Below, in pieces: positions 1-64,000 of a stretch of DNA of 64,000 nt. Under the pieces are notes generated by a model, which worked only from the letters and a program-made list of their open reading frames with translations, made no database searches and was not told where the DNA came from. How positions within the stretch are numbered: position 1 is the stretch's first letter; each line of letters begins with the position of its first letter. Origin of the DNA: Megaleporinus macrocephalus (taxonomy: Eukaryota; Chordata; Actinopteri; Characiformes; Anostomidae); NCBI GenBank assembly GCA_021613375.1, contig CM038726.1, positions 5,276,377-5,340,376 of the forward strand, written 5' to 3'. The position numbers and the translations under genes are program-made.

Positions 1-205
1 CGTGGAAGTCAAGTACGCTTTAGTGGACTTTTTCACACATAATACTCTTCATAAGTGTGAAATATCAGAAGTGAAGCTCCCGGACATGTACAAACTCAAG
101 CCGGAGTCACTTTTTCAGCTGTGGAACAAACGAGAAGTGTAGCTACATCTTGTGGAAACAGACTCTCTCAGCTGAAACTGAACGCTGGCCGTGTCGGGTT
201 TAGCG
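1..205 (+). other. Exon-like start of unit A (candidate first exon)
   Basis: This segment recurs at 16,965-17,165 and 27,042-27,176 and ends each time at the same good splice donor (GCG|gtgagt). It contains a short open stretch of about 46 codons that ends in TAG at 139-141 and has no ATG in its first half. It may therefore be a 5' untranslated exon rather than coding sequence. In the copy where upstream DNA is visible (unit B) it lies just downstream of a CpG-rich block with a TCTCGCGA element. The product is not recognised. Confidence 0.35.
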
Positions 206-1275
206 GTGAGTTGAGGACAGTTTCAGTGGTTTTTCAGTAAAACACATTTACTATTTTGCTGACTGGTGTTTATTAACATTAGTTTACCTCAGTGAGGGTA
301 ACAGTATCTATCTAGCTAACAGCTGTGACCCATAAGAGCTGACGTTGTTCAGTGTTAGCCTAGCTGTGAGTAACGTTACCATAACAGTGGAGCTCAATAG
401 TCAACTTCTATATCTAGATACACTAGTTATCAGTTCAGTGTGAAGGAAAATTAAGAAGAGGACTGGTGATAACATGCAATGCTTTATTTGCTCCAAAGGA
501 AGATTCTGGAAAGAGAAAAGGAGTGAAATCTACACAGCCAGTGGCAGAGTTGGGGTGATGTCATTATTAATGGATCGATAGTGGATTTAACCTGTTAAAG
601 GCCACAATATCGTGACGCTAACGACTGTGTTACTACAGTGTCTTATGATGCTTATTCTCATGAAAGGTGATAAAAATGAAATCTATACTAAAATATGTAA
701 TACGTTATCATGCTGGATGTTAAGAACACTGTAGGTTAGGTTAACAAAAAAAATAAAAACAAGTAATTGGAATAACAGGACTGAGAATAATTGTGTCATA
801 GTCATGATGATTTGCCAAGTTTTCAAGTGTCAGACTTATTTTCCACTTTTAGTAACTATAATAAGCATATTTAATCATTCACACAGGACAGCATTTCATA
901 TAAGATTTTATGTGTATTTTGTTTTGTTAATTGTTATGTCACATATACAGAAATGTGTTCTTGCAGGAATGAGAAATACAGTAAATATACTAAAAAGCTT
1001 TAGAAAAACAGCAAAAATGTATGTTATATAACACAGAGCTTCCTCTAATCAAGTTATAAGGTCATTGTATATCTGTATCATGATTATGGCACATAAAAAG
1101 GTAGTCATGGTTCAGTGCTGGTTGTGTGAGAATAGCCACTCGACACTACCAAGTGTTTTTTTTCTATTTCATGAGTTATGATTCAGTTAATAATTTTATC
1201 TTTTTTTATTATTTTAAATAATATAGATTAAACATGTTAGCAATTACTTGAATTGTAGTACCAAACACTGTTGGC
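206..1275. other. AT-rich intergenic/intronic sequence, no gene seen
   Basis: The stretch is conserved in part in units B and C with several deletions and, in B, an inverted copy. I see no coding similarity and no RNA gene. The open frames here are short and not conserved between the units. Confidence 0.5.
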
Positions 1276-1392
1276 TGTGACTCATCATCTTCTAAACCAC
1301 TTATCCTTTTGGGTCTTGGGGGTCCTGGGGCCTATCCCAGCTCTCACTGGGCAGAAAGCAGGAAATACCATGGACAGGTCACCGGTCTGTTT
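1276..1392 (-). repeat. Dispersed LINE/SINE 3'-tail-like repeat
   Basis: The words 'ctaaaccacttatcctttt', 'cctatcccag' and 'tggacaggtcacc' match the reverse complement of a tail common in vertebrate L2-like repeats (CCxGGATAAGxGGT ... GGGATAGG ... ACCxGTCCA). Homologous segments lie near 17,717 (broken by an inversion) and 28,217-28,345. The assignment to a family is from memory. Confidence 0.5.
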
Positions 1393-1683
1393 GGCTGTAA
1401 TTGCAGCACTTTAAAGTATATCTGGTATTAATCACTCAGATTCACCTTAAAGCCCACATTAAGCTAGACATTAACTTAACTTTCAGCCACATTTACTTAG
1501 ACTATTTACATTTACTTGAACATTTATACAGAAAAATCAAGAATACTATCACATGTCTGGACGAAGAGCTGCATAATGTGGATTCTCAAGTTCGGCATAA
1601 ACATATGTGAACAAACAACAGGCAGTATTGTGTTTTTTTGTGTAATAGTCTTGAACTGTTGTTATTGATTTGTTTCTCTTTAG

Positions 1684-1910
1684 TTAAACAAATTCTTAAT
1701 TCATCAAAATATAATGGCTGCTGTCAAACAAAGTTGTTCTACGGTAAGTCAACAGTCAGGTTTTCTTTTCCCTGTGTTCTGTTGTTGTAGCAAAGTCATC
1801 CAGTTAATATTGTCATATGTAAATATATATCAGGCACTGAGATCAGCAGACACTCGTCGAAGGAGGCTGAGGTTCAAGAGCTGAAGGACGACATCACTTC
1901 TGAGATTTAG
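1684..1910 (+). other. Two phase-matched exon-like segments, unknown gene (unit A)
   Basis: The first segment, 1684-1743, follows a ctctttag acceptor and ends at TACG|gtaagt. The second, 1834-1910, follows atatatcag and runs to a TAG stop at 1908-1910. Joined, the split codon G|GC restores glycine and gives a frame ending QTKLFYG-TEISRHSSKEAEV..SEI-stop, which is acidic and helical at its end. Unit B keeps both segments (18,413-18,472 and 18,563-18,639). Unit C keeps a longer first exon (28,657-28,729, beginning DDDKAKQML) but has a stop early in the second. Conserved splice sites and reading phase argue for a real ancestral gene, but I cannot name it. Confidence 0.4.
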
Positions 1911-2555
1911 GATGAAGGCAAAGAAGGAGCTGAGAGAGTGGAAAGGTAATTTAGGTTGAGAAGGACTGTTTTATTTAAAGGCAGGTAAGAAGCACACAAG
2001 ACCACTAACAAGCTCTTATTTTCATTCTCTCAAAAGTCAAATATTTTCATCATCCCACATATGATTCTGTATGATTGTAGACTTTCATGTGAGTATAAAA
2101 CAGCTTTATTAATAAAATTGTGCAATATTGAGACACTACTTAGCTTCAGAGTGCAATGAACATTTCCACCACTAGAAGGAGCTGATCAACCACTAATACA
2201 TGTGAGTCTTCCTGTAAAAAGTCATGTATTTAAAAAAGAGATGACCCCAATTTTCTCAGGTGTGTTAGTGAACAGATATACACTAAATGTACATTTACTT
2301 AAAAAAAAACATAACAAACACTACACAATCATTCTGGTTTTAAACTCTATAAATTCTATAAACTTGTTCACTACTGTTAGCAATGAGGCCACCTGCTGTT
2401 CTTTCACACTGCTGCTGTGTTTAATTATATATTTCAGTAAGACCACCCTGATATTCCATATTTCTACAATTTAGATCCACAAGCTGATCGATCAGATCAG
2501 ATCAATGATTTTAAAGTGTGTTCAGTTATCATACTAACTCCTCTCTTTACTTCAG

Positions 2556-2836
2556 ACAAGTGGAGTTTATTTCACACACACATATACACTCTCACTGTAC
2601 AACACGTTCATCACCAGCTTCTGAACAATGTACAGAACCAGTTTGGACCACCTACTCATAGAAGGATCTTCCTCTATTTCACCATCTTACATATTAGAAC
2701 AACAGTGAAGATATCAGAGGTATGAAATATCCCATGTTGATTTATGCAGAAACTAAACAGCGTTAAACTAATCAGACTGTTTTCTCTCCAGCAGCTTCAT
2801 GAGGATCCACCTAATATACTTTTCCAACAGGACTAA
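2556..2836 (+). other. Second pair of exon-like segments, unknown gene (unit A)
   Basis: Segment 2556-2719 follows a cttcag acceptor and ends GAG|gtatga. Segment 2792-2836 follows ctctccag and ends in TAA. The junction is in phase 0 and gives a frame ending VKISE-QLHEDPPNILFQQD-stop. The first part encodes a histidine- and threonine-rich start and a hydrophobic run near FLYFTILHI. The same pair is kept at 19,628-19,795 with 19,868-19,912, and at 33,222-33,389 with 33,462-33,506. A fragment of it begins unit D at 49,334. I do not recognise the product. It could be the end of a neighbouring gene copied with the array. Confidence 0.35.
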
Positions 2837-3095
2837 AAAATAAACTCTAAAGCTGAGACCGTTTATATATATATGTTATAGTTTAAATTATTAAATACAA
2901 AAAAATTCATAAAATTTAAGATCATGAAAAATATCTACACGCTTAAGAGTTTGAGATCCTAGCTTGTGATTATTAAAATCCAGTAAACGTTTCATTGTTT
3001 ACAAAGTCAAGAAATACGACTAAAAAAAACTGTTTCGCTCTGACTGCGCTGTTTGGTGGATAACAACCTAGAAGATGTACTTACAGTGATGCAGA

Positions 3096-3254
3096 ATGAC
3101 AGAAAGGTGTTGTTGTAATCGGATGTACAGTGGACCCCCGTACACAAACAACCCAAAGACCAAAAATATGTGGACTAAATTTGCCAGCTTTAAACGGGCA
3201 CACTGGAAAGGAGCGTCCTCTCACTCCATCATCTGTAGATCATTTCACGTCTGA
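3096..3254 (+). pseudogene. THAP-domain remnant (unit A)
   Basis: A 52-codon frame starts MTERCCCNRMY and continues with WTKFASFKRAHWKGASSHS and ICR. This matches the order of a THAP zinc finger: the early C-x-N-R-Y, a tryptophan, basic residues, and the S-x-x-CS-H-F box. The frame breaks at the HF box. DHFTSEDYHNYG continues in the next frame and LKSGAVEQYG after a further shift. The copies in B and C share a deletion that removes the H-F part. THAP domains bind DNA and occur in host regulators and P-element-like transposases; the fragment does not say which. Confidence 0.6.
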
Positions 3255-3688
3255 AGATTATCACAACTATGGGACGTAGGCTTACACGACGACTGGATCT
3301 TAAGTCTGGCGCTGTTGAACAATATGGGTGTGTAAGGAAACCAGCGAGAGCCTCCGTGTACGTGAAGGTAGCACACGGTAGCGTTCAGGAATTTTCGTAG
3401 CAAGCTCGGGTTTTTCCATCAATGTTTATAATCATGTTTATATGTTATTATGTAAAATCACCTGGGCTGTCCATAAGTGGTGCTTAGCCTTTTGTAGTGT
3501 TGAACTGACACCTTTTTCATTTGTACGGAACATTATTTGTAGTGAGTTTTCAACTTCCTCCAGGATTAGAAAAGATTTTTATGATCAATACATTATTATT
3601 AAATCACATGTCAGTAATATATTCAGTGTCAGTAATATTCTGACTGTATCTATAAGATAATCATCATATTCAATATATAAATCATTAT

Positions 3689-4782
3689 TTATCACATAAT
3701 CTCACAGATGATCTAGAACCAACACAGAACCCAGCGTAGAGCGCCTGAGTGAATGTGGTGTGGACTGTGTGTAGGAGGGTCATTGTAGCAGAGACGCTGT
3801 AGAAGGACAGAGTTCCTGCACTGTGATCCACATACATTGCTATTCTGGAGGATGAAGGTCCTGAGATCTCAGTCTTAATGTTGTTGCGTAGGAAACAGAG
3901 AGAGGAAGAACATTCCAGACTCCAGAACTGACTGTTGTATCCAAACCCACATTCATCACCTCCTCCTTTCCTGCTGATCCCTGTGTATGTGTGTGTGTGT
4001 GTTTGTTACTCATACACTGCAGAAAATCTTCTCTGGTTTTTGGTTCTGAGGACACAACAATCCAGAACCATCAATAGAATAGAATAGAGTAAATAGAATA
4101 GAATAGAATAAATAGAATAGAATAGAGTGAATAGAGTAAATAGACTAGAGTGAATAGAACAGAGTGTATAGAGTGAAAGTTTCTGCAGATGAACAAATAA
4201 AAGTGATGATGTTAAAGTGTATTATTTCAGTAGAAACTATAATATTTTTAGTTATTATGAACTTTGGGGGGAAGATCAGTCACTGTTAGCAGGAAGATTC
4301 TCTCTTTACCGTATACCAACGTAACAAACAAACACTCAATTGTTCAGATTATTCAAAACAAACTACTTAAAATAGTTATTAAATGTTATTGTTAGTTTAT
4401 TTCTGTAAACAATAACAACTTCATATTTAAACAAACCAACAAAACAAAACGTATTTTTTTTCTAATCAGTTTATTAATGAGTTTCACAAAAGGAGGCCAG
4501 ACACGTCAGACAGGACTTGACGGCTTAGAGTTTTCTCCCAGAGCAGAAATCACACTCCACATCTCCAGGTCCAGCGTAACGGGAAGCAGGAGAAGCAGCT
4601 TGGAGTTCTGTCTTCTTCAGTTTCTCCACCACTTCAGCCAGCATGTCGTTTCTACATAGAACAGGTCTTGGAGTGAAAGTCTTTCTACTCTGGGGGCAGC
4701 TGTAGACCCCCCTCTGATCTTCCTGATCCCAGCAGCCGTTAATACACATCATATAGAAGCTGTGTCCACAAGGAATAGTCAT
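3689..4782 (-). pseudogene. finTRIM pseudogene with two internal deletions (unit A)
   Basis: Read on the minus strand, 4782-4479 encodes the second half of a RING (IPCGHSFYMMC, then CPQSR where the intact gene has CPQCR) and the B-box lead-in, with a nonsense codon after CSGRKL. Next comes the small linker exon with TREDFLQ near 4053-4013, a (CA)n tract, and the C-terminal half of a PRY-SPRY domain ending at TAA 3689-3691. Against the intact gene in unit D, the first amino-terminal codons, the coiled-coil exons and the first half of the PRY-SPRY exon are missing. One deletion ends at the ATGAG before 'tttcacaaaagg'; the other runs into the microsatellite. Units B and C share both deletions and the same stop. 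Confidence 0.85.
4073..4165. repeat. AATAG-type pentanucleotide microsatellite
   Basis: Imperfect tagaa/tagag/aatag repeats. Related tracts lie at 21,073-21,170, 34,680-34,745 and, longest, 53,563-53,730, always next to the TREDFLQ linker exon of the finTRIM gene. It was therefore part of the ancestral intron. Confidence 0.8.
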
Positions 4783-4784
4783 TT

Positions 4785-5000
4785 TAGTGTTGCTATGGGG
4801 TTGCTAGGGTGTTGTTAGATGGTTATTAGGCAGTTGCTAGGCATATACAGGGGTGTCCCAGCTAGTTGCTATAGTGTTGCTATGTGGTTGTTAGGGTGTT
4901 TCTATGGTGTTGCTAGCCAATTACTAGGGTATCCCAAATGGTTGCTAGAGTGTTGCTAGGCAGTTGCCATGGTATCCAATCTGGTTGCTAGCATACACCT
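4785..5000. repeat. GTTGCTA-type degenerate minisatellite (unit A)
   Basis: Irregular tandem repeats built on 'gttgctagg', 'gttgctatagt' and 'ggttgtta'. The tract joins the broken RING exon to the region upstream of the voltage-sensor gene. Units B (21,786-22,095) and C (35,372-35,670) have longer versions, each with an extra block containing 'cagctggttgctagg'. Confidence 0.8.
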
Positions 5001-5414
5001 AGAAGGTTTCCCTGTGTAAAGTGGTTCCTGTATGAGTTGAAAATCCTGTGTTAGGCATGGCTGAAAATGAATGGGACTCTATGGGAGGAACGAGGGATGA
5101 ATAGACGACTAATAGAGGAGTGCAGGTGGGTATGTCTGTGGATTAGAACTTGCTGACCTGCCCTGAGTGAGTACATGCAGTTTGGAGGCTGTACATTAAA
5201 CCATATTTGGGTATCAAAACTGAATAGGACTCTATGGGAGAAAAAGAGGGATATAAAAAAAGATAAACAGACGAGTGCAGGTTGAACCAACACTGCAGGC
5301 GTGGTCGGGGGTCTGTCCTCAGTCAGTGTGTGTGAATGTCATGATGCCTCTGCCTCCTCTCTCTAAGACAGTGTAGTTTAGTAAAGTGGAGAGAGAGAGG
5401 GGGAGACACGGAAG

Positions 5415-5465
5415 GGGGCGGAGCCTATATGCCATTATGACATCATCACCAGAAGGCATAAAAGA
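5415..5465 (+). promoter_or_regulatory. Core promoter of voltage-sensor gene copy A
   Basis: Within 50 bases lie a GC box (gggggcgg, 5415-5422), a CRE-like octamer TGACATCA (5438-5445) and a TATA-like CATAAAAG (5457-5464). They sit about 150 bases upstream of the ATG at 5607 and are identical in B and C. TGACATCA differs by one base from the CREB/CREM site TGACGTCA; CREM drives many intronless or testis genes, so a germ-line role is an inference. The start of transcription probably lies near 5490. Confidence 0.6.
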
Positions 5466-5606
5466 GCCCGCGCAGCCCGAGTGGAGCTCATTCCGCCCGA
5501 GTACTGTTCCAGACAGCACGTTACGGAGACTCTCACGAAGACCTTGAAGACAAAAAGAACTTCAAAGAAGAACCACTGAAGAAAAAGAACCATCATCTAA
5601 TTAGAT

Positions 5607-6962
5607 ATGGACAGTCAAAATATCCAGAGTGGTCCACGCACCCCCCGAGAGAAGGTCAAGAAATTCTTCGGAGGAGTGCGTATAAAGATTCGGACAAAAC
5701 TGCAGAAACCCAAAGTCAACCAGCCTCAAGAACAGCAGAGAGGAGGAACCACAGACCGACCCCACATGGAGGAGCGGAAGGGAAGGATCTCTACTCAGGG
5801 AAGCTCCACCATCAACATCATGGAGAGCTCCGAGAGAGAAGTGGGGAAGAAGAACGTGCACTTGGAGATGACTCCATCGGTCAGGGCTGAGATCAGAAAG
5901 AGGTTTTACCAGCGCAAGAGGGCCAAGAAGTTCCTCAGCTACGTGGAAGAGCTTCGGGCCCAGAAAAAAGAAAGTGAGCCTCAGAAACAGGAGCCCACCA
6001 ACACCCCCAAAAGCTGCCACAAGAAAGCCAAAAAGAAGGTGCGCTTTCAGTCTCCTCCAACAGTCATCGCAGAGGAGAAGGAGAACCTGGAGTTCCAGAG
6101 TGCTCCTTATTATCAGACTGAGAGAGCCAAGACCTTCTTTAAGGATGTGGAACTGGCTCGGGCCAAATTTGCCCAGGAAGCTCTCCACAAGCTTGAAGAG
6201 CAGCAGGGGAGAGACAGCATGGTGAAAATCGAGCAGCCAGAAAGCACCACCGTCTCCGTTGACGACAGCATGTGGGTGCGAGTGAAGAGTCGGATGTCCA
6301 GATTCAGTGAATTTGCACATCGGATTCTTGCATATCGCTTGCTTCCTTTGCTGACTATCTTCCTCACCATGCTGAAGACTTTCTTGCTGGGGGTCCAGTC
6401 AGTGAACTCAGACAAGCCTGACCCGTACAGAGTCTATCGGGAGTTTAGCGTGATCAACTGGATCATCGTCACTGTCTTCCTCCTGGAGTTACTCCTAAAA
6501 ATGATGGAGGACTTCAGACAGTTTTGGAGAAGCAAATGGAACATGGTCAATTTCTGCCTGACTCTCCTAGTCCTCCTCCGGGAGATCATTATAATGTTAT
6601 CCAGAGCACCTCCAGATGTTCTGGCCAGCTCAAAGTTACTTAAGGCCCTACGAGTCGTCCGTTCCCTGAAGATCGCGTTCAATGTTATACAATTATTGAA
6701 AGTGGCCAGTGCAGGCAGCCAAACGGAGAAGAAGGGAGAGGCTCAAGCCTCTTCCTCCTCGACCTCCCAGGAACAAACAGATAAAGACTGGGAGACGAAG
6801 GTGCTTGTGAGCGAGGGGCAGGAGGAGGGGGAGGAGGTGGTCTTGCCCAGAGAGGAACTGTTGGCGTACTTTGAGAAGATAGAGCAGCTACAGCAGATTC
6901 TGGAGGAGAGGAAGCAACTGCATAAACTGCTTGTTGCACAATCTGATCTTCACAACAGCTAG
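5607..6962 (+). CDS. Pore-less voltage-sensor protein, CatSper2-like, copy A
   Basis: An intronless 451-codon gene. Residues 1-230 are basic and charged with no membrane segment. Four hydrophobic helices follow: S1 about 245-264, S2 282-299, S3 313-331, S4 343-366. S2 has the F-x-x-E-x-x-x-K charge-transfer motif (F291, E294, K298). S4 has K343, K346, R349, R352 and K355, one every third residue. No S5, pore loop or S6 follows; instead there is a Ser/Glu linker and a leucine-rich coiled coil at 411-446. The S2-S3 loop (FW-x-SKWN) and S4 (VVRSLK) resemble CatSper2 from memory. Hv1 has the same VSD-plus-coil plan but not this sequence. In this copy the S3 aspartate of WNMVDF is Asn (N315). The ATG has G at -3 and +4. 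The domain call is firm; ancestry and function are inferred. Confidence 0.85.
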   Translation: MDSQNIQSGPRTPREKVKKFFGGVRIKIRTKLQKPKVNQPQEQQRGGTTDRPHMEERKGRISTQGSSTINIMESSEREVGKKNVHLEMTPSVRAEIRKRFYQRKRAKKFLSYVEELRAQKKESEPQKQEPTNTPKSCHKKAKKKVRFQSPPTVIAEEKENLEFQSAPYYQTERAKTFFKDVELARAKFAQEALHKLEEQQGRDSMVKIEQPESTTVSVDDSMWVRVKSRMSRFSEFAHRILAYRLLPLLTIFLTMLKTFLLGVQSVNSDKPDPYRVYREFSVINWIIVTVFLLELLLKMMEDFRQFWRSKWNMVNFCLTLLVLLREIIIMLSRAPPDVLASSKLLKALRVVRSLKIAFNVIQLLKVASAGSQTEKKGEAQASSSSTSQEQTDKDWETKVLVSEGQEEGEEVVLPREELLAYFEKIEQLQQILEERKQLHKLLVAQSDLHNS

Positions 6963-7083
6963 TACTTCTACTAAAACCTTCATGGTGAAGAAGTTTGCTG
7001 TTTCCTCCTGAAGAAGCTGAAAGCTCCTAGATCATGTACCATGATGCTCCCGTTCCACTCAACAGAAATCTGAAGTTCACAAA

Positions 7084-7089
7084 AATAAA
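7084..7089 (+). terminator. AATAAA polyadenylation signal, copy A
   Basis: It lies 122 bases past the stop codon, at the same place as 24,148-24,153 (copy B) and 37,756-37,761 (copy C). The short 3' UTR before it is nearly identical in the three copies and the CA microsatellite starts about 50 bases later. Confidence 0.65.
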
Positions 7090-7140
7090 TGTTCCCAGAA
7101 AAATCCAGTTTACTTCTCGTTCTTTTAGGGTTTTTTAGGT

Positions 7141-7184
<44 letters not shown>

Positions 7185-7325
7185 CACACACACACACACA
7201 TACACACACACACAATATATACACACACACATATGATATATACACATGTACACACACACACACAATATACACACACACAATATACACACGCACAATATAC
7301 ACACACACACACAATACACACACAC

Positions 7326-7389
<64 letters not shown>

Positions 7390-7765
7390 TAATATATACA
7401 CACATACAATATACACACACATAATATACACACACATATAATATACACACACACACATATATAAACAATATACACACACACACATAATATACACACACAT
7501 ATATATAAACACAATATACACACTAACAGACACACAACATACACTCACACACACAATATACACACACACATAATACACACACACACACACACACATATAT
7601 AAACACAATATACACACACACACATATAATATACACATGTACACACACACATACACACACAATATAAACACAATATATATACACATGTACACACACACAT
7701 ATATATAAACACAAAATACACAAACACATAATATATATACACATGTACACACAAACACACACAGA
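7141..7765. repeat. (CA)n/(TA)n compound microsatellite
   Basis: About 600 bases of CA repeats with a perfect TA block (about 7329-7380) and many acaca/tatata interruptions. It joins the voltage-sensor gene's 3' UTR to the intron before the plus-strand PRY-SPRY exon. Long Cys-Val and His-Thr frames on both strands here are repeat artefacts. Confidence 0.95.
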
Positions 7766-7931
7766 GAGACAGATATTGTGTGTGTGTGTGTAAATGTGTG
7801 TGTTGGTGGTGAAAGTGATGCAGTGTGTAAAATATTTAGTGTAGAGATGATTAAGAATTAAAAACACTGACACTGTATTTTCTTCATATAAGTATCTAAA
7901 ACTCTACACCACTCTTTTTTTTTTCTTTTAG

Positions 7932-8302
7932 ATTTCTGTCCACTGACTCTGGATCTCAACACAGCACATCATCTCCTCCGTCTGTCTGAGAAGAACACAG
8001 TGGTGACATGGAGAGGTATAGACCAGCGTTACTCTGATCATCCAGAGAGATTTAACTGCTGGTATCAGGTTTTGAGTAAGGAGAGTGTGAGTGGACGCTG
8101 TTACTGGGAGGTTGAGAGGAGCAGTGAGGGAGGAACTGTGTTCATATCAGTCTCATATAAAGGGATCAGCAGGAAAGTAGGAGGTGATGAATGTTGGTTT
8201 GGATACAACAGTCATTCCTGGCGTCTGGAATGTTCTCCCTCTCTCTGTTTCCTACACAACAACATTCAGACTGAGATCTCAGGACCTTCATCCTCCAGAA
8301 TA
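7932..8302 (+). pseudogene. PRY-SPRY (B30.2) exon, first part, split by a transposon (unit A)
   Basis: After a polypyrimidine tract and ttttag acceptor the frame reads FCPLTLDLNTAHHLLRLSE, the PRY start, then SGRCYWEVE and the SPRY core to SGPSSSRI. At 8302 a 5.4-kb insertion begins and the exon resumes at 13,706. The insertion brings in a stop at 8333-8335. The exon is on the strand opposite to the finTRIM remnant at 3689-4782, and no RING or coiled-coil exon precedes it on this strand; the voltage-sensor gene does. It is the inverted partner of the finTRIM locus. Confidence 0.85.
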
Positions 8303-9441
8303 CACAGAAAAAAAAGGTCTGTTGAATTGACATGAAAAAAATATGTACATCGGTTGCACATATTAAAGTTATGTTTACTCAAAATGATAAATTCATATTC
8401 TACATACCAAATATTTTTTTGTTAAACCAACATGACATTTTTACATTAATTTAAAGCATTTATTTAATGTAAAGCATATTCCTTTATAATATGTTGAATG
8501 AACATGACATTTTTACATTACTTCAAAGCATTTGTTTAATGTAAAGTATATTCACATAGTGTTAAACTAACATGACTATTATATGAAAGTATAGTGTTAA
8601 AATGACCCAACCTCAAGTTAATCTGGCACTTTTATACAATTTTTACTTTTGACATTTTCAAATAATCTGTGTGCTGATTTTTGTTATTTAAGTCATTTGT
8701 ATTTTATATATCCCTTATCTTAATCCTGTTAAATATTTTATCTACGACATTAGAAGGCAGATGTGACAATAAACAAACACTTTTTCCACACATCACAAAA
8801 CATCTGTATTTGGCTTTTCCTATATTAAACAAACCTTTACTGAAAAAAAGAAATCAGCAAATAACCCGTGTAAGTGCATAAAACATCACATTATTTTTGT
8901 ATATCATTAAAGTGCATAGTATACATCCTTAACTGCTGGAATGTCTGGACCACAGTATGTCCTTGTGACATGACAAAAATCTGTAAAGAGCATGGTTAAA
9001 TCAAGAACTATGCACCGCAAACTGTGGTTACTTATCACACCACTGGATGGTGCCTTTTATAAATGGCTCTTACAAAGCAGTGGGTAAAAACGTTACCAAA
9101 CAAAGCAGTGAAACCTGCCACATTAACACTAGAACAAAACCAGGACAGCTATAACCTGAAAAGAACATTGTACACTGAAGTTTTCCTAGCTAGATGCACG
9201 TTGGAAAATTTAAATAATAAATGCCTTGTAAGTATGGGCTCTGAAGCAATTACAATGGTTTGCTTCCCATTGTTACAGTATTCACAATAAAGAAAGTACA
9301 AATAAATTCACCCTTAAACACTGCAATGGAGAAATGGGTGCAAGGCTTACACGTGTCCACAAAATCAAAACAAACAGACAAAAAAAATGGAAGAGTTGGA
9401 AGGGGTAGTGCCTTAGTGATTCCTTCCAAAAGAACAGTTCA

Positions 9442-11957
9442 CTAATAAAGTCTGTTTTTAAGGACTTGGGCTGTCTTGGAGAGTGTGCTGCCTTCCAGCT
9501 CCATGACAACCTTCTGAAGCACTTTAAAAGTGTACTTCAGTTCAGGAGGGTAGTTTAGGTTCAAAACATACATTAGGCCAAACAACATGGCAGCAGCTAA
9601 TGCAACATTATCCAGCTCCTCCAACACCACCTGACCCTCGAGGACAATCCCAATGTTGTCTGGTTCATCAACGCTTTGTTTGAAAATGTATATTCCAACT
9701 GTGGTCTCCTCAATGGATGTCTGAATAAGGGCTTCATCTGCTGCCTACAGAATGCACATTCAGAAAACAGAACAAAATAAGTCAGAATATTGTACTAAAT
9801 GTCTTCATTTAGCAATTTCAGCAGATACAGAAATGTGAAGCTGCAGAATGAAAGGACAGGTTCTGAGGATAGTATTTCAAAGAAAGAGACAGTTCATAGG
9901 TCAAGATTAAGCCAACAAGTGCCATGTGAGAGCAGGTCAACATGCTACACCATATTGCTAGGATTGTAATGTTTTCCGTAGGTTTCTAGATGGTTTAGTT
10001 GCTGAATAATAAAAAAAAATGCATTTTCACATAAATTACCAGATCAGTCCTGATCAATTTGTAAAAATCACAAGTTATATCACTTCACCGTACACATTTG
10101 TAAGAAGAAAGGTAATAAAAATCCACTAATTATTGAAGTATGCACTATATCCTGAAGCAAACCAACACAATTTCATGGGCGACCACACAGAGCCACAGAC
10201 ACACACAACTGACCTTCCCATAAAAATCATCTTCTTATAGTCAGGGTGTAGCCATTAACCAAGTATTTTATCTGTAATATTATCGGTCCAGTTTTTATCA
10301 ATACTCTGAAAAGAGAAATTCTCAGCTTAATCCCTTGTCGAGAGGGAATGCCAATCAATGCCAAATAAAGAGTTATGGTTCAAATGCCACCCCTAGAAAC
10401 AAACATTACACCATGTCAAAATGTTAATCGCTGATATGGACTGCCATCACTAAAAGTAAGTAGAAATTAGTTATTCACACACTGATCCATTTTGAGACAA
10501 CCATGTTTATATTAAAATCACTACCCTATTAATATCTGACTCGTTGGCTGACTGTTACATGTAATTTCAGTTAGTAGATGTTTTAAAGTGTACAAAACAA
10601 GAAAGAGAAGCTGGACAAACACATACTCACCACATACTCTCTTAAAAGGTTTTTTGGGTCTTCACTGAGGTACACACAGAGTGCCACATTCTCGCTCCAA
10701 ATCCACATCATCCTATACAAAAGGGATCAGTGGAGCAAGCAAATTTTTAATCAAATGTTATATGAACAAAGCAATATTTTTTCCAGAAAGTATACTTATA
10801 TGGGCCATGGGTGCCAAGATACTCTCGAGGCGCTTGCCCATTTGTCCTCCCCTTTTTTTAAACAGATTGATCTGTTTCTCAGAGTGCAGATCTAACTGAG
10901 AAAGGAATCTGGACTGCAGAGGCATAGTGGTGATGCGCTTAAATTCAGCATTTATCTGAAAACAACAGTGATTATAAACATAAACATTCTGTATAACAGC
11001 AATCTGGAAAGACATTTAGCAAAGGTTTAACACCAGCCTCCTTAACATTATACATAAAATATAATTTATACTCTGGGGCTTTGCAGTTGCAACTTGCTGC
11101 TTTTCGATCAGACACTGAGTACATTTCCATGCATTCAATAATCTGATAACTGCAGAAAAACAGATTTTGTCAGTAATGCGTTCACCACATTTACATGCAC
11201 TTGAATAATCCAGGAATCGGATTTCTGCACTGCAACCAGCCAATAAACTCACCTAAATGTAACCTAGAAAAACATCAAACTTGATTTTTTCATTTACTTT
11301 ACATGAAAATATGAACAAGATGATGAAGAATATTTAAATGCTTAATTTCTTCAAGCATATATTGTTTCGGCAGAAGTCCAAAAGGTGTTACTTGTGCTTA
11401 TTTCTGGTACCAAGGTCTGTTTTTGCACATGTGCAGACTAGGAAATCTGAAAGAAACCAGAGTAACCCACATGCACTGAGAAATCAGTTTTCTAAGCAAA
11501 AGTTTTCTTGGACTGAATCGAATCTTGGAAATCAGGGTTGATTACATGACCCCTATAATAATCAGAATAATCTTGTCAAAACTCTGATGATTCGATAATT
11601 GAGTGCACATAAACGCACTGAATCAAAATCTTGCGTCATTAACAACATTACCAGTCGATTACCACCTTCCTGTGATAATTTTGTACTGTTTGTACTGTGG
11701 CAAAAATTACTTTAAAAATAAATGTATCAAATTAAACTTAGACCATGACTAGAGATAGTTTGTTTTTATGTTTGATTTTTCTGATACTACTAAGCAAGCT
11801 CCACTATTAGGATTTATATACATTTGGTTTAAATTTGTTAATAACATGTGTGTGTGGGAAAGTTCATAAATTACATACCTCGCTTACTTCAAAGAGTGCT
11901 GGCCATCGTGTCTGAAAGTCTTGTATCATTGGTGTGTCACGAACCAGTTCATGTCTC
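9442..11957 (-). pseudogene. Decayed multi-exon fish gene, 'SAMD3-like' uncharacterised family
   Basis: Four exon blocks with plausible GT-AG borders read in order on the minus strand. 11,957-11,879 encodes RRHELVRDTPMIQDF..RWPALF. 10,955 to about 10,800 encodes INAEFKRITTMPLQSRFLSQL and GGQMGKRLESILAPMA. 10,712-10,631 encodes a DVDLEREC...LCVYLSEDPKNLLREYV block. 9,744-9,442 encodes ADEALIQTSIEETTVGIY through LNLNYPPELKYTF to the stop. I recall this as the C-terminal part of a large fish family annotated 'sterile alpha motif domain-containing protein 3-like'. The end of the second block and the third are frameshifted, and no N-terminal exons were found. It is probably dead and carried by the surrounding transposon. 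Confidence 0.65.
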
Positions 11958-13705
11958 CTGTATGCAAACGTTCATTCATAGTTTGTGGTACTGTTTCTTT
12001 GTTCAGTTATATACCAACAAATGATAGAAACACAAACAACAAAAACTGAACATTAGAGCTTTAAAGAAAGTAGGAACACTATGACAGTGTCATTTAAGCG
12101 ATTACTGAGATCCATTATTTTAGGACGAATCTGTTCGTAGTTCTGTTAATAATTCCGGTCAGAATCACCTCCTACAATTCGACAAATTCCGAGCTCTCCA
12201 GTCATAACTGTCCTGTTCAAAGGGACAAATCAGTAATGTAATAAAAGCGGTTCAAAGTCGGCTTCCTATTCGCTAGCCTTTTATTCAAGTTTTACCAGAT
12301 TAGAACTGCCGCACCATTCGAGGTGGAATGGTAAATGCTGGGGAATGAGAAACTGACTTTAGCTTCGACTGCACCTCTCTATTTTTTGTGACTGGACGAT
12401 AAAGCTAACAGCTACGTGGAGCCGTTGACCCAATTCCTCAATCATGAAGTTTATGACAATACTACTGAAATCTACCCCACTGTTTGGTGAAGGAGAAGGA
12501 AAATGAACTTCAAAATACCTCTCAGAAGGGAGCACGTTTTCTGTCTTGGAATGATAAACGAAGCAACTTCATTGTGTGAATGCTGTGTGTACACTATTTA
12601 GCCGCAGAACGTGCTGTTATCGCTTGGATCGAGGCGCCGCCTGTCGCATTACACTCTCGCAATGACGTTTCAATCCGGGCACGAATCGGCCAGCTAAATC
12701 AGCACAGACTATATTACCGGGCCACCTTCGACAAAACAAGCTCGAATAAACCTTAGACGAGTTTTCCTTCAAGTTGTTGCTACAGATAGGGTAGTCAGTA
12801 AAACCGCAATATAAAATATCCCCTTTTCCATTTCATTTTTTATTTAATTATTTATTTTTGTATCCGTTTTATTGGTAAACAGAATCACTTTGCATTATTT
12901 ATTTTATGACGGTAGTGGCTTGGGACGCGCTGTCTTCACTGTTTGGAGAGGTCATGATCTAGCTAGCAAAGTTTGGTAATTTCCAAACTCCACATAAGTA
13001 AAACACAGAGTGGCCGCCGAGTGAAGAGACTTAATTTTCTTCACGAACTTATAGCGCCCAACCCTAGCCACATATTTCAACAATGCAAAAGTGAAGTCAG
13101 GATATTTTTAACTTTAACTTTAGCTCAAGACTTGTTAGCTCGTTTGATACCAGGTTTAAACCCACTACTTTTTAAAGAGAGTGGACTTGTGATGTATGTT
13201 CTATAACTTTTCAAACTGCAAAACATGTTCCATGCACATAGTATGTTAAAATAGAATAAATAAGATATTTAAGGACTGTATACATTAGCATTACTAGCAC
13301 AGCTCTCGTTAACACGATCATTAAAATTTACTTTAAAATCCAAATTAAAAAAAATGAATCCACAACTAGGTAAAACAGTACATGTAAACAACCATCAACT
13401 CTGAAATTGTACAAGTTTTAATTACCTTCGCGGTAATTAAACGCGGGAAAAGATGGCATACCTCAACACTTTTCTCTCCTGGAGACTGCCCCTAGCGGTG
13501 GAATTTACCATTTCTGGAAAATAAAAACATAACTTTTTTCATTCTGCTTAACATGACTGAGACTTACAGAATCTACATCTCTCAAAATTAAAACGATTTT
13601 ACAAGATTGAAACATGTTCAGAACAGAAATATAAATCAATTATGTAGTTCATATAAACCACATATTTACTGATTTAACAACCCTGCTTCTTCCTTTTTTT
13701 CAGTG
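11958..13705. other. Right part of the insertion, no gene seen
   Basis: AT-rich with a short CpG-richer patch near 12,600-12,690, which could be the old promoter of the minus-strand gene. A 9-bp perfect inverted repeat with a 5-base loop (TTAATTACC ... GGTAATTAA) lies at 13,418-13,440. No coding similarity was recognised. Confidence 0.45.
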
Positions 13706-13869
13706 TAGGAGTGTATGTGGATCATAGTGCAGGAACTCTGTCCTTCTACAGCGTCTCTGACACAATGACCCTCCTACACACAGTCCACACCACATTCACT
13801 CAGCCGCTCTACGCTGGGTTCAGTGTTTATGGTTCTGGATCATCTGTGAGATTATGTGATAAAGAATGA
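13706..13869 (+). pseudogene. PRY-SPRY exon, second part, after the transposon (unit A)
   Basis: The frame resumes GVYVDHSAGTLSFYSVSDTM and ends SSVRLCDKE-stop. Joined to 7932-8302 it would be one intact exon, so the transposon is the main lesion in this copy. Relative to the finTRIM exon in unit D the stop has moved one codon downstream (GAATGA instead of TAA). Confidence 0.85.
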
Positions 13870-13957
13870 TTTATATATTGAATATGATGATTATCTTATA
13901 GACACATTCAGATTATTACTGACACTGTTTACATAGTGAACCAGGTTAGTTTTTTTA

Positions 13958-14396
13958 TACAGGGTGAGTCAGGATACTCTTTTATTTCAGAAATGAAAGG
14001 GGAAATGATGTATCTGAATACCCCAGCAAGTATTGGGTAAGAGGACCTATCTTATAGGCTATGAATCAAATATGGCCGCCATCTTGAAAGCCGCCATATT
14101 GTAAGTTTTTGATCAAAGAAGACCAGAATTGTCTCAGAAATTGTTTGACAGAAAGTTGCCACATCAACCACATTGAACAACATGTTTAGTGTGCTGTCCC
14201 TGGTGACAAACACAGATCTGAAGGCACAGTTCAACACGAGGGACAGCACACTGAACATGTTGATCGTTGTGGTTGATCTTACATAGCCTAAAAGATAGAC
14301 CCCCTCACCTATTACTTGTTGGGGTATTTGAATATGTCATTTTCCCTTTCATTTCTGAAATAAAAGGGTGTACTGGAACTTTTAACTCACCCTGTA
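13958..14396. mobile_element. Palindromic MITE, TACAGGGTGAG ends (unit A)
   Basis: Both ends read TACAGGGTGAGT inward and are followed by matching blocks containing CTTTTATTTCAGAAATGAAAGG, so the whole element can fold on itself. The centre holds a second imperfect palindrome (GTGCTGTCCCTGGTG ... GAGGGACAGCACAC). TA at the outer edge fits a Tc1/mariner-type target. The same element sits at 25,425-25,862 and 46,939-47,366, so it predates the array duplication. Confidence 0.75.
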
Positions 14397-14576
14397 GATT
14401 AATAAAATCTTTAGTAAATTATAAAATCATGGATAAATAAACTTCTGTACACTACCATAACACTACTATTCAAAAGTGTGTATAAAACAAACTACTTAAA
14501 CACTTTTCAGAATCTTAACTACATCTAAATTTCATGTCTCAGTGCAAAAAAATAAATAAATAAATAATAGAGTTTA

Positions 14577-15152
14577 TACAGTATCTCACAAAAGTGAGTA
14601 CACCCCTCACATTTCTGCAAATATTTTCTTATATCGTTTCATGGGAAACACTGTAGAAGGGATATAACTTGTAGTAGTCGTTGTACAGCTTGTATAGCAG
14701 TATAGATTTACTGCCTTCTGAAAATAAGTCACAGCTATTCATGTCTAAATAGCTACAACACAGTACAACACACCTCCCAGTGAAAATGTCCAAATTGTAC
14801 CCATAGTGTTAATATTTTGTGTGACCACCATAATTACTTAGCACTACATTAACCCTCTTGGGCATGGAGTTCACCAGAGCTGCACAGGTTGCTACTGGAA
14901 TCCTCTCTGCTTTATGCAGTGAATAATCTAGGCACAGAGAGGCTGACCTCCCACTTCTGCAACCTCTGCAGCAATGCTGGCAGCTCTCATGTGTCCCTTT
15001 CTTGAAGCTCTGGATATGACTCTGAATATGTGAGCTCAACTTCTTTGGTCGACCCTGTTGAAGCCTGTTCTGAGTGGTACCCGTCCCATCACCAAGAAGC
15101 TGTTGATGAATGTGTATATATTGGTGTGTGAAATAAACTCCACCTGTCTGAA
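14577..15152 (-). mobile_element. Internally deleted Tc1-family transposon (unit A)
   Basis: The left end (tacagtatctcacaaaagtg) is a typical Tc1 terminus. On the minus strand the frame ends IPVATCAALVNSMPKR..LSNYGGHTKY, the end of a Tc1 transposase, while just upstream lie pieces of its N-terminal DNA-binding part (GRPKKLS and, in another frame, AASIAAEVAEVGGQPL). The catalytic DDE core between them is gone and the other terminus is missing. Copies at 26,040-26,622 and 47,539-48,113 share this structure. Confidence 0.8.
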
Positions 15153-15156
15153 ATAA

Positions 15157-15466
15157 GAGAGAGTAGTTGCCAACATAGTGCAATGGAGAGAGAGAGTAAA
15201 AAATATCTTTATTATGGAGCAGATCACGGCAAGATTACAGCTACGAAGAGATAGGTTTATTAAAAGATGGTCACCATTATTACAAGCAATGCCAGAACTC
15301 TTGTCACCACCGTTTTTTTAGGCTTTTTTCCCCTCCCCCCTTCAAAAATATGTAAAAATTCAAAACAATATGTGTATTACTGAGTAGGCATCTCATTCAT
15401 GTTGTATGTTCTATGTACTACGTGTGTTGAATAAAAAATCAGTTAAAAAAAAGGAGAGAGTAGTTG
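15157..15466 (+). mobile_element. 5'-truncated L1 LINE end with 13-bp target duplication
   Basis: The 13-base duplication gagagagtagttg brackets the insert (15,157-15,169 and 15,454-15,466). The insert begins inside coding sequence: IFIMEQITARLQLRRDRFI, then KRWSPLLQ and a stop, as at the end of L1 ORF2. It ends in an A-rich tail. Units B and C lack it, so it arrived after the duplication. Confidence 0.75.
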
Positions 15467-16577
15467 ATTGATCTGATCTGATTAATTAGCTTAATTCTTC
15501 ACATACTTCAAGTACTTGAAGTTTATGATCATTTATAGAGTTTAGTACCAGAAGGTTTGTGTATTGTTTTTATATTTTTGTAAATTAAATGTACATTTGG
15601 TGTATTTCTGTTTTTATTAGGATAAAAACAGGATAGGATAGGATAATTAGTATCATCTCTTTTTTAAATACATGACTTTCTACAGAAAGAAAAGACTATG
15701 TATTAGTGGTTTAGTGGAAATATTTACAGCACTCTGAAGCGATCTGGTGTCTAAATATTGAACCAATTTTTTTTAATAATACTGCATTATATATAATGTT
15801 TGCCAAGTTTTGTTTCTTTTTTTTACCTGATATTTGTATTTGTAACTTTATAACACTATATTACTGTATATGTAACTACATAACTACACTTACTATTAAA
15901 TGAACTGCAGTTGTTCTACATTATGTTGTAGAACAAAGCAGTTTCAATTAAGTGTGTTGTGCAGTTTGTATAGTACGTACTTAAAATACTGCAGTATCTG
16001 GATGCCAGTGACCTGCATGAGTCAGCAGACCTGCACCATTCTTTCAGAACTGTAGGGTTTTATCTGATCTTGGAACTGTGTGAGTAGTAAAACTGTAGCT
16101 TACAGTGTTAACTCATAAAAGTATAAAAAGTTATTGTACTTTGTACAACTGATGTAACAATATACCTTTCATACAGAGAAATTAGTTTAAAAGAACAAAC
16201 TCCTGGATTAAAAAGTTTCTCAGTGTCACCATAATATCTTGTTTGAGAAATAAAACCTTATAAAAAGTGAATTAATGATTAATATGTTTATAAACCCACA
16301 AATAATCCATTATTCTGTGAAACGATTTCAGTATATTGCTTTTATTAATAAAGAAACACACACAAGGTGAATGCCCAGTTAAATAGATTTTTGAGTAGTT
16401 CAGTACTTAATTTAGATAAAAGTGTTTTTTAGAGCAGTTTCTATGTTTTGATTAAAAAAATCACCTTAAAGAAATATTTTGTACTGTTTCTTCTTTTAGA
16501 AGATTTTTTATATCATAAAAAAATATATTTTTATATTTTTATCTTATAGAAGCACTTTTAGGCGCTATCTTTTGAGG
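15467..16577. other. AT-rich spacer, no gene seen
   Basis: Homologous sequence lies at 26,630-27,041 (cut short by the unit junction), 48,114-49,128 and, for 15,890-16,200, at 57,460-57,790 in unit D. No coding similarity or RNA gene was noted. Confidence 0.5.
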
Positions 16578-16835
16578 ACCCAGCAAACACAATGTTGCTA
16601 CAAGGTTGTCAAAAGGTGTTTTTTACGTTGTCTGAACAAAGTTGTCACAGCGTCACTATTAAATAAAATGGACTTTCATGTAGATATAATAGAACGTATG
16701 AAGGATTCTAGTAGGCTGTGACTGCGTACTGAAAATGTTACCACTACATTGTCACAACGTTGTCAGATAACATTATTACAACTTTCTGTGGAATTATATT
16801 TCAACGTTGTCACAACGTAACTGTGTTTGCGGGGT
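16578..16835. mobile_element. MITE with ACCCAGCAAACACA ends
   Basis: It starts ACCCAGCAAACACA and ends TGTGTTTGCGGGGT, a 14-base inverted repeat with one mismatch, and contains repeated 'gttgtcacaacgttgtc' words. A second copy at 49,129-49,333 is cut in the middle, exactly where unit C ends and unit D begins. Confidence 0.65.
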
Positions 16836-16896
16836 AATAAGGAGACGCGCGAGGCGTGTTTAAATGACAGCAGGCGCGCGGAACGTTTAAATCAAG

Positions 16897-16904
16897 TCTC
16901 GCGA
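16897..16904 (+). promoter_or_regulatory. TCTCGCGA promoter element upstream of unit B exon 1
   Basis: The palindromic octamer TCTCGCGA is a known element of CpG-rich TATA-less promoters. It sits in a CpG-dense block (about 16,845-16,965) just before the conserved exon-like segment with its gtgagt donor. A promoter for the unknown plus-strand transcript is a reasonable inference. Confidence 0.45.
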
Positions 16905-16964
16905 CCGAATACTGTAACGGACATTCTGATAAAGTAAACGGAGCTAATCTGACGGGACGCTCGC

Positions 16965-17165
16965 CGTGGAAGTCAAGTACGCTTTAGTGGACTTTTTCAC
17001 ACATAATACTCTTCATAAGTGTGAAATATCAGAAGTGAATCTCCCGGACATGTACAAACTCAAACCGGAGTCACTTTTTCAGCTGTGGAACAAACGAGAA
17101 GTGTAGCTACATCTTGTGGAAACTCTCTCAGCTGAAACTGAACGCTGGCCGTGTCGGGTTTAGCG
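16965..17165 (+). other. Exon-like start of unit B
   Basis: Same segment as 1-205, with a 6-base loss near 17,120. The donor GCG|gtgagt is kept at 17,165/17,166. It directly follows the CpG-rich block with TCTCGCGA. Confidence 0.35.
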
Positions 17166-17781
17166 GTGAGTTGAAGACAGTTTCAGTGATTTTTCAGTAA
17201 AACACATTTACTATTTTGCTGACTGGTGTTTATTAACATTAGTTTACCTCAGTGAGGGTAACAGTATCTATCTAGCTAACAGCTGTGACCCATAAGAGCT
17301 GACGTTGTTCAGTGTTAGCCTAGCTGTGAGTACCGTTACCATAACAGTGGAGCTCAATAGTCAACTTCTATATCTAGATACACTAATTATCAGTTCAGTG
17401 TGAAAGAAATTTAAAAATCGTGACTCTAACGACTGTGTTACTACAGTGTCTTATGATTTAATCATTCACACAGGACAGCATTTCATATAAGGTTTTATGT
17501 GGTTTTGTTATATTTAGAGAATTTATTTGATTTTGTTTTGTTGATTATTTCTATGCGTCTCCTATACAGAAATGTGTTCTCGCAGGAATGACAGTAAATA
17601 TACTAAAAAGCTTTAGAAATACAGCAAAAATGTAGTTATGTTATATAACACAGAGCTTCCTTTTAAATAATATAGATTAAACACGTTAGCAATTACTTGA
17701 ATCGCAGTACCAAACACTGTTGGCTGTGACTCATCATCATCTTCTAAACCACTTATCCTTTTGAGTCTTGGGGGTCCTGGG

Positions 17782-18070
17782 GCATCCTGTGTGAATGATT
17801 AAATCATAAGACACTGTAGTAACACAGTCGTTAGAGTCACGATATTGTGGCCTTTAAAAGGTTAAATCCACTCACCATCCATCAACATAACATCACCCCA
17901 ACTCTGCCACTGGCTGTGTAGCTTTCACTCCTTTTCTCTTTCCAGAATCTTCCTTTGGAGCAAATAAAGCATTGCATGTTATCACCAGTCCTCTTCTTAA
18001 TTTTCCTTCACACTGAACTGATAACTAGTGTATCTAGATATGGAAGTTGTCTATTGAGCTCCACTGTTAT
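17782..18070. repeat. Inverted copy of the unit's own 5' region (unit B)
   Basis: This is the reverse complement of the stretch corresponding to about 370-640 in unit A, for example 'aatcataagacactgtagtaac' against 'gttactacagtgtcttatgatt' at 17,437-17,458. It is dropped into the middle of the LINE-tail repeat, which resumes at 'aaagcaggaaatacc'. The direct copy in the same unit has lost the part that the inverted copy keeps. Confidence 0.75.
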
Positions 18071-18412
18071 GAAAGCAGAAAGCAGGAAATACCATGGACA
18101 GGTCACCGGTCTGTTTGGCTGTAATTGCAGCACTTTAAAGTATATCTGGTATTAATCACACAGATTCACCTTAAAGCCCACATTAAGCTAGACATTAACT
18201 TAACTTTCAGCCACATTTACTTAGACTATTTACATTTACTTGAACATTTATACAGAAAAATCAAGAATACTATCACATGTCTGGACGAAGAGCTGCATAA
18301 TGTGGATTCTCAAGTTCGGCATAAACATATGTGAACAAACAACAGGCAGTATTGTGGTTTTAATTAATGTGTAGTAGTCTTGAACTGTTGTTATTGATTT
18401 GTTTCTCTTTAG

Positions 18413-18639
18413 TTAAACAAATCCTTAATTCATCAAAATATAATGGCTGCTGTCCAACAAAGTTGCTCTACGGTAAGTCAACAGTCAGGTTTTCTTTTCC
18501 CTGTGTTCTGTTGTTGTAGCAAAGTCATCCAGTTAATATTGTCATATGTAAATATATATCAGGCACTGAGATCAGCAGACACTCGTCGAAGGAGGCAGAG
18601 GTTCAAGAGCTGAAGGACGACATCACTTCTGAGATTTAG
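18413..18639 (+). other. Unknown-gene exon pair, unit B
   Basis: Exon-like segments 18,413-18,472 and 18,563-18,639 keep the splice sites, the split glycine codon and the final TAG of the unit A pair, with a few substitutions. Confidence 0.4.
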
Positions 18640-19627
18640 GATGAAGGCAAAGAAGGAGCTGAGAGAGTGGAAAGGTAATTTAGGTTGAGAAGGACTGTTT
18701 TATCTAAAGGCAGGTAAGAAGCACACAAGACCACTAACAAGCTCTTATTTTCATTCTCTCAAAAGTCAAATATTTTCATCATCCCACATATGATTCTGTA
18801 TGATTGTAGACTTTTATGTGAGTATACAGGTATTTAAATCCCCTTTAATATGAAAGTGGGCTTTTATACTGTGGACTAATTATGTGTCTTATGTAGTTCT
18901 ACAAATATCAAAACAAGAAAAAACATAAACATGCATTTTATATAAAACAGCTTTTTTACATAAAATTGTGCAATATTGAGACACTACTTAGCTTCTGAGT
19001 GCAATGAACATTTCCACCACCAGAGGGAGCTGATCAACCACTAATAAATATGAGTCTTCCTGTAAAAAGTCATGTATTTAAAAAAGAGATGAACCCAATT
19101 TTCTCAGGTGTGTTGGTGAACAGAAATACCCTAAATGTAAATTTACTTAAAAAAAAACATAACAAACACTACACAATCATTCTGGTATTAAACTCTATAA
19201 ATTATTATAATTTTAAAGGCTTAAAGTATTTGTAGAATTAAAAATTAACAAATTACTCAGATCATTTAGATCACTTGTTTTTACAGTGTGGTGTCACCTG
19301 ATCCAGTTCAGTAGACAAATGTGGGGTAAAGATTATGAGCCGTGTGCAGTTTGTAGGTTGTTGGGAATAAAAAGCTCTTTGTACAGTGAAGATCGTTTCA
19401 TTAGACTGTAGTGTGTCGAGTGAAAAGAAACTTGTTCACTACTGTTAGCAATGAGGTCACCTGCTGTTCTTTCACACTGCTGCTGTGTTTAATCATATAT
19501 TTCAGTAAGACCACCCTGATATTCCATATTTCTACAATAAACATCCACAAGCTGATCAATCAGATCAGATCAGTGATTTTAAATGTGTGATGTTCAGTTA
19601 TCATACGAACTTCTCTCTTTATTTCAG

Positions 19628-19912
19628 ACAGGTGGAGTTTTTCACACACACACACATACAAACACTCTCACTGCACAACACGTTCATCACCAGCTTCTGA
19701 ACAATGTACAGAACCAGTTTGGACCACCTACTCATAGAAGGGTCTTCCTCTATTTCTTCATCTTACATATTAGAACAACAGTGAAGACATCAGAAGTATG
19801 AAATATCCCATGTTGATTTATGCAGAAACTAAACAGCGTTAAACTAATCAGACTGTTTTCTCTCCAGCAGCTTCATGAGGATCCACCTAATATACTTTTC
19901 CAACAGGACTAA
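19628..19912 (+). other. Second unknown exon pair, unit B
   Basis: Segments 19,628-19,795 (ending GAA|gtatga) and 19,868-19,912 (ending TAA) match the unit A pair in phase and in the C-terminal QLHEDPPNILFQQD. Confidence 0.35.
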
Positions 19913-20196
19913 AAAAAATAAACTCTAAAGCTGAGACCGTTAATATATATGTTATAGTTTAAATGATTAAATACTAAAAAAATTGATAAAATTTAAGATC
20001 ATGAAAAATACCTACACAGTTAAGTGTTTAAAGGCTAAGCACCATGTCAAACACATAGATACAGCAGAGTTTGAGATCCTAGCTTGTGATTATTAGAAGT
20101 CAGAAAATATTTTATTGTTTACAAAGTCAAGAAATACGACTGAAAAGACTGTTTAGCTCTGCCTGCGTACTTAAGATGTACTTACGGTAATGCAGA

Positions 20197-20349
20197 ATGA
20201 CAGAAAGGTGTTGTTGTAATCGGATGTACAGTGGACCCCCGTACACAAACGACCCAAAGACCAAAAATATGTGGACTAAATTTGTCAGCTTTAAACGGAC
20301 ACACTGGAAAGGAGCGTCCTCTCCGAGGCGAGAGCCTCCGTGTACGTGA
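20197..20349 (+). pseudogene. THAP-domain remnant (unit B)
   Basis: Starts MTERCCCNRMYSGPPY and keeps WTKFVSFKRTHWKGASS, then a deletion replaces the C-H-F half with PRREPPCT and a stop. Unit C has the identical deletion. Confidence 0.6.
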
Positions 20350-20691
20350 AGGTAGCACACGGTAGCGTTCAGGAATTTTCGTAGCAAGCTCGGGTTTTTC
20401 CATCAATGTTTGTAATCACGTTTATATGTTATTATGTAAAATCACCAGGGCTGTCCATAAATGGTGCTTAGCCTTTAAACATTTGTAGTGTTGAACTGAA
20501 CTGAACGCCTTTTTCATTTGTACAGAATTTTTTTTGTAGTAAGTTTGCAACTTCCTCCAGGATTAGAAAAGATTTTTATGATCAATACATTATTATTAAA
20601 TCACATGTAATATATTCAGTGTCAGTAATATTCTGACTGTATCTATAAGATAATCATCATATTCAATATATAAATCATTATTTATCACATA

Positions 20692-21785
20692 ATCTCACAG
20701 ATGATCTTAAACCAACCCAGAACCCGTAGAGCGGCTGAGTGAATGTGGTGTGGACTGTGTGTAGGAGGGTCATTTTATCAGAGACGCTGTAGAAGGACCT
20801 GCACTGTGATCCACATACACTCCTATTCTGGAGGATAAAGGTCCTGAGATCTCAGTCTTAATGCTGTTGCATAGGAAACAGAGAGAGGAAGAACATTCCA
20901 GACTCCAGGACTGACTGTTATATCCAAACCCACATTCATCACCTCCTCCTTTCCTGCTGATCCCTGTGTATGTGTGTGTGTGTGTGTGTGTGTATGTGTG
21001 TGCTTATTACTCATACACTGCAGAAAATCTTCTCTGGTTGTTGGTTCTGAGGACACAACAATCCAGAACCATCAATAGAATAGAATAGAGTAAATAGAAT
21101 AGAATAGAATAGAGTAAATAGAATAGAGTAAATAGAGTAAAAAGACTAGAGTGAATAGAACAGAGTGTATAGAGTGAACGTTTCTGCAGATGAACAGATA
21201 AGATTGATAATGTTAAAGTGTATTATTTCAGTAGAAACTATAATATTTTTAGTTATTATGAACTTTGGGGGGAAGATCAGTCACTGTTAGCAGAAAGATT
21301 CTCTCTTTACCGTATACCAACGTAACAAACAAACACTCAAGTGTTCAGATTATTCAAAACAAACTACTTAAACTAGTTATTAAATGTTATTGTTAGTTTG
21401 TTTCTGTAAACAATAACAACTTCATATTTACACAAACCAACAAAACAAAACATGCATTTTTTTTCTAATCAGTTTATTAATGAGTTTCACAGAAGGAGGC
21501 CAGACACGTCAGACAGGACTTGACGGCTTAGAGTTTTCTCCCAGAGCAGAAATCACACTCCACATCTCCAGGTCCAGCGTAACGGGAAGCAGGAGAAGTA
21601 ACTTGGAGTTCTGTCTTCTTCAGTTTCTCCACCACTTCAGCCAGCATGTTGTTTCTGCGTAGAACAGGTCTTGGAGTGAAAGTCTTTCTACTCTGGGGGC
21701 AGCTGTAGACCCCCCTCTGATCTTCCTGATCCCAGCAGCCGTTAATACACATCATATAGAAGCTGTGTCCACAAGGAATAGTCAA
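20692..21785 (-). pseudogene. finTRIM pseudogene (unit B)
   Basis: Same order as in unit A: RING/B-box piece 21,785-21,482 with the shared stop after CSGRKL, TREDFLQ linker near 21,050, CA tract, and C-terminal PRY-SPRY half ending at TAA 20,692-20,694. Small further losses (at 'agaacccgtagagcgg' and 'gaaggacctgcactg') disrupt the SPRY frame. Confidence 0.85.
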
Positions 21786-22095
21786 TTTAGTGTTGCTATG
21801 GGGTTGCTAGGGTGTTGTTAGATGGTTATTAGGCAGTTGCTAGGCATATACAGGGGTGTCCCAGCTAGTTGCTATAGTGTTGCTATGTGGTTGTTAGGGT
21901 GTTTCTATGGTGTTGCTAGCCAATTACTAGGGTATCCCAAATGGTTGCTAGGGTGTTGCTAGGCAGTTGCTATAGTGTCGCAGCTGGTTGCTAGGTGGTT
22001 GCTAGCGTATTCCAGCTGTGTTGGTATTGTATCCCAATTGGTTGCTAAGGTGTTTCTAGGCAGTTGCCATGGTATCCAATCTGGTTGCTAGCATA
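21786..22095. repeat. GTTGCTA-type minisatellite (unit B)
   Basis: As in unit A but about 90 bases longer, with an extra block around 21,960-22,060. Confidence 0.8.
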
Positions 22096-22514
22096 CAACT
22101 AAAAGGTTTCCCTGTGTAAAGTGGTTCCTGTACGAGTTGAAAATCCTGTGTTAGGCATGGCTGAAAATGAATGGTACTCTATGGGAGGAACGAGGGATGA
22201 ATAGACGACTAATAGAGGAGTGCAGGTGGGTATGTCTGTGGATTAGAGCTTGCTGACCTGCCCTGAGTGAGTACATGCAGTTTGGAGGCTGTACATTAAA
22301 CCATATTTGGGTATCAAAACTGAATATGAGTCTATGGGAGAAAAAGAGGGATATAAAAAAAGATAAACAGACGAGTGCGGGTTGAACCAACACTGCAGGC
22401 GTGGTCGGGGGTCTGTCCTCTGTCAGTGTGTGTGAATGTCATGATGTCTCTGCCTCCTCTCTCTAAGACAGTGTAGTTTAGTAAAGTGGAGAGAGAGAGG
22501 GTGAGACACGGAAG

Positions 22515-22565
22515 GGGGCGGAACCTATATGCCATTATGACATCATCACCAGAAGGCATAAAAGA
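22515..22565 (+). promoter_or_regulatory. Core promoter of voltage-sensor gene copy B
   Basis: GC box at 22,515-22,522, TGACATCA at 22,538-22,545 and CATAAAAG at 22,557-22,564, unchanged from copy A in sequence and spacing. Confidence 0.6.
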
Positions 22566-22706
22566 GCCCGCGCAGCCCGAGTGGAGGTCATTCCGCGCGA
22601 GTACTGTTCCAGACAGCACGTTACGGAGACTCTCACGAAGACCTTGAAGACAAAAAGAACTTCAAAGAAGAACCATTGCAGAAAAAGAACCATCATCTAA
22701 TTAGAT

Positions 22707-24026
22707 ATGGACAACCAAAATAACCAGAGTGGTCCACGCACCCCCCGAGAGAAGGTCAAGAAATTCTTCGGAGGAGTGCGTAAAAAGATTCGGACAAAAC
22801 TGCAGAAACCCAAAGTCAACCAGCCTCAAGAACAGCAGAGAGGAGGAACTACAGACCGACCCCACATGGAGGAGCAGAAGGGAAGGATCTCTACTCAGGG
22901 AAGCTCCACCATCAACATCATGGAGAGCTCCGAGAGAGAAGTGGGGAAGAAGAACGTGCACTTGGAGATGACTCCATCGGTCAGGGCTGAGATCAGAAAG
23001 AGGTTTTACCAGCGCAAGAGGGCCAAGAAGTTCCTCAGCTACGTGGAAGAGCTTCGGGCCCAGAAAAAAGAAAGTGAGCCTCAGAAACAGGAGCCCACCA
23101 AAACCCCCAAAAGCTGCCACAAGAAAGCCAAAAAGAAGGTGCGCTTTCAGTCTCCTCCAGCAGTCATCGTGGAGGAGAAGGAGAACCTGGAGTTCCAGAG
23201 TGCTCCTTATTATCAGACTGAGAGAGCGAAGACCTTCTTTAAGGATGTGGAACTGGCTCGGGCCAAATTTGCCCAGGAAGCTCTCCACAAGCTTGAAGAG
23301 CAGCAGGGGAGAGACAGCATGGTGAAAATCGAGCAGCCAGAAAGCACCACCGTCTCCGTTGACGACAGCATGTGGGTGCGAGTGAAGAGTCGGATGTCCA
23401 GATTCAGTGAATTTGCACATCGGATTCTTGCATATCGCTTGCTTCCTTTGCTGACTATCTTCCTCACCATGCTGAAGACTTTCTTGCTGGGGGTCCAGTC
23501 AGTGAACTCAGACAAGCCTGACCCGTACAGAGTCTATCGGGAGTTTAGCATGATCAACTGGATCATCGTCATTGTCTTCCTCCTGGAGTTACTCCTAAAA
23601 ATGATGGAGGACTTCAGACAGTTTTGGAGAAGCAAATGGAACATGGTCGATTTCTGCCTGACTCTCCTAGTCTTCCTCCGGGAGATCATTATAATGTTAT
23701 CCAGAGCACCTCCAGATGTTCAGGCCAGCTCAAAGTTACTCAAGGCCCTACAAGTCGTCCGTTCCCTGAAGATCACGTTCAATATCATACAATTATTGAA
23801 AGTGGCCAGTGCAGGCAGCCAAACGACTTCCCAGGAACAAACAGATGTAGACTGGGAGACGAAGGTGCTTGCGAACGAGGGGCAGGAGGAGGGGGAGGAG
23901 GTGGTCTTGCCCAAAGAGGAACTGTTGGCGTACTTTGAGAAGATAGAGCAGCTACAGCAGATTCTGGAGGAGAGGAAGCAACTGCATAACCTGCTTGTTG
24001 CACAATCTGATCTTCACAACAGCTAG
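22707..24026 (+). CDS. Pore-less voltage-sensor protein, CatSper2-like, copy B
   Basis: 439 codons, intronless, same plan as copy A: basic N-terminus, S1-S4, linker, coiled coil. A 36-base in-frame deletion removes 12 residues of the Glu/Ser linker (374-385 of copy A). The S3 aspartate (WNMVDF) is present, but the central S4 arginine is glutamine (KALQVVRSLK), so this copy has one gating charge fewer. Other private changes are V282M and T289I in S2, L323F in S3 and R415K in the tail (copy A numbering). Promoter and AATAAA are intact. Expression is likely, given the intact frame and promoter; channel-like gating without a pore is open. Confidence 0.85.
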   Translation: MDNQNNQSGPRTPREKVKKFFGGVRKKIRTKLQKPKVNQPQEQQRGGTTDRPHMEEQKGRISTQGSSTINIMESSEREVGKKNVHLEMTPSVRAEIRKRFYQRKRAKKFLSYVEELRAQKKESEPQKQEPTKTPKSCHKKAKKKVRFQSPPAVIVEEKENLEFQSAPYYQTERAKTFFKDVELARAKFAQEALHKLEEQQGRDSMVKIEQPESTTVSVDDSMWVRVKSRMSRFSEFAHRILAYRLLPLLTIFLTMLKTFLLGVQSVNSDKPDPYRVYREFSMINWIIVIVFLLELLLKMMEDFRQFWRSKWNMVDFCLTLLVFLREIIIMLSRAPPDVQASSKLLKALQVVRSLKITFNIIQLLKVASAGSQTTSQEQTDVDWETKVLANEGQEEGEEVVLPKEELLAYFEKIEQLQQILEERKQLHNLLVAQSDLHNS

Positions 24027-24206
24027 TACTTCTACTAAAACCTTCATGGTGAAGAAGTTTGCTGTTTCCTCCTGAAGAAGCTGAAAGCTCCTAGATCATG
24101 TACCAAGATGCTCCCGTTCCACTCAACAGAAATCTGAAGTTCACGAAAATAAATGTTCCCAGAAAAAAATCCAATTTACTTCTCGTTCTTTTAGGTTTTT
24201 TTAGGT

Positions 24207-24291
24207 GTACACACACACACACACACACACATACACACACAATATACACACACACACACACACAATATATACACACACACACACACACACA

Positions 24292-24329
<38 letters not shown>

Positions 24330-24755
24330 ACACACACACACACACACAAATACACACACACACAAACACACAAACACACACACAATATAAACACACACAC
24401 ACACAAACACACACAATATACACACACACATGTATACACACACACACACAATATACACACACGCACACATAATATATACACATGTACAAACACACACACA
24501 ATATACACACACACAATATATATAAACATATACACAAACACACAGACAATATATATATACACACACACAAACATATATATAAACACAATATACACACAGA
24601 CACACACACACAATATATACACACACACACACAATAAATACACACAGACACAATATATACACAAGTACACATACACACATAATATATATACACATGTACA
24701 CACACATACATACACAAACACACACACAAACACACACAGAGAGACAGATATTGTG
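24207..24755. repeat. (CA)n microsatellite (unit B)
   Basis: CA repeats with ATA interruptions; it lacks the long TA block of unit A. Same position, just past the voltage-sensor gene. Confidence 0.95.
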
Positions 24756-24826
24756 TGTGTGTAAATGTGTGTGTTGGTGGTGAAAGTGATGCAGTGTGTA
24801 AAATATTTAGTGTAGAGATGATTAAG

Positions 24827-25337
24827 ATTTCTGTCCACTGACTCTGGATCCCAACACAGTACATCATCTCCTCCGTCTGTCTGAGAAGAACAGAGTGGTG
24901 ACATGGAGAGGTATAGACCAGCGTTACTCTGATCATCCAGAGAGATTTAACTGCTACTCTCAGGTTTTGAGTAAGGAGAGTGTGAGTGGACGCTGTTACT
25001 GGGAGGTTGAGAGGAGCAGTGAGGGAGGAACTGTGTTCATATCAGTCTCATATAAAGGGATCAGCAGGAAAGTAGGAGGTGAAGATTGTTTGTTTGGATA
25101 GTCAGTCCCGGAGTCTGGAATGTTCTCCCTCTCTCTGTCTCTCTCAGACTGAGATCTCAGGACCTTCATCCTCCAGAATAGGAGTGTATGTGGATCACAG
25201 TGCAGGAACTCTTCTACAGCGTCTCTGACATAATGACCCTCCTACACACAGTCCACACCACATTCACTCAGCCGCTCTACGCTGGGTTCTGTGTTTATGG
25301 TTCTGGATCATCTGTGAGATTATGTGATAAAGAATGA
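24827..25337 (+). pseudogene. Plus-strand PRY-SPRY exon, broken (unit B)
   Basis: The PRY start and SPRY core are present, but a 5-base loss turns GGATAC into GGATAG and stops the frame after EDCLFG. Further small deletions follow (the HNNIQT stretch, and TGTCC before TTCTAC). The intron before the exon has lost about 85 bases, including the pyrimidine tract, so 'gattaag' now abuts the exon. Unit C shares that loss. Confidence 0.85.
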
Positions 25338-25424
25338 TTTATATATTGAATATGATGATTATCTTATAGATACATTCAGATTATTACTGATACTGTTTAC
25401 ATAGTGAACCAGGTTAGTTTTTGA

Positions 25425-25862
25425 TACAGGGTGAGTCAGGATACCCTTTTATTTCAGAAATGAAAGGGGAAATGATGTATCTGAATACCCCAGCAAGTAT
25501 TGGCTAAGAGGACCTATCTTATAGGCTATGAATCAAATATGGCCGCCATCTTGAAAGCCACCATATTGTAAGTTTTTGATCAAAGAAGACCAGAATTGTC
25601 TCAGAAATTGATTGACAGAAAGTTACCACATCAACCTCATTGAACAACATGTTCAGTGTGCTGTCCCTGGTGACAAACACAGATCTGAAGGCACAGTTCA
25701 GCACGAGGGACAGCACACTGAACATGTTGATCGTGGTGGTTGATCTTACATACCCTAAAAGATAGACCCCCTCACCTATTACTTGTAGGGGTATTTAGAT
25801 ATGTCATTTTTCCTTTCATTTCTGAAATAAAAGGGTATACTGGAATTTTAACTCACCCTGTA
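25425..25862. mobile_element. Palindromic TACAGGGTGAG MITE (unit B)
   Basis: Same element and position as in unit A, with scattered substitutions. Confidence 0.75.
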
Positions 25863-26039
25863 GATTAATAAAATCTTTAGTAAATTATAAAATCATGGAT
25901 AAATAAACTTCTGTACACTACCATAACACTACTATTCAAAAGTGTGTATAAAACAAACTGCTTAAACACTTTTCAGAATCTTAACTACATTTAAATTTCA
26001 GTGCAAAAAATTCTATAAATAAATAAATAATAGAGTTTA

Positions 26040-26622
26040 TACAGTATCTCACTAAGTGAGTACACCCCTCACATTTCTGCAAATATTTTCTTATATCGTT
26101 TCATGGAAAACACTGTAGAAGGGATATAACTTGTAGTAGTCGTTGTACAGCTTGTATAGCAGTATAGATTTACTGCCTCCTGAAAATAAGTCACAGCTAT
26201 TCATGCCTAAATAGCTACAACACAAGTAAGTACACCTCCCAGTGAACATGTCCAAATTGTACCCATAGTGTTAATATTTTGTGTGACCACCATAATTACT
26301 TAGCACTACATTAACCCTCTTGGGCATGGAGTTCACCAGAGCTGCACAGGTTGCTACTGGAATCCTCTCTGCTTTATGCAGTGAATAATCTAGGCACAGA
26401 GAGGCTGACCTCCCACTTCTGCAACCTCTGCAGCAATGCTGGCAGCTCTCATGTGTCTCTTTCTTGAAGCCAACCTCTGGATATGACTCTGAACATGTGA
26501 GCTCAACTTCTTTGGTCGACCCTGTTGAGGCCTGTTCTGAGTGGTACCCGTCCCATCACCAAGAAGCTGTTGATGAATGTGTTTATATTGGTGTGTGAAA
26601 TAAACTCCACCTGTCTGAAATA
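26040..26622 (-). mobile_element. Deleted Tc1 element (unit B)
   Basis: Same truncated Tc1 derivative as at 14,577-15,152, with a 3-base loss in the left end (cactaagtgag) and small further changes. Confidence 0.75.
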
Positions 26623-27041
26623 ATTGATCTGATCTGATTAATTAGCTTAACATACTAGAAGTACTTGAAGTTTATGATCATTTATAGAGTTTAGTACCAG
26701 AAGGTTTGTGAATTGCTTTTATATTTTTGTAAATTAAATGTACATTTGATGTATTTCTGTTTTTATTAGGATAGGATAATTAGGATAATCTCTTTTTTAA
26801 ATACATGACTTTCTACAGAAAGAAAAGACTACGTATTAGTGGTTTAGTGGAAATATTTACAGCACTCTGAAACTATCTGGTGTCTGAATATTGAACAATT
26901 TTTAAATAAAGCTGCATTATATATAATGTTTGCCAATATTTGTTTCTTTTTTTGCCTGATATTTGTATTTGTAACTGTATAACAGTATATAACTGTATAT
27001 GTAACTACATAACTACACATACTATTAAATGAACTGCAGTT

Positions 27042-27176
27042 GTGAAGCTCCCGGACATGTACAAACTCAAGCCGGAGTCACTTTTTCAGCTGTGGAACAA
27101 ACGAGAAGTGTAGCTACATCTTGTGGAAACAGACTCCCTCAGCTGAAACTGGACGCTGGCCGTGTCGGGTTTAGCG
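27042..27176 (+). other. Truncated exon-like start of unit C
   Basis: Corresponds to positions about 71-205 of unit A, with the first 70 bases missing at the unit junction. The gtgagt donor is kept. Because the CpG-rich block is also missing, this copy has lost its presumed promoter. Confidence 0.4.
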
Positions 27177-28216
27177 GTGAGTTGAGGACAGTTTCAGTGG
27201 TTTTTCAGTAAAACACATTTACTATTTTGCTGACTGGTGTTTATTAACATTAGTTTACCTCAGTGAGGGTAACAGTATCTATCTAGCTAACAGCTGTGAC
27301 CCATAAGAGCTGACGTTGTTCAGTGTTAGCCTAGCAGTGAGTAACGTTACCATAACAGTGGAGCTCAATAGACAACTTCTATATCTAGATACACTAGTTA
27401 TCAGTTCAGTGTGAAGTAAATTTAAGAAGAGGACTGGTGATAACATACATGCCTCTATTCTAAAAGATTCTAAAAAAGAGAAAACGAGAGAAGAGTGGCA
27501 GAGTTAGTGTGATGTCATCATTGATGGATGGTGAGTGTATTTAACGTTTTTAAAGGCCACAATATCGTGACGCTAAGGACTGTGTTACTACAGTGTCTTG
27601 TGATGGTTATTCTGATGTAACGTGATAAAAATTAAATCTATACTAAAACATGTAATACGTTATCATGCTGGATTTTAAGAACAGTGCAGGTTAGATTAAC
27701 AAAAAAAATAATAAAAACAAGTAATTGGAATAACAGGACTGAGAATAATTGTGTCATAGTCATGATGATTTGGCAGGTTTTTAAGTGTCAGACTTATTTT
27801 CCACTTTTAGTAACTATAATAAGCATATTTAATCATTCACACAGGACAGCATTTCATATAAGATTTTATGTGGTTTTGTTATATTCAGAGAATTTATTTG
27901 ATTTTGTTTTGTTGATTATGTGTCACATATACAGAAATGTATTCTTGCAGGAATGAGAAATACAGTAAATATACTAAAAAGCTTTAGAAAAATATAGTTA
28001 TGTTATATAACACAGAGCTTCCTCTGATCTGATCCTCTGATCAAGTTATAAGGTCATTGTATATCTGTATCATGATTATGGCACATAAAAAGATGTGGTC
28101 ATGGTTCAGTGCTGGTTTTATGAGAATTTAGTGGGTTTTTTTTCTATTTTTAAATTCTTTTAAATAATATAGATTAAATATGTTAGCAATTACTTGAATC
28201 ACATTACCAAACACTG

Positions 28217-28345
28217 TTGGCTGTGACTCATCATCATCTAACTAAACCACTTATCCTTTTGAGTCTTGGGGGTCCTGGGGCCTATCCCAGGTCTCACTGG
28301 GCGGAAAGCAGGAAATACCCTGCACACGTCACCAGTCTGTTTGGC
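28217..28345 (-). repeat. Dispersed LINE/SINE 3'-tail-like repeat (unit C)
   Basis: Homologous to 1276-1392; keeps 'aaaccacttatcctttt' and 'cctatcccagg'. Confidence 0.5.
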
Positions 28346-28656
28346 TGTAATTGCAGATCTTTAAAGTGTATCTGGTATTAATCACACAGATTCACCTTAA
28401 AGCCCACATTTAGCTAGACATTAATTTAACTTTCAGCCACATTAACTTAGATTTCAACTCTGAATATTTATACAGAAAAATCAAGAATATTATCACATGT
28501 CTGAAATAAGTAAAAGCTGCACAATGTGGATTCTCAAGTTCGGCATAAACATATGTGAACAAACAACAGACAGTATTGTAGCTTTAATTAATGTGTAGTA
28601 GTCTTGAACTGTTGTTATTGATTTATTTCTCTTTAGATTTTTATTCTTTTATACAG

Positions 28657-28729
28657 GACGATGACAAAGCTAAACAAATGCTTCATTCAATAAAACATAA
28701 CAGCTGCCGTCAAACAAAGTTGTTCTACG
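28657..28729 (+). other. Longer form of the unknown exon (unit C)
   Basis: After the acceptor tttatacag a 73-base exon encodes DDDKAKQMLHSIKHNSC then QTKLFYG and ends TACG|gtgagt. It is 13 bases longer at its start than the unit A and B forms, suggesting those lost part of it. The partner exon near 28,815 has an in-frame TGA. Confidence 0.4.
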
Positions 28730-29072
28730 GTGAGTCAACAGTCAAGTTTTCTTTTCCCTGTGTTCTGTTGTTGGAGTCATCCAGTTGATATGGTCATGTG
28801 TAAATATACATTAGGCACTGAGATCAACTGAAAATAAAGGTTCAAAAGCTGAAGGAAGACATCAAGGTTTAGGATGAAGGTAAAGGAGGAGCTAAGAGAG
28901 GAAAGGTCTTTTAGGTTGAGACAGCCGGTTTTATTCTCAGGTCAAAAAAAAAACTGGCTAAGAAGCTCACAAGAGCACTAATAAGCTCTTATTTTCTTTC
29001 AAATCAAATATTTTCATCATCCCACATATTATTCGGTATGATCGTAGACGTACATGTGAGTATGCACGTATT

Positions 29073-29397
29073 TAGTCAAGTGTCAAGTGGGTTTTATTGT
29101 CATTTCAACTACATACAGAGTACACAGTGAAACGAAACAACGTTCCTCCAGGACCATGGTGCAACATAGACAGTGCATACAAGACACAAGTGCAACACGA
29201 ACAAACAAGTGCGGACAGACAACACAACACAACACAGTACAGACAACACAACACAGTACAGACAGAGAGTAATAAATAATTGCTGGTTGTGTGCAAATTG
29301 TGCAATGTGTAATAAATAGAGTCCAGTGAGGTAGTAAAGTTATCAGTGCAATGCTTTGTGCAAAAATGCTTCCCCTTTTTTTATATCTGGGGTAAAT

Positions 29398-29440
<43 letters not shown>

Positions 29441-32400
29441 GAGTGAGTACATGTACCAGAAAGATATCAGTTCAGACGTTGAGTTGTGTTGAGAAGTCTT
29501 GGGGGAAGAAGCTGTTGCAGAGTCTGGTCGTGCTGGACCGGATGCTGCGGTACCTTCTTCCTGATGGCAGGAGGGAGAACAGTCTGTGTGAAGGGTGGGT
29601 GGGGTCATCCACAATGCTGGTTTCTTTGCGGATGCAGCGGGTGGTGTAAATGTCCAAGACGGAGGGGAGAGAGACTCCGATGATCCTCTCAGCTGTCCTC
29701 ACAATGCGTTGGAGGGACTTGCAGTCAGAGGCTGTGCAGGTCCCAAACCAGGCAGTGATGCAGCTGCTTAGGATGCTCTCTATGGTTCCCCTATAGAAGA
29801 GGGTGAGGATGGGTGGAGGGAGACGGGCCTTTCTCAGCTTCCGGAGGAAGTAGAGACGCTGCTGGGCTTTCTTGGCCTGGTGTTCAGGGACCAGGTGAGG
29901 TTCTCCACTAGGTGGACACCAAGGAACTTGGTGCTCTTAACGATCTCCACTGAGGAGCCGTTGATGTTAAGCGGAGAGTGGTCCGGTCTTGATTTCCTGA
30001 AGTCAACAACCATTTCCTTGGTCTTCTCTACATTCCAGTGAAGGTTGTTGACTGTACACCAGTCTGTCAGCTGCTGTACCTCCTCCCTGTATGCTGACTC
30101 GCCGCCTTTGCTGATGAGACCCAGCACAGTTGTATCATCGGCGAACTTTATGATGCTGTTAGAACTGTGTTTCGCAACACAGTCATGAGTCAGCAGGGTG
30201 AACAACAGAGGACTCAGTACACTGCCCTGGGGTGCCCCAGTGTTCATGGTGATGGTGCTGGAGCTGCTGTTCCCGAACCGGACTAACTGGGGCCTCCCTG
30301 TCAGGAAGTCCAGGATCCAGTTGCATAGGGGGGTGTTGAGGCCCAGCAGGCTTAACTTCCTGGTAAGATTCTGTGGGATGATGGTGTTGAATGCTGAACT
30401 GAAGTCTATGAACAGCATTCTGACGTAGGTGTCCTTCTTCTCCAGGTGGGTAAGGGAGAGATGAAGGGTGGTGGTGATGGCATCATCCGTGGAGCGGTTG
30501 GGACGATATGCAAATTGCAGGGGGTCCAATGAAGAGGGCAGTTGGGTCTTGATGTTCCTCATGACTAGCCTCTCGAAGCACTTCATGATGATGGGCGTGA
30601 GAGCTACGGGACGGTAGTCATTGGGGCAGGACACCGTGGACTTCTTCGGCACGGGGACAATGGTGTTTGTCTTGAGGCACGTTGGGACAGTGGAGCTGCG
30701 CAGGGAGATGTTGAAGATGTCCGTGAGAACATCTGTCAACTGGTCTGCACACTCTCTGAGCACTCTGCCAGGGATGTTGTCTGGTCCTGCAGCTTTCCGT
30801 GGGTTGACTCTGCGCAGAGTTTTCCTCACGTCCACTGCAGTCAGGCACAGCGCCTGCTCGTCTGGCTTGGGTGTGATTTTGCTCACCAACGTGTTGTTCT
30901 GTGCCTCAAACCGTGCATAAAAGTCGTTTAGGGCATCGGGGAGGAAGGCATCACTGTCACAGGACGGTGGCATTGTCCTGTAGTGAGTGATTTCCTGGAT
31001 GCCCTGCCACATGCGCCGCGTGTCACCCGTGTCCTTGAAGTGGTTGTGGATCCTCTGGGCGTGTGCGCGCTTTGCCTCTCGGATGGCTCGTGACGATTTG
31101 GCTCTTGCTTTCCTTAGGGCCGCCTTGTCACCCACTCTGAAGGCCGAGTCGCGGGTCCTCAGTAGCGCACGCACCTCAGGAGTCATCCACGGCTTCTGGT
31201 TTGGGCGTATGGTGATGGTCTTGGAGACAGTGACATCATCAATACACTTGCTGATGTAGCCAGTGACTGATGCTGTGTACTCCTCCAAGTTAACAGAGTC
31301 GCCTTCAGTCGCAGCCTCCCTGAACATGTCCATGCAGTTCACTCAAAACAGTCCTGAAGGGCAGAGATGCTCCTGCCGGCCAGGTTTTCACCTGCTTCTG
31401 AACTGGTCTGGAGCGTCTGATGAGGGGTGTGTAAGCTGGAGTCAGATACACAGACATGTGGTCCGAGAACGCGAGGTGGGGGCGGGGCTCCGCCCGGTAC
31501 GCGCTGGGTATGTTTGTGTAAACAAGGTCCAACGCGTTCGCTCCTCTCGTGGCAAAGTCCACATGCTGATGGAATTTAGGGAGGACTGACTGGAGATTAG
31601 CGTGGTTAAAATCTCCGGCGACAATGAACAGTGCGTCTGGGTGTCTGGTCTGCAGATCACTGATGCCCCCGTGCAGCTCCCACAGTGCCTCCTTAGCATT
31701 AGCATTAGCGCTAGCGCTAGGCGGTATGTACACGGCGGCTATCAGCACGGCGGAGAATTCCCGTACTAAATAAAAAGGTCTGCACTGGACTATGATGAAC
31801 TCCACCAGCGGAGAGCAGTGCTTGGCGACAGTCACAGCGTTGTTGCACCATTCTGTGTTGATGTAAACACACACGCCTCCACCGCGGGTCTTCCCGGACA
31901 GAGCCGCGCTCCTATCCGCTCTGAACGAGGCTAGCCCGTCTAGCTGAATGGCGCCGTCTGGAATACTGTCGCTGAGCCACGATTCCACAAAGACTAGAGC
32001 ACAGCAGTCTCTGAACTCTCGCTGGGTCGCTCGCTGGAGTCGAATGCAGTCCAGTTTATTATCGAGGGAGCAGACGTTTGCGAGGAATAGCGATGGTATA
32101 GCCGGGCGGCTAGGGCTAGCCTTTAGCCTCGCGCGAACCCCGGCTCTCTTACCGCGCTTCCGCTTTCGCTTGCACCGCTTGCGATGACACTTCCGCTGGG
32201 CTCCGCCATCAGGAAACGCCGCGGACTGCAGGCCTGGGTCTTGTAGCAAGCTGAGCTCTTGTATCAGCTGTAGAACTTCATCCGGAAGATTGTTTTTAGG
32301 CTGATTTCTCCACTGAAGCAGGGTCTGGCGGTGGTAGGATATGTGCACTGGTGTTCCGATGCACATATTTGCAGAGATGGACGTGAGTATCCACAAACAA

Positions 32401-32463
32401 TAACACAAAAAGCACCAATTCTCGGACCAAGAGTGGCCGCTGCGTGTTAACGTGCCGCCGACC
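29073..32463 (-). mobile_element. LINE retrotransposon, L2/Rex-like (CR1 superclade), near full length
   Basis: Read on the minus strand. An endonuclease frame (32,408-31,305) contains [15 protein letters not shown] and a late SDH, as in AP-type endonucleases. A reverse transcriptase frame (31,342-29,834) contains [41 protein letters not shown] and FADDTT. A frameshift near 31,330 separates the two, and another after TWSLNT moves the C-terminal part to 29,702-29,472. The 3' end is the usual tail with TTGAC-type repeats near 29,080. Unit B supplies the empty site near 18,830. The element is inactive. Confidence 0.85.
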
Positions 32464-33221
32464 GAAAGTGGGCTTTTATACTGTGGACTAATTATGTGTC
32501 TTATATAGTTCTACAAATATCAAAACAAGAAGAAACATGAACATGCATTTTACATAAAACATTAACAAACATTTTATATAAAACAGCTTTATTAACAATA
32601 TTGAGACACTAATTAGCTTCAGAGTGCAATGAACATTTCCACCACTAGAGGGAGATGATAAACCACTAATACATATGAGTCGTCCTGTAAAAAGTCATGT
32701 ACTTAAAAAAGAGATGATCCAAATTTTCTCAGGTGTGTTAGTGAAACGAATACACTAAATGTACATTTACTTAACAAAAATATAACAAACACTACACAAT
32801 CATTCTGGTAATAAACTCTATAAATTATTATAATTTTAAAGGCTTAAAGTATTTGTAGAATTAAAAATTTACTCAGATCATTTAGATCACTTGTTTTTAC
32901 AGTGTGGTGTCACCTGATCCAGTTCAGTAGAAAAATGTGGGGTAAAGATTATGAGCCGTGTGCAGTTTGTAGGTTGTTGGGAATAAAAAGCTCTTTGTAC
33001 AGTGAAGATCGTTTCATTAGACTGTAGTGTGTCGAGTGAAAAGAAACGTGTTTACTACTGTTAGCAATGAGGTCACCTGCTGTTCTTTCACACTGCTGCT
33101 GTGTTTAATCATATATTTCAGTAAGACCACCCTGATATTCCATATTTCTACAATTAACATCCACAAGTGATTTTAAATGTGTGATGTTCAGTTATCATAC
33201 GAACTTCTCTCTTTATTTCAG

Positions 33222-33506
33222 ACAGGTGGAGTTTTTCACACACACACACATACAAACACTCTCACTGTACAACACGTTCATCACCAGCTTCTGAACAATG
33301 TACAGAACCAGTTTGGACCACCTACTCATAGAAGGGTCTTCCTCTATTTCTTCATCTTACATATTAGAACAACAGTGAAGACATCAGAAGTATGAAATAT
33401 CCCATGTTGATTTATGCAGAAACTAAACAGCGTTAAACTAATCAGACTGTTTTCTCTCCAGCAGCTTCATGAGGATCCACCTAATATACTTTTCCAACAG
33501 GACTAA
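33222..33506 (+). other. Second unknown exon pair, unit C
   Basis: Segments 33,222-33,389 and 33,462-33,506 with the same splice sites and TAA as in units A and B. Confidence 0.35.
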
Positions 33507-33790
33507 AAAAAATAAACTCTAAAGCTGAGACCGTTAATATATATGTTATAGTTTAAATGATTAAATACTAAAAAAATTGATAAAATTTAAGATCATGAAA
33601 AATACCTACACAGTTAAGTGTTTAAAGGCTAAGCACCATGTCAAACACATAGATACAGCAGAGTTTGAGATCCTAGCTTGTGATTAATAAAAGTCAGAAA
33701 ATATTTTATTGTTTACAAAGTCAAGAAATACGACTGAAAAGACTGTTTAGCTCTGCCTGCGTACTTAAGATGTACTTACGGTAATGCAGA

Positions 33791-33943
33791 ATGACAGAAA
33801 GGTGTTGTTGTAATCGGATGTACAGTGGACCCCCGTACACAAACGACCCAAAGACCAAAAATATGTGGACTAAATTTGTCAGCTTTAAACGGACACACTG
33901 GAAAGGAGTGTCCTCTCCGAGGCGAGAGCCTCCGTGTACGTGA
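33791..33943 (+). pseudogene. THAP-domain remnant (unit C)
   Basis: Same start and same internal deletion as the unit B copy; one further change (GAGTG for GAGCG) gives V for A. Confidence 0.6.
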
Positions 33944-34252
33944 AGGTAGCACACGGTAGCGTTCAGGAATTTTCGTAGCAAGCTCGGGTTTTTCCATCAA
34001 TGTTTATAATCACGTTTATATGTTATTATGTAAAATCACCAGGACTGTCTATAAGTGGTGCTTAGCCTTTAAACATTTGTAGTGTTGAACTGAACTGAAC
34101 ACCTTTTTCATTTGTACGGAACTTCCTCCAGGATTAGAAAAGATTTTTATGATCAATACATTATTATTAAATCACATGTCAGTAATATATTCAGTGTCAG
34201 TAATATTCTGACTGTATCTATAAGATAATCATCATATTCAATATATAAATCA

Positions 34253-34550
34253 TTATTTATCACATAATCTCACAGATGATCTTAAACCAACCCAGAACCC
34301 AGCGTAGAGCGGCTGAGTGAATGTGGTGTGGACTGTGTGTAGGAGGGTCATTGTATCAGAGACGCTGTAGAAGGACAGAGTTCCTGCACTGTGATCTACA
34401 TACACTCCTATTCTGGAGGATGAAGGTCCTGAGATCTCAGTCTGAATGTTGTTGTGTCGGAAACAGAGAGAGGGAGAACATTCCAGACTCCAGGACTGAC
34501 TGTTGTATCCAAACCCACATTCATCACCTCCTCCTTTCCTGCTGATCCCT

Positions 34551-34607
<57 letters not shown>

Positions 34608-35368
34608 TGCTTATTACTCATACACTGCAGAAAATCTTCTCTGGTTGTTGGTTCTGAGGACACAACAATCCAGAACCATCAATAGAATAGAATAGAGAAA
34701 ATAGAATAGAGTAAATAGAGTAAAAAGACTAGAGTGAATAGAACAGAGTGTATAGAGTGAACATTTCTGCAGATGGACAGATAAAAGTGATGATGTTAAA
34801 GTGTATTATTTCAGTAGAAACTATAATATTTTTAGTTATTATGAACTTTGGGGGGAAGATCAGTCACTGTTAGCGGGAAGATTCTCTCTTTACCGTATAC
34901 CAACGTAACAAACAAACACTCAAGTGTTCAGATTATTCAAAACAAACTACTTAAAATAGTTATTAAATGTTATTGTTAGTTTATTTCTGTAAACAATAAC
35001 AACTTCATATTTAAACAAACCAACAAAACAAAACATGTATTTTTTTTCTAATCAGTTTATTAATGAGTTTCACAGAAGGAGGCCGGACACGTCAGACAGG
35101 ACTTGACGGCTTAGAGTTTTCTCCCAGTGCAGAAATCACACTCCACATCTCCAGGTCCAGCGTAACAGGGAGCAGGAGAAGCAGCTTGGAGTTCTGTCTT
35201 CTTCAGTTTCTCCACCACTTCAGCCAGCATGTTGTTTCTACGTAGAACAGATCTTGGAGTGAAAGTCTTTCTGCACTGGGGGCAGCTGTAGACCCCCCTC
35301 TGATCTTCCTGATCCCAGCAGCCGTTAATACACATCATATAGAAGCTGTGTCCACAAGGAATAGTCAT
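34253..35368 (-). pseudogene. finTRIM pseudogene (unit C), with an in-frame linker-repeat-SPRY fusion
   Basis: The RING/B-box piece is at 35,368-35,065 with the shared stop. Below it, 34,663-34,253 is one uninterrupted 136-codon frame: SSEPTTREDFLQCMSN, a His-Thr run read from the CA microsatellite, then GISRKGGGDECGFGYNSQ through the SPRY end SSVRLCDK. Here the repeat length happens to keep linker and SPRY in phase, unlike unit A. Without a RING, B-box or known promoter it is probably not expressed as a TRIM. The RING piece keeps CPQCR, unlike A and B (CPQSR). Confidence 0.8.
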
Positions 35369-35371
35369 TTT

Positions 35372-35670
35372 AGTGTTGCTATCGGGTTGTTAGGTGGTTA
35401 TTAGGCAGTTGCTAGGCATATACAGGGGTGTCCCAGCTAGTTGCTATAGTGTTGCTATGTGGTTGTTAGGGTGTTTCTATGGTGTTGCTAGCCAATTACT
35501 AGGGTATCCCAAATGGTTGCTAGGGTGTTGCTAGGCAGTTGCTATAGTGTCGCAGCTGGTTGCTAGGTGGTTGCTAGCGTATTCCAGCTGTGTTGGTATT
35601 GTATCCCAATTGGTTGCTAAGGTGTTTCTAGGCAGTTGCCATGGTATCCAATCTGGTTGCTAGCATACAA
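35372..35670. repeat. GTTGCTA-type minisatellite (unit C)
   Basis: As in unit B, shortened by one block near its start. Confidence 0.8.
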
Positions 35671-36085
35671 CTAAAAGGTTTCCCTGTGTAAAGTGGTTCC
35701 TGTACGAGTTGAAAATCCTGTGTTAGGCATGGCTGAAAATGAATGGTACTCTATGGGAGGATCGAGGGATGAATAGACGACTAATAGAGGAGTGCAGGTG
35801 GGTATGTCTGTGGATTAGAACTTGCTGACCTGCCCTGAGTGAGTACATGCAGTTTGGAGGCTGTTCATTAAACCATATTTGGGTATCAAAACTGAATAGG
35901 ACTCTATGGGAGAAAAAGAGGGATATAAAAAAAGATAAACAGACGAGTGCGGGTTGAACCAACACTGCAGGCGTGGTCGGGGGTCTGTCCTCAGTCAGTG
36001 TGTGTGAATGTCATGATGCCTCTGCCTCCTCTCTCTAAGACAGTGTAGTCTAGTAAAGTGCAGAGAGAGAGGGTGAGACACGGAA

Positions 36086-36136
36086 GGGGGCGGAACCTAT
36101 ATGCCATTATGACATCATCACCAGAAGGCATAAAAG
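36086..36136 (+). promoter_or_regulatory. Core promoter of voltage-sensor gene copy C
   Basis: GC box 36,086-36,093, TGACATCA 36,110-36,117 and CATAAAAG 36,129-36,136 with the same spacing as in A and B. Confidence 0.6.
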
Positions 36137-36278
36137 AGCCCGCGCAGCCCGAGTGGAGGTCATTCCGCGGGAGTACTGTTCCAGACAGCACGTTACGGAG
36201 ACTCTCACGAAGACCTTGAAGACAAAAAGAACTTCAAAGAAGAACCACTGCAGAAAAAGAACCATCATCTAATTAGAT

Positions 36279-37634
36279 ATGGACAATCAAAATAACCAGA
36301 GTGGTCCACGCACCCCCCGAGAGAAGGTCAAGAAATTCTTCGGAGGAGTGCGTAAAAAGATTCGGACAAAACTGCAGAAACCCAAAGTCAACCAGCCTCA
36401 AGAACAGCAGAGAGGAGGAACTACAGACCGACCCCACATGGAGGAGCAGAAGGAAAGGATCTCTACTCAGGGAAGCTCCACCATCAACATCATGGAGAGC
36501 TCCGAGAGAGAAGTGGGGAAGAAGAACGTGCACTTGGAGATGACTCCATCGGTCAGGGCTGAGATCAGAAAGAGGTTTTACCAGCGCAAGAGGGCCAAGA
36601 AGTTCCTCAGCTACGTGGAAGAGCTTCGGGCCCAGAAAAAAAAAAGTGAGCCTCAGAAACCGGAGCCCACCAAAACCCCCAAAAGCTGCCACAAGAAAGC
36701 CAAAAAGAAGGTGCGCTTTCAGTCTCCTCCAGCAGTCATTGTGGAGGAGAAGGAGAACCTGGAGTTCCAGAGTGCTCCTTATTATCAGACTGAGAGAGCC
36801 AAGACCTTCTTTAAGGATGTGGAACTGGCTCGGGCCAAATTTGCCCAGGAAGCTCTCCACAAGCTTGAAGAGCAGCAGGGGAGAGACAGCATGGTGAAAA
36901 TCGAGCAGCCAGAAAGCACCACCGTCTCCGTTGACGACAGCATGTGGGTGCGAGTGAAGAGTCGGATGTCCAGATTCAGTGAATTTGCACATCGGATTCT
37001 TGCATATCGCTTGCTTCCTTTGCTGACTATCTTCCTCACCATGCTGAAGACTTTCTTGCTGGGGGTCCAGTCAGTGAACTCAGACAAGCCTGACCCGTAC
37101 AGAGTCAATCGGGAGTTTAGCGTGATCAACTGGATCATCGTCACTGTCTTCCTCCTGGAGTTACTCCTAAAAATGATGGAGGACTTCAGACAGTTTTGGA
37201 GAAGCAAATGGAACATGGTCGATTTCTGCCTGACTCTCCTAGTCCTCCTCCGGGAGATCATTATAATGTTATCCAGAGCACCTCCAGATGTTCAGGCCAG
37301 CTCAAAGTTACTCAAGGCCCTACGAGTCGTCCGTTCCCTGAAGATCACGTTCAATATCATACAGTTATTGAAAGTGGCCAGTGCAGGCAGCCAAACGGAG
37401 AAGAAGGGAGAGGCTCAAGCCTCTTCCTCCTCGACCTCCCAGGAACAAACAGATAAAGACTGGGAGACGAAGGTGCTTGCGAACGAGGGGCAGGAGGAGG
37501 GGGAGGAGGTGGTCTTGCCCAGAGAGGAGCTGTTGGCGTACTTTGAGAAGATAGAGCAGCTACAGCAGATTCTGGAGGAGAGGAAGCAACTGCATAACCT
37601 GCTTGTTGCACAATCTGATCTTCACAACAGCTAG
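36279..37634 (+). CDS. Pore-less voltage-sensor protein, CatSper2-like, copy C
   Basis: 451 codons, intronless. It is the only copy with the whole canonical sensor: S2 F-x-x-E-x-x-x-K, the S3 aspartate in WNMVDF, and S4 with five basic residues spaced by three (K, K, R, R, K). It differs from copy A at 18 residues by eye, and from B at about 10 plus the 12-residue linker deletion. Residues 156-276 are identical to A. Private changes include G59E, E122K, Q128P and Y277N. A BEL/Pao element sits 344 bases past the stop, but AATAAA at 37,756-37,761 comes first, so the transcript should end normally. Confidence 0.85.
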   Translation: MDNQNNQSGPRTPREKVKKFFGGVRKKIRTKLQKPKVNQPQEQQRGGTTDRPHMEEQKERISTQGSSTINIMESSEREVGKKNVHLEMTPSVRAEIRKRFYQRKRAKKFLSYVEELRAQKKKSEPQKPEPTKTPKSCHKKAKKKVRFQSPPAVIVEEKENLEFQSAPYYQTERAKTFFKDVELARAKFAQEALHKLEEQQGRDSMVKIEQPESTTVSVDDSMWVRVKSRMSRFSEFAHRILAYRLLPLLTIFLTMLKTFLLGVQSVNSDKPDPYRVNREFSVINWIIVTVFLLELLLKMMEDFRQFWRSKWNMVDFCLTLLVLLREIIIMLSRAPPDVQASSKLLKALRVVRSLKITFNIIQLLKVASAGSQTEKKGEAQASSSSTSQEQTDKDWETKVLANEGQEEGEEVVLPREELLAYFEKIEQLQQILEERKQLHNLLVAQSDLHNS

Positions 37635-37810
37635 TACTTCTACTAAAACCTTCATGGTGAAGAAGTTTGCTGTTTCCTCCTGAAGAAGCTGAAAGCTCCT
37701 AGATCATGTACCATGATGCTCCTGTTCCACTCAACAGAAATCTGAAGTTCACAAAAATAAATGTTCCCAGAAAAATACAGTTTACTTCTCGTTCTTTTAG
37801 GTTTTTTTAG

Positions 37811-37814
37811 GTGT

Positions 37815-37849
<35 letters not shown>

Positions 37850-37930
37850 TACATACACACACACACACACACACACAAATACACACACACACACACAAAA
37901 TACACACACGCACATATAATATATACACAT

Positions 37931-37963
<33 letters not shown>

Positions 37964-37977
37964 ACACACACACACAC
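37811..37977. repeat. (CA)n microsatellite, left part (unit C)
   Basis: The same downstream microsatellite as in A and B, interrupted by the BEL/Pao insertion; it continues at 46,018. Confidence 0.95.
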
Positions 37978-40900
37978 TGTCAAGTCAATCTAGTGTTGTG
38001 CAGCTTCCCCGCTTGAAAGGGATTAATTCGTCTACAAGGAGAACTCACTGGATTTCACTCAAAAACCACGCCAAATTTCTTCTTCCAATTTTATCTTCCT
38101 TTAATTAGCAGATTTGTTAACTTATTATTTTTAATTGATTTCCACAATACTTTTAGTTGATTTGTAGTTTTCCGATTATCTTTGTAGTTCATCCACGTTT
38201 GTTTTCGTTTAGTGGTTAATTCAGTGGATGGTTGGTTGGCTAGGTTGAAAGTCAGGTGAAAAACCTTTAGCAAGAAATACAGAGAAAAGAAACAAAATAC
38301 ACATATAAATAACGTTAGAAATACTAAAAATCAGCACATCCTAACACAAACCCCCAGTAAACACATTAGTTTTGCGAGTTTGCGGGGTATCTAGCTTGAA
38401 TGAACATTTGAACTAGCTGAAACTTAGCTAAAACAAGCTAGCAGCTAATACGGAGCAACTCCGGTTCAGCAGCAGCGTTTTCCACTCTTACCGGCTGCCT
38501 CTCCAGTGTTTGTAGTAGAATTTGTTCCTGCACAGTTTCTTTGTGAAACGCAGCTTCTTTGGAACTTTAAGAATTGCCTCTTCCATGTGGTGGAAGCTAT
38601 CGCAGCACTCTCTAGCCCGCTCCGTTCACTTTCTCCCTCTGCGTCTCTCTGCGCTTCTCCCTAAGGTTCCTGGGGTTTTCGACCAGGTTGCCAGATTGGT
38701 CAGATCAGAGCCGCTTGAGTTCTTTTCTTTAAGGTTCAATTTGCTTAATACCTGTTGTTCTTTCACCTTTTCCGTATCTTTCTTTCTTTATTTGTTTGTT
38801 ACTAATATTTATTTATTTTTATTCTATTTTTTACTTTCTTTTTTTTTTTCTTCTTCTTTGACTTGAGTTTGGACACACTGGGGAGACAGTCAACTTTAAA
38901 GTCAAACTCGATTTGTCCATCCTGAACACCTGAGCAGAAGGTGCATTTTTGATTTCAGTCCAACTGTTCCTCAGCAGCCAATAAGACGACCAACCGTCTG
39001 ATGTCTCTATGAAGTACAGTGCCTTGGATTGCTTCTTTTTTCCCATCAGTGGCCTTACTTTTGCATCTTGAGCTTTTGTCAGAGGGACGTGGTAGCTTGG
39101 GAAAACTTTGACATCAACATCTCTAACAAAGCCCTTGCTGTCTGGGTTGGCACTGACAACTCTGCCAAGCTTAAATTGCCCCCTTAGTGCATTTTGGTCA
39201 CATAACCAGACAATGTCTCCTTCTGTGACATTTCTCTGTGCTGTGTGCCACTTGCTTCTTACAAACAGATTGGGACCAGCGAGCTGGCTCCAGCACCTCC
39301 AGAACTTAGTCACCTCTGACTGCATTGCTCTGAGCCTTTTGTAGGGGTAGCTGTCGAAATCAAAGGTTTTAATATCTCCACCTTGAGATGCTCGCCCTAG
39401 TAAGAGAGTATTGGGTGTGACGTAGCGAATACAATCTTCCCGGCTCTGTACTCTGGCATCAATTTAACACTCATTTGAGAGGTTAGCAGCTATTTGAAGG
39501 GCTGTTTGGAACTCACTGTAGCTGAGATTAGATTCTTTTCCGAGACTCTGGAGTGCTCGTTTCACGACACGCACAGCAGCCTCAGCAGCACCGGTCCTAT
39601 GCGGAGAGTCTGCAGGATGAATCTTTCACATCCAGCATGTTCCATTCTTTGCTGCGGACTCCTCCAGGGCTACTTTATCCTGGCTATGCAGGAAACTATA
39701 CAGGTCTTGTAAAATAGTTTTGGTCCAATGAAATTGGTCCCTGGATCTGACCAGACTTTCTTTGGATGCCCTCTGATTGCAGTGAACCTTAAGTAGGCCA
39801 TCAGGAAACTTTCTGATGAGAGTGAGTTTACTGCATCTGTGTGGATGGCCCGACTGACCATACAGCAAAACACAACCCCCCAAACTTTGAGTTTTACTCT
39901 TTTCTTGACATCGTCTTTTACTTGATATTGTCCAAACAGGTCTACTGTTGTGAACTCGAATGGTGCAGCTGGCTCAGTTCTTTCTGGTGGTAGATCACTC
40001 ATCACTTGCCGGCACTTTCTTGCTTTTGCTTTTCTGCAAGCAATACACCCATCAACAACTTTTTGAGCGATTCTTCTACCTTTTACGACCCATGCCCTCC
40101 TTCTCATTTTGAGCAAAGTTCCTGCTACCCCATCATGACTTTCATTGTGAGCCTCTCGAGCTAACAATGTGGCTACCCAGGTGTTGTGGGGCAAGATAGG
40201 GACAGCAGCTTGATCTTCTTTAAAGCTCTGCACTCGACCACCGCATAGCAGTAATCCAGATTCCTTATCTCTGTAGACTACCAGCCTGTCTGTAGTAGTG
40301 CTTGGGAAGATAGCGCCCTCTTGTGCCGCGAGGAAAATGTCTCTAAGGGCATCTTCGCGCTCCCTCACTGAGATGACTGCTGTTGAAGAAACTGCCTCCC
40401 ACTTTGGGCTATTCAGGGTCCGATTTTTCCCCATGAACTTAACTGTTGCTCTCCAAATCCATGCAACTGTTTTGATTAGTCGAGTTAGATCACTGAACCG
40501 CTTAACATCCACAAGATTCTTGACAGCTTGCCCTGCAGGGAGTCTTTTTGTCTTTACCTGTTTTTGGATCTGGAGTTGTCCTGGTTCTTGTTTCCTTGTT
40601 CTGGCCCTTGTTAATGCAGCCACAAATGCCTTCTTTTGCAATCTGTTGATATTTTCCCTGGCAGTAGCTGCTAATTCTCTAGCTGATTTTATTGGCCACT
40701 CACTCACTGGTAAATTCAGAAACTTTGGTCCTTTCTGCCATTCTGAATCTTCATCCAGATCTTGTGGACTGGCTCCTCTCACAATCATGTTAGTGTGGAG
40801 GGACCAGGTGAGGTCATCAGAGAGGTGAACGCCGAGGAACTTAACACTGCTGACTCTCTCCACTTCAGCCCCGTTGATGTAAAGGTGTAAAGCTTTGTAA

Positions 40901-43900
40901 AGCTGATGTTTAGATGGAGGTTGTTGTCATGGCTCCACTCTGACAGAGCGCTGACCTCGTCTCTATAGGCTGTTTCATCTCCATCTGTGATGAGGCCTAG
41001 GATGGTAGTGTCATCAGCGAATTTGAAGATGAGGTTGGAGGAGTGTTTGGCTACACATTCATTAGTGTACAGGGAGTACAGGAGGGGGCTGAGTACACAT
41101 CCCTGGGGGGCCCCCGTGCTCAGAGTCAAAGTGGAAGAGATGCTGTCACCCACCCTCACCACCTGCGGTCTGCTCGTCAGGAAGTCCAGTATCCAGTTGC
41201 AGAGATGAGAGTTCAAACCCAAGTCGGGATGAGTTTGGCTGGGATGATTGTGTTGAATGCTGAGCTGTAATCTATGAACAGCATTCTCACATACGTGTTC
41301 TTTCTGTCCAAGTGTGAGAGAGCAGTGTGTACTGTGTACTATAGAACAGTGATGGTTTCTTTAAAGCACATAGGAACCACTGACAGTCTTAGGGAGAGGT
41401 TAAAGATGTCTGTGAAAACCTCAGCCAGCTGGTTGGCACATGCTTTAAGTACACGACTGTGTACACCATCAGGACCTGGTGCTTTGCGTGGGTTAACTGC
41501 CCTGAAGGATTTCACCACCTCAGACAGAGAGATGGTCAGTGTGCAGCTCTCCTGATGTATTGGGAGATTTTCAGCAGGGGAGGTGTTGTTTGCCTCAAAG
41601 CGAGCATAATGTGCATTGAGCTCATCTGCAAGTGAGGAGGGTGACCCCCCCGACCCCCCCCCCCGTCACAACTCATACCTCCTTTATAATCACTGATGGT
41701 GCGCAGTCCTCTCCACATACATCTGAGATCAGAGCAGAGGAAGTTGGATTCAACTCTGTCCCTGTAGTTCCGTTTGGCTAGCCTGATGGTCCTCTGAAGG
41801 TCATATCTGGCCTTCTTGTAGCTAGCCAGATCACCAGAGTTGTAGGCAGAGGTTCGAGCTCTTAGTTTGGCACGAACCTCAGCGTTGATCCAGGGTTTCT
41901 GATTGGGAAACGTTCTGACATTGATTTTTGGCACAATGTCGTCAGTGCATTTACTGATGTAACTTGTGATGGAGTCAGTGTATTCGTTGATGTCACTGCC
42001 AGCTGCATCATGAAACATCTTCCAGTCTGTGGATTCAAAGCAGTCTTGTAGTGTGAAGATGGCCTCCTCACTCCATTGATAGACTGATCTGAGAACTGGT
42101 TTTTCCTGTTTAAGTCGTTGTTTGTAAGCAGGCAGGAGAAGAATGGAGGTGTGATCAGTCCTTAAGTGCTGTATAGCAGTGGTCAAGAGTCTGTTCTCCT
42201 CGGGTTGGAAATTTAATGTGCTGATAGTATTTGGGCAGGACCTTCTTCAGGTTTGCCCTGTTAAAATCCCCAACCACAATAAAAGCAGCCTCTGGATCAG
42301 CGTTCTCATGTCCATTGATGAGCTCATACAGAACTTCCAATGCACGTGACTTATCAGCCTGAGGTGGGATGTAGACTGTAGTGAGGATGACTGAGCTGAG
42401 GTGGGATGTAGACTGTAGTGAGGATGACTGAGCTGAAGTCTCTGGGCAGAAAAAAAGGTCGAACTTTGACCATTAAGAGTTCAATGTCTGGAGAGCAGTG
42501 ACTGGCTAGAACTGCTACATCTGTCCCCCATCGAGAGTTCACCATAACACACACCCCGCCGCCTCTGCCCTCACCAGAGTCCAGAGTTCTGTCCTGCCGG
42601 TAGATGGAGAAGCCGGCCGGTGTGATGCCGTTGTTGGGTATAGCGGCGGATAGCCACGTCTCTGTGAGCACTAAAACGCAGCAGCTCTCGATGTCGCGGT
42701 GAAACTTGATCCGCGCGTTCAGCTCGTCTATTTTGTTCTCCAGCGATTGAACATTTGCGAGCAGAATACTGGGAAGCGGAGGTTGAAGCACCGTTTCCTT
42801 GTCCTGCATAGCACACCGGCGCGTCTGCCCCCTCTTGCGCTTCTTCCTGCCTCGCCGGCGCGCGCGTGTTAGTAAACAAAGGAGCGAGGAAGCCGCGGAG
42901 GGGCAGCTGCTCGCGCTCGTGTGTGAGTTTGTGTTAAAGTCCGTCTTGAGTGATGATCGGATGTTCAGAAGAGTTTGCCGATAATATTGAATGATCCCAG
43001 ATGCGGCATGTACAAAAACACTTAGAAACAGGACAATAAAACACAAAAAGCTGTAGAGTTTACCCGGAGCTCTCACCAGTGCGGCCATTCTGCGGCGCAC
43101 CGGAACCGGAAACATACTCGTGCCCCTGAATCTTTCACTACTGTTCCACACAAGTCTTACAGGGGTCGTGACTGAGTGAGGATTTGGAGCTATGAGGTGA
43201 CTCACGTACCAAACTGGTCCATTCCAGTTGATGATTGTGTCGCTGGATACCTTCACTGCAGCACCTCGTTCGACCATGTCATGCACATCCATTCAGTGTC
43301 TTTAGCTAGCTGCTTCTCGGTTCTGAAAAATTGCTTCAACTGCCCTTTTGTTGTTTGGAAGAGAAATTGGGTCTTGCAACCAGGGATAACTAGCATGCCA
43401 ATGTGGTCTCTCACTATGATTGTCTCCTGTGACATAGGTAAGACCTGCTTTCATTATTTTAAGCTCTTTCTCCTCAACAAGGGTCATTTCTTTGCCACCT
43501 GGCTGGCAGCTTCCACACCGACAGCCCCCACATCTAGGCTCGCATGCTGCACCAATGCTATCCCACCGCCACCACTCCAGAAAGTTTCGGTTTGTGGTTG
43601 CCGTACTTGATTTTTGGAACTTGGAACCAACCTGCTCACTTGGTGGAAGACATTCTTGGGCCTCGTGAGGAAACTCCTCATACTTTACAGCAGCTGCTCT
43701 CATCGACCTGGCGAAGTGTGTCTTGGACATGTGGGCTGACAGGATGAGATCTTCAAAAAGCTCAGGGTGAGTTCCTCCGACCGTCTTCCCCAGTGGTCCA
43801 TCCCACAGCACAAGGTCCCCAATGACTCTGACTCGTTGCGGTGCTAGCTGGCCTTCCCTGTGACTTATGAGTAGGTTTATTTCCTTGGGTCTTGTGAGTT

Positions 43901-46017
43901 TGTCGAGTGAAACATCTGGAAATAATTTTTGCAGTTGCTTCGGTGTTACACTGTCGTGGACATCTGCAATGCTGTCCAGCCCATAACACACTAGTTGATG
44001 TGACTTGAGGTTACCATTGGGGGTGTTCACTCGGATCTTCAGAAGGTATCGCTTTGTTTCCACACAAACCTTCATTCCACCGACTCCATGGACAACAAGT
44101 GTGATCTTTTCACTTCTGAGGTTCAGCCTGTTGGCTGCCTTGTGGGTTATGTAATTTGTGTCCGACGTTAAATCAATTAATGCCCCTATTTTCTGTCCAG
44201 CATTGGCTGTGACTTCCAGAAGCATCATGATCACCGGAAGTTCTTGTACTCCACTTTCAATTAGGAGGCTTGGCTGCTTTTTAACAGAGTTGAAGACTTT
44301 TGATGCGGTATTTGAAAATGCTTCTTTGCATTGCTCCTTTAGTTCTGGTGACAGCTTGCTAAAGAACGCCTCTTGCTCCTTAGTATATCTTGTCTGGCTT
44401 TTCTCTTCTTCCGGTCCGAACTTGCTCTTTTTTTAGACCAAAGCTGCTGCTGCTTTTCTTTGACTCAGCATTTGGACACAGATAGTAATGATGGTCAGGA
44501 GTACACTCATCCTTGCAATCTTGGTTTTTACACAGATAGGTTGGCTTGCAATGTGACTTGTCATCATGCACCTCAAGACATCTTTTACATGCCCCTAGCT
44601 TTCTCACTGCAGCCTTTTTATCTGCCAGTTTCAGTGCTCTGAACTGTCTGCAGAAATACAATTTCTTTTTGTGCTTTCCATTGCCACAGACTACACACTC
44701 ATGTTCGTGACCTGACTTGGTGGACCTGGTCCTGGCATACCTTGGCTCAGTCCTGTTGTCCTTTCTACATGGTTCTTCATCCCTCAACTGCTCAAGCTGC
44801 TCGTATATGCTCTCTTGCTTCTTAAGGAATGTCATGAGACCATCAAAACGATTGTCCGGCACTACTGCGTTTCTGGTGACGGCAGCATAGACTAGCCATT
44901 CTTTTTTGAGGGTTTCTGGAAGTTTACTTTCTATTGACTTTGTTACTAATGGGTTTTTAATGGCACCTGTGTTGCCAAGGTCACTTAAATCTTGCAGTGC
45001 CTTTTCCACAGTCTGAATTAATTCAACAATTTTCCGTGGCTGATAACTCTTGACAGTTGGCATTTTTTGCAACTCTTCGACTATCTCAATAGCGATGGAT
45101 ATTTGGTTGCCATAACGGTTTTCTGGGACGCGAAAGATGTCATCTGCAGTGTTATACGCAGTTAGACGGAGGTCTCTTGTAATTTTGTCATCAAGACTGT
45201 CTAGTAACTGGATCTTCTTTACCTCCTTTGAGCCTGTCGGTTCACCTTGGACTTGAAGTGCTTCCCAGTCTTTCTTCAATCTATGGAAGTCTCGCTTGTT
45301 GCCACTGTACCTGGGGAGGGCTGTAGGCTTTAATCTAATAGCTGGTGTGGGATGACTAGGGGCACTTGCCATGGATGACAGTCTTTGAGCATCTTCCTTC
45401 ATCTGAATGAAGTTGGCTTTTGTGAGATTAATTTTGGGACGTAGAGTTCTAGGTTCATTACATCCTTTTGGATGCGTTCCTGCTCATCTAGTGGAATCCA
45501 CTTTTTCCACCGTTCGTAAACCTTTTTTAAGGTCTTTATCAACTCTTGAATGTGATAAAGCATGAAGTCATAAGCTTCCTGGTTAGTACTTGGTTCTACG
45601 GTAGCAACTCGCTCACATTCAGCATCTGCGGCCTGCAGCGCGGTGTACAGTTCAGTAACCCCAAAGTTGGACCAAAGAGTCTCCTGGATTAAACGTTTCA
45701 CCTCTTTAAGTTTCGACTCACATTCATTTGCGGTTCTTGTCAAATCAGCCCTTTGCTGTTTTGTTAACACAGCTTCATCGTCTGTGTCCAGCTCTGCCTC
45801 GAGTTCTACAGTGAGCCCAGCTTCTATTTCATCATTAGCTTCCATGACTTTTTCAGCTTGAGTTCTTTTCTTTAAGGTTCAATTTGCTTAATACCTGTTG
45901 TTCTTTCACCTTTTCCATATCTTTCTTTCTTTATTTGTTTGTTACTAATATTTATTTATTTTTATTCTTTTTTTTTCTTTTTTTTTTTTTTTCTTCTTCT
46001 TTAACTTGAGTTTGACA
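37978..46017 (-). mobile_element. BEL/Pao LTR retrotransposon, degenerate, inserted in the microsatellite
   Basis: Minus strand, in order. Gag is at 45,845-45,399 and 45,402-44,380, with a CVVCGNGKHKK...C zinc-knuckle region. A retropepsin-like part follows (ALIDLTSDTNYI, where DxGS-type residues are expected), then the reverse transcriptase start (about 43,600-43,113), both in frame 44,234-43,302 or just after it. The integrase side is at 40,788-38,831, with TVDLFGQ and WSDPGTNF. A repeat of about 158 bases (38,713-38,872 and 45,856-46,015) and TGTCAAGTC/TTTGACA ends suggest LTR remnants; the higher-coordinate LTR has lost most of its length. The rest of the reverse transcriptase and the RNase H are deleted, and a LINE fills the gap. 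Confidence 0.8.
40789..43112 (-). mobile_element. Second LINE nested in the BEL/Pao element
   Basis: Endonuclease (43,090 down to 42,155) with GGVCVMVNS and VVGDFNRAN, then reverse transcriptase pieces (42,186-41,536 and 41,222-40,785) with APQGCVLSP and FADDTT. The 5' end joins the Pao reverse transcriptase in frame, giving a 312-codon chimeric frame (43,292-42,354). The 3' end is cut after TWSLHTN and runs into Pao sequence, so one deletion took the LINE tail and the Pao middle. A 37-base tandem duplication at 42,361-42,434 shifts the endonuclease frame. Related to, but diverged from, the LINE at 29,073. Confidence 0.8.
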
Positions 46018-46032
46018 GCACACACACACACA

Positions 46033-46065
<33 letters not shown>

Positions 46066-46250
46066 ATATATATATATATAAACACACACACAAACACACA
46101 CACAATATATATACACACACACACATACACAATATATACACACACACACAATAAATACACACAGACACACACACACACACACACACAATATATACACAAG
46201 TACACATACACATAATATATATACACATGTACACACACACACACATAGAG
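46018..46250. repeat. (CA)n microsatellite, right part (unit C)
   Basis: Continuation of the tract at 37,811-37,977, with a short TA block at about 46,064-46,080. Confidence 0.95.
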
Positions 46251-46335
46251 AGACAGATATTGTGTGTGTGTAAATGTGTGTGTTGGTGGTGAAAGTGATG
46301 CAGTGTGTAAAATATTTAGTGTAGAGATGATTAAG

Positions 46336-46851
46336 ATTTCTGTCCACTGACTCTGGATCCCAACACAGTACATCATCTCCTCCGTCTGTCTGAGAAGAAC
46401 ACAGTGGTGACATGGAGAGGTATAGACCAGCGTTACTCTGATCATCCAGAGAGATTTAACTGCTACTCTCAGGTTTTGAGTAAGGAGAGTGTGAGTGGAC
46501 GCTGTTACTGGGAGGTTGAGAGGAGCAGTGAGGGAGGAACTGTGTTCATATCAGTCTCATATAAAGGGATCAGCAGGAAAGTAGGAGGTGAAGATTGTTT
46601 GTTTGGATACAACAGTCAGTCCTGGAGTCTGGAATGTTCTCCCTCTCTCTGTCTCTCTCAGGCTGAGATCTCAGGACCTTCATCCTCCAGAATAGGAGTG
46701 TATGTGGATCACAGTGCAGGAACTCTTCTACAGCGTCTCTGACACAATGACCCTCCTACACACAGTCCACACCACATTCACTCAGCCGCTCTACGCTGGG
46801 TTCAGTGTTTATGGTTCTGGATCATCTGTGAGATTATGTGATAAAGAGTGA
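46336..46851 (+). pseudogene. Plus-strand PRY-SPRY exon (unit C)
   Basis: Reads from FCPLTLDPNT through SGRCYWEVE and SSSRIGVYVDHSAGTL; then the loss of TGTCC before TTCTACAGC shifts the frame to a stop at 46,740-46,742. A second loss removes the FLHNNIQT stretch. Both losses are shared with unit B. The intron in front lacks its pyrimidine tract. Confidence 0.85.
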
Positions 46852-46938
46852 TTTATATATTGAATATGATGATTATCTTATAGACACATTCAGATTATTA
46901 CTGACACTGTTTACATAGTGAACCAGGTTAGTTTTTGA

Positions 46939-47366
46939 TACAGGGTGAGTCAGGATACCCTTTTATTTCAGAAATGAAAGGGGAAATGATGTATCTGAAT
47001 ACCCCAGCAAGTATTGGGTAAGAGGACCTATCTTATAGGCTATGAATCAAATATGGCCGCCATCTTGAAAGCCGCCATATTGTAAGTTTTTGATCAAAGA
47101 AGACCAGAAATTGATTGACAGAAAGTTACCACATCAATCTCATTGAACAACATGTTCAGTGTGCTGTCCCTGGTGACAAACACAGATCTGAAGGCACAGT
47201 TCAACACGAGGGACAGCGCACTGAACATGTTGATCGTGGTGGTTGATCTTACATAGCCTAAAAGATAGACCCCCTCACCTATTACTTGTAGGGGTATTCA
47301 GATATGTCTTTTTCCCTTTCATTTCTGAAATAAAAGAGTGTAATGAGATATTTAACTCACCCTGTA
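46939..47366. mobile_element. Palindromic TACAGGGTGAG MITE (unit C)
   Basis: Third copy of the element at 13,958-14,396, about 10 bases shorter. Confidence 0.75.
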
Positions 47367-47538
47367 GATTAATAAAATCTTTAGTAAATTATAAAATCAT
47401 GGATAAATAAACTTCTGTACACTACCATAACACTACTATTCAAAAGTGTGTATAAAACAAACTACTTAAACACTTTTCAGAATCTTAACTACATTTAAAT
47501 TTCAGTGCAAAAAATAAATAAATAAATAATAGAGTTTA

Positions 47539-48113
47539 TACAGGATCTCACAAAAGTGAGTACACCCCTCACATTTCTGCAAATATTTTCTTATATCGTT
47601 TCATGGGAAACACTGTAGGATATAACTTGTAGTAGTCGTTGTATAGCTTGTATAGCAGTATAGATTTACTGCCTTCTGAAAATAAGTCACAGCTATTCAT
47701 GTCTAAATAGCTACAACACAAGTAAGTACACCTCCCAGTGAAAATGTCCAAATTGTACCCATAGTGTTAATATTTTGTGTGACCACCATAATTACTTAGC
47801 ACTACATTAACCCTCTTGGGCATGGAGTTCACCAGAGCTGCACAGGTTGCTACTGGAATCCTCTCTGCTTTATGCAGTGAATAATCTAGGCACAGAGAGG
47901 CTGACCTCCCACTTCTGCAACCTCTGCAGCAATGCTGGCAGCTCTCATGTGTCCCTTTCTTGAAGCTCTGGATACGACTCTGAACATGTGAACTCATCTT
48001 CTTTGGTTGACCCTGTTGAAGCCTGTTCTGAGTGGTACCCGTCCCATCACCAAGAAGCTGTTGATGAATGTGTATATATTGGTGTGTGAAATAAACTCCA
48101 CCTGTCTGAAATA
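47539..48113 (-). mobile_element. Deleted Tc1 element (unit C)
   Basis: Same truncated derivative as in units A and B; the transposase C-terminus again reads IPVATCAALVNSMPKR. Confidence 0.75.
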
Positions 48114-49128
48114 ATTGATCTGATCTGATTAATTAGCTTAACATACTAGAAGTACTTGAAGTTTATTATCATTTATAGAGTTTAGTACCAGAAGGTTTGT
48201 GAATTGCTTTTATATTTTTGTAAATTAAATGTACATTTGATGTATTTCTGATTTTATTAGGATAGGATAATTAGGATAATCTTTAAATACATGACTTTCT
48301 ACAGAAAGAAAAGACTACGTATTAGTGGTTCAGTGGAAATATTTATAGCACTCTGAAGCGATCTGGTGTCTAAATATTGAACCAATTTTTTAAATAAAGC
48401 TGCATTATATATAATGTTTGCCAATATTTGTTTCTTTTTTTGCCTGATACTTGTATTTGTAACTGTATAACAGTATATTACTGTATATGTAACTACATAA
48501 CTACACTTACAATTAAACGGACTGCAGTTGTTCTACAGTATGTTGTAGAATAAAGCAGTTTCAATGAAATGTGTTGTGCAGTTTGTATAGTACATACTTA
48601 AAATACTGCAGTATCTGGATCTTGGAACTGTGTGAGTAGTAAAACTGCCGTTTACAGTGTTAACTCATAAAAGTATAAAAGGTTATTGTACTTTGTACAA
48701 CTGATGTAACAGTAAACCTTTCATACAGAGAGATTAGTTTAAAAGAACAATGTCTGCTTAAACTCCTGGTTTAAAAAGTTTCTCAGTGTCACCATAATAT
48801 CTTGTTTGAGAAATAAAACCTTATGAAAAGTGAATTAATGATTAATATGTTTATAAACCCACAAATAATGCACTATTCTGTGAAACAATTTCAGTATATT
48901 GCTTTTATTAATAAAGAAACACACACAAGGTGAAGGCCCAGTTAAATTGAATTTTGATTAGTTCAGTACTTAATTTAGATAAAAGTTTTTTCTTAAAGCA
49001 GTTTCCATGTTTTGATTTAAAACATCACATTAAAGAAATATTTTGTACTGTTTCTTCTTTTAGGAGGATTTTTATATCAGGGCTATTTTTATCTTACAGA
49101 AGCACTTTGTAGGCGCTATCTTTTGAGG
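48114..49128. other. AT-rich spacer, no gene seen (unit C end)
   Basis: Homologous to 15,467-16,577. Nothing coding was recognised. Confidence 0.5.
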
Positions 49129-49333
49129 ACCCAGCAAACACAATGTTGCTACAAGGTGGTCAAAAGGTGCTTTTTACGTTGTCTAAACAAAGTTGTCACA
49201 GCGTCACTATTGAATAAAATGGACTTTCATGTAGATATAATAGAACGTATGATGGATTCTAGGAGGCTGTGACTGCGTACTGAAAATGTTACCACTATAT
49301 TGTCACAACGTTGTCAGATAACATTATTACAAC
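49129..49333. mobile_element. Truncated ACCCAGCAAACACA MITE at the C/D junction
   Basis: Matches 16,578-16,782, then stops at 'cattattacaact' and continues directly as 'gaacaatgtacgg', which corresponds to about 2,625 in unit A. Confidence 0.7.
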
Positions 49334-49949
49334 TGAACAATGTACGGAACCAGTTTGGACCACCTACATATGGAAGGGTCTTTCACCATCTTACATATTA
49401 GAAGTGAAGACATCAAAAGTATGAAATATCACATGTGGAATTATTCAGAGACTAAACACTGTTAAACTAATCAGACTGTCTTCCAGTTTAGATCTTTTCA
49501 GAAAGTAGCCCCTTTAGCTTGATGCAGTTTTACACTTAATCATTCTCCCCAGCAGCTTCATGAGGAACCACCTGAGAAACTTTTCCAACAGGACTGAAGA
49601 ACAAACTGTTTGTATATATTTGAGACTGTTTGTATATATTCTGTAGTTCAAATTCAGTATTTGTTTTGTTCTAAAATGTAACTAATTTCATAAAATTTAG
49701 GATCATGAAAAAACCTACAGTTTAGTGTTTAAACATTTCACCAATAGTCTTTATAAACTGAATACCTTTTTCATTTGTACGGAGTTCATTTGTTGCTAAG
49801 TCTGACACTGCCTCCAGAATTAGTAAAGATTCTGATTATCAGTATATTATTAATAAGTCACATTCCATTATGTAAACAGTGTCAGTAATATATTCAGTGT
49901 CAGTAATAATGTATCTATAAGATAATTATCATATTCAATATATAAATCA

Positions 49950-52900
49950 TTATTTATCACATAATCTCACAGATGATCCAGAACCAACACAGAACCCAGC
50001 ATAGAGCGGCTGAGTGAATGTGGTCTGGACTGTGTGTAGGAGGGTCATTGTGTCAGAGACGCTGTAGAAGGTAAGAGTTCCTGCACTGTGATCCACATAC
50101 ACTCCTATTCTGGAGGATGAAGGTCCTGAGATCTCAGTCTGAATGTTGTTGTGTAGGAAACAGAGAGAGGAAGAACATTCCAGACTCCAGGACTGACTGT
50201 TGTATCCAAACAAACAATCTTCACCTCCTCCTTTCCTGCTGATTCCTTTATATGAGACTGATATGAACACAGTTCCTCCCTCACTGCTCCTCTCAACCTC
50301 CCAGTAACAGCGTCCACTCACACTCTCCTTACTCAAAACCTGAGGCCAGTTAGTAAATCTCTCTGGATGATCAGAGTACAGCTGGTCTTTACCGAAAATC
50401 ACCACTCGATTCTTCTCAGACAGACTGAGGTTATGATGTGCTGTGTTGGGATCCAGAGTCAGTGGACAGAAATCTAAAAGAAAGAAAGAAAAGAGTGGTG
50501 TAGAGTTTTAGATACTTATATGAAGAAAATACAGTGTCAGTGTTTTTAATTCTTAATCATCTCCACACTGAATATTTTACACACTGCATCACTTTCACCA
50601 CCAACACAAACATTTAAACAACACACACAATATCTGTGTCAGTGTGTGTCCGTCTGTGTGTTTGTATATGAATGTGTCAGTGTGTGTGTATGTATGTGAG
50701 TGTGTGTGTAAGTTTTTCTGTGTATCTGTGTGTATGTGTACGCTCTAAAAAATTAAACTGTCATGTACTAATTTTTTTTCTGAAACATGTTTACACTCAT
50801 TTATATATACGGTCTGAGTTGAGTAAAAGTAAGTAAAAAATAAAGTAGATACGAGCAATCATATTTAGCTCTACGGCATATAATACTGAGTAGATATAAA
50901 TAAAATCCTTAGTCAAAACTATAAAAAATAGTAGATATAATCGAAGTGCTAGGTAAAGATAACTGGTAAGTCCAGTATGAGTAGCATTAAATAATTTAGT
51001 ACATGTAGCATATTTTTTGTAGTTATCAAAATGTACTTAAATCTTTTAACTGTATTGACCTCTTCCTCAAGGAAGACTCCACATTAATTTATCTAAAGAA
51101 ATCAAGTGTAAATAAAGCAGCTGTACACACATTTATTCCATCATCAATGTACACATGACATTAAATTCAACCTGGTTTTCTTAGGAAATGGAATATGTAG
51201 AAAAGTATAGTCAGGTGAATTGAACTTAGCCATCTTAAATATGGATGAAATACACCAACAGCAATGGATCATTCAATTAATTTAAAACGCCATACAACAG
51301 CAAATAGTAAACAGAGCCCGTTTGGGATTAATGAAAATCTCAGCTTCGATTACGCAGTAATAAAACCATCACTGTAGAAATTTATAGCCTAACTTAACTA
51401 CTTCTTGTGGTAATTGTAAAACAATGTAAAACAAATGGCTAAACTAAACTAAAGCGCAACTTCTCTCAAAAGCAAAGCTGAAAAGTGACTACAGAGTTTA
51501 AAGGAGAATTCCGGTGTGAAGGTGGTGATCCTCTGAAACTCTGCACTGACCTGAGAGAGAGATCAGAAGAAGAAGAAAAATAATTACTGACAAATCTATT
51601 ATCATTTCAATCTAGCAAGAACTGAAATCTATATAACTTTGAATAGGACAGAAAACTATGACACAAGTTTTAGATCAGCTGCACCACTTTATGTTGCTCA
51701 GTGAAAATAGTTCTCAACACAGCTCAGTGACCCTGTGACCCTGGTCTCTCTCTCGTACCTAGCATACTGAGCTACATGTGTAGCTGATATTAGCGCTGGA
51801 GATTTAGTCAAAACCACGCTTCTTGCGAGGTGAGCGCTAACACCCATCTGCGGCATGAGACATGCTGGCTGCTAGCTAGTGATTTGTCAGTCGTGAGCGA
51901 GGTCTTTGAGCCGACTAAGTGAACGGTGGAAATCAGCTCCCGAGTTTAACAGGCAGAAACGGTAAACTGCTGAGCTGAACGAGTCGCTTCCTCTTAATGT
52001 GTTAATCCAACTGATCTCGTTTCAGAGCCGGAGTGTCCCATGTTCGTTTCTAGGCACAGCACTCGGCATGGGCTGTAGTCTGATGATGGCAGAGGACACC
52101 GCGCTGTTCACTGGGTAAAATACGGTGATGGGTTGAGAGTCCGTGCGGCGTTCACTCTAGCTAGCGTACCTCTCTCGCGTACAAATATCACACATTTTAT
52201 CAGCTGCATAACATTAATGCATGTTTTGCACGTTCAGGTTCTTGTATTCTCTGACTTAGATGTGTCTGAATGACAGCATAAATGACATTTGTGTGAATTT
52301 ACACCCAGTTAACCTAGCTAGCTGTACTACAAGCTGAAGCTCCAGTCAGAGTAGGACCCCACGCGACATTCAGTGCTCGCATCCGGTCATTTCAGCTCGG
52401 TTACTTCACCGCACTGAGACCCGGTGAGGCTAAAGTTTTGAAGAGTAATGGCATTTACTCTACTCTCCCACTCTTTTTTAGAGCTCTGTTCTTTTCTCCA
52501 GACAAAGAAAATCATCCATAAGTAGCCAAATTCACAATGTTTCTACCAGCAGGACCTGACAATTGTAGAAATAAATAGCTAAGCTAATGCTAGCTAACGT
52601 TACTGAAAAAGCTGGCTGCGACTGTATTCAGAAAGTTACTAACTGTAAAAGTTATGTATGCATGAAGACAGGGTCACTATTAAACAAAACCAATAATAAC
52701 TTTTGCTAGCTACCTACTTACCAAGATTTGCAGGTAGTCAAGGTGGCTCTCCTTCTCAGTACTGCTCCTCCTCAGTAGATTTCCCAAGAGGTGCTGCTGT
52801 GTTCACGTGCTTTTTGTTAATGTCATCCACGTCGTGATGTTTAACATAACTTACTCAATTCCTTAAGTTGTTATAGAAGAAAATAAAATATTGAGTGAAA

Positions 52901-53284
52901 ATAAATAATAATTGTAGTAAATAAAACGGATTGGTTTAGTTACTCCTATCTCAGATATTTTATTTGGAATTTTCCAAAAATATTAAACATATTCTAATTT
53001 GTTAGTTAACTACTAGTTGAAATAAACTTAAATATTAGATGTAAATTTAGGACAAAATTAACTGTTGGAGATTTAGGCATTTATTTTGATATGTCCAACT
53101 CAAACAATCACTTAAATGATAATCAGAGATTTTATTCATGCTGTATAGCTTTTTATTATTGTGATATTTACAAAGCCACTGAATTATTTTTTAGAGTTTA
53201 TGTGTGAGTTTGTGTGTTTTTGTGTGTATCTGTATGTGTGTATGTGTGCTTGTGTGAGTGTGTGTGTGTGTGTGTGTATGTGTA

Positions 53285-53358
<74 letters not shown>

Positions 53359-53413
53359 AGAGTGTGTATGTGTATGTGTATGTGTGTGTGTATGTATGTG
53401 TGTGTGTGTGTGT

Positions 53414-53460
<47 letters not shown>

Positions 53461-56400
53461 TTACTCATACGCTGCAGAAAATCTTCTCTGGTTTTTGGTT
53501 CTGAGGATAAAATCTGACCTGCTGCAGCTGTAAAGACACACAAACACAACAATCCAGAACATCAATAGAATAAAATAGAATAGAATAAAATAGAATAGAA
53601 TAGAATAGAACAGAATAGAGTAGAATAGAATAGAATGAGTGAATATAATAAAATAAAATGAGTGAATAGAATAGAATAAAATAGAATAGAATAGAATAAA
53701 ATAGAATATGTTAATAGTGTGAATAGAACAGAGTGAACAGAGTGAAAGTTTCTGCAGATGAACAGATAAAAGCGATGATGTTAAAGTGTATTATTTCAGT
53801 AGAAACTATAATATTTTTATTTATTATGAACTTTGGGGGGAAGATCAGTCACTGTTAGCTGGAAGATTCTGTCTTTACCGTATACCAACGTAACAAACAA
53901 ACACTCAAGTGTTCAGATTATTCAGAACAAACTACTTAAACTAGTTATTAAATGTTATTGTGTCAGTTTGTTTCTGTAAACAATAACAACTTCATATTTA
54001 AACAAACCAACAACACAAAACATGTATTTTCTTCTAATCAGTCTTATTAATGGTTTATTTTAATATACAGTTTGTAGGAGTTTCACTCTTTTACTCTTTG
54101 TGTACAAGTAAAGATTCCCATCCTTAATGTTCCACAGCAGAACAGCTCCTCTTACCGTGTGGAGGGATTTTACTGAAGTCCTGTCTGCAGAACTCCTCTA
54201 GTCGCTCTTTCAGCTCACACACTGATTTCCTCACTCCATCAAATGAGAGATGCTGATGGACAGTGATGCTGGGAGAGTCCTCAGATCCAGAAGAGACACA
54301 GAGAGACTGGAAACTCTACAGAGAGAACAAACACAATGGAGGAAGATAAAGGAGAACAAGAGAAAGCAATCAGCTCCAGTTAGACTAAAGACTAACTTGT
54401 GACTCCAGACAGGAACATTTACTGTTGTCTTAATGAACTTCTACTGAGAGAGTTTTAGAAGCTGGATGAGGAGCAGGTTCCTCTGTAGATCAGTGATTGT
54501 TACCTGGAGGAAATGGATGTGATCCTCTGTGGGTAAAAGCTGCTCCAGCTCAGTGTGTCTCCTCTTTAGATCAGCAATCTCCTGCTCCAGTTTCTCCAGG
54601 AGTTCTTCAGCTCCACTCACTTCAGCCTTCTCCTGAGCTCTGATCAGCTGTGTTACCTCAGAGCGCTTCTTCTCAATGGAGCAGATCAGTTCAGTAAAGA
54701 TCCTCTCACTGTCCTCCACTGCTGACTGAGCACAGCGCTGTTAGGACAAGCACACACAGGATGGAGGAACATTTAAGATCTTAAACTGCAGCTGCATTAA
54801 TCAGTTATTAATCTCAGGGTTTATTACAGAGTAACTACTAGAGATTATTCAGTTATTAATCTCAGGGTTTATTACAGAGTAACTACTAGAGATTATTCAG
54901 TTATTAATCTCAGGGTTTATTACAGAGTAACTACTAGAGATTATTCAGTTATTAATCTCAGGATTTATTACAGAGTAACTACTAGAGATTATTCAGTTAT
55001 TAATCTCAGGGTTTATTACAGAGTAACTACTAGAGATTATTCAGTTATTAATCTCAGGGTTTATTACAGAGTAACTACTAGAGATTATTCAGTTATTAAT
55101 ATCAGGGTTTATTACAGAGTAACTACTAGAGATTATTCAGTTATTAATCTCAGGATTTATTACAGAGTAACTACTAGAGATTATTCAGTTATTAATCTCA
55201 GGGTTTATTACAGAGTAACTACTAGAGATTATTCAGTTATTAATCTCAGGGTTTATTACAGAGTAACTACTAGAGATTATTCAGTTATTAATCTCAGGGT
55301 TTATTACAGAGTAACTACTAGAGATTATTCAGTAACTATATAACAATAATACACATTGTAAATGAGCTAATAATTTTCATAAAATAGTAAAATGTCTAAC
55401 TTTTAACATCTGATATGTGTTCTATGTTCTATTGAGGTTAAAATATGGGTCTTTTAAATTATTGCATTGTTTTTATTTACATTTATTTACATTTTACACA
55501 GTGTCCCAACTGTTTTGGGACTGGGTTTATAATTTGGCCAACAAACCAAAAGATAATTTAGTTTTACTTTTTATGGGACAAGGCAAATGTGCCTGTTAAA
55601 AATGTTTACTAGTTAAGTAATATATTTAAATATAATTAACTGAGAAAAACACATTATTAGACGTTATTAGTGTTTGAGTTTCTAAACATTTAGATCAACA
55701 TATACGTGAAGTTAATTGTCTTCTGACTAGTAACAATAAGTAATAAAAACCTCACAAAACAGAATATATGAATATGTCAAATCCAGAGGACCACCCAAGA
55801 CCTCCACCATAATTCAAATCTCATTTATTGCGGGTCTGAGTTTAGCTCTGCAGTTAGCATGATGATAACTGGTAGAGTATATAGTAGCTTCCATTACTTG
55901 TTAACTGCTTTAGCTGAAGACAGTGAACCATCATTTCGTCACTTACTGTGATTCTACATGACTTACTGTCCACATTGTGGAGGAGATCCTGTCTGAACTC
56001 TGAAACATCAAATCTCTGCTCAGTTCTCACCTTAATAGTCTTCACAGCCTGTTTCAGCTCCTGCTGCTTCTTCTGTTTCTCCTGGATTCTCTGCTGGAGT
56101 TTACTCTGTACCTCCTTCAGCTGATTCTATCAACAAACACATTTTGTGATGTTTATGAGTTTAAAGAACTAAAGAGGTGAAACATGTTCTAGTTCTGAAC
56201 AGCTTACATGCTGTCATGTGATCACTGTAGGACTGATGGGTGCTGGCTGGTCACATGATCACTGACTGGTCTGACCGAGTTCCTAAAGATTTCTAGTTCT
56301 CACCTGTTTCTCAGTTCTTTCTGTTTTAGCTGGAACTGTATCATGTCCTCTGTGTTCTTCTATAGTACAGAAATAGCAGATACAGCTTTGGTCAGTACGA

Positions 56401-56888
56401 CAGTAGATCTTGATCACTTCATCGTGCTGAGAGCAGATCTTCTCCTGTAGCTGTGAAGACGCTTCCACCAGCTTGTGTTTTTTCAAACCAGGAACTTCAG
56501 AGTGAGGTTTAAGATGAGTTTCACAAAAGGAGGCCAGACACGTCAGACAGGACTTGACGGCTTTGAGTTTTCTCCCAGAGCAGAAATCACACTCCACATC
56601 TCCAGGTCCAGCGTAACGGGGAGCAGGAGAAGCAGCTTGGAGTTCTGTCTTCTTCAGTTTCTCCACCACTTCAGCCATTACATTGTTTCTGCGTAGAACA
56701 GGTCTTGGAGTGAAATTTTCTCTGCACTGGGGGCAGCTGTAGACCCCCCTCTGATCTTCCTGATCCCAGCAGCCATCAACGCACACCATACAGAAGCTGT
56801 GTCCACAAGGAATAGTCGCTGGATCCTTCAGCAGATCCAGACAGACTGGACAGCTGAACTGGTCATGATCTACTGAGATACTGGCCAT
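49950..56888 (-). CDS. Intact finTRIM gene (RING, B-boxes, coiled coil, PRY-SPRY), unit D
   Basis: Six exons on the minus strand with GT-AG borders: 56,888-56,304; 56,126-56,031; 54,737-54,504; 54,315-54,156; 53,527-53,471; 50,473-49,950. They total 1,656 bases (551 residues plus stop) and stay in phase throughout. Exon 1 holds a complete C3HC4 RING (CPVCLDLL, CGHSFCMVC, CPQC), a B-box 1-like part and a B-box 2 (CSQHDEVIKIYC). Exons 2-4 are the coiled coil (96-, 234- and 160-base exons, the first two typical for TRIMs). Exon 5 carries GQILSSEPKTREDFLQ. Exon 6 is a full PRY-SPRY from LTLDPNTAHH to SSVRLCDK. finTRIMs are fish E3 ubiquitin ligases linked to antiviral defence. The first exon and linker exon have the exact relatives seen as wrecks in units A-C. 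Confidence 0.92.
50474..53180. other. Long intron 5 of the finTRIM gene, no gene seen
   Basis: Contains GT-rich sequence at about 50,630-50,740 and otherwise AT-rich DNA with some CpG-containing stretches near 52,000-52,450. I found no coding similarity inside. Confidence 0.5.
53200..53460. repeat. (GT)n microsatellite in finTRIM intron 5
   Basis: About 260 bases of GT repeats immediately downstream (in gene order) of the TREDFLQ exon. The remnants in units A-C have one deletion end within the matching tract. Confidence 0.95.
53563..53730. repeat. AATAG-type microsatellite (unit D)
   Basis: Longest version of the pentanucleotide tract, in intron 4 of the finTRIM gene. Confidence 0.85.
54802..55329. 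repeat. 48-bp minisatellite, 11 copies, finTRIM intron 2
   Basis: Eleven uninterrupted 48-base copies beginning 'cagttattaatctcagg' and ending 'actagagattatt', 528 bases in total. Copies are nearly identical. Copies 4 and 8 share 'caggattta' for 'cagggttta', and copy 7 has 'aatatc' for 'aatctc'. Units A-C lack this tract because their deletion removes the intron. Confidence 0.95.
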
Positions 56889-57003
56889 TTTCCTGAACTG
56901 CTAGACGGAGAGAGAGCAGCACTCTGAGATCAGGTTCATTTCTCTGAACTGAGTAGGAAAGACTTTCTGTTTTTCTGTTGATTAATCATGATCATAGGTG
57001 TCA

Positions 57004-57078
57004 TAGAGAGGAAGAGGAGGAGACAAAGGGGAGGAGGAGAAAGAAAGGAGGAGGGAAAACCAACAGAAGAAGAAAATC
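57004..57078 (+). repeat. Polypurine tract upstream of the finTRIM gene
   Basis: About 75 bases of almost pure A/G (gaggaagaggaggagac..., gaggaggagaaagaaagg) some 120 bases upstream of the finTRIM ATG on its promoter side. It includes GAAA-rich words reminiscent of interferon response elements but no clear consensus match. Confidence 0.5.
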
Positions 57079-58330
57079 ACACAAAACATACATGTGGAGT
57101 ACAATAATGGCTCAAATAGATTACATTTTCCATTATTAGTGTACAAGAGAATTTGACCGATATGATTTACAATTGATAATCACTGTCAGCGTACCATGCA
57201 GTCCATCAAACATGTACAGCTAAAACATATCCATGTAATAAAAACAATGTTGAAAAGTTAGTACCTACATTTCTTCATAAACATCTTTCAGTTCCTGGTT
57301 CGTCTCCTTCGAGTTACAGCTCAACACCATCTGAGTATGGATTCAGGATACATAGCAAAAAATAGAATATCTAAAATAATGTCTGAATGGAGCTTTTAAA
57401 AAATAGCAGGACTTTACGGTGGTGGTGTGCTGTCTTCCTTACAAAAAATAACTGCAGTTACTATGAAATGAACTGCAGTTGTACTACAGTATGTTGTAGA
57501 ATAAAGCAGTTTCAGTGAAGTGTGTTGTGCAGTTTGTACAGTACATAATTAAAATACTGCAGTATCTGGATGCCAGTGACCTGCATGAGTCAGCAGACCT
57601 GCATCATTCTTTCAGAAGTGTAGTTTTTATCTGCTTGGAACTGCATCATTAGTAAAACTGCAGTTTACAGTGTTAACTCATAACATTATAAACAGTTACT
57701 GTACAGCTGATGTTACAATAAACCTTTCATATAATTCATAACAATTAGTTTAAAAGAACAATGTTCGCTTAAAATCCTGTTTTAAAAAGTTGTGGGTCTC
57801 TACGTTCCCCAGCTTCGACAGCCTGCAACATTTTTCTTTTATTTACTTAGTTTAGGTTTTTGAGTGTGTAAGGACGTGGGCCCACTAGAGTTGAAATATT
57901 TCTAGAGGTTCATTCTTTGTACATGTGTTCAGAGCTCTTTAATGAGTGTACTATATTCATAATTGATTCATGAGGTTAACTGGTTAACCCTGATATTTGT
58001 GGAAAATCCATAAGAAAACATAGATAAAATCTAACATTTTCCACTCGTGAAACACTCAGTAAACCTCTGGTATTTTGTATCTAAGTGTATTTGAGTATTT
58101 AATTTCTCTTAAGTGTGTGTTTTATTTCTGCTTATTACTTTTATAAGGGAATAGAGGGAATGATAGATTGAATTCAGGGCCCTTATTTATGCCACATATA
58201 TTTGGGATAGGTGTTACACAGATAATAATAGCTCCAAAGTGAAGCAACCATCTAAGTGTTGCCCCAAACTGCAAGTTTCAATTCCCAAAGATCTGAAACT
58301 GGGTCCATGTTCTCTCCGTGTCCTCCTTGT
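57079..58330. other. Spacer with a piece of the array tail, no gene seen
   Basis: 57,460-57,790 matches the unit spacer at 15,890-16,210 ('gaactgcagttgt' to 'ttaaaaagtt'). The rest is unique AT-rich DNA. Confidence 0.5.
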
Positions 58331-58339
58331 GCTCCAGTT

Positions 58340-58520
58340 AGCTCCCGCTGTCCAAAAACATGCAGTCAGGTGACCTGGAGATGCTAAATTGCCCACTACG
58401 TGTGCATGTGTACGTCTGTGTATCTGCCCTGTGATGGACTGGCGGCCTGTCCAGGGTGTTTCCTGTCTTCCACCCAATGAGCAGATGGGCTCCATCCCCA
58501 CCACCCAGAAGGATAAGCAT
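58340..58520 (+). repeat. Dispersed repeat with L2-like tail
   Basis: The words 'tgccctgtgatggactggc', 'cctgtccagggtgtttcc' and 'cccagaaggataag' are those of a tail found in many vertebrate interspersed repeats. The minus-strand frame here is a by-product. Confidence 0.6.
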
Positions 58521-59860
58521 CTATTTGTTTATATTACTTGTTTATATTATGCTTTGTAGTCAAACACTTACATTTTAAAATAATTCAACTATGAATCAGT
58601 CTGGACACAAGACATTTGTACTGTTTCACGTGTTAATAAGACATCAGTGTGTTTATTTAAGAAATAAAAGGTTTAAAGGTAATAAAAATTATGAAAAGCC
58701 GCTAAAATAAATCACAGGTTCTGAAGGCATTTTGAACTAATAGTGCATCTTTACAGAAAATAACAATTTAACGTAAAATTTTTAAAAACAGACTGCAAAC
58801 TGTAACACTGCCGTGACGAGTTCACCGCCCAATGAACCTGATGTGTTAATTTGTTAAAATGAAACTAACTAATTTAAAGTGACACGTTACTCTGTGGTTA
58901 CTCTGTGGTCAGTTCAGTTCAGACACATATTAGTGGCCAGTTTAGCTTTCGGTAATTAATGTTTCCCGTTGATAAAGGTTGTAGTTCCAGAGGTTCATGG
59001 ACACAGGGAATTGTGGTAAACTGAGATGCTTGTGCTGTCGTCCTACTACTTGCATGCGGTCACTCAGGTTTGTGGACGATGGAGCAGTGGGATGCCAGTG
59101 TTTCAGGGTGCCCCCGTTGTTGTGTTACCTTCTGGTTCTCTCCTTTTAGTTATGCTGTTATAGTCAGACCTGCTGGAGCCGTTAACCACACTCTGATAAT
59201 ATTGTACATCTCCATACATCCAAACAGAACTGATTTTATCTCTTTATCTTGTCTGAATGTGACCACCCACCTGTCCTGACTGACACTGATGAAAGACTGA
59301 TGGAAGGCACGCTTGATTGTGTTAGCTACCTGCTTCATATCTCATGCCATTTAAGTTTATGGAGTTTGCTGCCAGTTGATCTGTTAGTCATGTCATGGAA
59401 TACCTTGGTGGGATCAGTTTTAACATAGTTGTTTGTAATCTAGTACAGCGTAGATGTTATCAGTGGAGTTGAAGTGAATTTGAATTAGCTTTGTGTCCAA
59501 TGCATATACCAATCAGGATCAGTAGTTAAAGCTATAGTCCCTTCATCTGAACAAAATAACCCAGGTTTACATTTTACATTATAATATAAGCAGTTGGCCA
59601 TCTGGTAGCTGGTTCCTACTTGATATTGTTCCAGTATTTTCTTCTCAGTTGTCCATTCGGTAGCTAAATGATTTTCACAAATAACCCACAAATTAACTTT
59701 AGTTCTTGATTGTTTTCTGTCCACATATATTGACCATAGTCACCTCCTAGTACCTAAAATTCTCTCTAGCTTTCACAGCTTTGCCTATTCCATCCACACT
59801 TTAATAAATAATAAATTTATGCTTGGTGTTGTTTATTGTGTTTCGTTTTGTTTGTTTGTA
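58521..59860. other. Intergenic sequence, no gene seen
   Basis: Short frames around 59,070-59,730 have no recognisable similarity or splice context. I see no RNA gene. Confidence 0.45.
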
Positions 59861-59869
59861 TGTTTGATG

Positions 59870-60110
59870 TTGAGTGACCTGTTGAGTGGCCTTTGGGTCA
59901 GAGGCTTTTCTGGTCGGAGGTCTCGGTAACGCTACAAAACAGCTAGAAGGCTACCCAGGCAGGTTGCCCTAGCAATGCTACACCACAGCTATGAGACTGT
60001 GTAGGTGAGTTGCCTGCATGACATTACACCAGATTTCTCAGTGACAAGACAAAACAGCTATAAGGCTGTGTAGACAAATTGCCTGGATCCCGCCTCGCTT
60101 AGATATACCA
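59870..60110. repeat. Degenerate tandem repeat, roughly 60-75-base period
   Basis: Recurring words 'acagctagaaggct', 'acagctatgagactgtgtagg', 'acagctataaggctgtgtag' and 'gttgcc(t)'. Too degenerate to define a unit precisely. Confidence 0.4.
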
Positions 60111-60724
60111 GACCCCATGGGGCACACCGAAAAAACGACATGGCTGTGTTTGAGACAGTAATTTCCTACCTCCAGTGGGAGAAGATATTTTTTCATCCTT
60201 ACTTTATGTTTTGTACAGAACCTTTGACAAGTCAGGCTGCAGATTGGGGGCAAGAAACAGACAACAATCACTGGGAGCTGGTGGTAAAGAAACATGATAT
60301 TTTCTACTTTAACATCACCTCTAATAATATTTTCTTAAAAACAGATGATCCATGGGAAACATTTACATTGTTCCAGAAAATGTAGAACCTCAATGTAGAC
60401 TCAATGTAGGGTTGGTGGCATTGCTGGATCCACTGGTGAAGAATGAGTTGAGTGATTCAGTTTCAGCCATCCAAAGTTTCAGGTACTGTATTATGCATGT
60501 ACACACCCCTCTCTCTACATACACAATAAACATACATACACACACTAGGTTCTACTGAAGCCTGAGTAAAATGATGAACCACATGAGAAATATAAACGTA
60601 GTGTTTTTAGAATTTTTCATAAATTATAAGCAAATTTTTCATAAACTGTATTAACAGAAAAATTAAATCAAGTAACTGCAAGTGAATGAAAAAAAACTCC
60701 AATGTGACTCGAGATCTATTGTTG

Positions 60725-61341
60725 TCAGGAGGTGAGTGGGGGAGGGGACGGACCCAAGTGCAGAGTTTGTTCATTTGTTTGTTTATTTGTTTATATTTGA
60801 GTTGGGGGAGTTGAAGTTTGTGATAGTCACTCTAGGTGGGAATTTAACTACCTCCTTGGGTGACCACTGTACACTACCACTGAGGGATCGGAGAGGAGGC
60901 AGCCTGAATGCATCAAAAGCAGTGTTGAAGGAAAAAGGCGGGAAAACAACAAACAAAGGAAACGCCAGAGTACGACGTGTTCAAACAAAAAGGATCAATA
61001 AAAGCCCAAACTGAAACCCTCGTTAAACTTAAACTGTTTCTTTATAAGTTTCCTTTTCTTTTCTTTCAGATCTTAGATCAACATTTCTTTTTGTATCGTC
61101 TGTTCTTTCTTTTATTCTTTTCTTTATTTATTTGTCTTTTTCTTTTTCTGCAGACTCGCCTTATCCCGATCACTCCTCTACAAAGGTGTGGTGCAGACTG
61201 GTGTTTGTGGCTGACTTAAGTAAGGGGCTCCACAGGTGTGCCAGGTGTGTGGAGTCTTTCTCCTTTTCCTGCTGGGCCTCCCTCTGCGCTGACTGAGACC
61301 TCTACTGGTGGCTGGCAGGGCAGCCTGGGCCATTACAGTTA
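60725..61341. mobile_element. Possible solo LTR or LTR-like repeat
   Basis: Runs from TGTCAGGAGGTG to GGCCATTACA; read on the minus strand it starts TGTAATGGCC and contains a run of 'ccagccaccagtagagg', as in fish LTRs. No clear target duplication is visible, so the call is weak. Confidence 0.3.
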
Positions 61342-61554
61342 TGAAGGTGTTCTAAACAGTTATATGATGATAGTTATTGTAATGGAATATGTTACAGAGT
61401 AGAATTAGTACAGTATGTTCAGTCAGCGCTACCTTTTCAGACTATTCAGCTCAACCCGGCAAATACAGCATATCACATAAGTACTTTAATGGTGCTCTCG
61501 GCTCATAGGAACCCTAGTGGTCAGTTGCCTACATTTACCTAGTGGCACCCAGAA

Positions 61555-61960
61555 AGACTATAGAGCATGTTTTATTTGGGTGGGGTCATTCTCAGCAATG
61601 CAGTGACACTGATAAAGTACGTGTTGTGCTGGTGTGAGTGGATCAGACACAGCAGTACTGCTGGAGTGTTTAAACAAAACCAAAACTATCCAGCCAATTA
61701 TGTCGTGTGCACCATGTACTACCACCAACAGCGCCACATCAGTATCATTACACAGTATCATTGGATCCTCCATGTAAATAATATCTGCTCTGTGGTGGTC
61801 CTGTGGGGGTCCTGACTATTGAAGAACAGGGTAACAGAGCCTACAGAGAAACAGATGGACTACAGTCTGTAAGTGTAGAACTACAAAGTGTGCTTATGTG
61901 GTAAGTTCAGCAGATAAACAGACACTGAGTGTAAATACAAGCAGGTGTATGTTATGAATT
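61555..61960 (+). repeat. Dispersed otophysan-type palindromic repeat
   Basis: Words such as 'gtgagtggatcagacacagc', 'gctctgtggtggtcctgtgg', 'gggtcctgactattgaag' and 'cagatggactacagtc' match a repeat I recall as abundant in catfishes and characins. This is the main hint for the taxonomic guess. Confidence 0.5.
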
Positions 61961-62084
61961 TGCTGGGTGGTTCATTCTGTTCAAATTATAAATCTAAATG
62001 TATTTTATTACTAAAACAGTATGTGCTGTCAGTTCACTGTGCTCTTTTTGATAGCCAGCATTTCCACCTGAACCAAGAAAAAAG

Positions 62085-62230
62085 CCCCCCAATAACAGGG
62101 CTCTTGTGACTGTAAGGTTGCCGGGCTTGATCCCCTGGACCAACAGGACACGACTGATGTGCCTTTGAGCAAGGCACCTAACCCTGAAGTGCTCCCCAGG
62201 CACTGTGGATAGTGCTGCCCACCACTCCAG
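62085..62230 (+). repeat. tRNA-derived SINE-like repeat
   Basis: 'ggttgccgggcttgatccc' looks like a B box, followed by 'gagcaaggcacctaaccctg', 'gctccccaggcactgtgg' and 'gctgcccaccactcc', the standard body of a widespread fish SINE. Confidence 0.55.
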
Positions 62231-62689
62231 GCAAGTGTTCTTACTGCAGATAGTTCTGAATTCTAAATGTTGAAGGAAAGTTGCTCCCTCTATTTCCGCC
62301 CCCAACCTAGACCATATTTAGACTTCATATGATACAAATACAACTCAGAGTTAAAGCGCTCACCTGTATGCACAACCATACAATGTCATACACTGACACA
62401 GACAACCATAATATTCCACACTTGAAAAAGATGATGGTTAAGAATGGCCCAATCATGGAGCTTACATTAGCCGCCATTAGCTAAACTGGCCCTTTGTAAA
62501 CAGCCTCGATACCGTCTACGCTGCTTTAGCATGTTTCTCGCTATGAAGCCACATCTTAATTTACATTCATATAAATTAGAGAGCCGCTGTGAGGGATGTG
62601 GCTTTATTCACACTTCAGCTGACCGAGTTCTATTTTGGTGGTTACTGATGTATACATTTTGTTTATTAGTGTTCGGTTGCCAGATAAAG

Positions 62690-63623
62690 GTGGGCTTTTA
62701 CAGCTAAACCACAGCTAAGCTAACTGTTATACTGTGGATGTATTATTTGTGTTGAATAGTTCTAAAATATCAGACACGACAAGAAGAAAATAGAAAGAAA
62801 CACACTTGTTCAACATTTTATGTCATGCAGTTTATTAATAAAATTGTAAAATTGAGACACAAATTTCCTAAAATTAATTTAGCAGCTGTTTTCATTCCTG
62901 TCATTAAAACACAGTGTTCATCCATACGGTCTCGTATCTCGTTATTGTAAATAAAGTTACTGTTTAATAAGTACATATGACTTTAAAAGGCTTTTCTTAT
63001 CTTGATTAACTTCAAAGTGCTGTTCACAATTCCACCACTAGAAGGAGCTGATAAACCACTAATACATATGAGTTTTCCTGTAAAAAGTCATGTATTTAAA
63101 AAAGAGATGATGCCAATTTTCTCAGGTGTGTTAGTGAACAGAAGTACACTAAATGTACATTTACTTAACAAAAATATAACAAACACTACACAATCATTCT
63201 GGTACTAAACTCTATAAGTAATTGTAAGTTTAAGTGCTTGAAGTATTTGTAGAATTAAACATGAACAAATGAATAAAAACACTTACTGGGGAGCATTTTA
63301 ACATAATATATACTCTATAATTTAAATTCACTGTTCATATTCATCTTGAAATACATTTGATCTACACTGAAAAATGAGATTTAAATGTAGTTACGATTCT
63401 GACAAATACTTAAACAGTTTGTTGTATATAGACTTTTGACTGGTAGTGTTTATAAATTGTTCTACTTTGTCATTTATACAGAACTTTATTTATTTATGAT
63501 TTTATCATTTACTACAGATTCTTTTAATCTATAATTAAAACTAACCTGGTTCATTAAGTAAACAGTGTCAGTAATATTCTGAATGTGTTTATAAGATAAT
63601 CATCATATTCAATATATAAATCA
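62690..63623. other. Start of unit E spacer, no gene seen
   Basis: Diverged homologue of 18,850-19,230 and 2,160-2,345 ('ccaccactagaaggagctgat', 'gtaaaaagtcatgtatttaa'). It confirms that the array continues beyond unit D. Confidence 0.55.
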
Positions 63624-64000
63624 TTACTTATCACATAATCTCACAGATGATCCAGAATCATAAACATAGAACCCAGCGTAGAGCGGCTGAGTGAATGTGG
63701 TGTGGACTGTGTGTAGGAGGGTCATTGTATCAGAGACGCTGTAGAAGGACAGAGTTCCTGCACTGTGATCCACATACACTCCTATTCTGGAGGATGAAGG
63801 TCCTGAGATCTTAGTCTCAATGTTGTTGTGTAGGAAACAGAGAGAGGGAGAACATTCCAGACTCCAGGACTGACTGTTGAATCCAAACCCACATTCATTA
63901 CCTCCTCCTTTCCTGCTGATTCCTTTATATGAGACTGATATGAACACAGTTCCTCCCTTACTGCTCCACTCAACCTCCCAGTAACAGCGTCCACTCACAC
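63624..64000 (-). CDS. finTRIM PRY-SPRY exon, partial at window edge (unit E)
   Basis: An open frame from the window edge (VSGRCYWEVEWSS) to SSVRLCDK-stop at 63,624-63,626. It has the SPRY core GISRKGGGNECGFGFNSQ and GVYVDHSAGTL. No lesion is visible in the part present. The PRY start and the other exons lie outside. The neighbouring intact gene in unit D suggests this may also be a working finTRIM. Confidence 0.75.
   Translation of the reverse strand, partial: VSGRCYWEVEWSSKGGTVFISVSYKGISRKGGGNECGFGFNSQSWSLECSPSLCFLHNNIETKISGPSSSRIGVYVDHSAGTLSFYSVSDTMTLLHTVHTTFTQPLYAGFYVYDSGSSVRLCDK

Follow-up and report, generated by a model that had tools for sequence, protein, structure and literature searches.

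A tandem family of pore-less, CatSper2-like voltage-sensor genes in the fish Megaleporinus macrocephalus: probable origin and possible roles

Few voltage-sensor-only proteins exist, and the presence of several genes encoding apparent sensors without a pore in a single fish genome raises the questions of how the pore was lost and whether the remaining sensor may serve a purpose. The window considered here, i.e. the whole stretch of DNA analysed, covers 64,000 nucleotides of M. macrocephalus (assembly GCA_021613375.1, contig CM038726.1, positions 5,276,377 to 5,340,376). Three intact single-exon frames, already noticed in an initial annotation, were confirmed on its forward strand, to which all coordinates below refer: copy 1 (5607..6962, 451 aa), copy 2 (22707..24026, 439 aa, with an in-frame deletion of 36 nt) and copy 3 (36279..37634, 451 aa). 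All three have a G at positions -3 and +4 of the ATG, in agreement with the Kozak rule, and an AATAAA polyadenylation signal (7084..7089, 24148..24153 and 37756..37761, respectively).

Architecture and relationship to CatSper2

Each frame encodes an S1-S4 voltage sensor fused straight to a CatSper2 C-terminal tail, without S5-P-S6. Profile searches with the window frames gave a match to Pfam Ion_trans limited to positions 6-108 of 241, which is the sensor half; this was the sole Pfam family above cut-off, and no PTEN-like phosphatase domain was found. Among PDB sequences, the best match to copy 3 was mouse CatSper2 (7eeb_B, E=8.6e-14), a pore-forming subunit and not a member of a family already known to be pore-less. 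The alignment comprised two collinear blocks, residues 228-363 of copy 3 corresponding to mouse residues 90-225 and residues 390-443 to 522-579, the pore between them being skipped, and the tail shares with CatSper2 a motif in the region of DWETxV and LEERKxL. Over 123 positions, the sensors of the seven intact copies known in this genome displayed 30-33% identity with mouse CatSper2. An additional homologous-protein search returned no relative.

Based on the alignments with CatSper2 and among copies, the voltage-sensor domain was placed at 6282..6701 in copy 1 (residues 226-365, transferred from the copy 3 versus mouse alignment), 23382..23801 in copy 2 and 36954..37373 in copy 3 (residues 226-365). 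The CatSper2-type tail lies at 6762..6959 (copy 1, residues 386-451), 23826..24023 and 37434..37631. By comparison with full-length relatives on another contig (C26, see below), the missing pore, about residues 364-514 of the relatives, would fall in copy 3 at the junction 37374..37433. When the genome was searched with a full-length relative that has the pore, and 73 of 75 candidates were scored, its pore residues 365-514 gave no match on the window's contig at E <= 0.001, so no downstream exon restores S5-P-S6. A pore motif like FTxDHW was likewise absent from all seven intact pore-less copies. The proposals of the initial annotation that these genes are pore-less, descend from CatSper2 and were truncated to a sensor plus tail are thus upheld.

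Other structural claims held in part. Of the four membrane helices announced, S1-S3 were recovered from hydropathy alone and the charged S4 was placed by homology instead. For the tail, initially described as a coiled coil, a helix with homology to the CatSper2 tail is predicted. Coiling and dimerization are putative, with hydrophobic residues at 6 of 11 a/d positions in the best heptad register and weak AlphaFold models (mean pLDDT 44 and 52).

Genomic copies and origin

Searches of the same genome, whose counts are lower bounds, revealed at least nine pore-less copies on the window's contig, seven of them intact. Seven of the eight copies clustered at 5.28-5.56 Mb are intact; the eighth carries two frameshifts and the ninth copy is a pseudogene. 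A second, diverged pore-less copy (L016) has its deletion at the same place as the main copies. Three intact full-length CatSper2 genes were found on C26, with the pore contained in one long exon and bearing the motif FTYDHW (FTLDHW in mouse); the one C26 protein tested matched mouse CatSper2 with E=9.4e-78 (265 bits). Among the open frames around the C26 cluster, a stretch presumably related to KLF10/11 was the only one that could be placed. As regards the auxiliary subunits that, like CatSper1, 3 and 4, form a complex with CatSper2, a search for the CATSPERB_C family gave no match in this genome, yet none either in its 14 controls.

The pore-less copies and the C26 genes also have upstream sequences in common. 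A core promoter, composed of a CRE-like TGACATCA followed by a TATA-like CATAAAAG, precedes copy 1 (5438..5464), copy 2 (22538..22564), copy 3 (36110..36136) and the three C26 genes. The surrounding block, which starts at a GC box and ends shortly after the TATA-like site (alignment columns 80-200), agreed with C26 at 86 of 96 aligned bases, and further upstream DNA was shared as well. Taken singly, TGACRTCA occurred in the window no more often than by chance (8 versus 6.43 expected); the pair TGACATCA-to-ATAAAAG was found three times versus 0.00 expected, all three being copies of one site.

Since promoter and upstream DNA are common to both groups, DNA duplication with internal deletion is a simpler explanation than the retroposition envisaged initially. 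Direct retroposition of a CatSper2 cDNA, with the pore lost through exon skipping, would account for the single-exon frame and for the fact that the window copies do not have the 3' intron of 84 nt which one C26 gene is predicted to contain. However, the full-length C26 genes display the same long-exon layout, no target-site repeats were detected between the 121-260 nt past the stop and the 1.5 kb upstream of the ATG, and the C26 pore lies within a single long open frame, so that there is no exon to skip. Such a retroposition appears highly improbable. We are highly confident that the family arose from a CatSper2 duplicate through DNA-level copying, in-frame internal deletion of the pore and tandem amplification. 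In the ancestral CatSper2 gene, the coding sequence would by then have been confined almost entirely to a single long exon, and a duplicate of this gene, including its compact promoter, would have reached the chromosome of the window. An in-frame internal deletion would then have removed the S4-S5 linker, S5, the pore loop and S6, and the pore-less gene would thereafter have been amplified in tandem.

Sequence evolution after pore loss

No purifying selection on amino acids could be detected since pore loss, omega being around 1 or above. Stem and tips together gave 1.3 (2dlnL versus 1 = 1.36), with 0.97 for the main tips and 2.28 for the main stem (2dlnL 4.13, marginal). In the voltage-sensor domain omega reached 2.43 (2dlnL 6.69), and the likelihood test gave a 2dlnL of 6.24 in a two-class model and of 11.06 over the 99 codons away from gaps; a parametric bootstrap of the sensor test gave 0/117. 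Simple counts did not follow: the plain stem counts (24 nonsynonymous to 5 synonymous) were indistinguishable from neutral expectation (P 0.10-0.27), as were stem and copies together (10 of 50 changes synonymous, P 0.08-0.32). With a significant likelihood test and non-significant counts, these sequence comparisons are suggestive of adaptive change of the sensor. Two of the per-domain omegas, that of the C26 tips for the sensor and that of L016 for the tail, reached their upper limit of 20, as happens when changes are few. Lineages may also have exchanged sequence by gene conversion, because stem changes are very unevenly spread, with 29 in the 123 codons of the sensor, 12 in the 150 of the N-terminal arm and 1 in the 66 of the tail.

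On the deep branch the tail evolved under constraint (omega 0.10; NG86 0.33 between the main copy and C26), whereas it displayed none after pore loss (omega 1.29, 2dlnL 0.4). It is this constrained part that was retained, which favours the view of origin and partner role developed below.

Copy 3 has all the expected sensor residues, namely the S2 F-x-x-E (in F-L-L-E-L-L-L-K), the S3 aspartate D315 and a basic S4 residue at every third position (K343, K346, R349, R352 and K355). The S4 pattern K-x-x-K-x-x-R-x-x-R-x-x-K, initially ascribed to all three window copies, is present in two and interrupted in copy 2 (R349Q); copy 1 has lost the S3 aspartate (D315N). In the family alignment, R349Q affects three, K343T one and D315N one of the seven intact copies. 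One S4 basic residue is therefore missing from four copies, while three keep all five; as one of these three is without the S3 aspartate, D315 and the five basic residues occur together in two copies.

These losses are among the observations favouring a second explanation, according to which segmental duplication recently amplified a drifting, functionless pore-less CatSper2 copy, the intact frames being residual. The omega close to 1 among copies, the frameshifted copy and the pseudogene point the same way. So does the nearly equal divergence of copies 1 and 2 in coding (2.1%) and upstream DNA (2.3%, with 17 differences in 743 positions, the upstream DNA also having a 97-nt indel); the idea that the coding sequence is more conserved than its flank was rejected on the same upstream differences. 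Among the window copies, the 25 nonsynonymous and 10 synonymous changes are likewise what neutrality predicts (7.5-9.6 synonymous), and 35 such changes would include no nonsense with a probability of about 0.2. Against this explanation, seven of the eight clustered copies are intact, the promoter block is kept, and no nonsense change was observed on the pore-less tree versus 6.06 expected (P 0.0023), a count restricted to the seven intact copies and leaving out the frameshifted eighth and the pseudogene. Sensor changes would moreover exceed plain decay if omega truly is above 1, which simple counts do not bear out. That the copies are such relics is quite possible, though short of probable.

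Possible roles and comparison with known systems

The explanation we prefer starts from anatomy, the common promoter, copy number and fast sensor evolution, to which expression, binding and an effect would be added. Transcription would start at the promoter inherited from CatSper2 and take place probably in the male germ line; the product would be a membrane protein in which a basic N-terminal arm precedes the sensor with its four helices and the tail helix of CatSper2 type. Without pore helices, this protein cannot line a channel. Its tail would bind whatever a CatSper2 tail binds, be it the full-length protein encoded in this genome or other channel partners in the flagellum, and voltage-driven S4 movement, or mere occupancy, would tune that complex. 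A role as pore-less partner or decoy is put forward tentatively; for this role and the proposed origin taken together, we would give a probability of roughly 0.4. The lack of one S4 basic residue in four of the seven intact copies lowers our confidence in a partner or decoy and raises it in both drift and conduction by the sensor itself.

For the latter, the isolated sensor would be a putative conductor of protons or cations in sperm through a gating-pore (omega) current, with an effect like that of Hv1 or HCNL1. The selectivity aspartate of Hv1 sits in S1. No Asp was found in S1 of the copies (LLPLLTIFLTMLKTFLLGV, copy alignment), so the residue for Hv1-type proton selectivity is apparently missing, which weakens the proton pathway suggested by the initial annotation. 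According to one article, the proton selectivity of Hv1 depends on an Asp located centrally in the pathway (PMC11339754). Precedents for conducting sensors are given in a review (PMC10651576): the sensors of Shaker and of Ciona CatSper3 conduct when isolated, the lack of an S4 charge is the usual setting of gating-pore currents, and HCNL1 of zebrafish sperm passes protons through its sensor, a Met replacing an S4 Arg and the pore being non-functional. The four copies with an incomplete S4 agree with such a behavior, but the other three keep all five basic residues, which would normally block omega current, and a conducting role seems unlikely.

The 'new sensor family' announced by the initial annotation exists anatomically; as a functional family it is putative, given an omega around 1 or above since pore loss and the loss of sensor charges in several copies. 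It is possible, though short of probable, that this is a working voltage-sensor-only family, independent of Hv1, VSP and TMEM266, which arose by pore deletion in a CatSper2 duplicate. Its sensor would then have changed adaptively and diversified in tandem into S4- and S3-charge variants, and the family would work in fish sperm alongside full-length CatSper2, either as a tunable partner or as a gating-pore pathway. If the genes are expressed, the ancestor type and its pore-less product coexist in one genome, and the role of a voltage sensor after evolutionary pore loss becomes testable. Among the literature matches listed, no title or abstract start mentioned a pore-less CatSper2.

Comparison with known systems reveals partial likenesses. 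TPTE/VSP and TMEM266 also have a sensor unattached to a pore; in contrast to TPTE/VSP, no phosphatase domain was found in the copies, and TPTE2 matched copy 3 weakly (E=1e-5, against 8.6e-14 for CatSper2). Hv1/VSOP likewise combines a pore-less sensor with a C-terminal helix, whereas the copies belong to the CatSper2 lineage, lack the S1 Asp and carry a long basic N-terminal arm. HCNL1 is another fish channel family, whose current passes via the sensor and not the pore according to the same review (PMC10651576), but HCNL1, a member of the HCN family, still has its pore domain, albeit a non-functional one. Compared with CatSper2 (mouse 7eeb_B and the C26 genes), the copies are devoid of the S4-S5 linker, S5, pore loop, S6 and the 3' intron predicted in one of the C26 genes; they have in common with it S1-S4 and the tail motif, and with the C26 genes the promoter block.

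Frames, domains and surroundings of the window copies

Three intact frames were read from the window sequence at positions 5607-6962 (copy 1, 451 residues), 22707-24026 (copy 2, 439 residues) and 36279-37634 (copy 3, 451 residues), as the initial annotation had placed them; at the protein level, copy 3 shares 96% identity with copy 1 and 95% with copy 2. Pfam profile Ion_trans was above cut-off in all three, over profile positions 6-108 of 241 only, which is the sensor half. The top PDB sequence match of copy 3 was mouse CatSper2 (7eeb_B, E=8.6e-14), in two collinear blocks pairing residues 228-363 with CatSper2 90-225 (S1-S4) and residues 390-443 with CatSper2 522-579 (tail end). T-type calcium channels were close runners-up (1.7e-12), and among the alignments printed the tail block was present only in that of CatSper2. 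The CatSper2-like ancestry first proposed is supported; of the coiled-coil tail, a predicted helix was retained while the coiled coil was not established. No protein relatives were found in a large protein database.

A relic that we take to be TRIM-like lies at 3503-4780, with matching places 5' of copies 2 and 3, and hence upstream of each window gene. Its SPRY, middle and RING pieces stand side by side, while those of the copy at 49756-56817 are kilobases apart, and the relic therefore looks processed. Retroelement frames on the minus strand (29472-32510 and 38831-45878; read by eye as encoding reverse transcriptase, integrase and gag-like products) lie between gene copies, and one retroelement separates copy 3 from its apparent downstream flank at 46022-48531. 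A 48-nt tandem repeat at 54796-55333 is open in frame over 180 codons. Opposite the N-terminal half, the minus strand is open over 265 codons in the window copies (5601-6398, 22701-23498, 36273-37070) and the antisense strand over 185 codons in four C26 copies (e.g. 34602798-34603355), in both cases probably a by-product of codon composition.

Full-length CatSper2 genes and loss of the pore

Another contig of the genome, C26, carries at 34.57-34.63 Mb three intact full-length CatSper2 genes of 602 codons each (34602654-34604462, 34616065-34617873 and 34629677-34631485), besides at least four broken genes or pieces. The C26 protein tested matched mouse CatSper2 across sensor, pore and tail (E=9.4e-78), with 70 of 154 pore residues identical and a pore motif FTYDHW versus FTLDHW in mouse. 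A genome search with this protein, which could overlook diverged short exons, listed no further CatSper2 locus and no intron-split CatSper2; outside C26 and the window's contig, C25, it gave seven weak matches only (best E=2.5e-6). On C25 its matches were confined to residues 1-364 and 515-591, and no pore match was found there, so that the absence of a pore domain also stands. A CATSPERB genome search was silent, as were its controls.

The genome searched comprised 1.28 Gb in 100 contigs, with the window at C25:5276377-5340376, and family counts are lower bounds. At least seven intact pore-less copies, in both orientations, occupy C25 5.28-5.56 Mb, together with an eighth in which the frame shifts twice. 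The ninth copy, at 4.456 Mb, has no start codon, is missing two internal stretches and is interrupted by two stops.

Sensor, pore and tail of the C26 genes lie within one open frame, and there is therefore no exon to skip. Moreover, DNA 5' of the ATG is common to pore-less copies and C26 genes. In the shared block nearest the gene, which contains a GC box, TGACATCA and CATAAAAG, copy 3 and one C26 gene agree at 86 of 96 aligned bases; the stretches flanking this block are less alike (31/38, 29/38, 27/38). Upstream and coding DNA jointly match at about 74-75%; the further upstream match (73-76%), displaced in C26 by an additional 1.4-1.6 kb, extends to about 800 bp 5' of the ATG, its far end being a dispersed repeat. 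In L016, a second, diverged pore-less copy, the deletion is at the same place, directly downstream of S4, and the junction shows small differences peculiar to this copy. The simplest course is a DNA-level duplication, followed by the in-frame loss of about 150 codons in a single deletion and, later, by amplification in tandem. Of the earlier alternative, retroposition or truncation, truncation to sensor plus tail is retained, and the shared 5' DNA and the lack of an exon to skip argue against retroposition.

Near the end of one C26 gene (L012:4428-4511, i.e. C26:34604428-34604511), an 84-nt GTAAGT...CTCTTACAG stretch, also present in the other two intact C26 genes and missing from the window copies, is a predicted intron, possibly the last one remaining from the ancestral CatSper2. 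Its in-silico removal gives the C-terminus HNLFVQAHLNLHET, nearer to mouse ...QEFAV.

Selection and sensor charges

The three window copies differ at 35 sites, 25 nonsynonymous and 10 synonymous (neutral expectation 7.5-9.6 synonymous), and coding divergence is about that upstream (28/1320 and 17/743 for copies 1 versus 2). Codons 156-276 (e.g. 6072-6434) show one change, synonymous, in 121 codons versus 35 in 451 overall, possibly through gene conversion or constraint. A codon branch model of 355 codons put overall omega at 0.89. The deep C25-C26 branch had 0.68 (2dlnL against 1: 4.14) and the stem of the pore-less copies 2.28 (4.13); omega was 0.97 among these copies, 0.67 for L016 and 1.29 among C26 genes. 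By NG86, copy 3 versus C26 had 0.67, with 0.33 in the tail, 0.66 in the sensor and 0.82 in the N-terminal arm, and copy 3 versus L016 had 1.08 (sensor 1.37); human-mouse CatSper2 dN/dS is given as 0.32, and 0.34 for the membrane part, in a passage of PMC2572835.

After pore loss, omega was 1.3 for the whole protein (2dlnL 1.36), 0.93 for the arm (0.03), 1.29 for the tail (0.4) and 2.43 for the sensor (6.69 against 1; 0 of 117 bootstrap replicates under omega 1 as extreme). No amino-acid conservation is apparent from then on, and functionless drift is about as probable as the tail-acting role favoured below. Adaptive evolution of the sensor is suggested; simple counts on the stem (24 N : 5 S) were not significant (P 0.10-0.27). 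There is also some sign that the frame was kept open: among intact copies only, no nonsense change was seen on stem and seven tips versus 6.06 expected (P 0.0023), or 3.77 for tips alone (P 0.023).

Copy 3 retains S2 F-L-L-E-L-L-L-K, S3 Asp315 and S4 K343/K346/R349/R352/K355. The S4 basic pattern originally described holds for copies 1 and 3 and fails in copy 2 (R349Q), and copy 1 has D315N in S3. Of the seven intact copies, three have lost R349, one K343 and one D315; copy 3 and L002, another intact copy, are the only two in which D315 and the full set of five S4 basic residues are present. That the sensor itself conducts by a gating pore is a less probable but real alternative. In its favour, zebrafish-sperm HCNL1 and the isolated sensors of Shaker and Ciona CatSper3 are reported to conduct (PMC10651576; for Shaker also a passage of PMC13095418), and four of the seven copies lack one S4 basic residue. 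Against it stand the absence of an Asp from S1 and the other three copies, which retain all five. The S4 of the three intact C26 genes has His (RILHVLK) in place of the Arg of mouse CatSper2 (RVLRSLK) and the pore-less copies; Arg-to-His changes in S4 of Ci-VSP produced proton current, according to a passage of PMC10651576.

A proposed tail-acting role, and CatSper in fishes

A protein without S5-S6 is unable to line a pore. By domain, omega on the deep branch was 0.84 for sensor, 0.90 for arm and 0.10 for tail; the tail being most constrained there and retained, a pore-less partner or decoy is favoured, at a tentative probability of about 0.35, which would use its tail to act on full-length CatSper2 or on some other flagellar complex. 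Testis expression would be expected from CatSper descent and the CRE-like and TATA-like promoter, behind which we presume CREM-type control.

No pore-less CatSper2 family was found among the literature matches listed. CatSper was reported absent from teleosts in PMC2572835, a statement repeated in PMC4749565, as far as the passages concerned go. Excerpts of other sources describe CatSper as conserved in three ray-finned species, after an earlier review (PMC6660944), list catsper2 among genes of a fish gonad transcriptome (PMC10705525) and cite a 2020 Atlantic salmon paper (PMC9603624). The presence of CatSper2 in certain ray-finned fishes was therefore already known.
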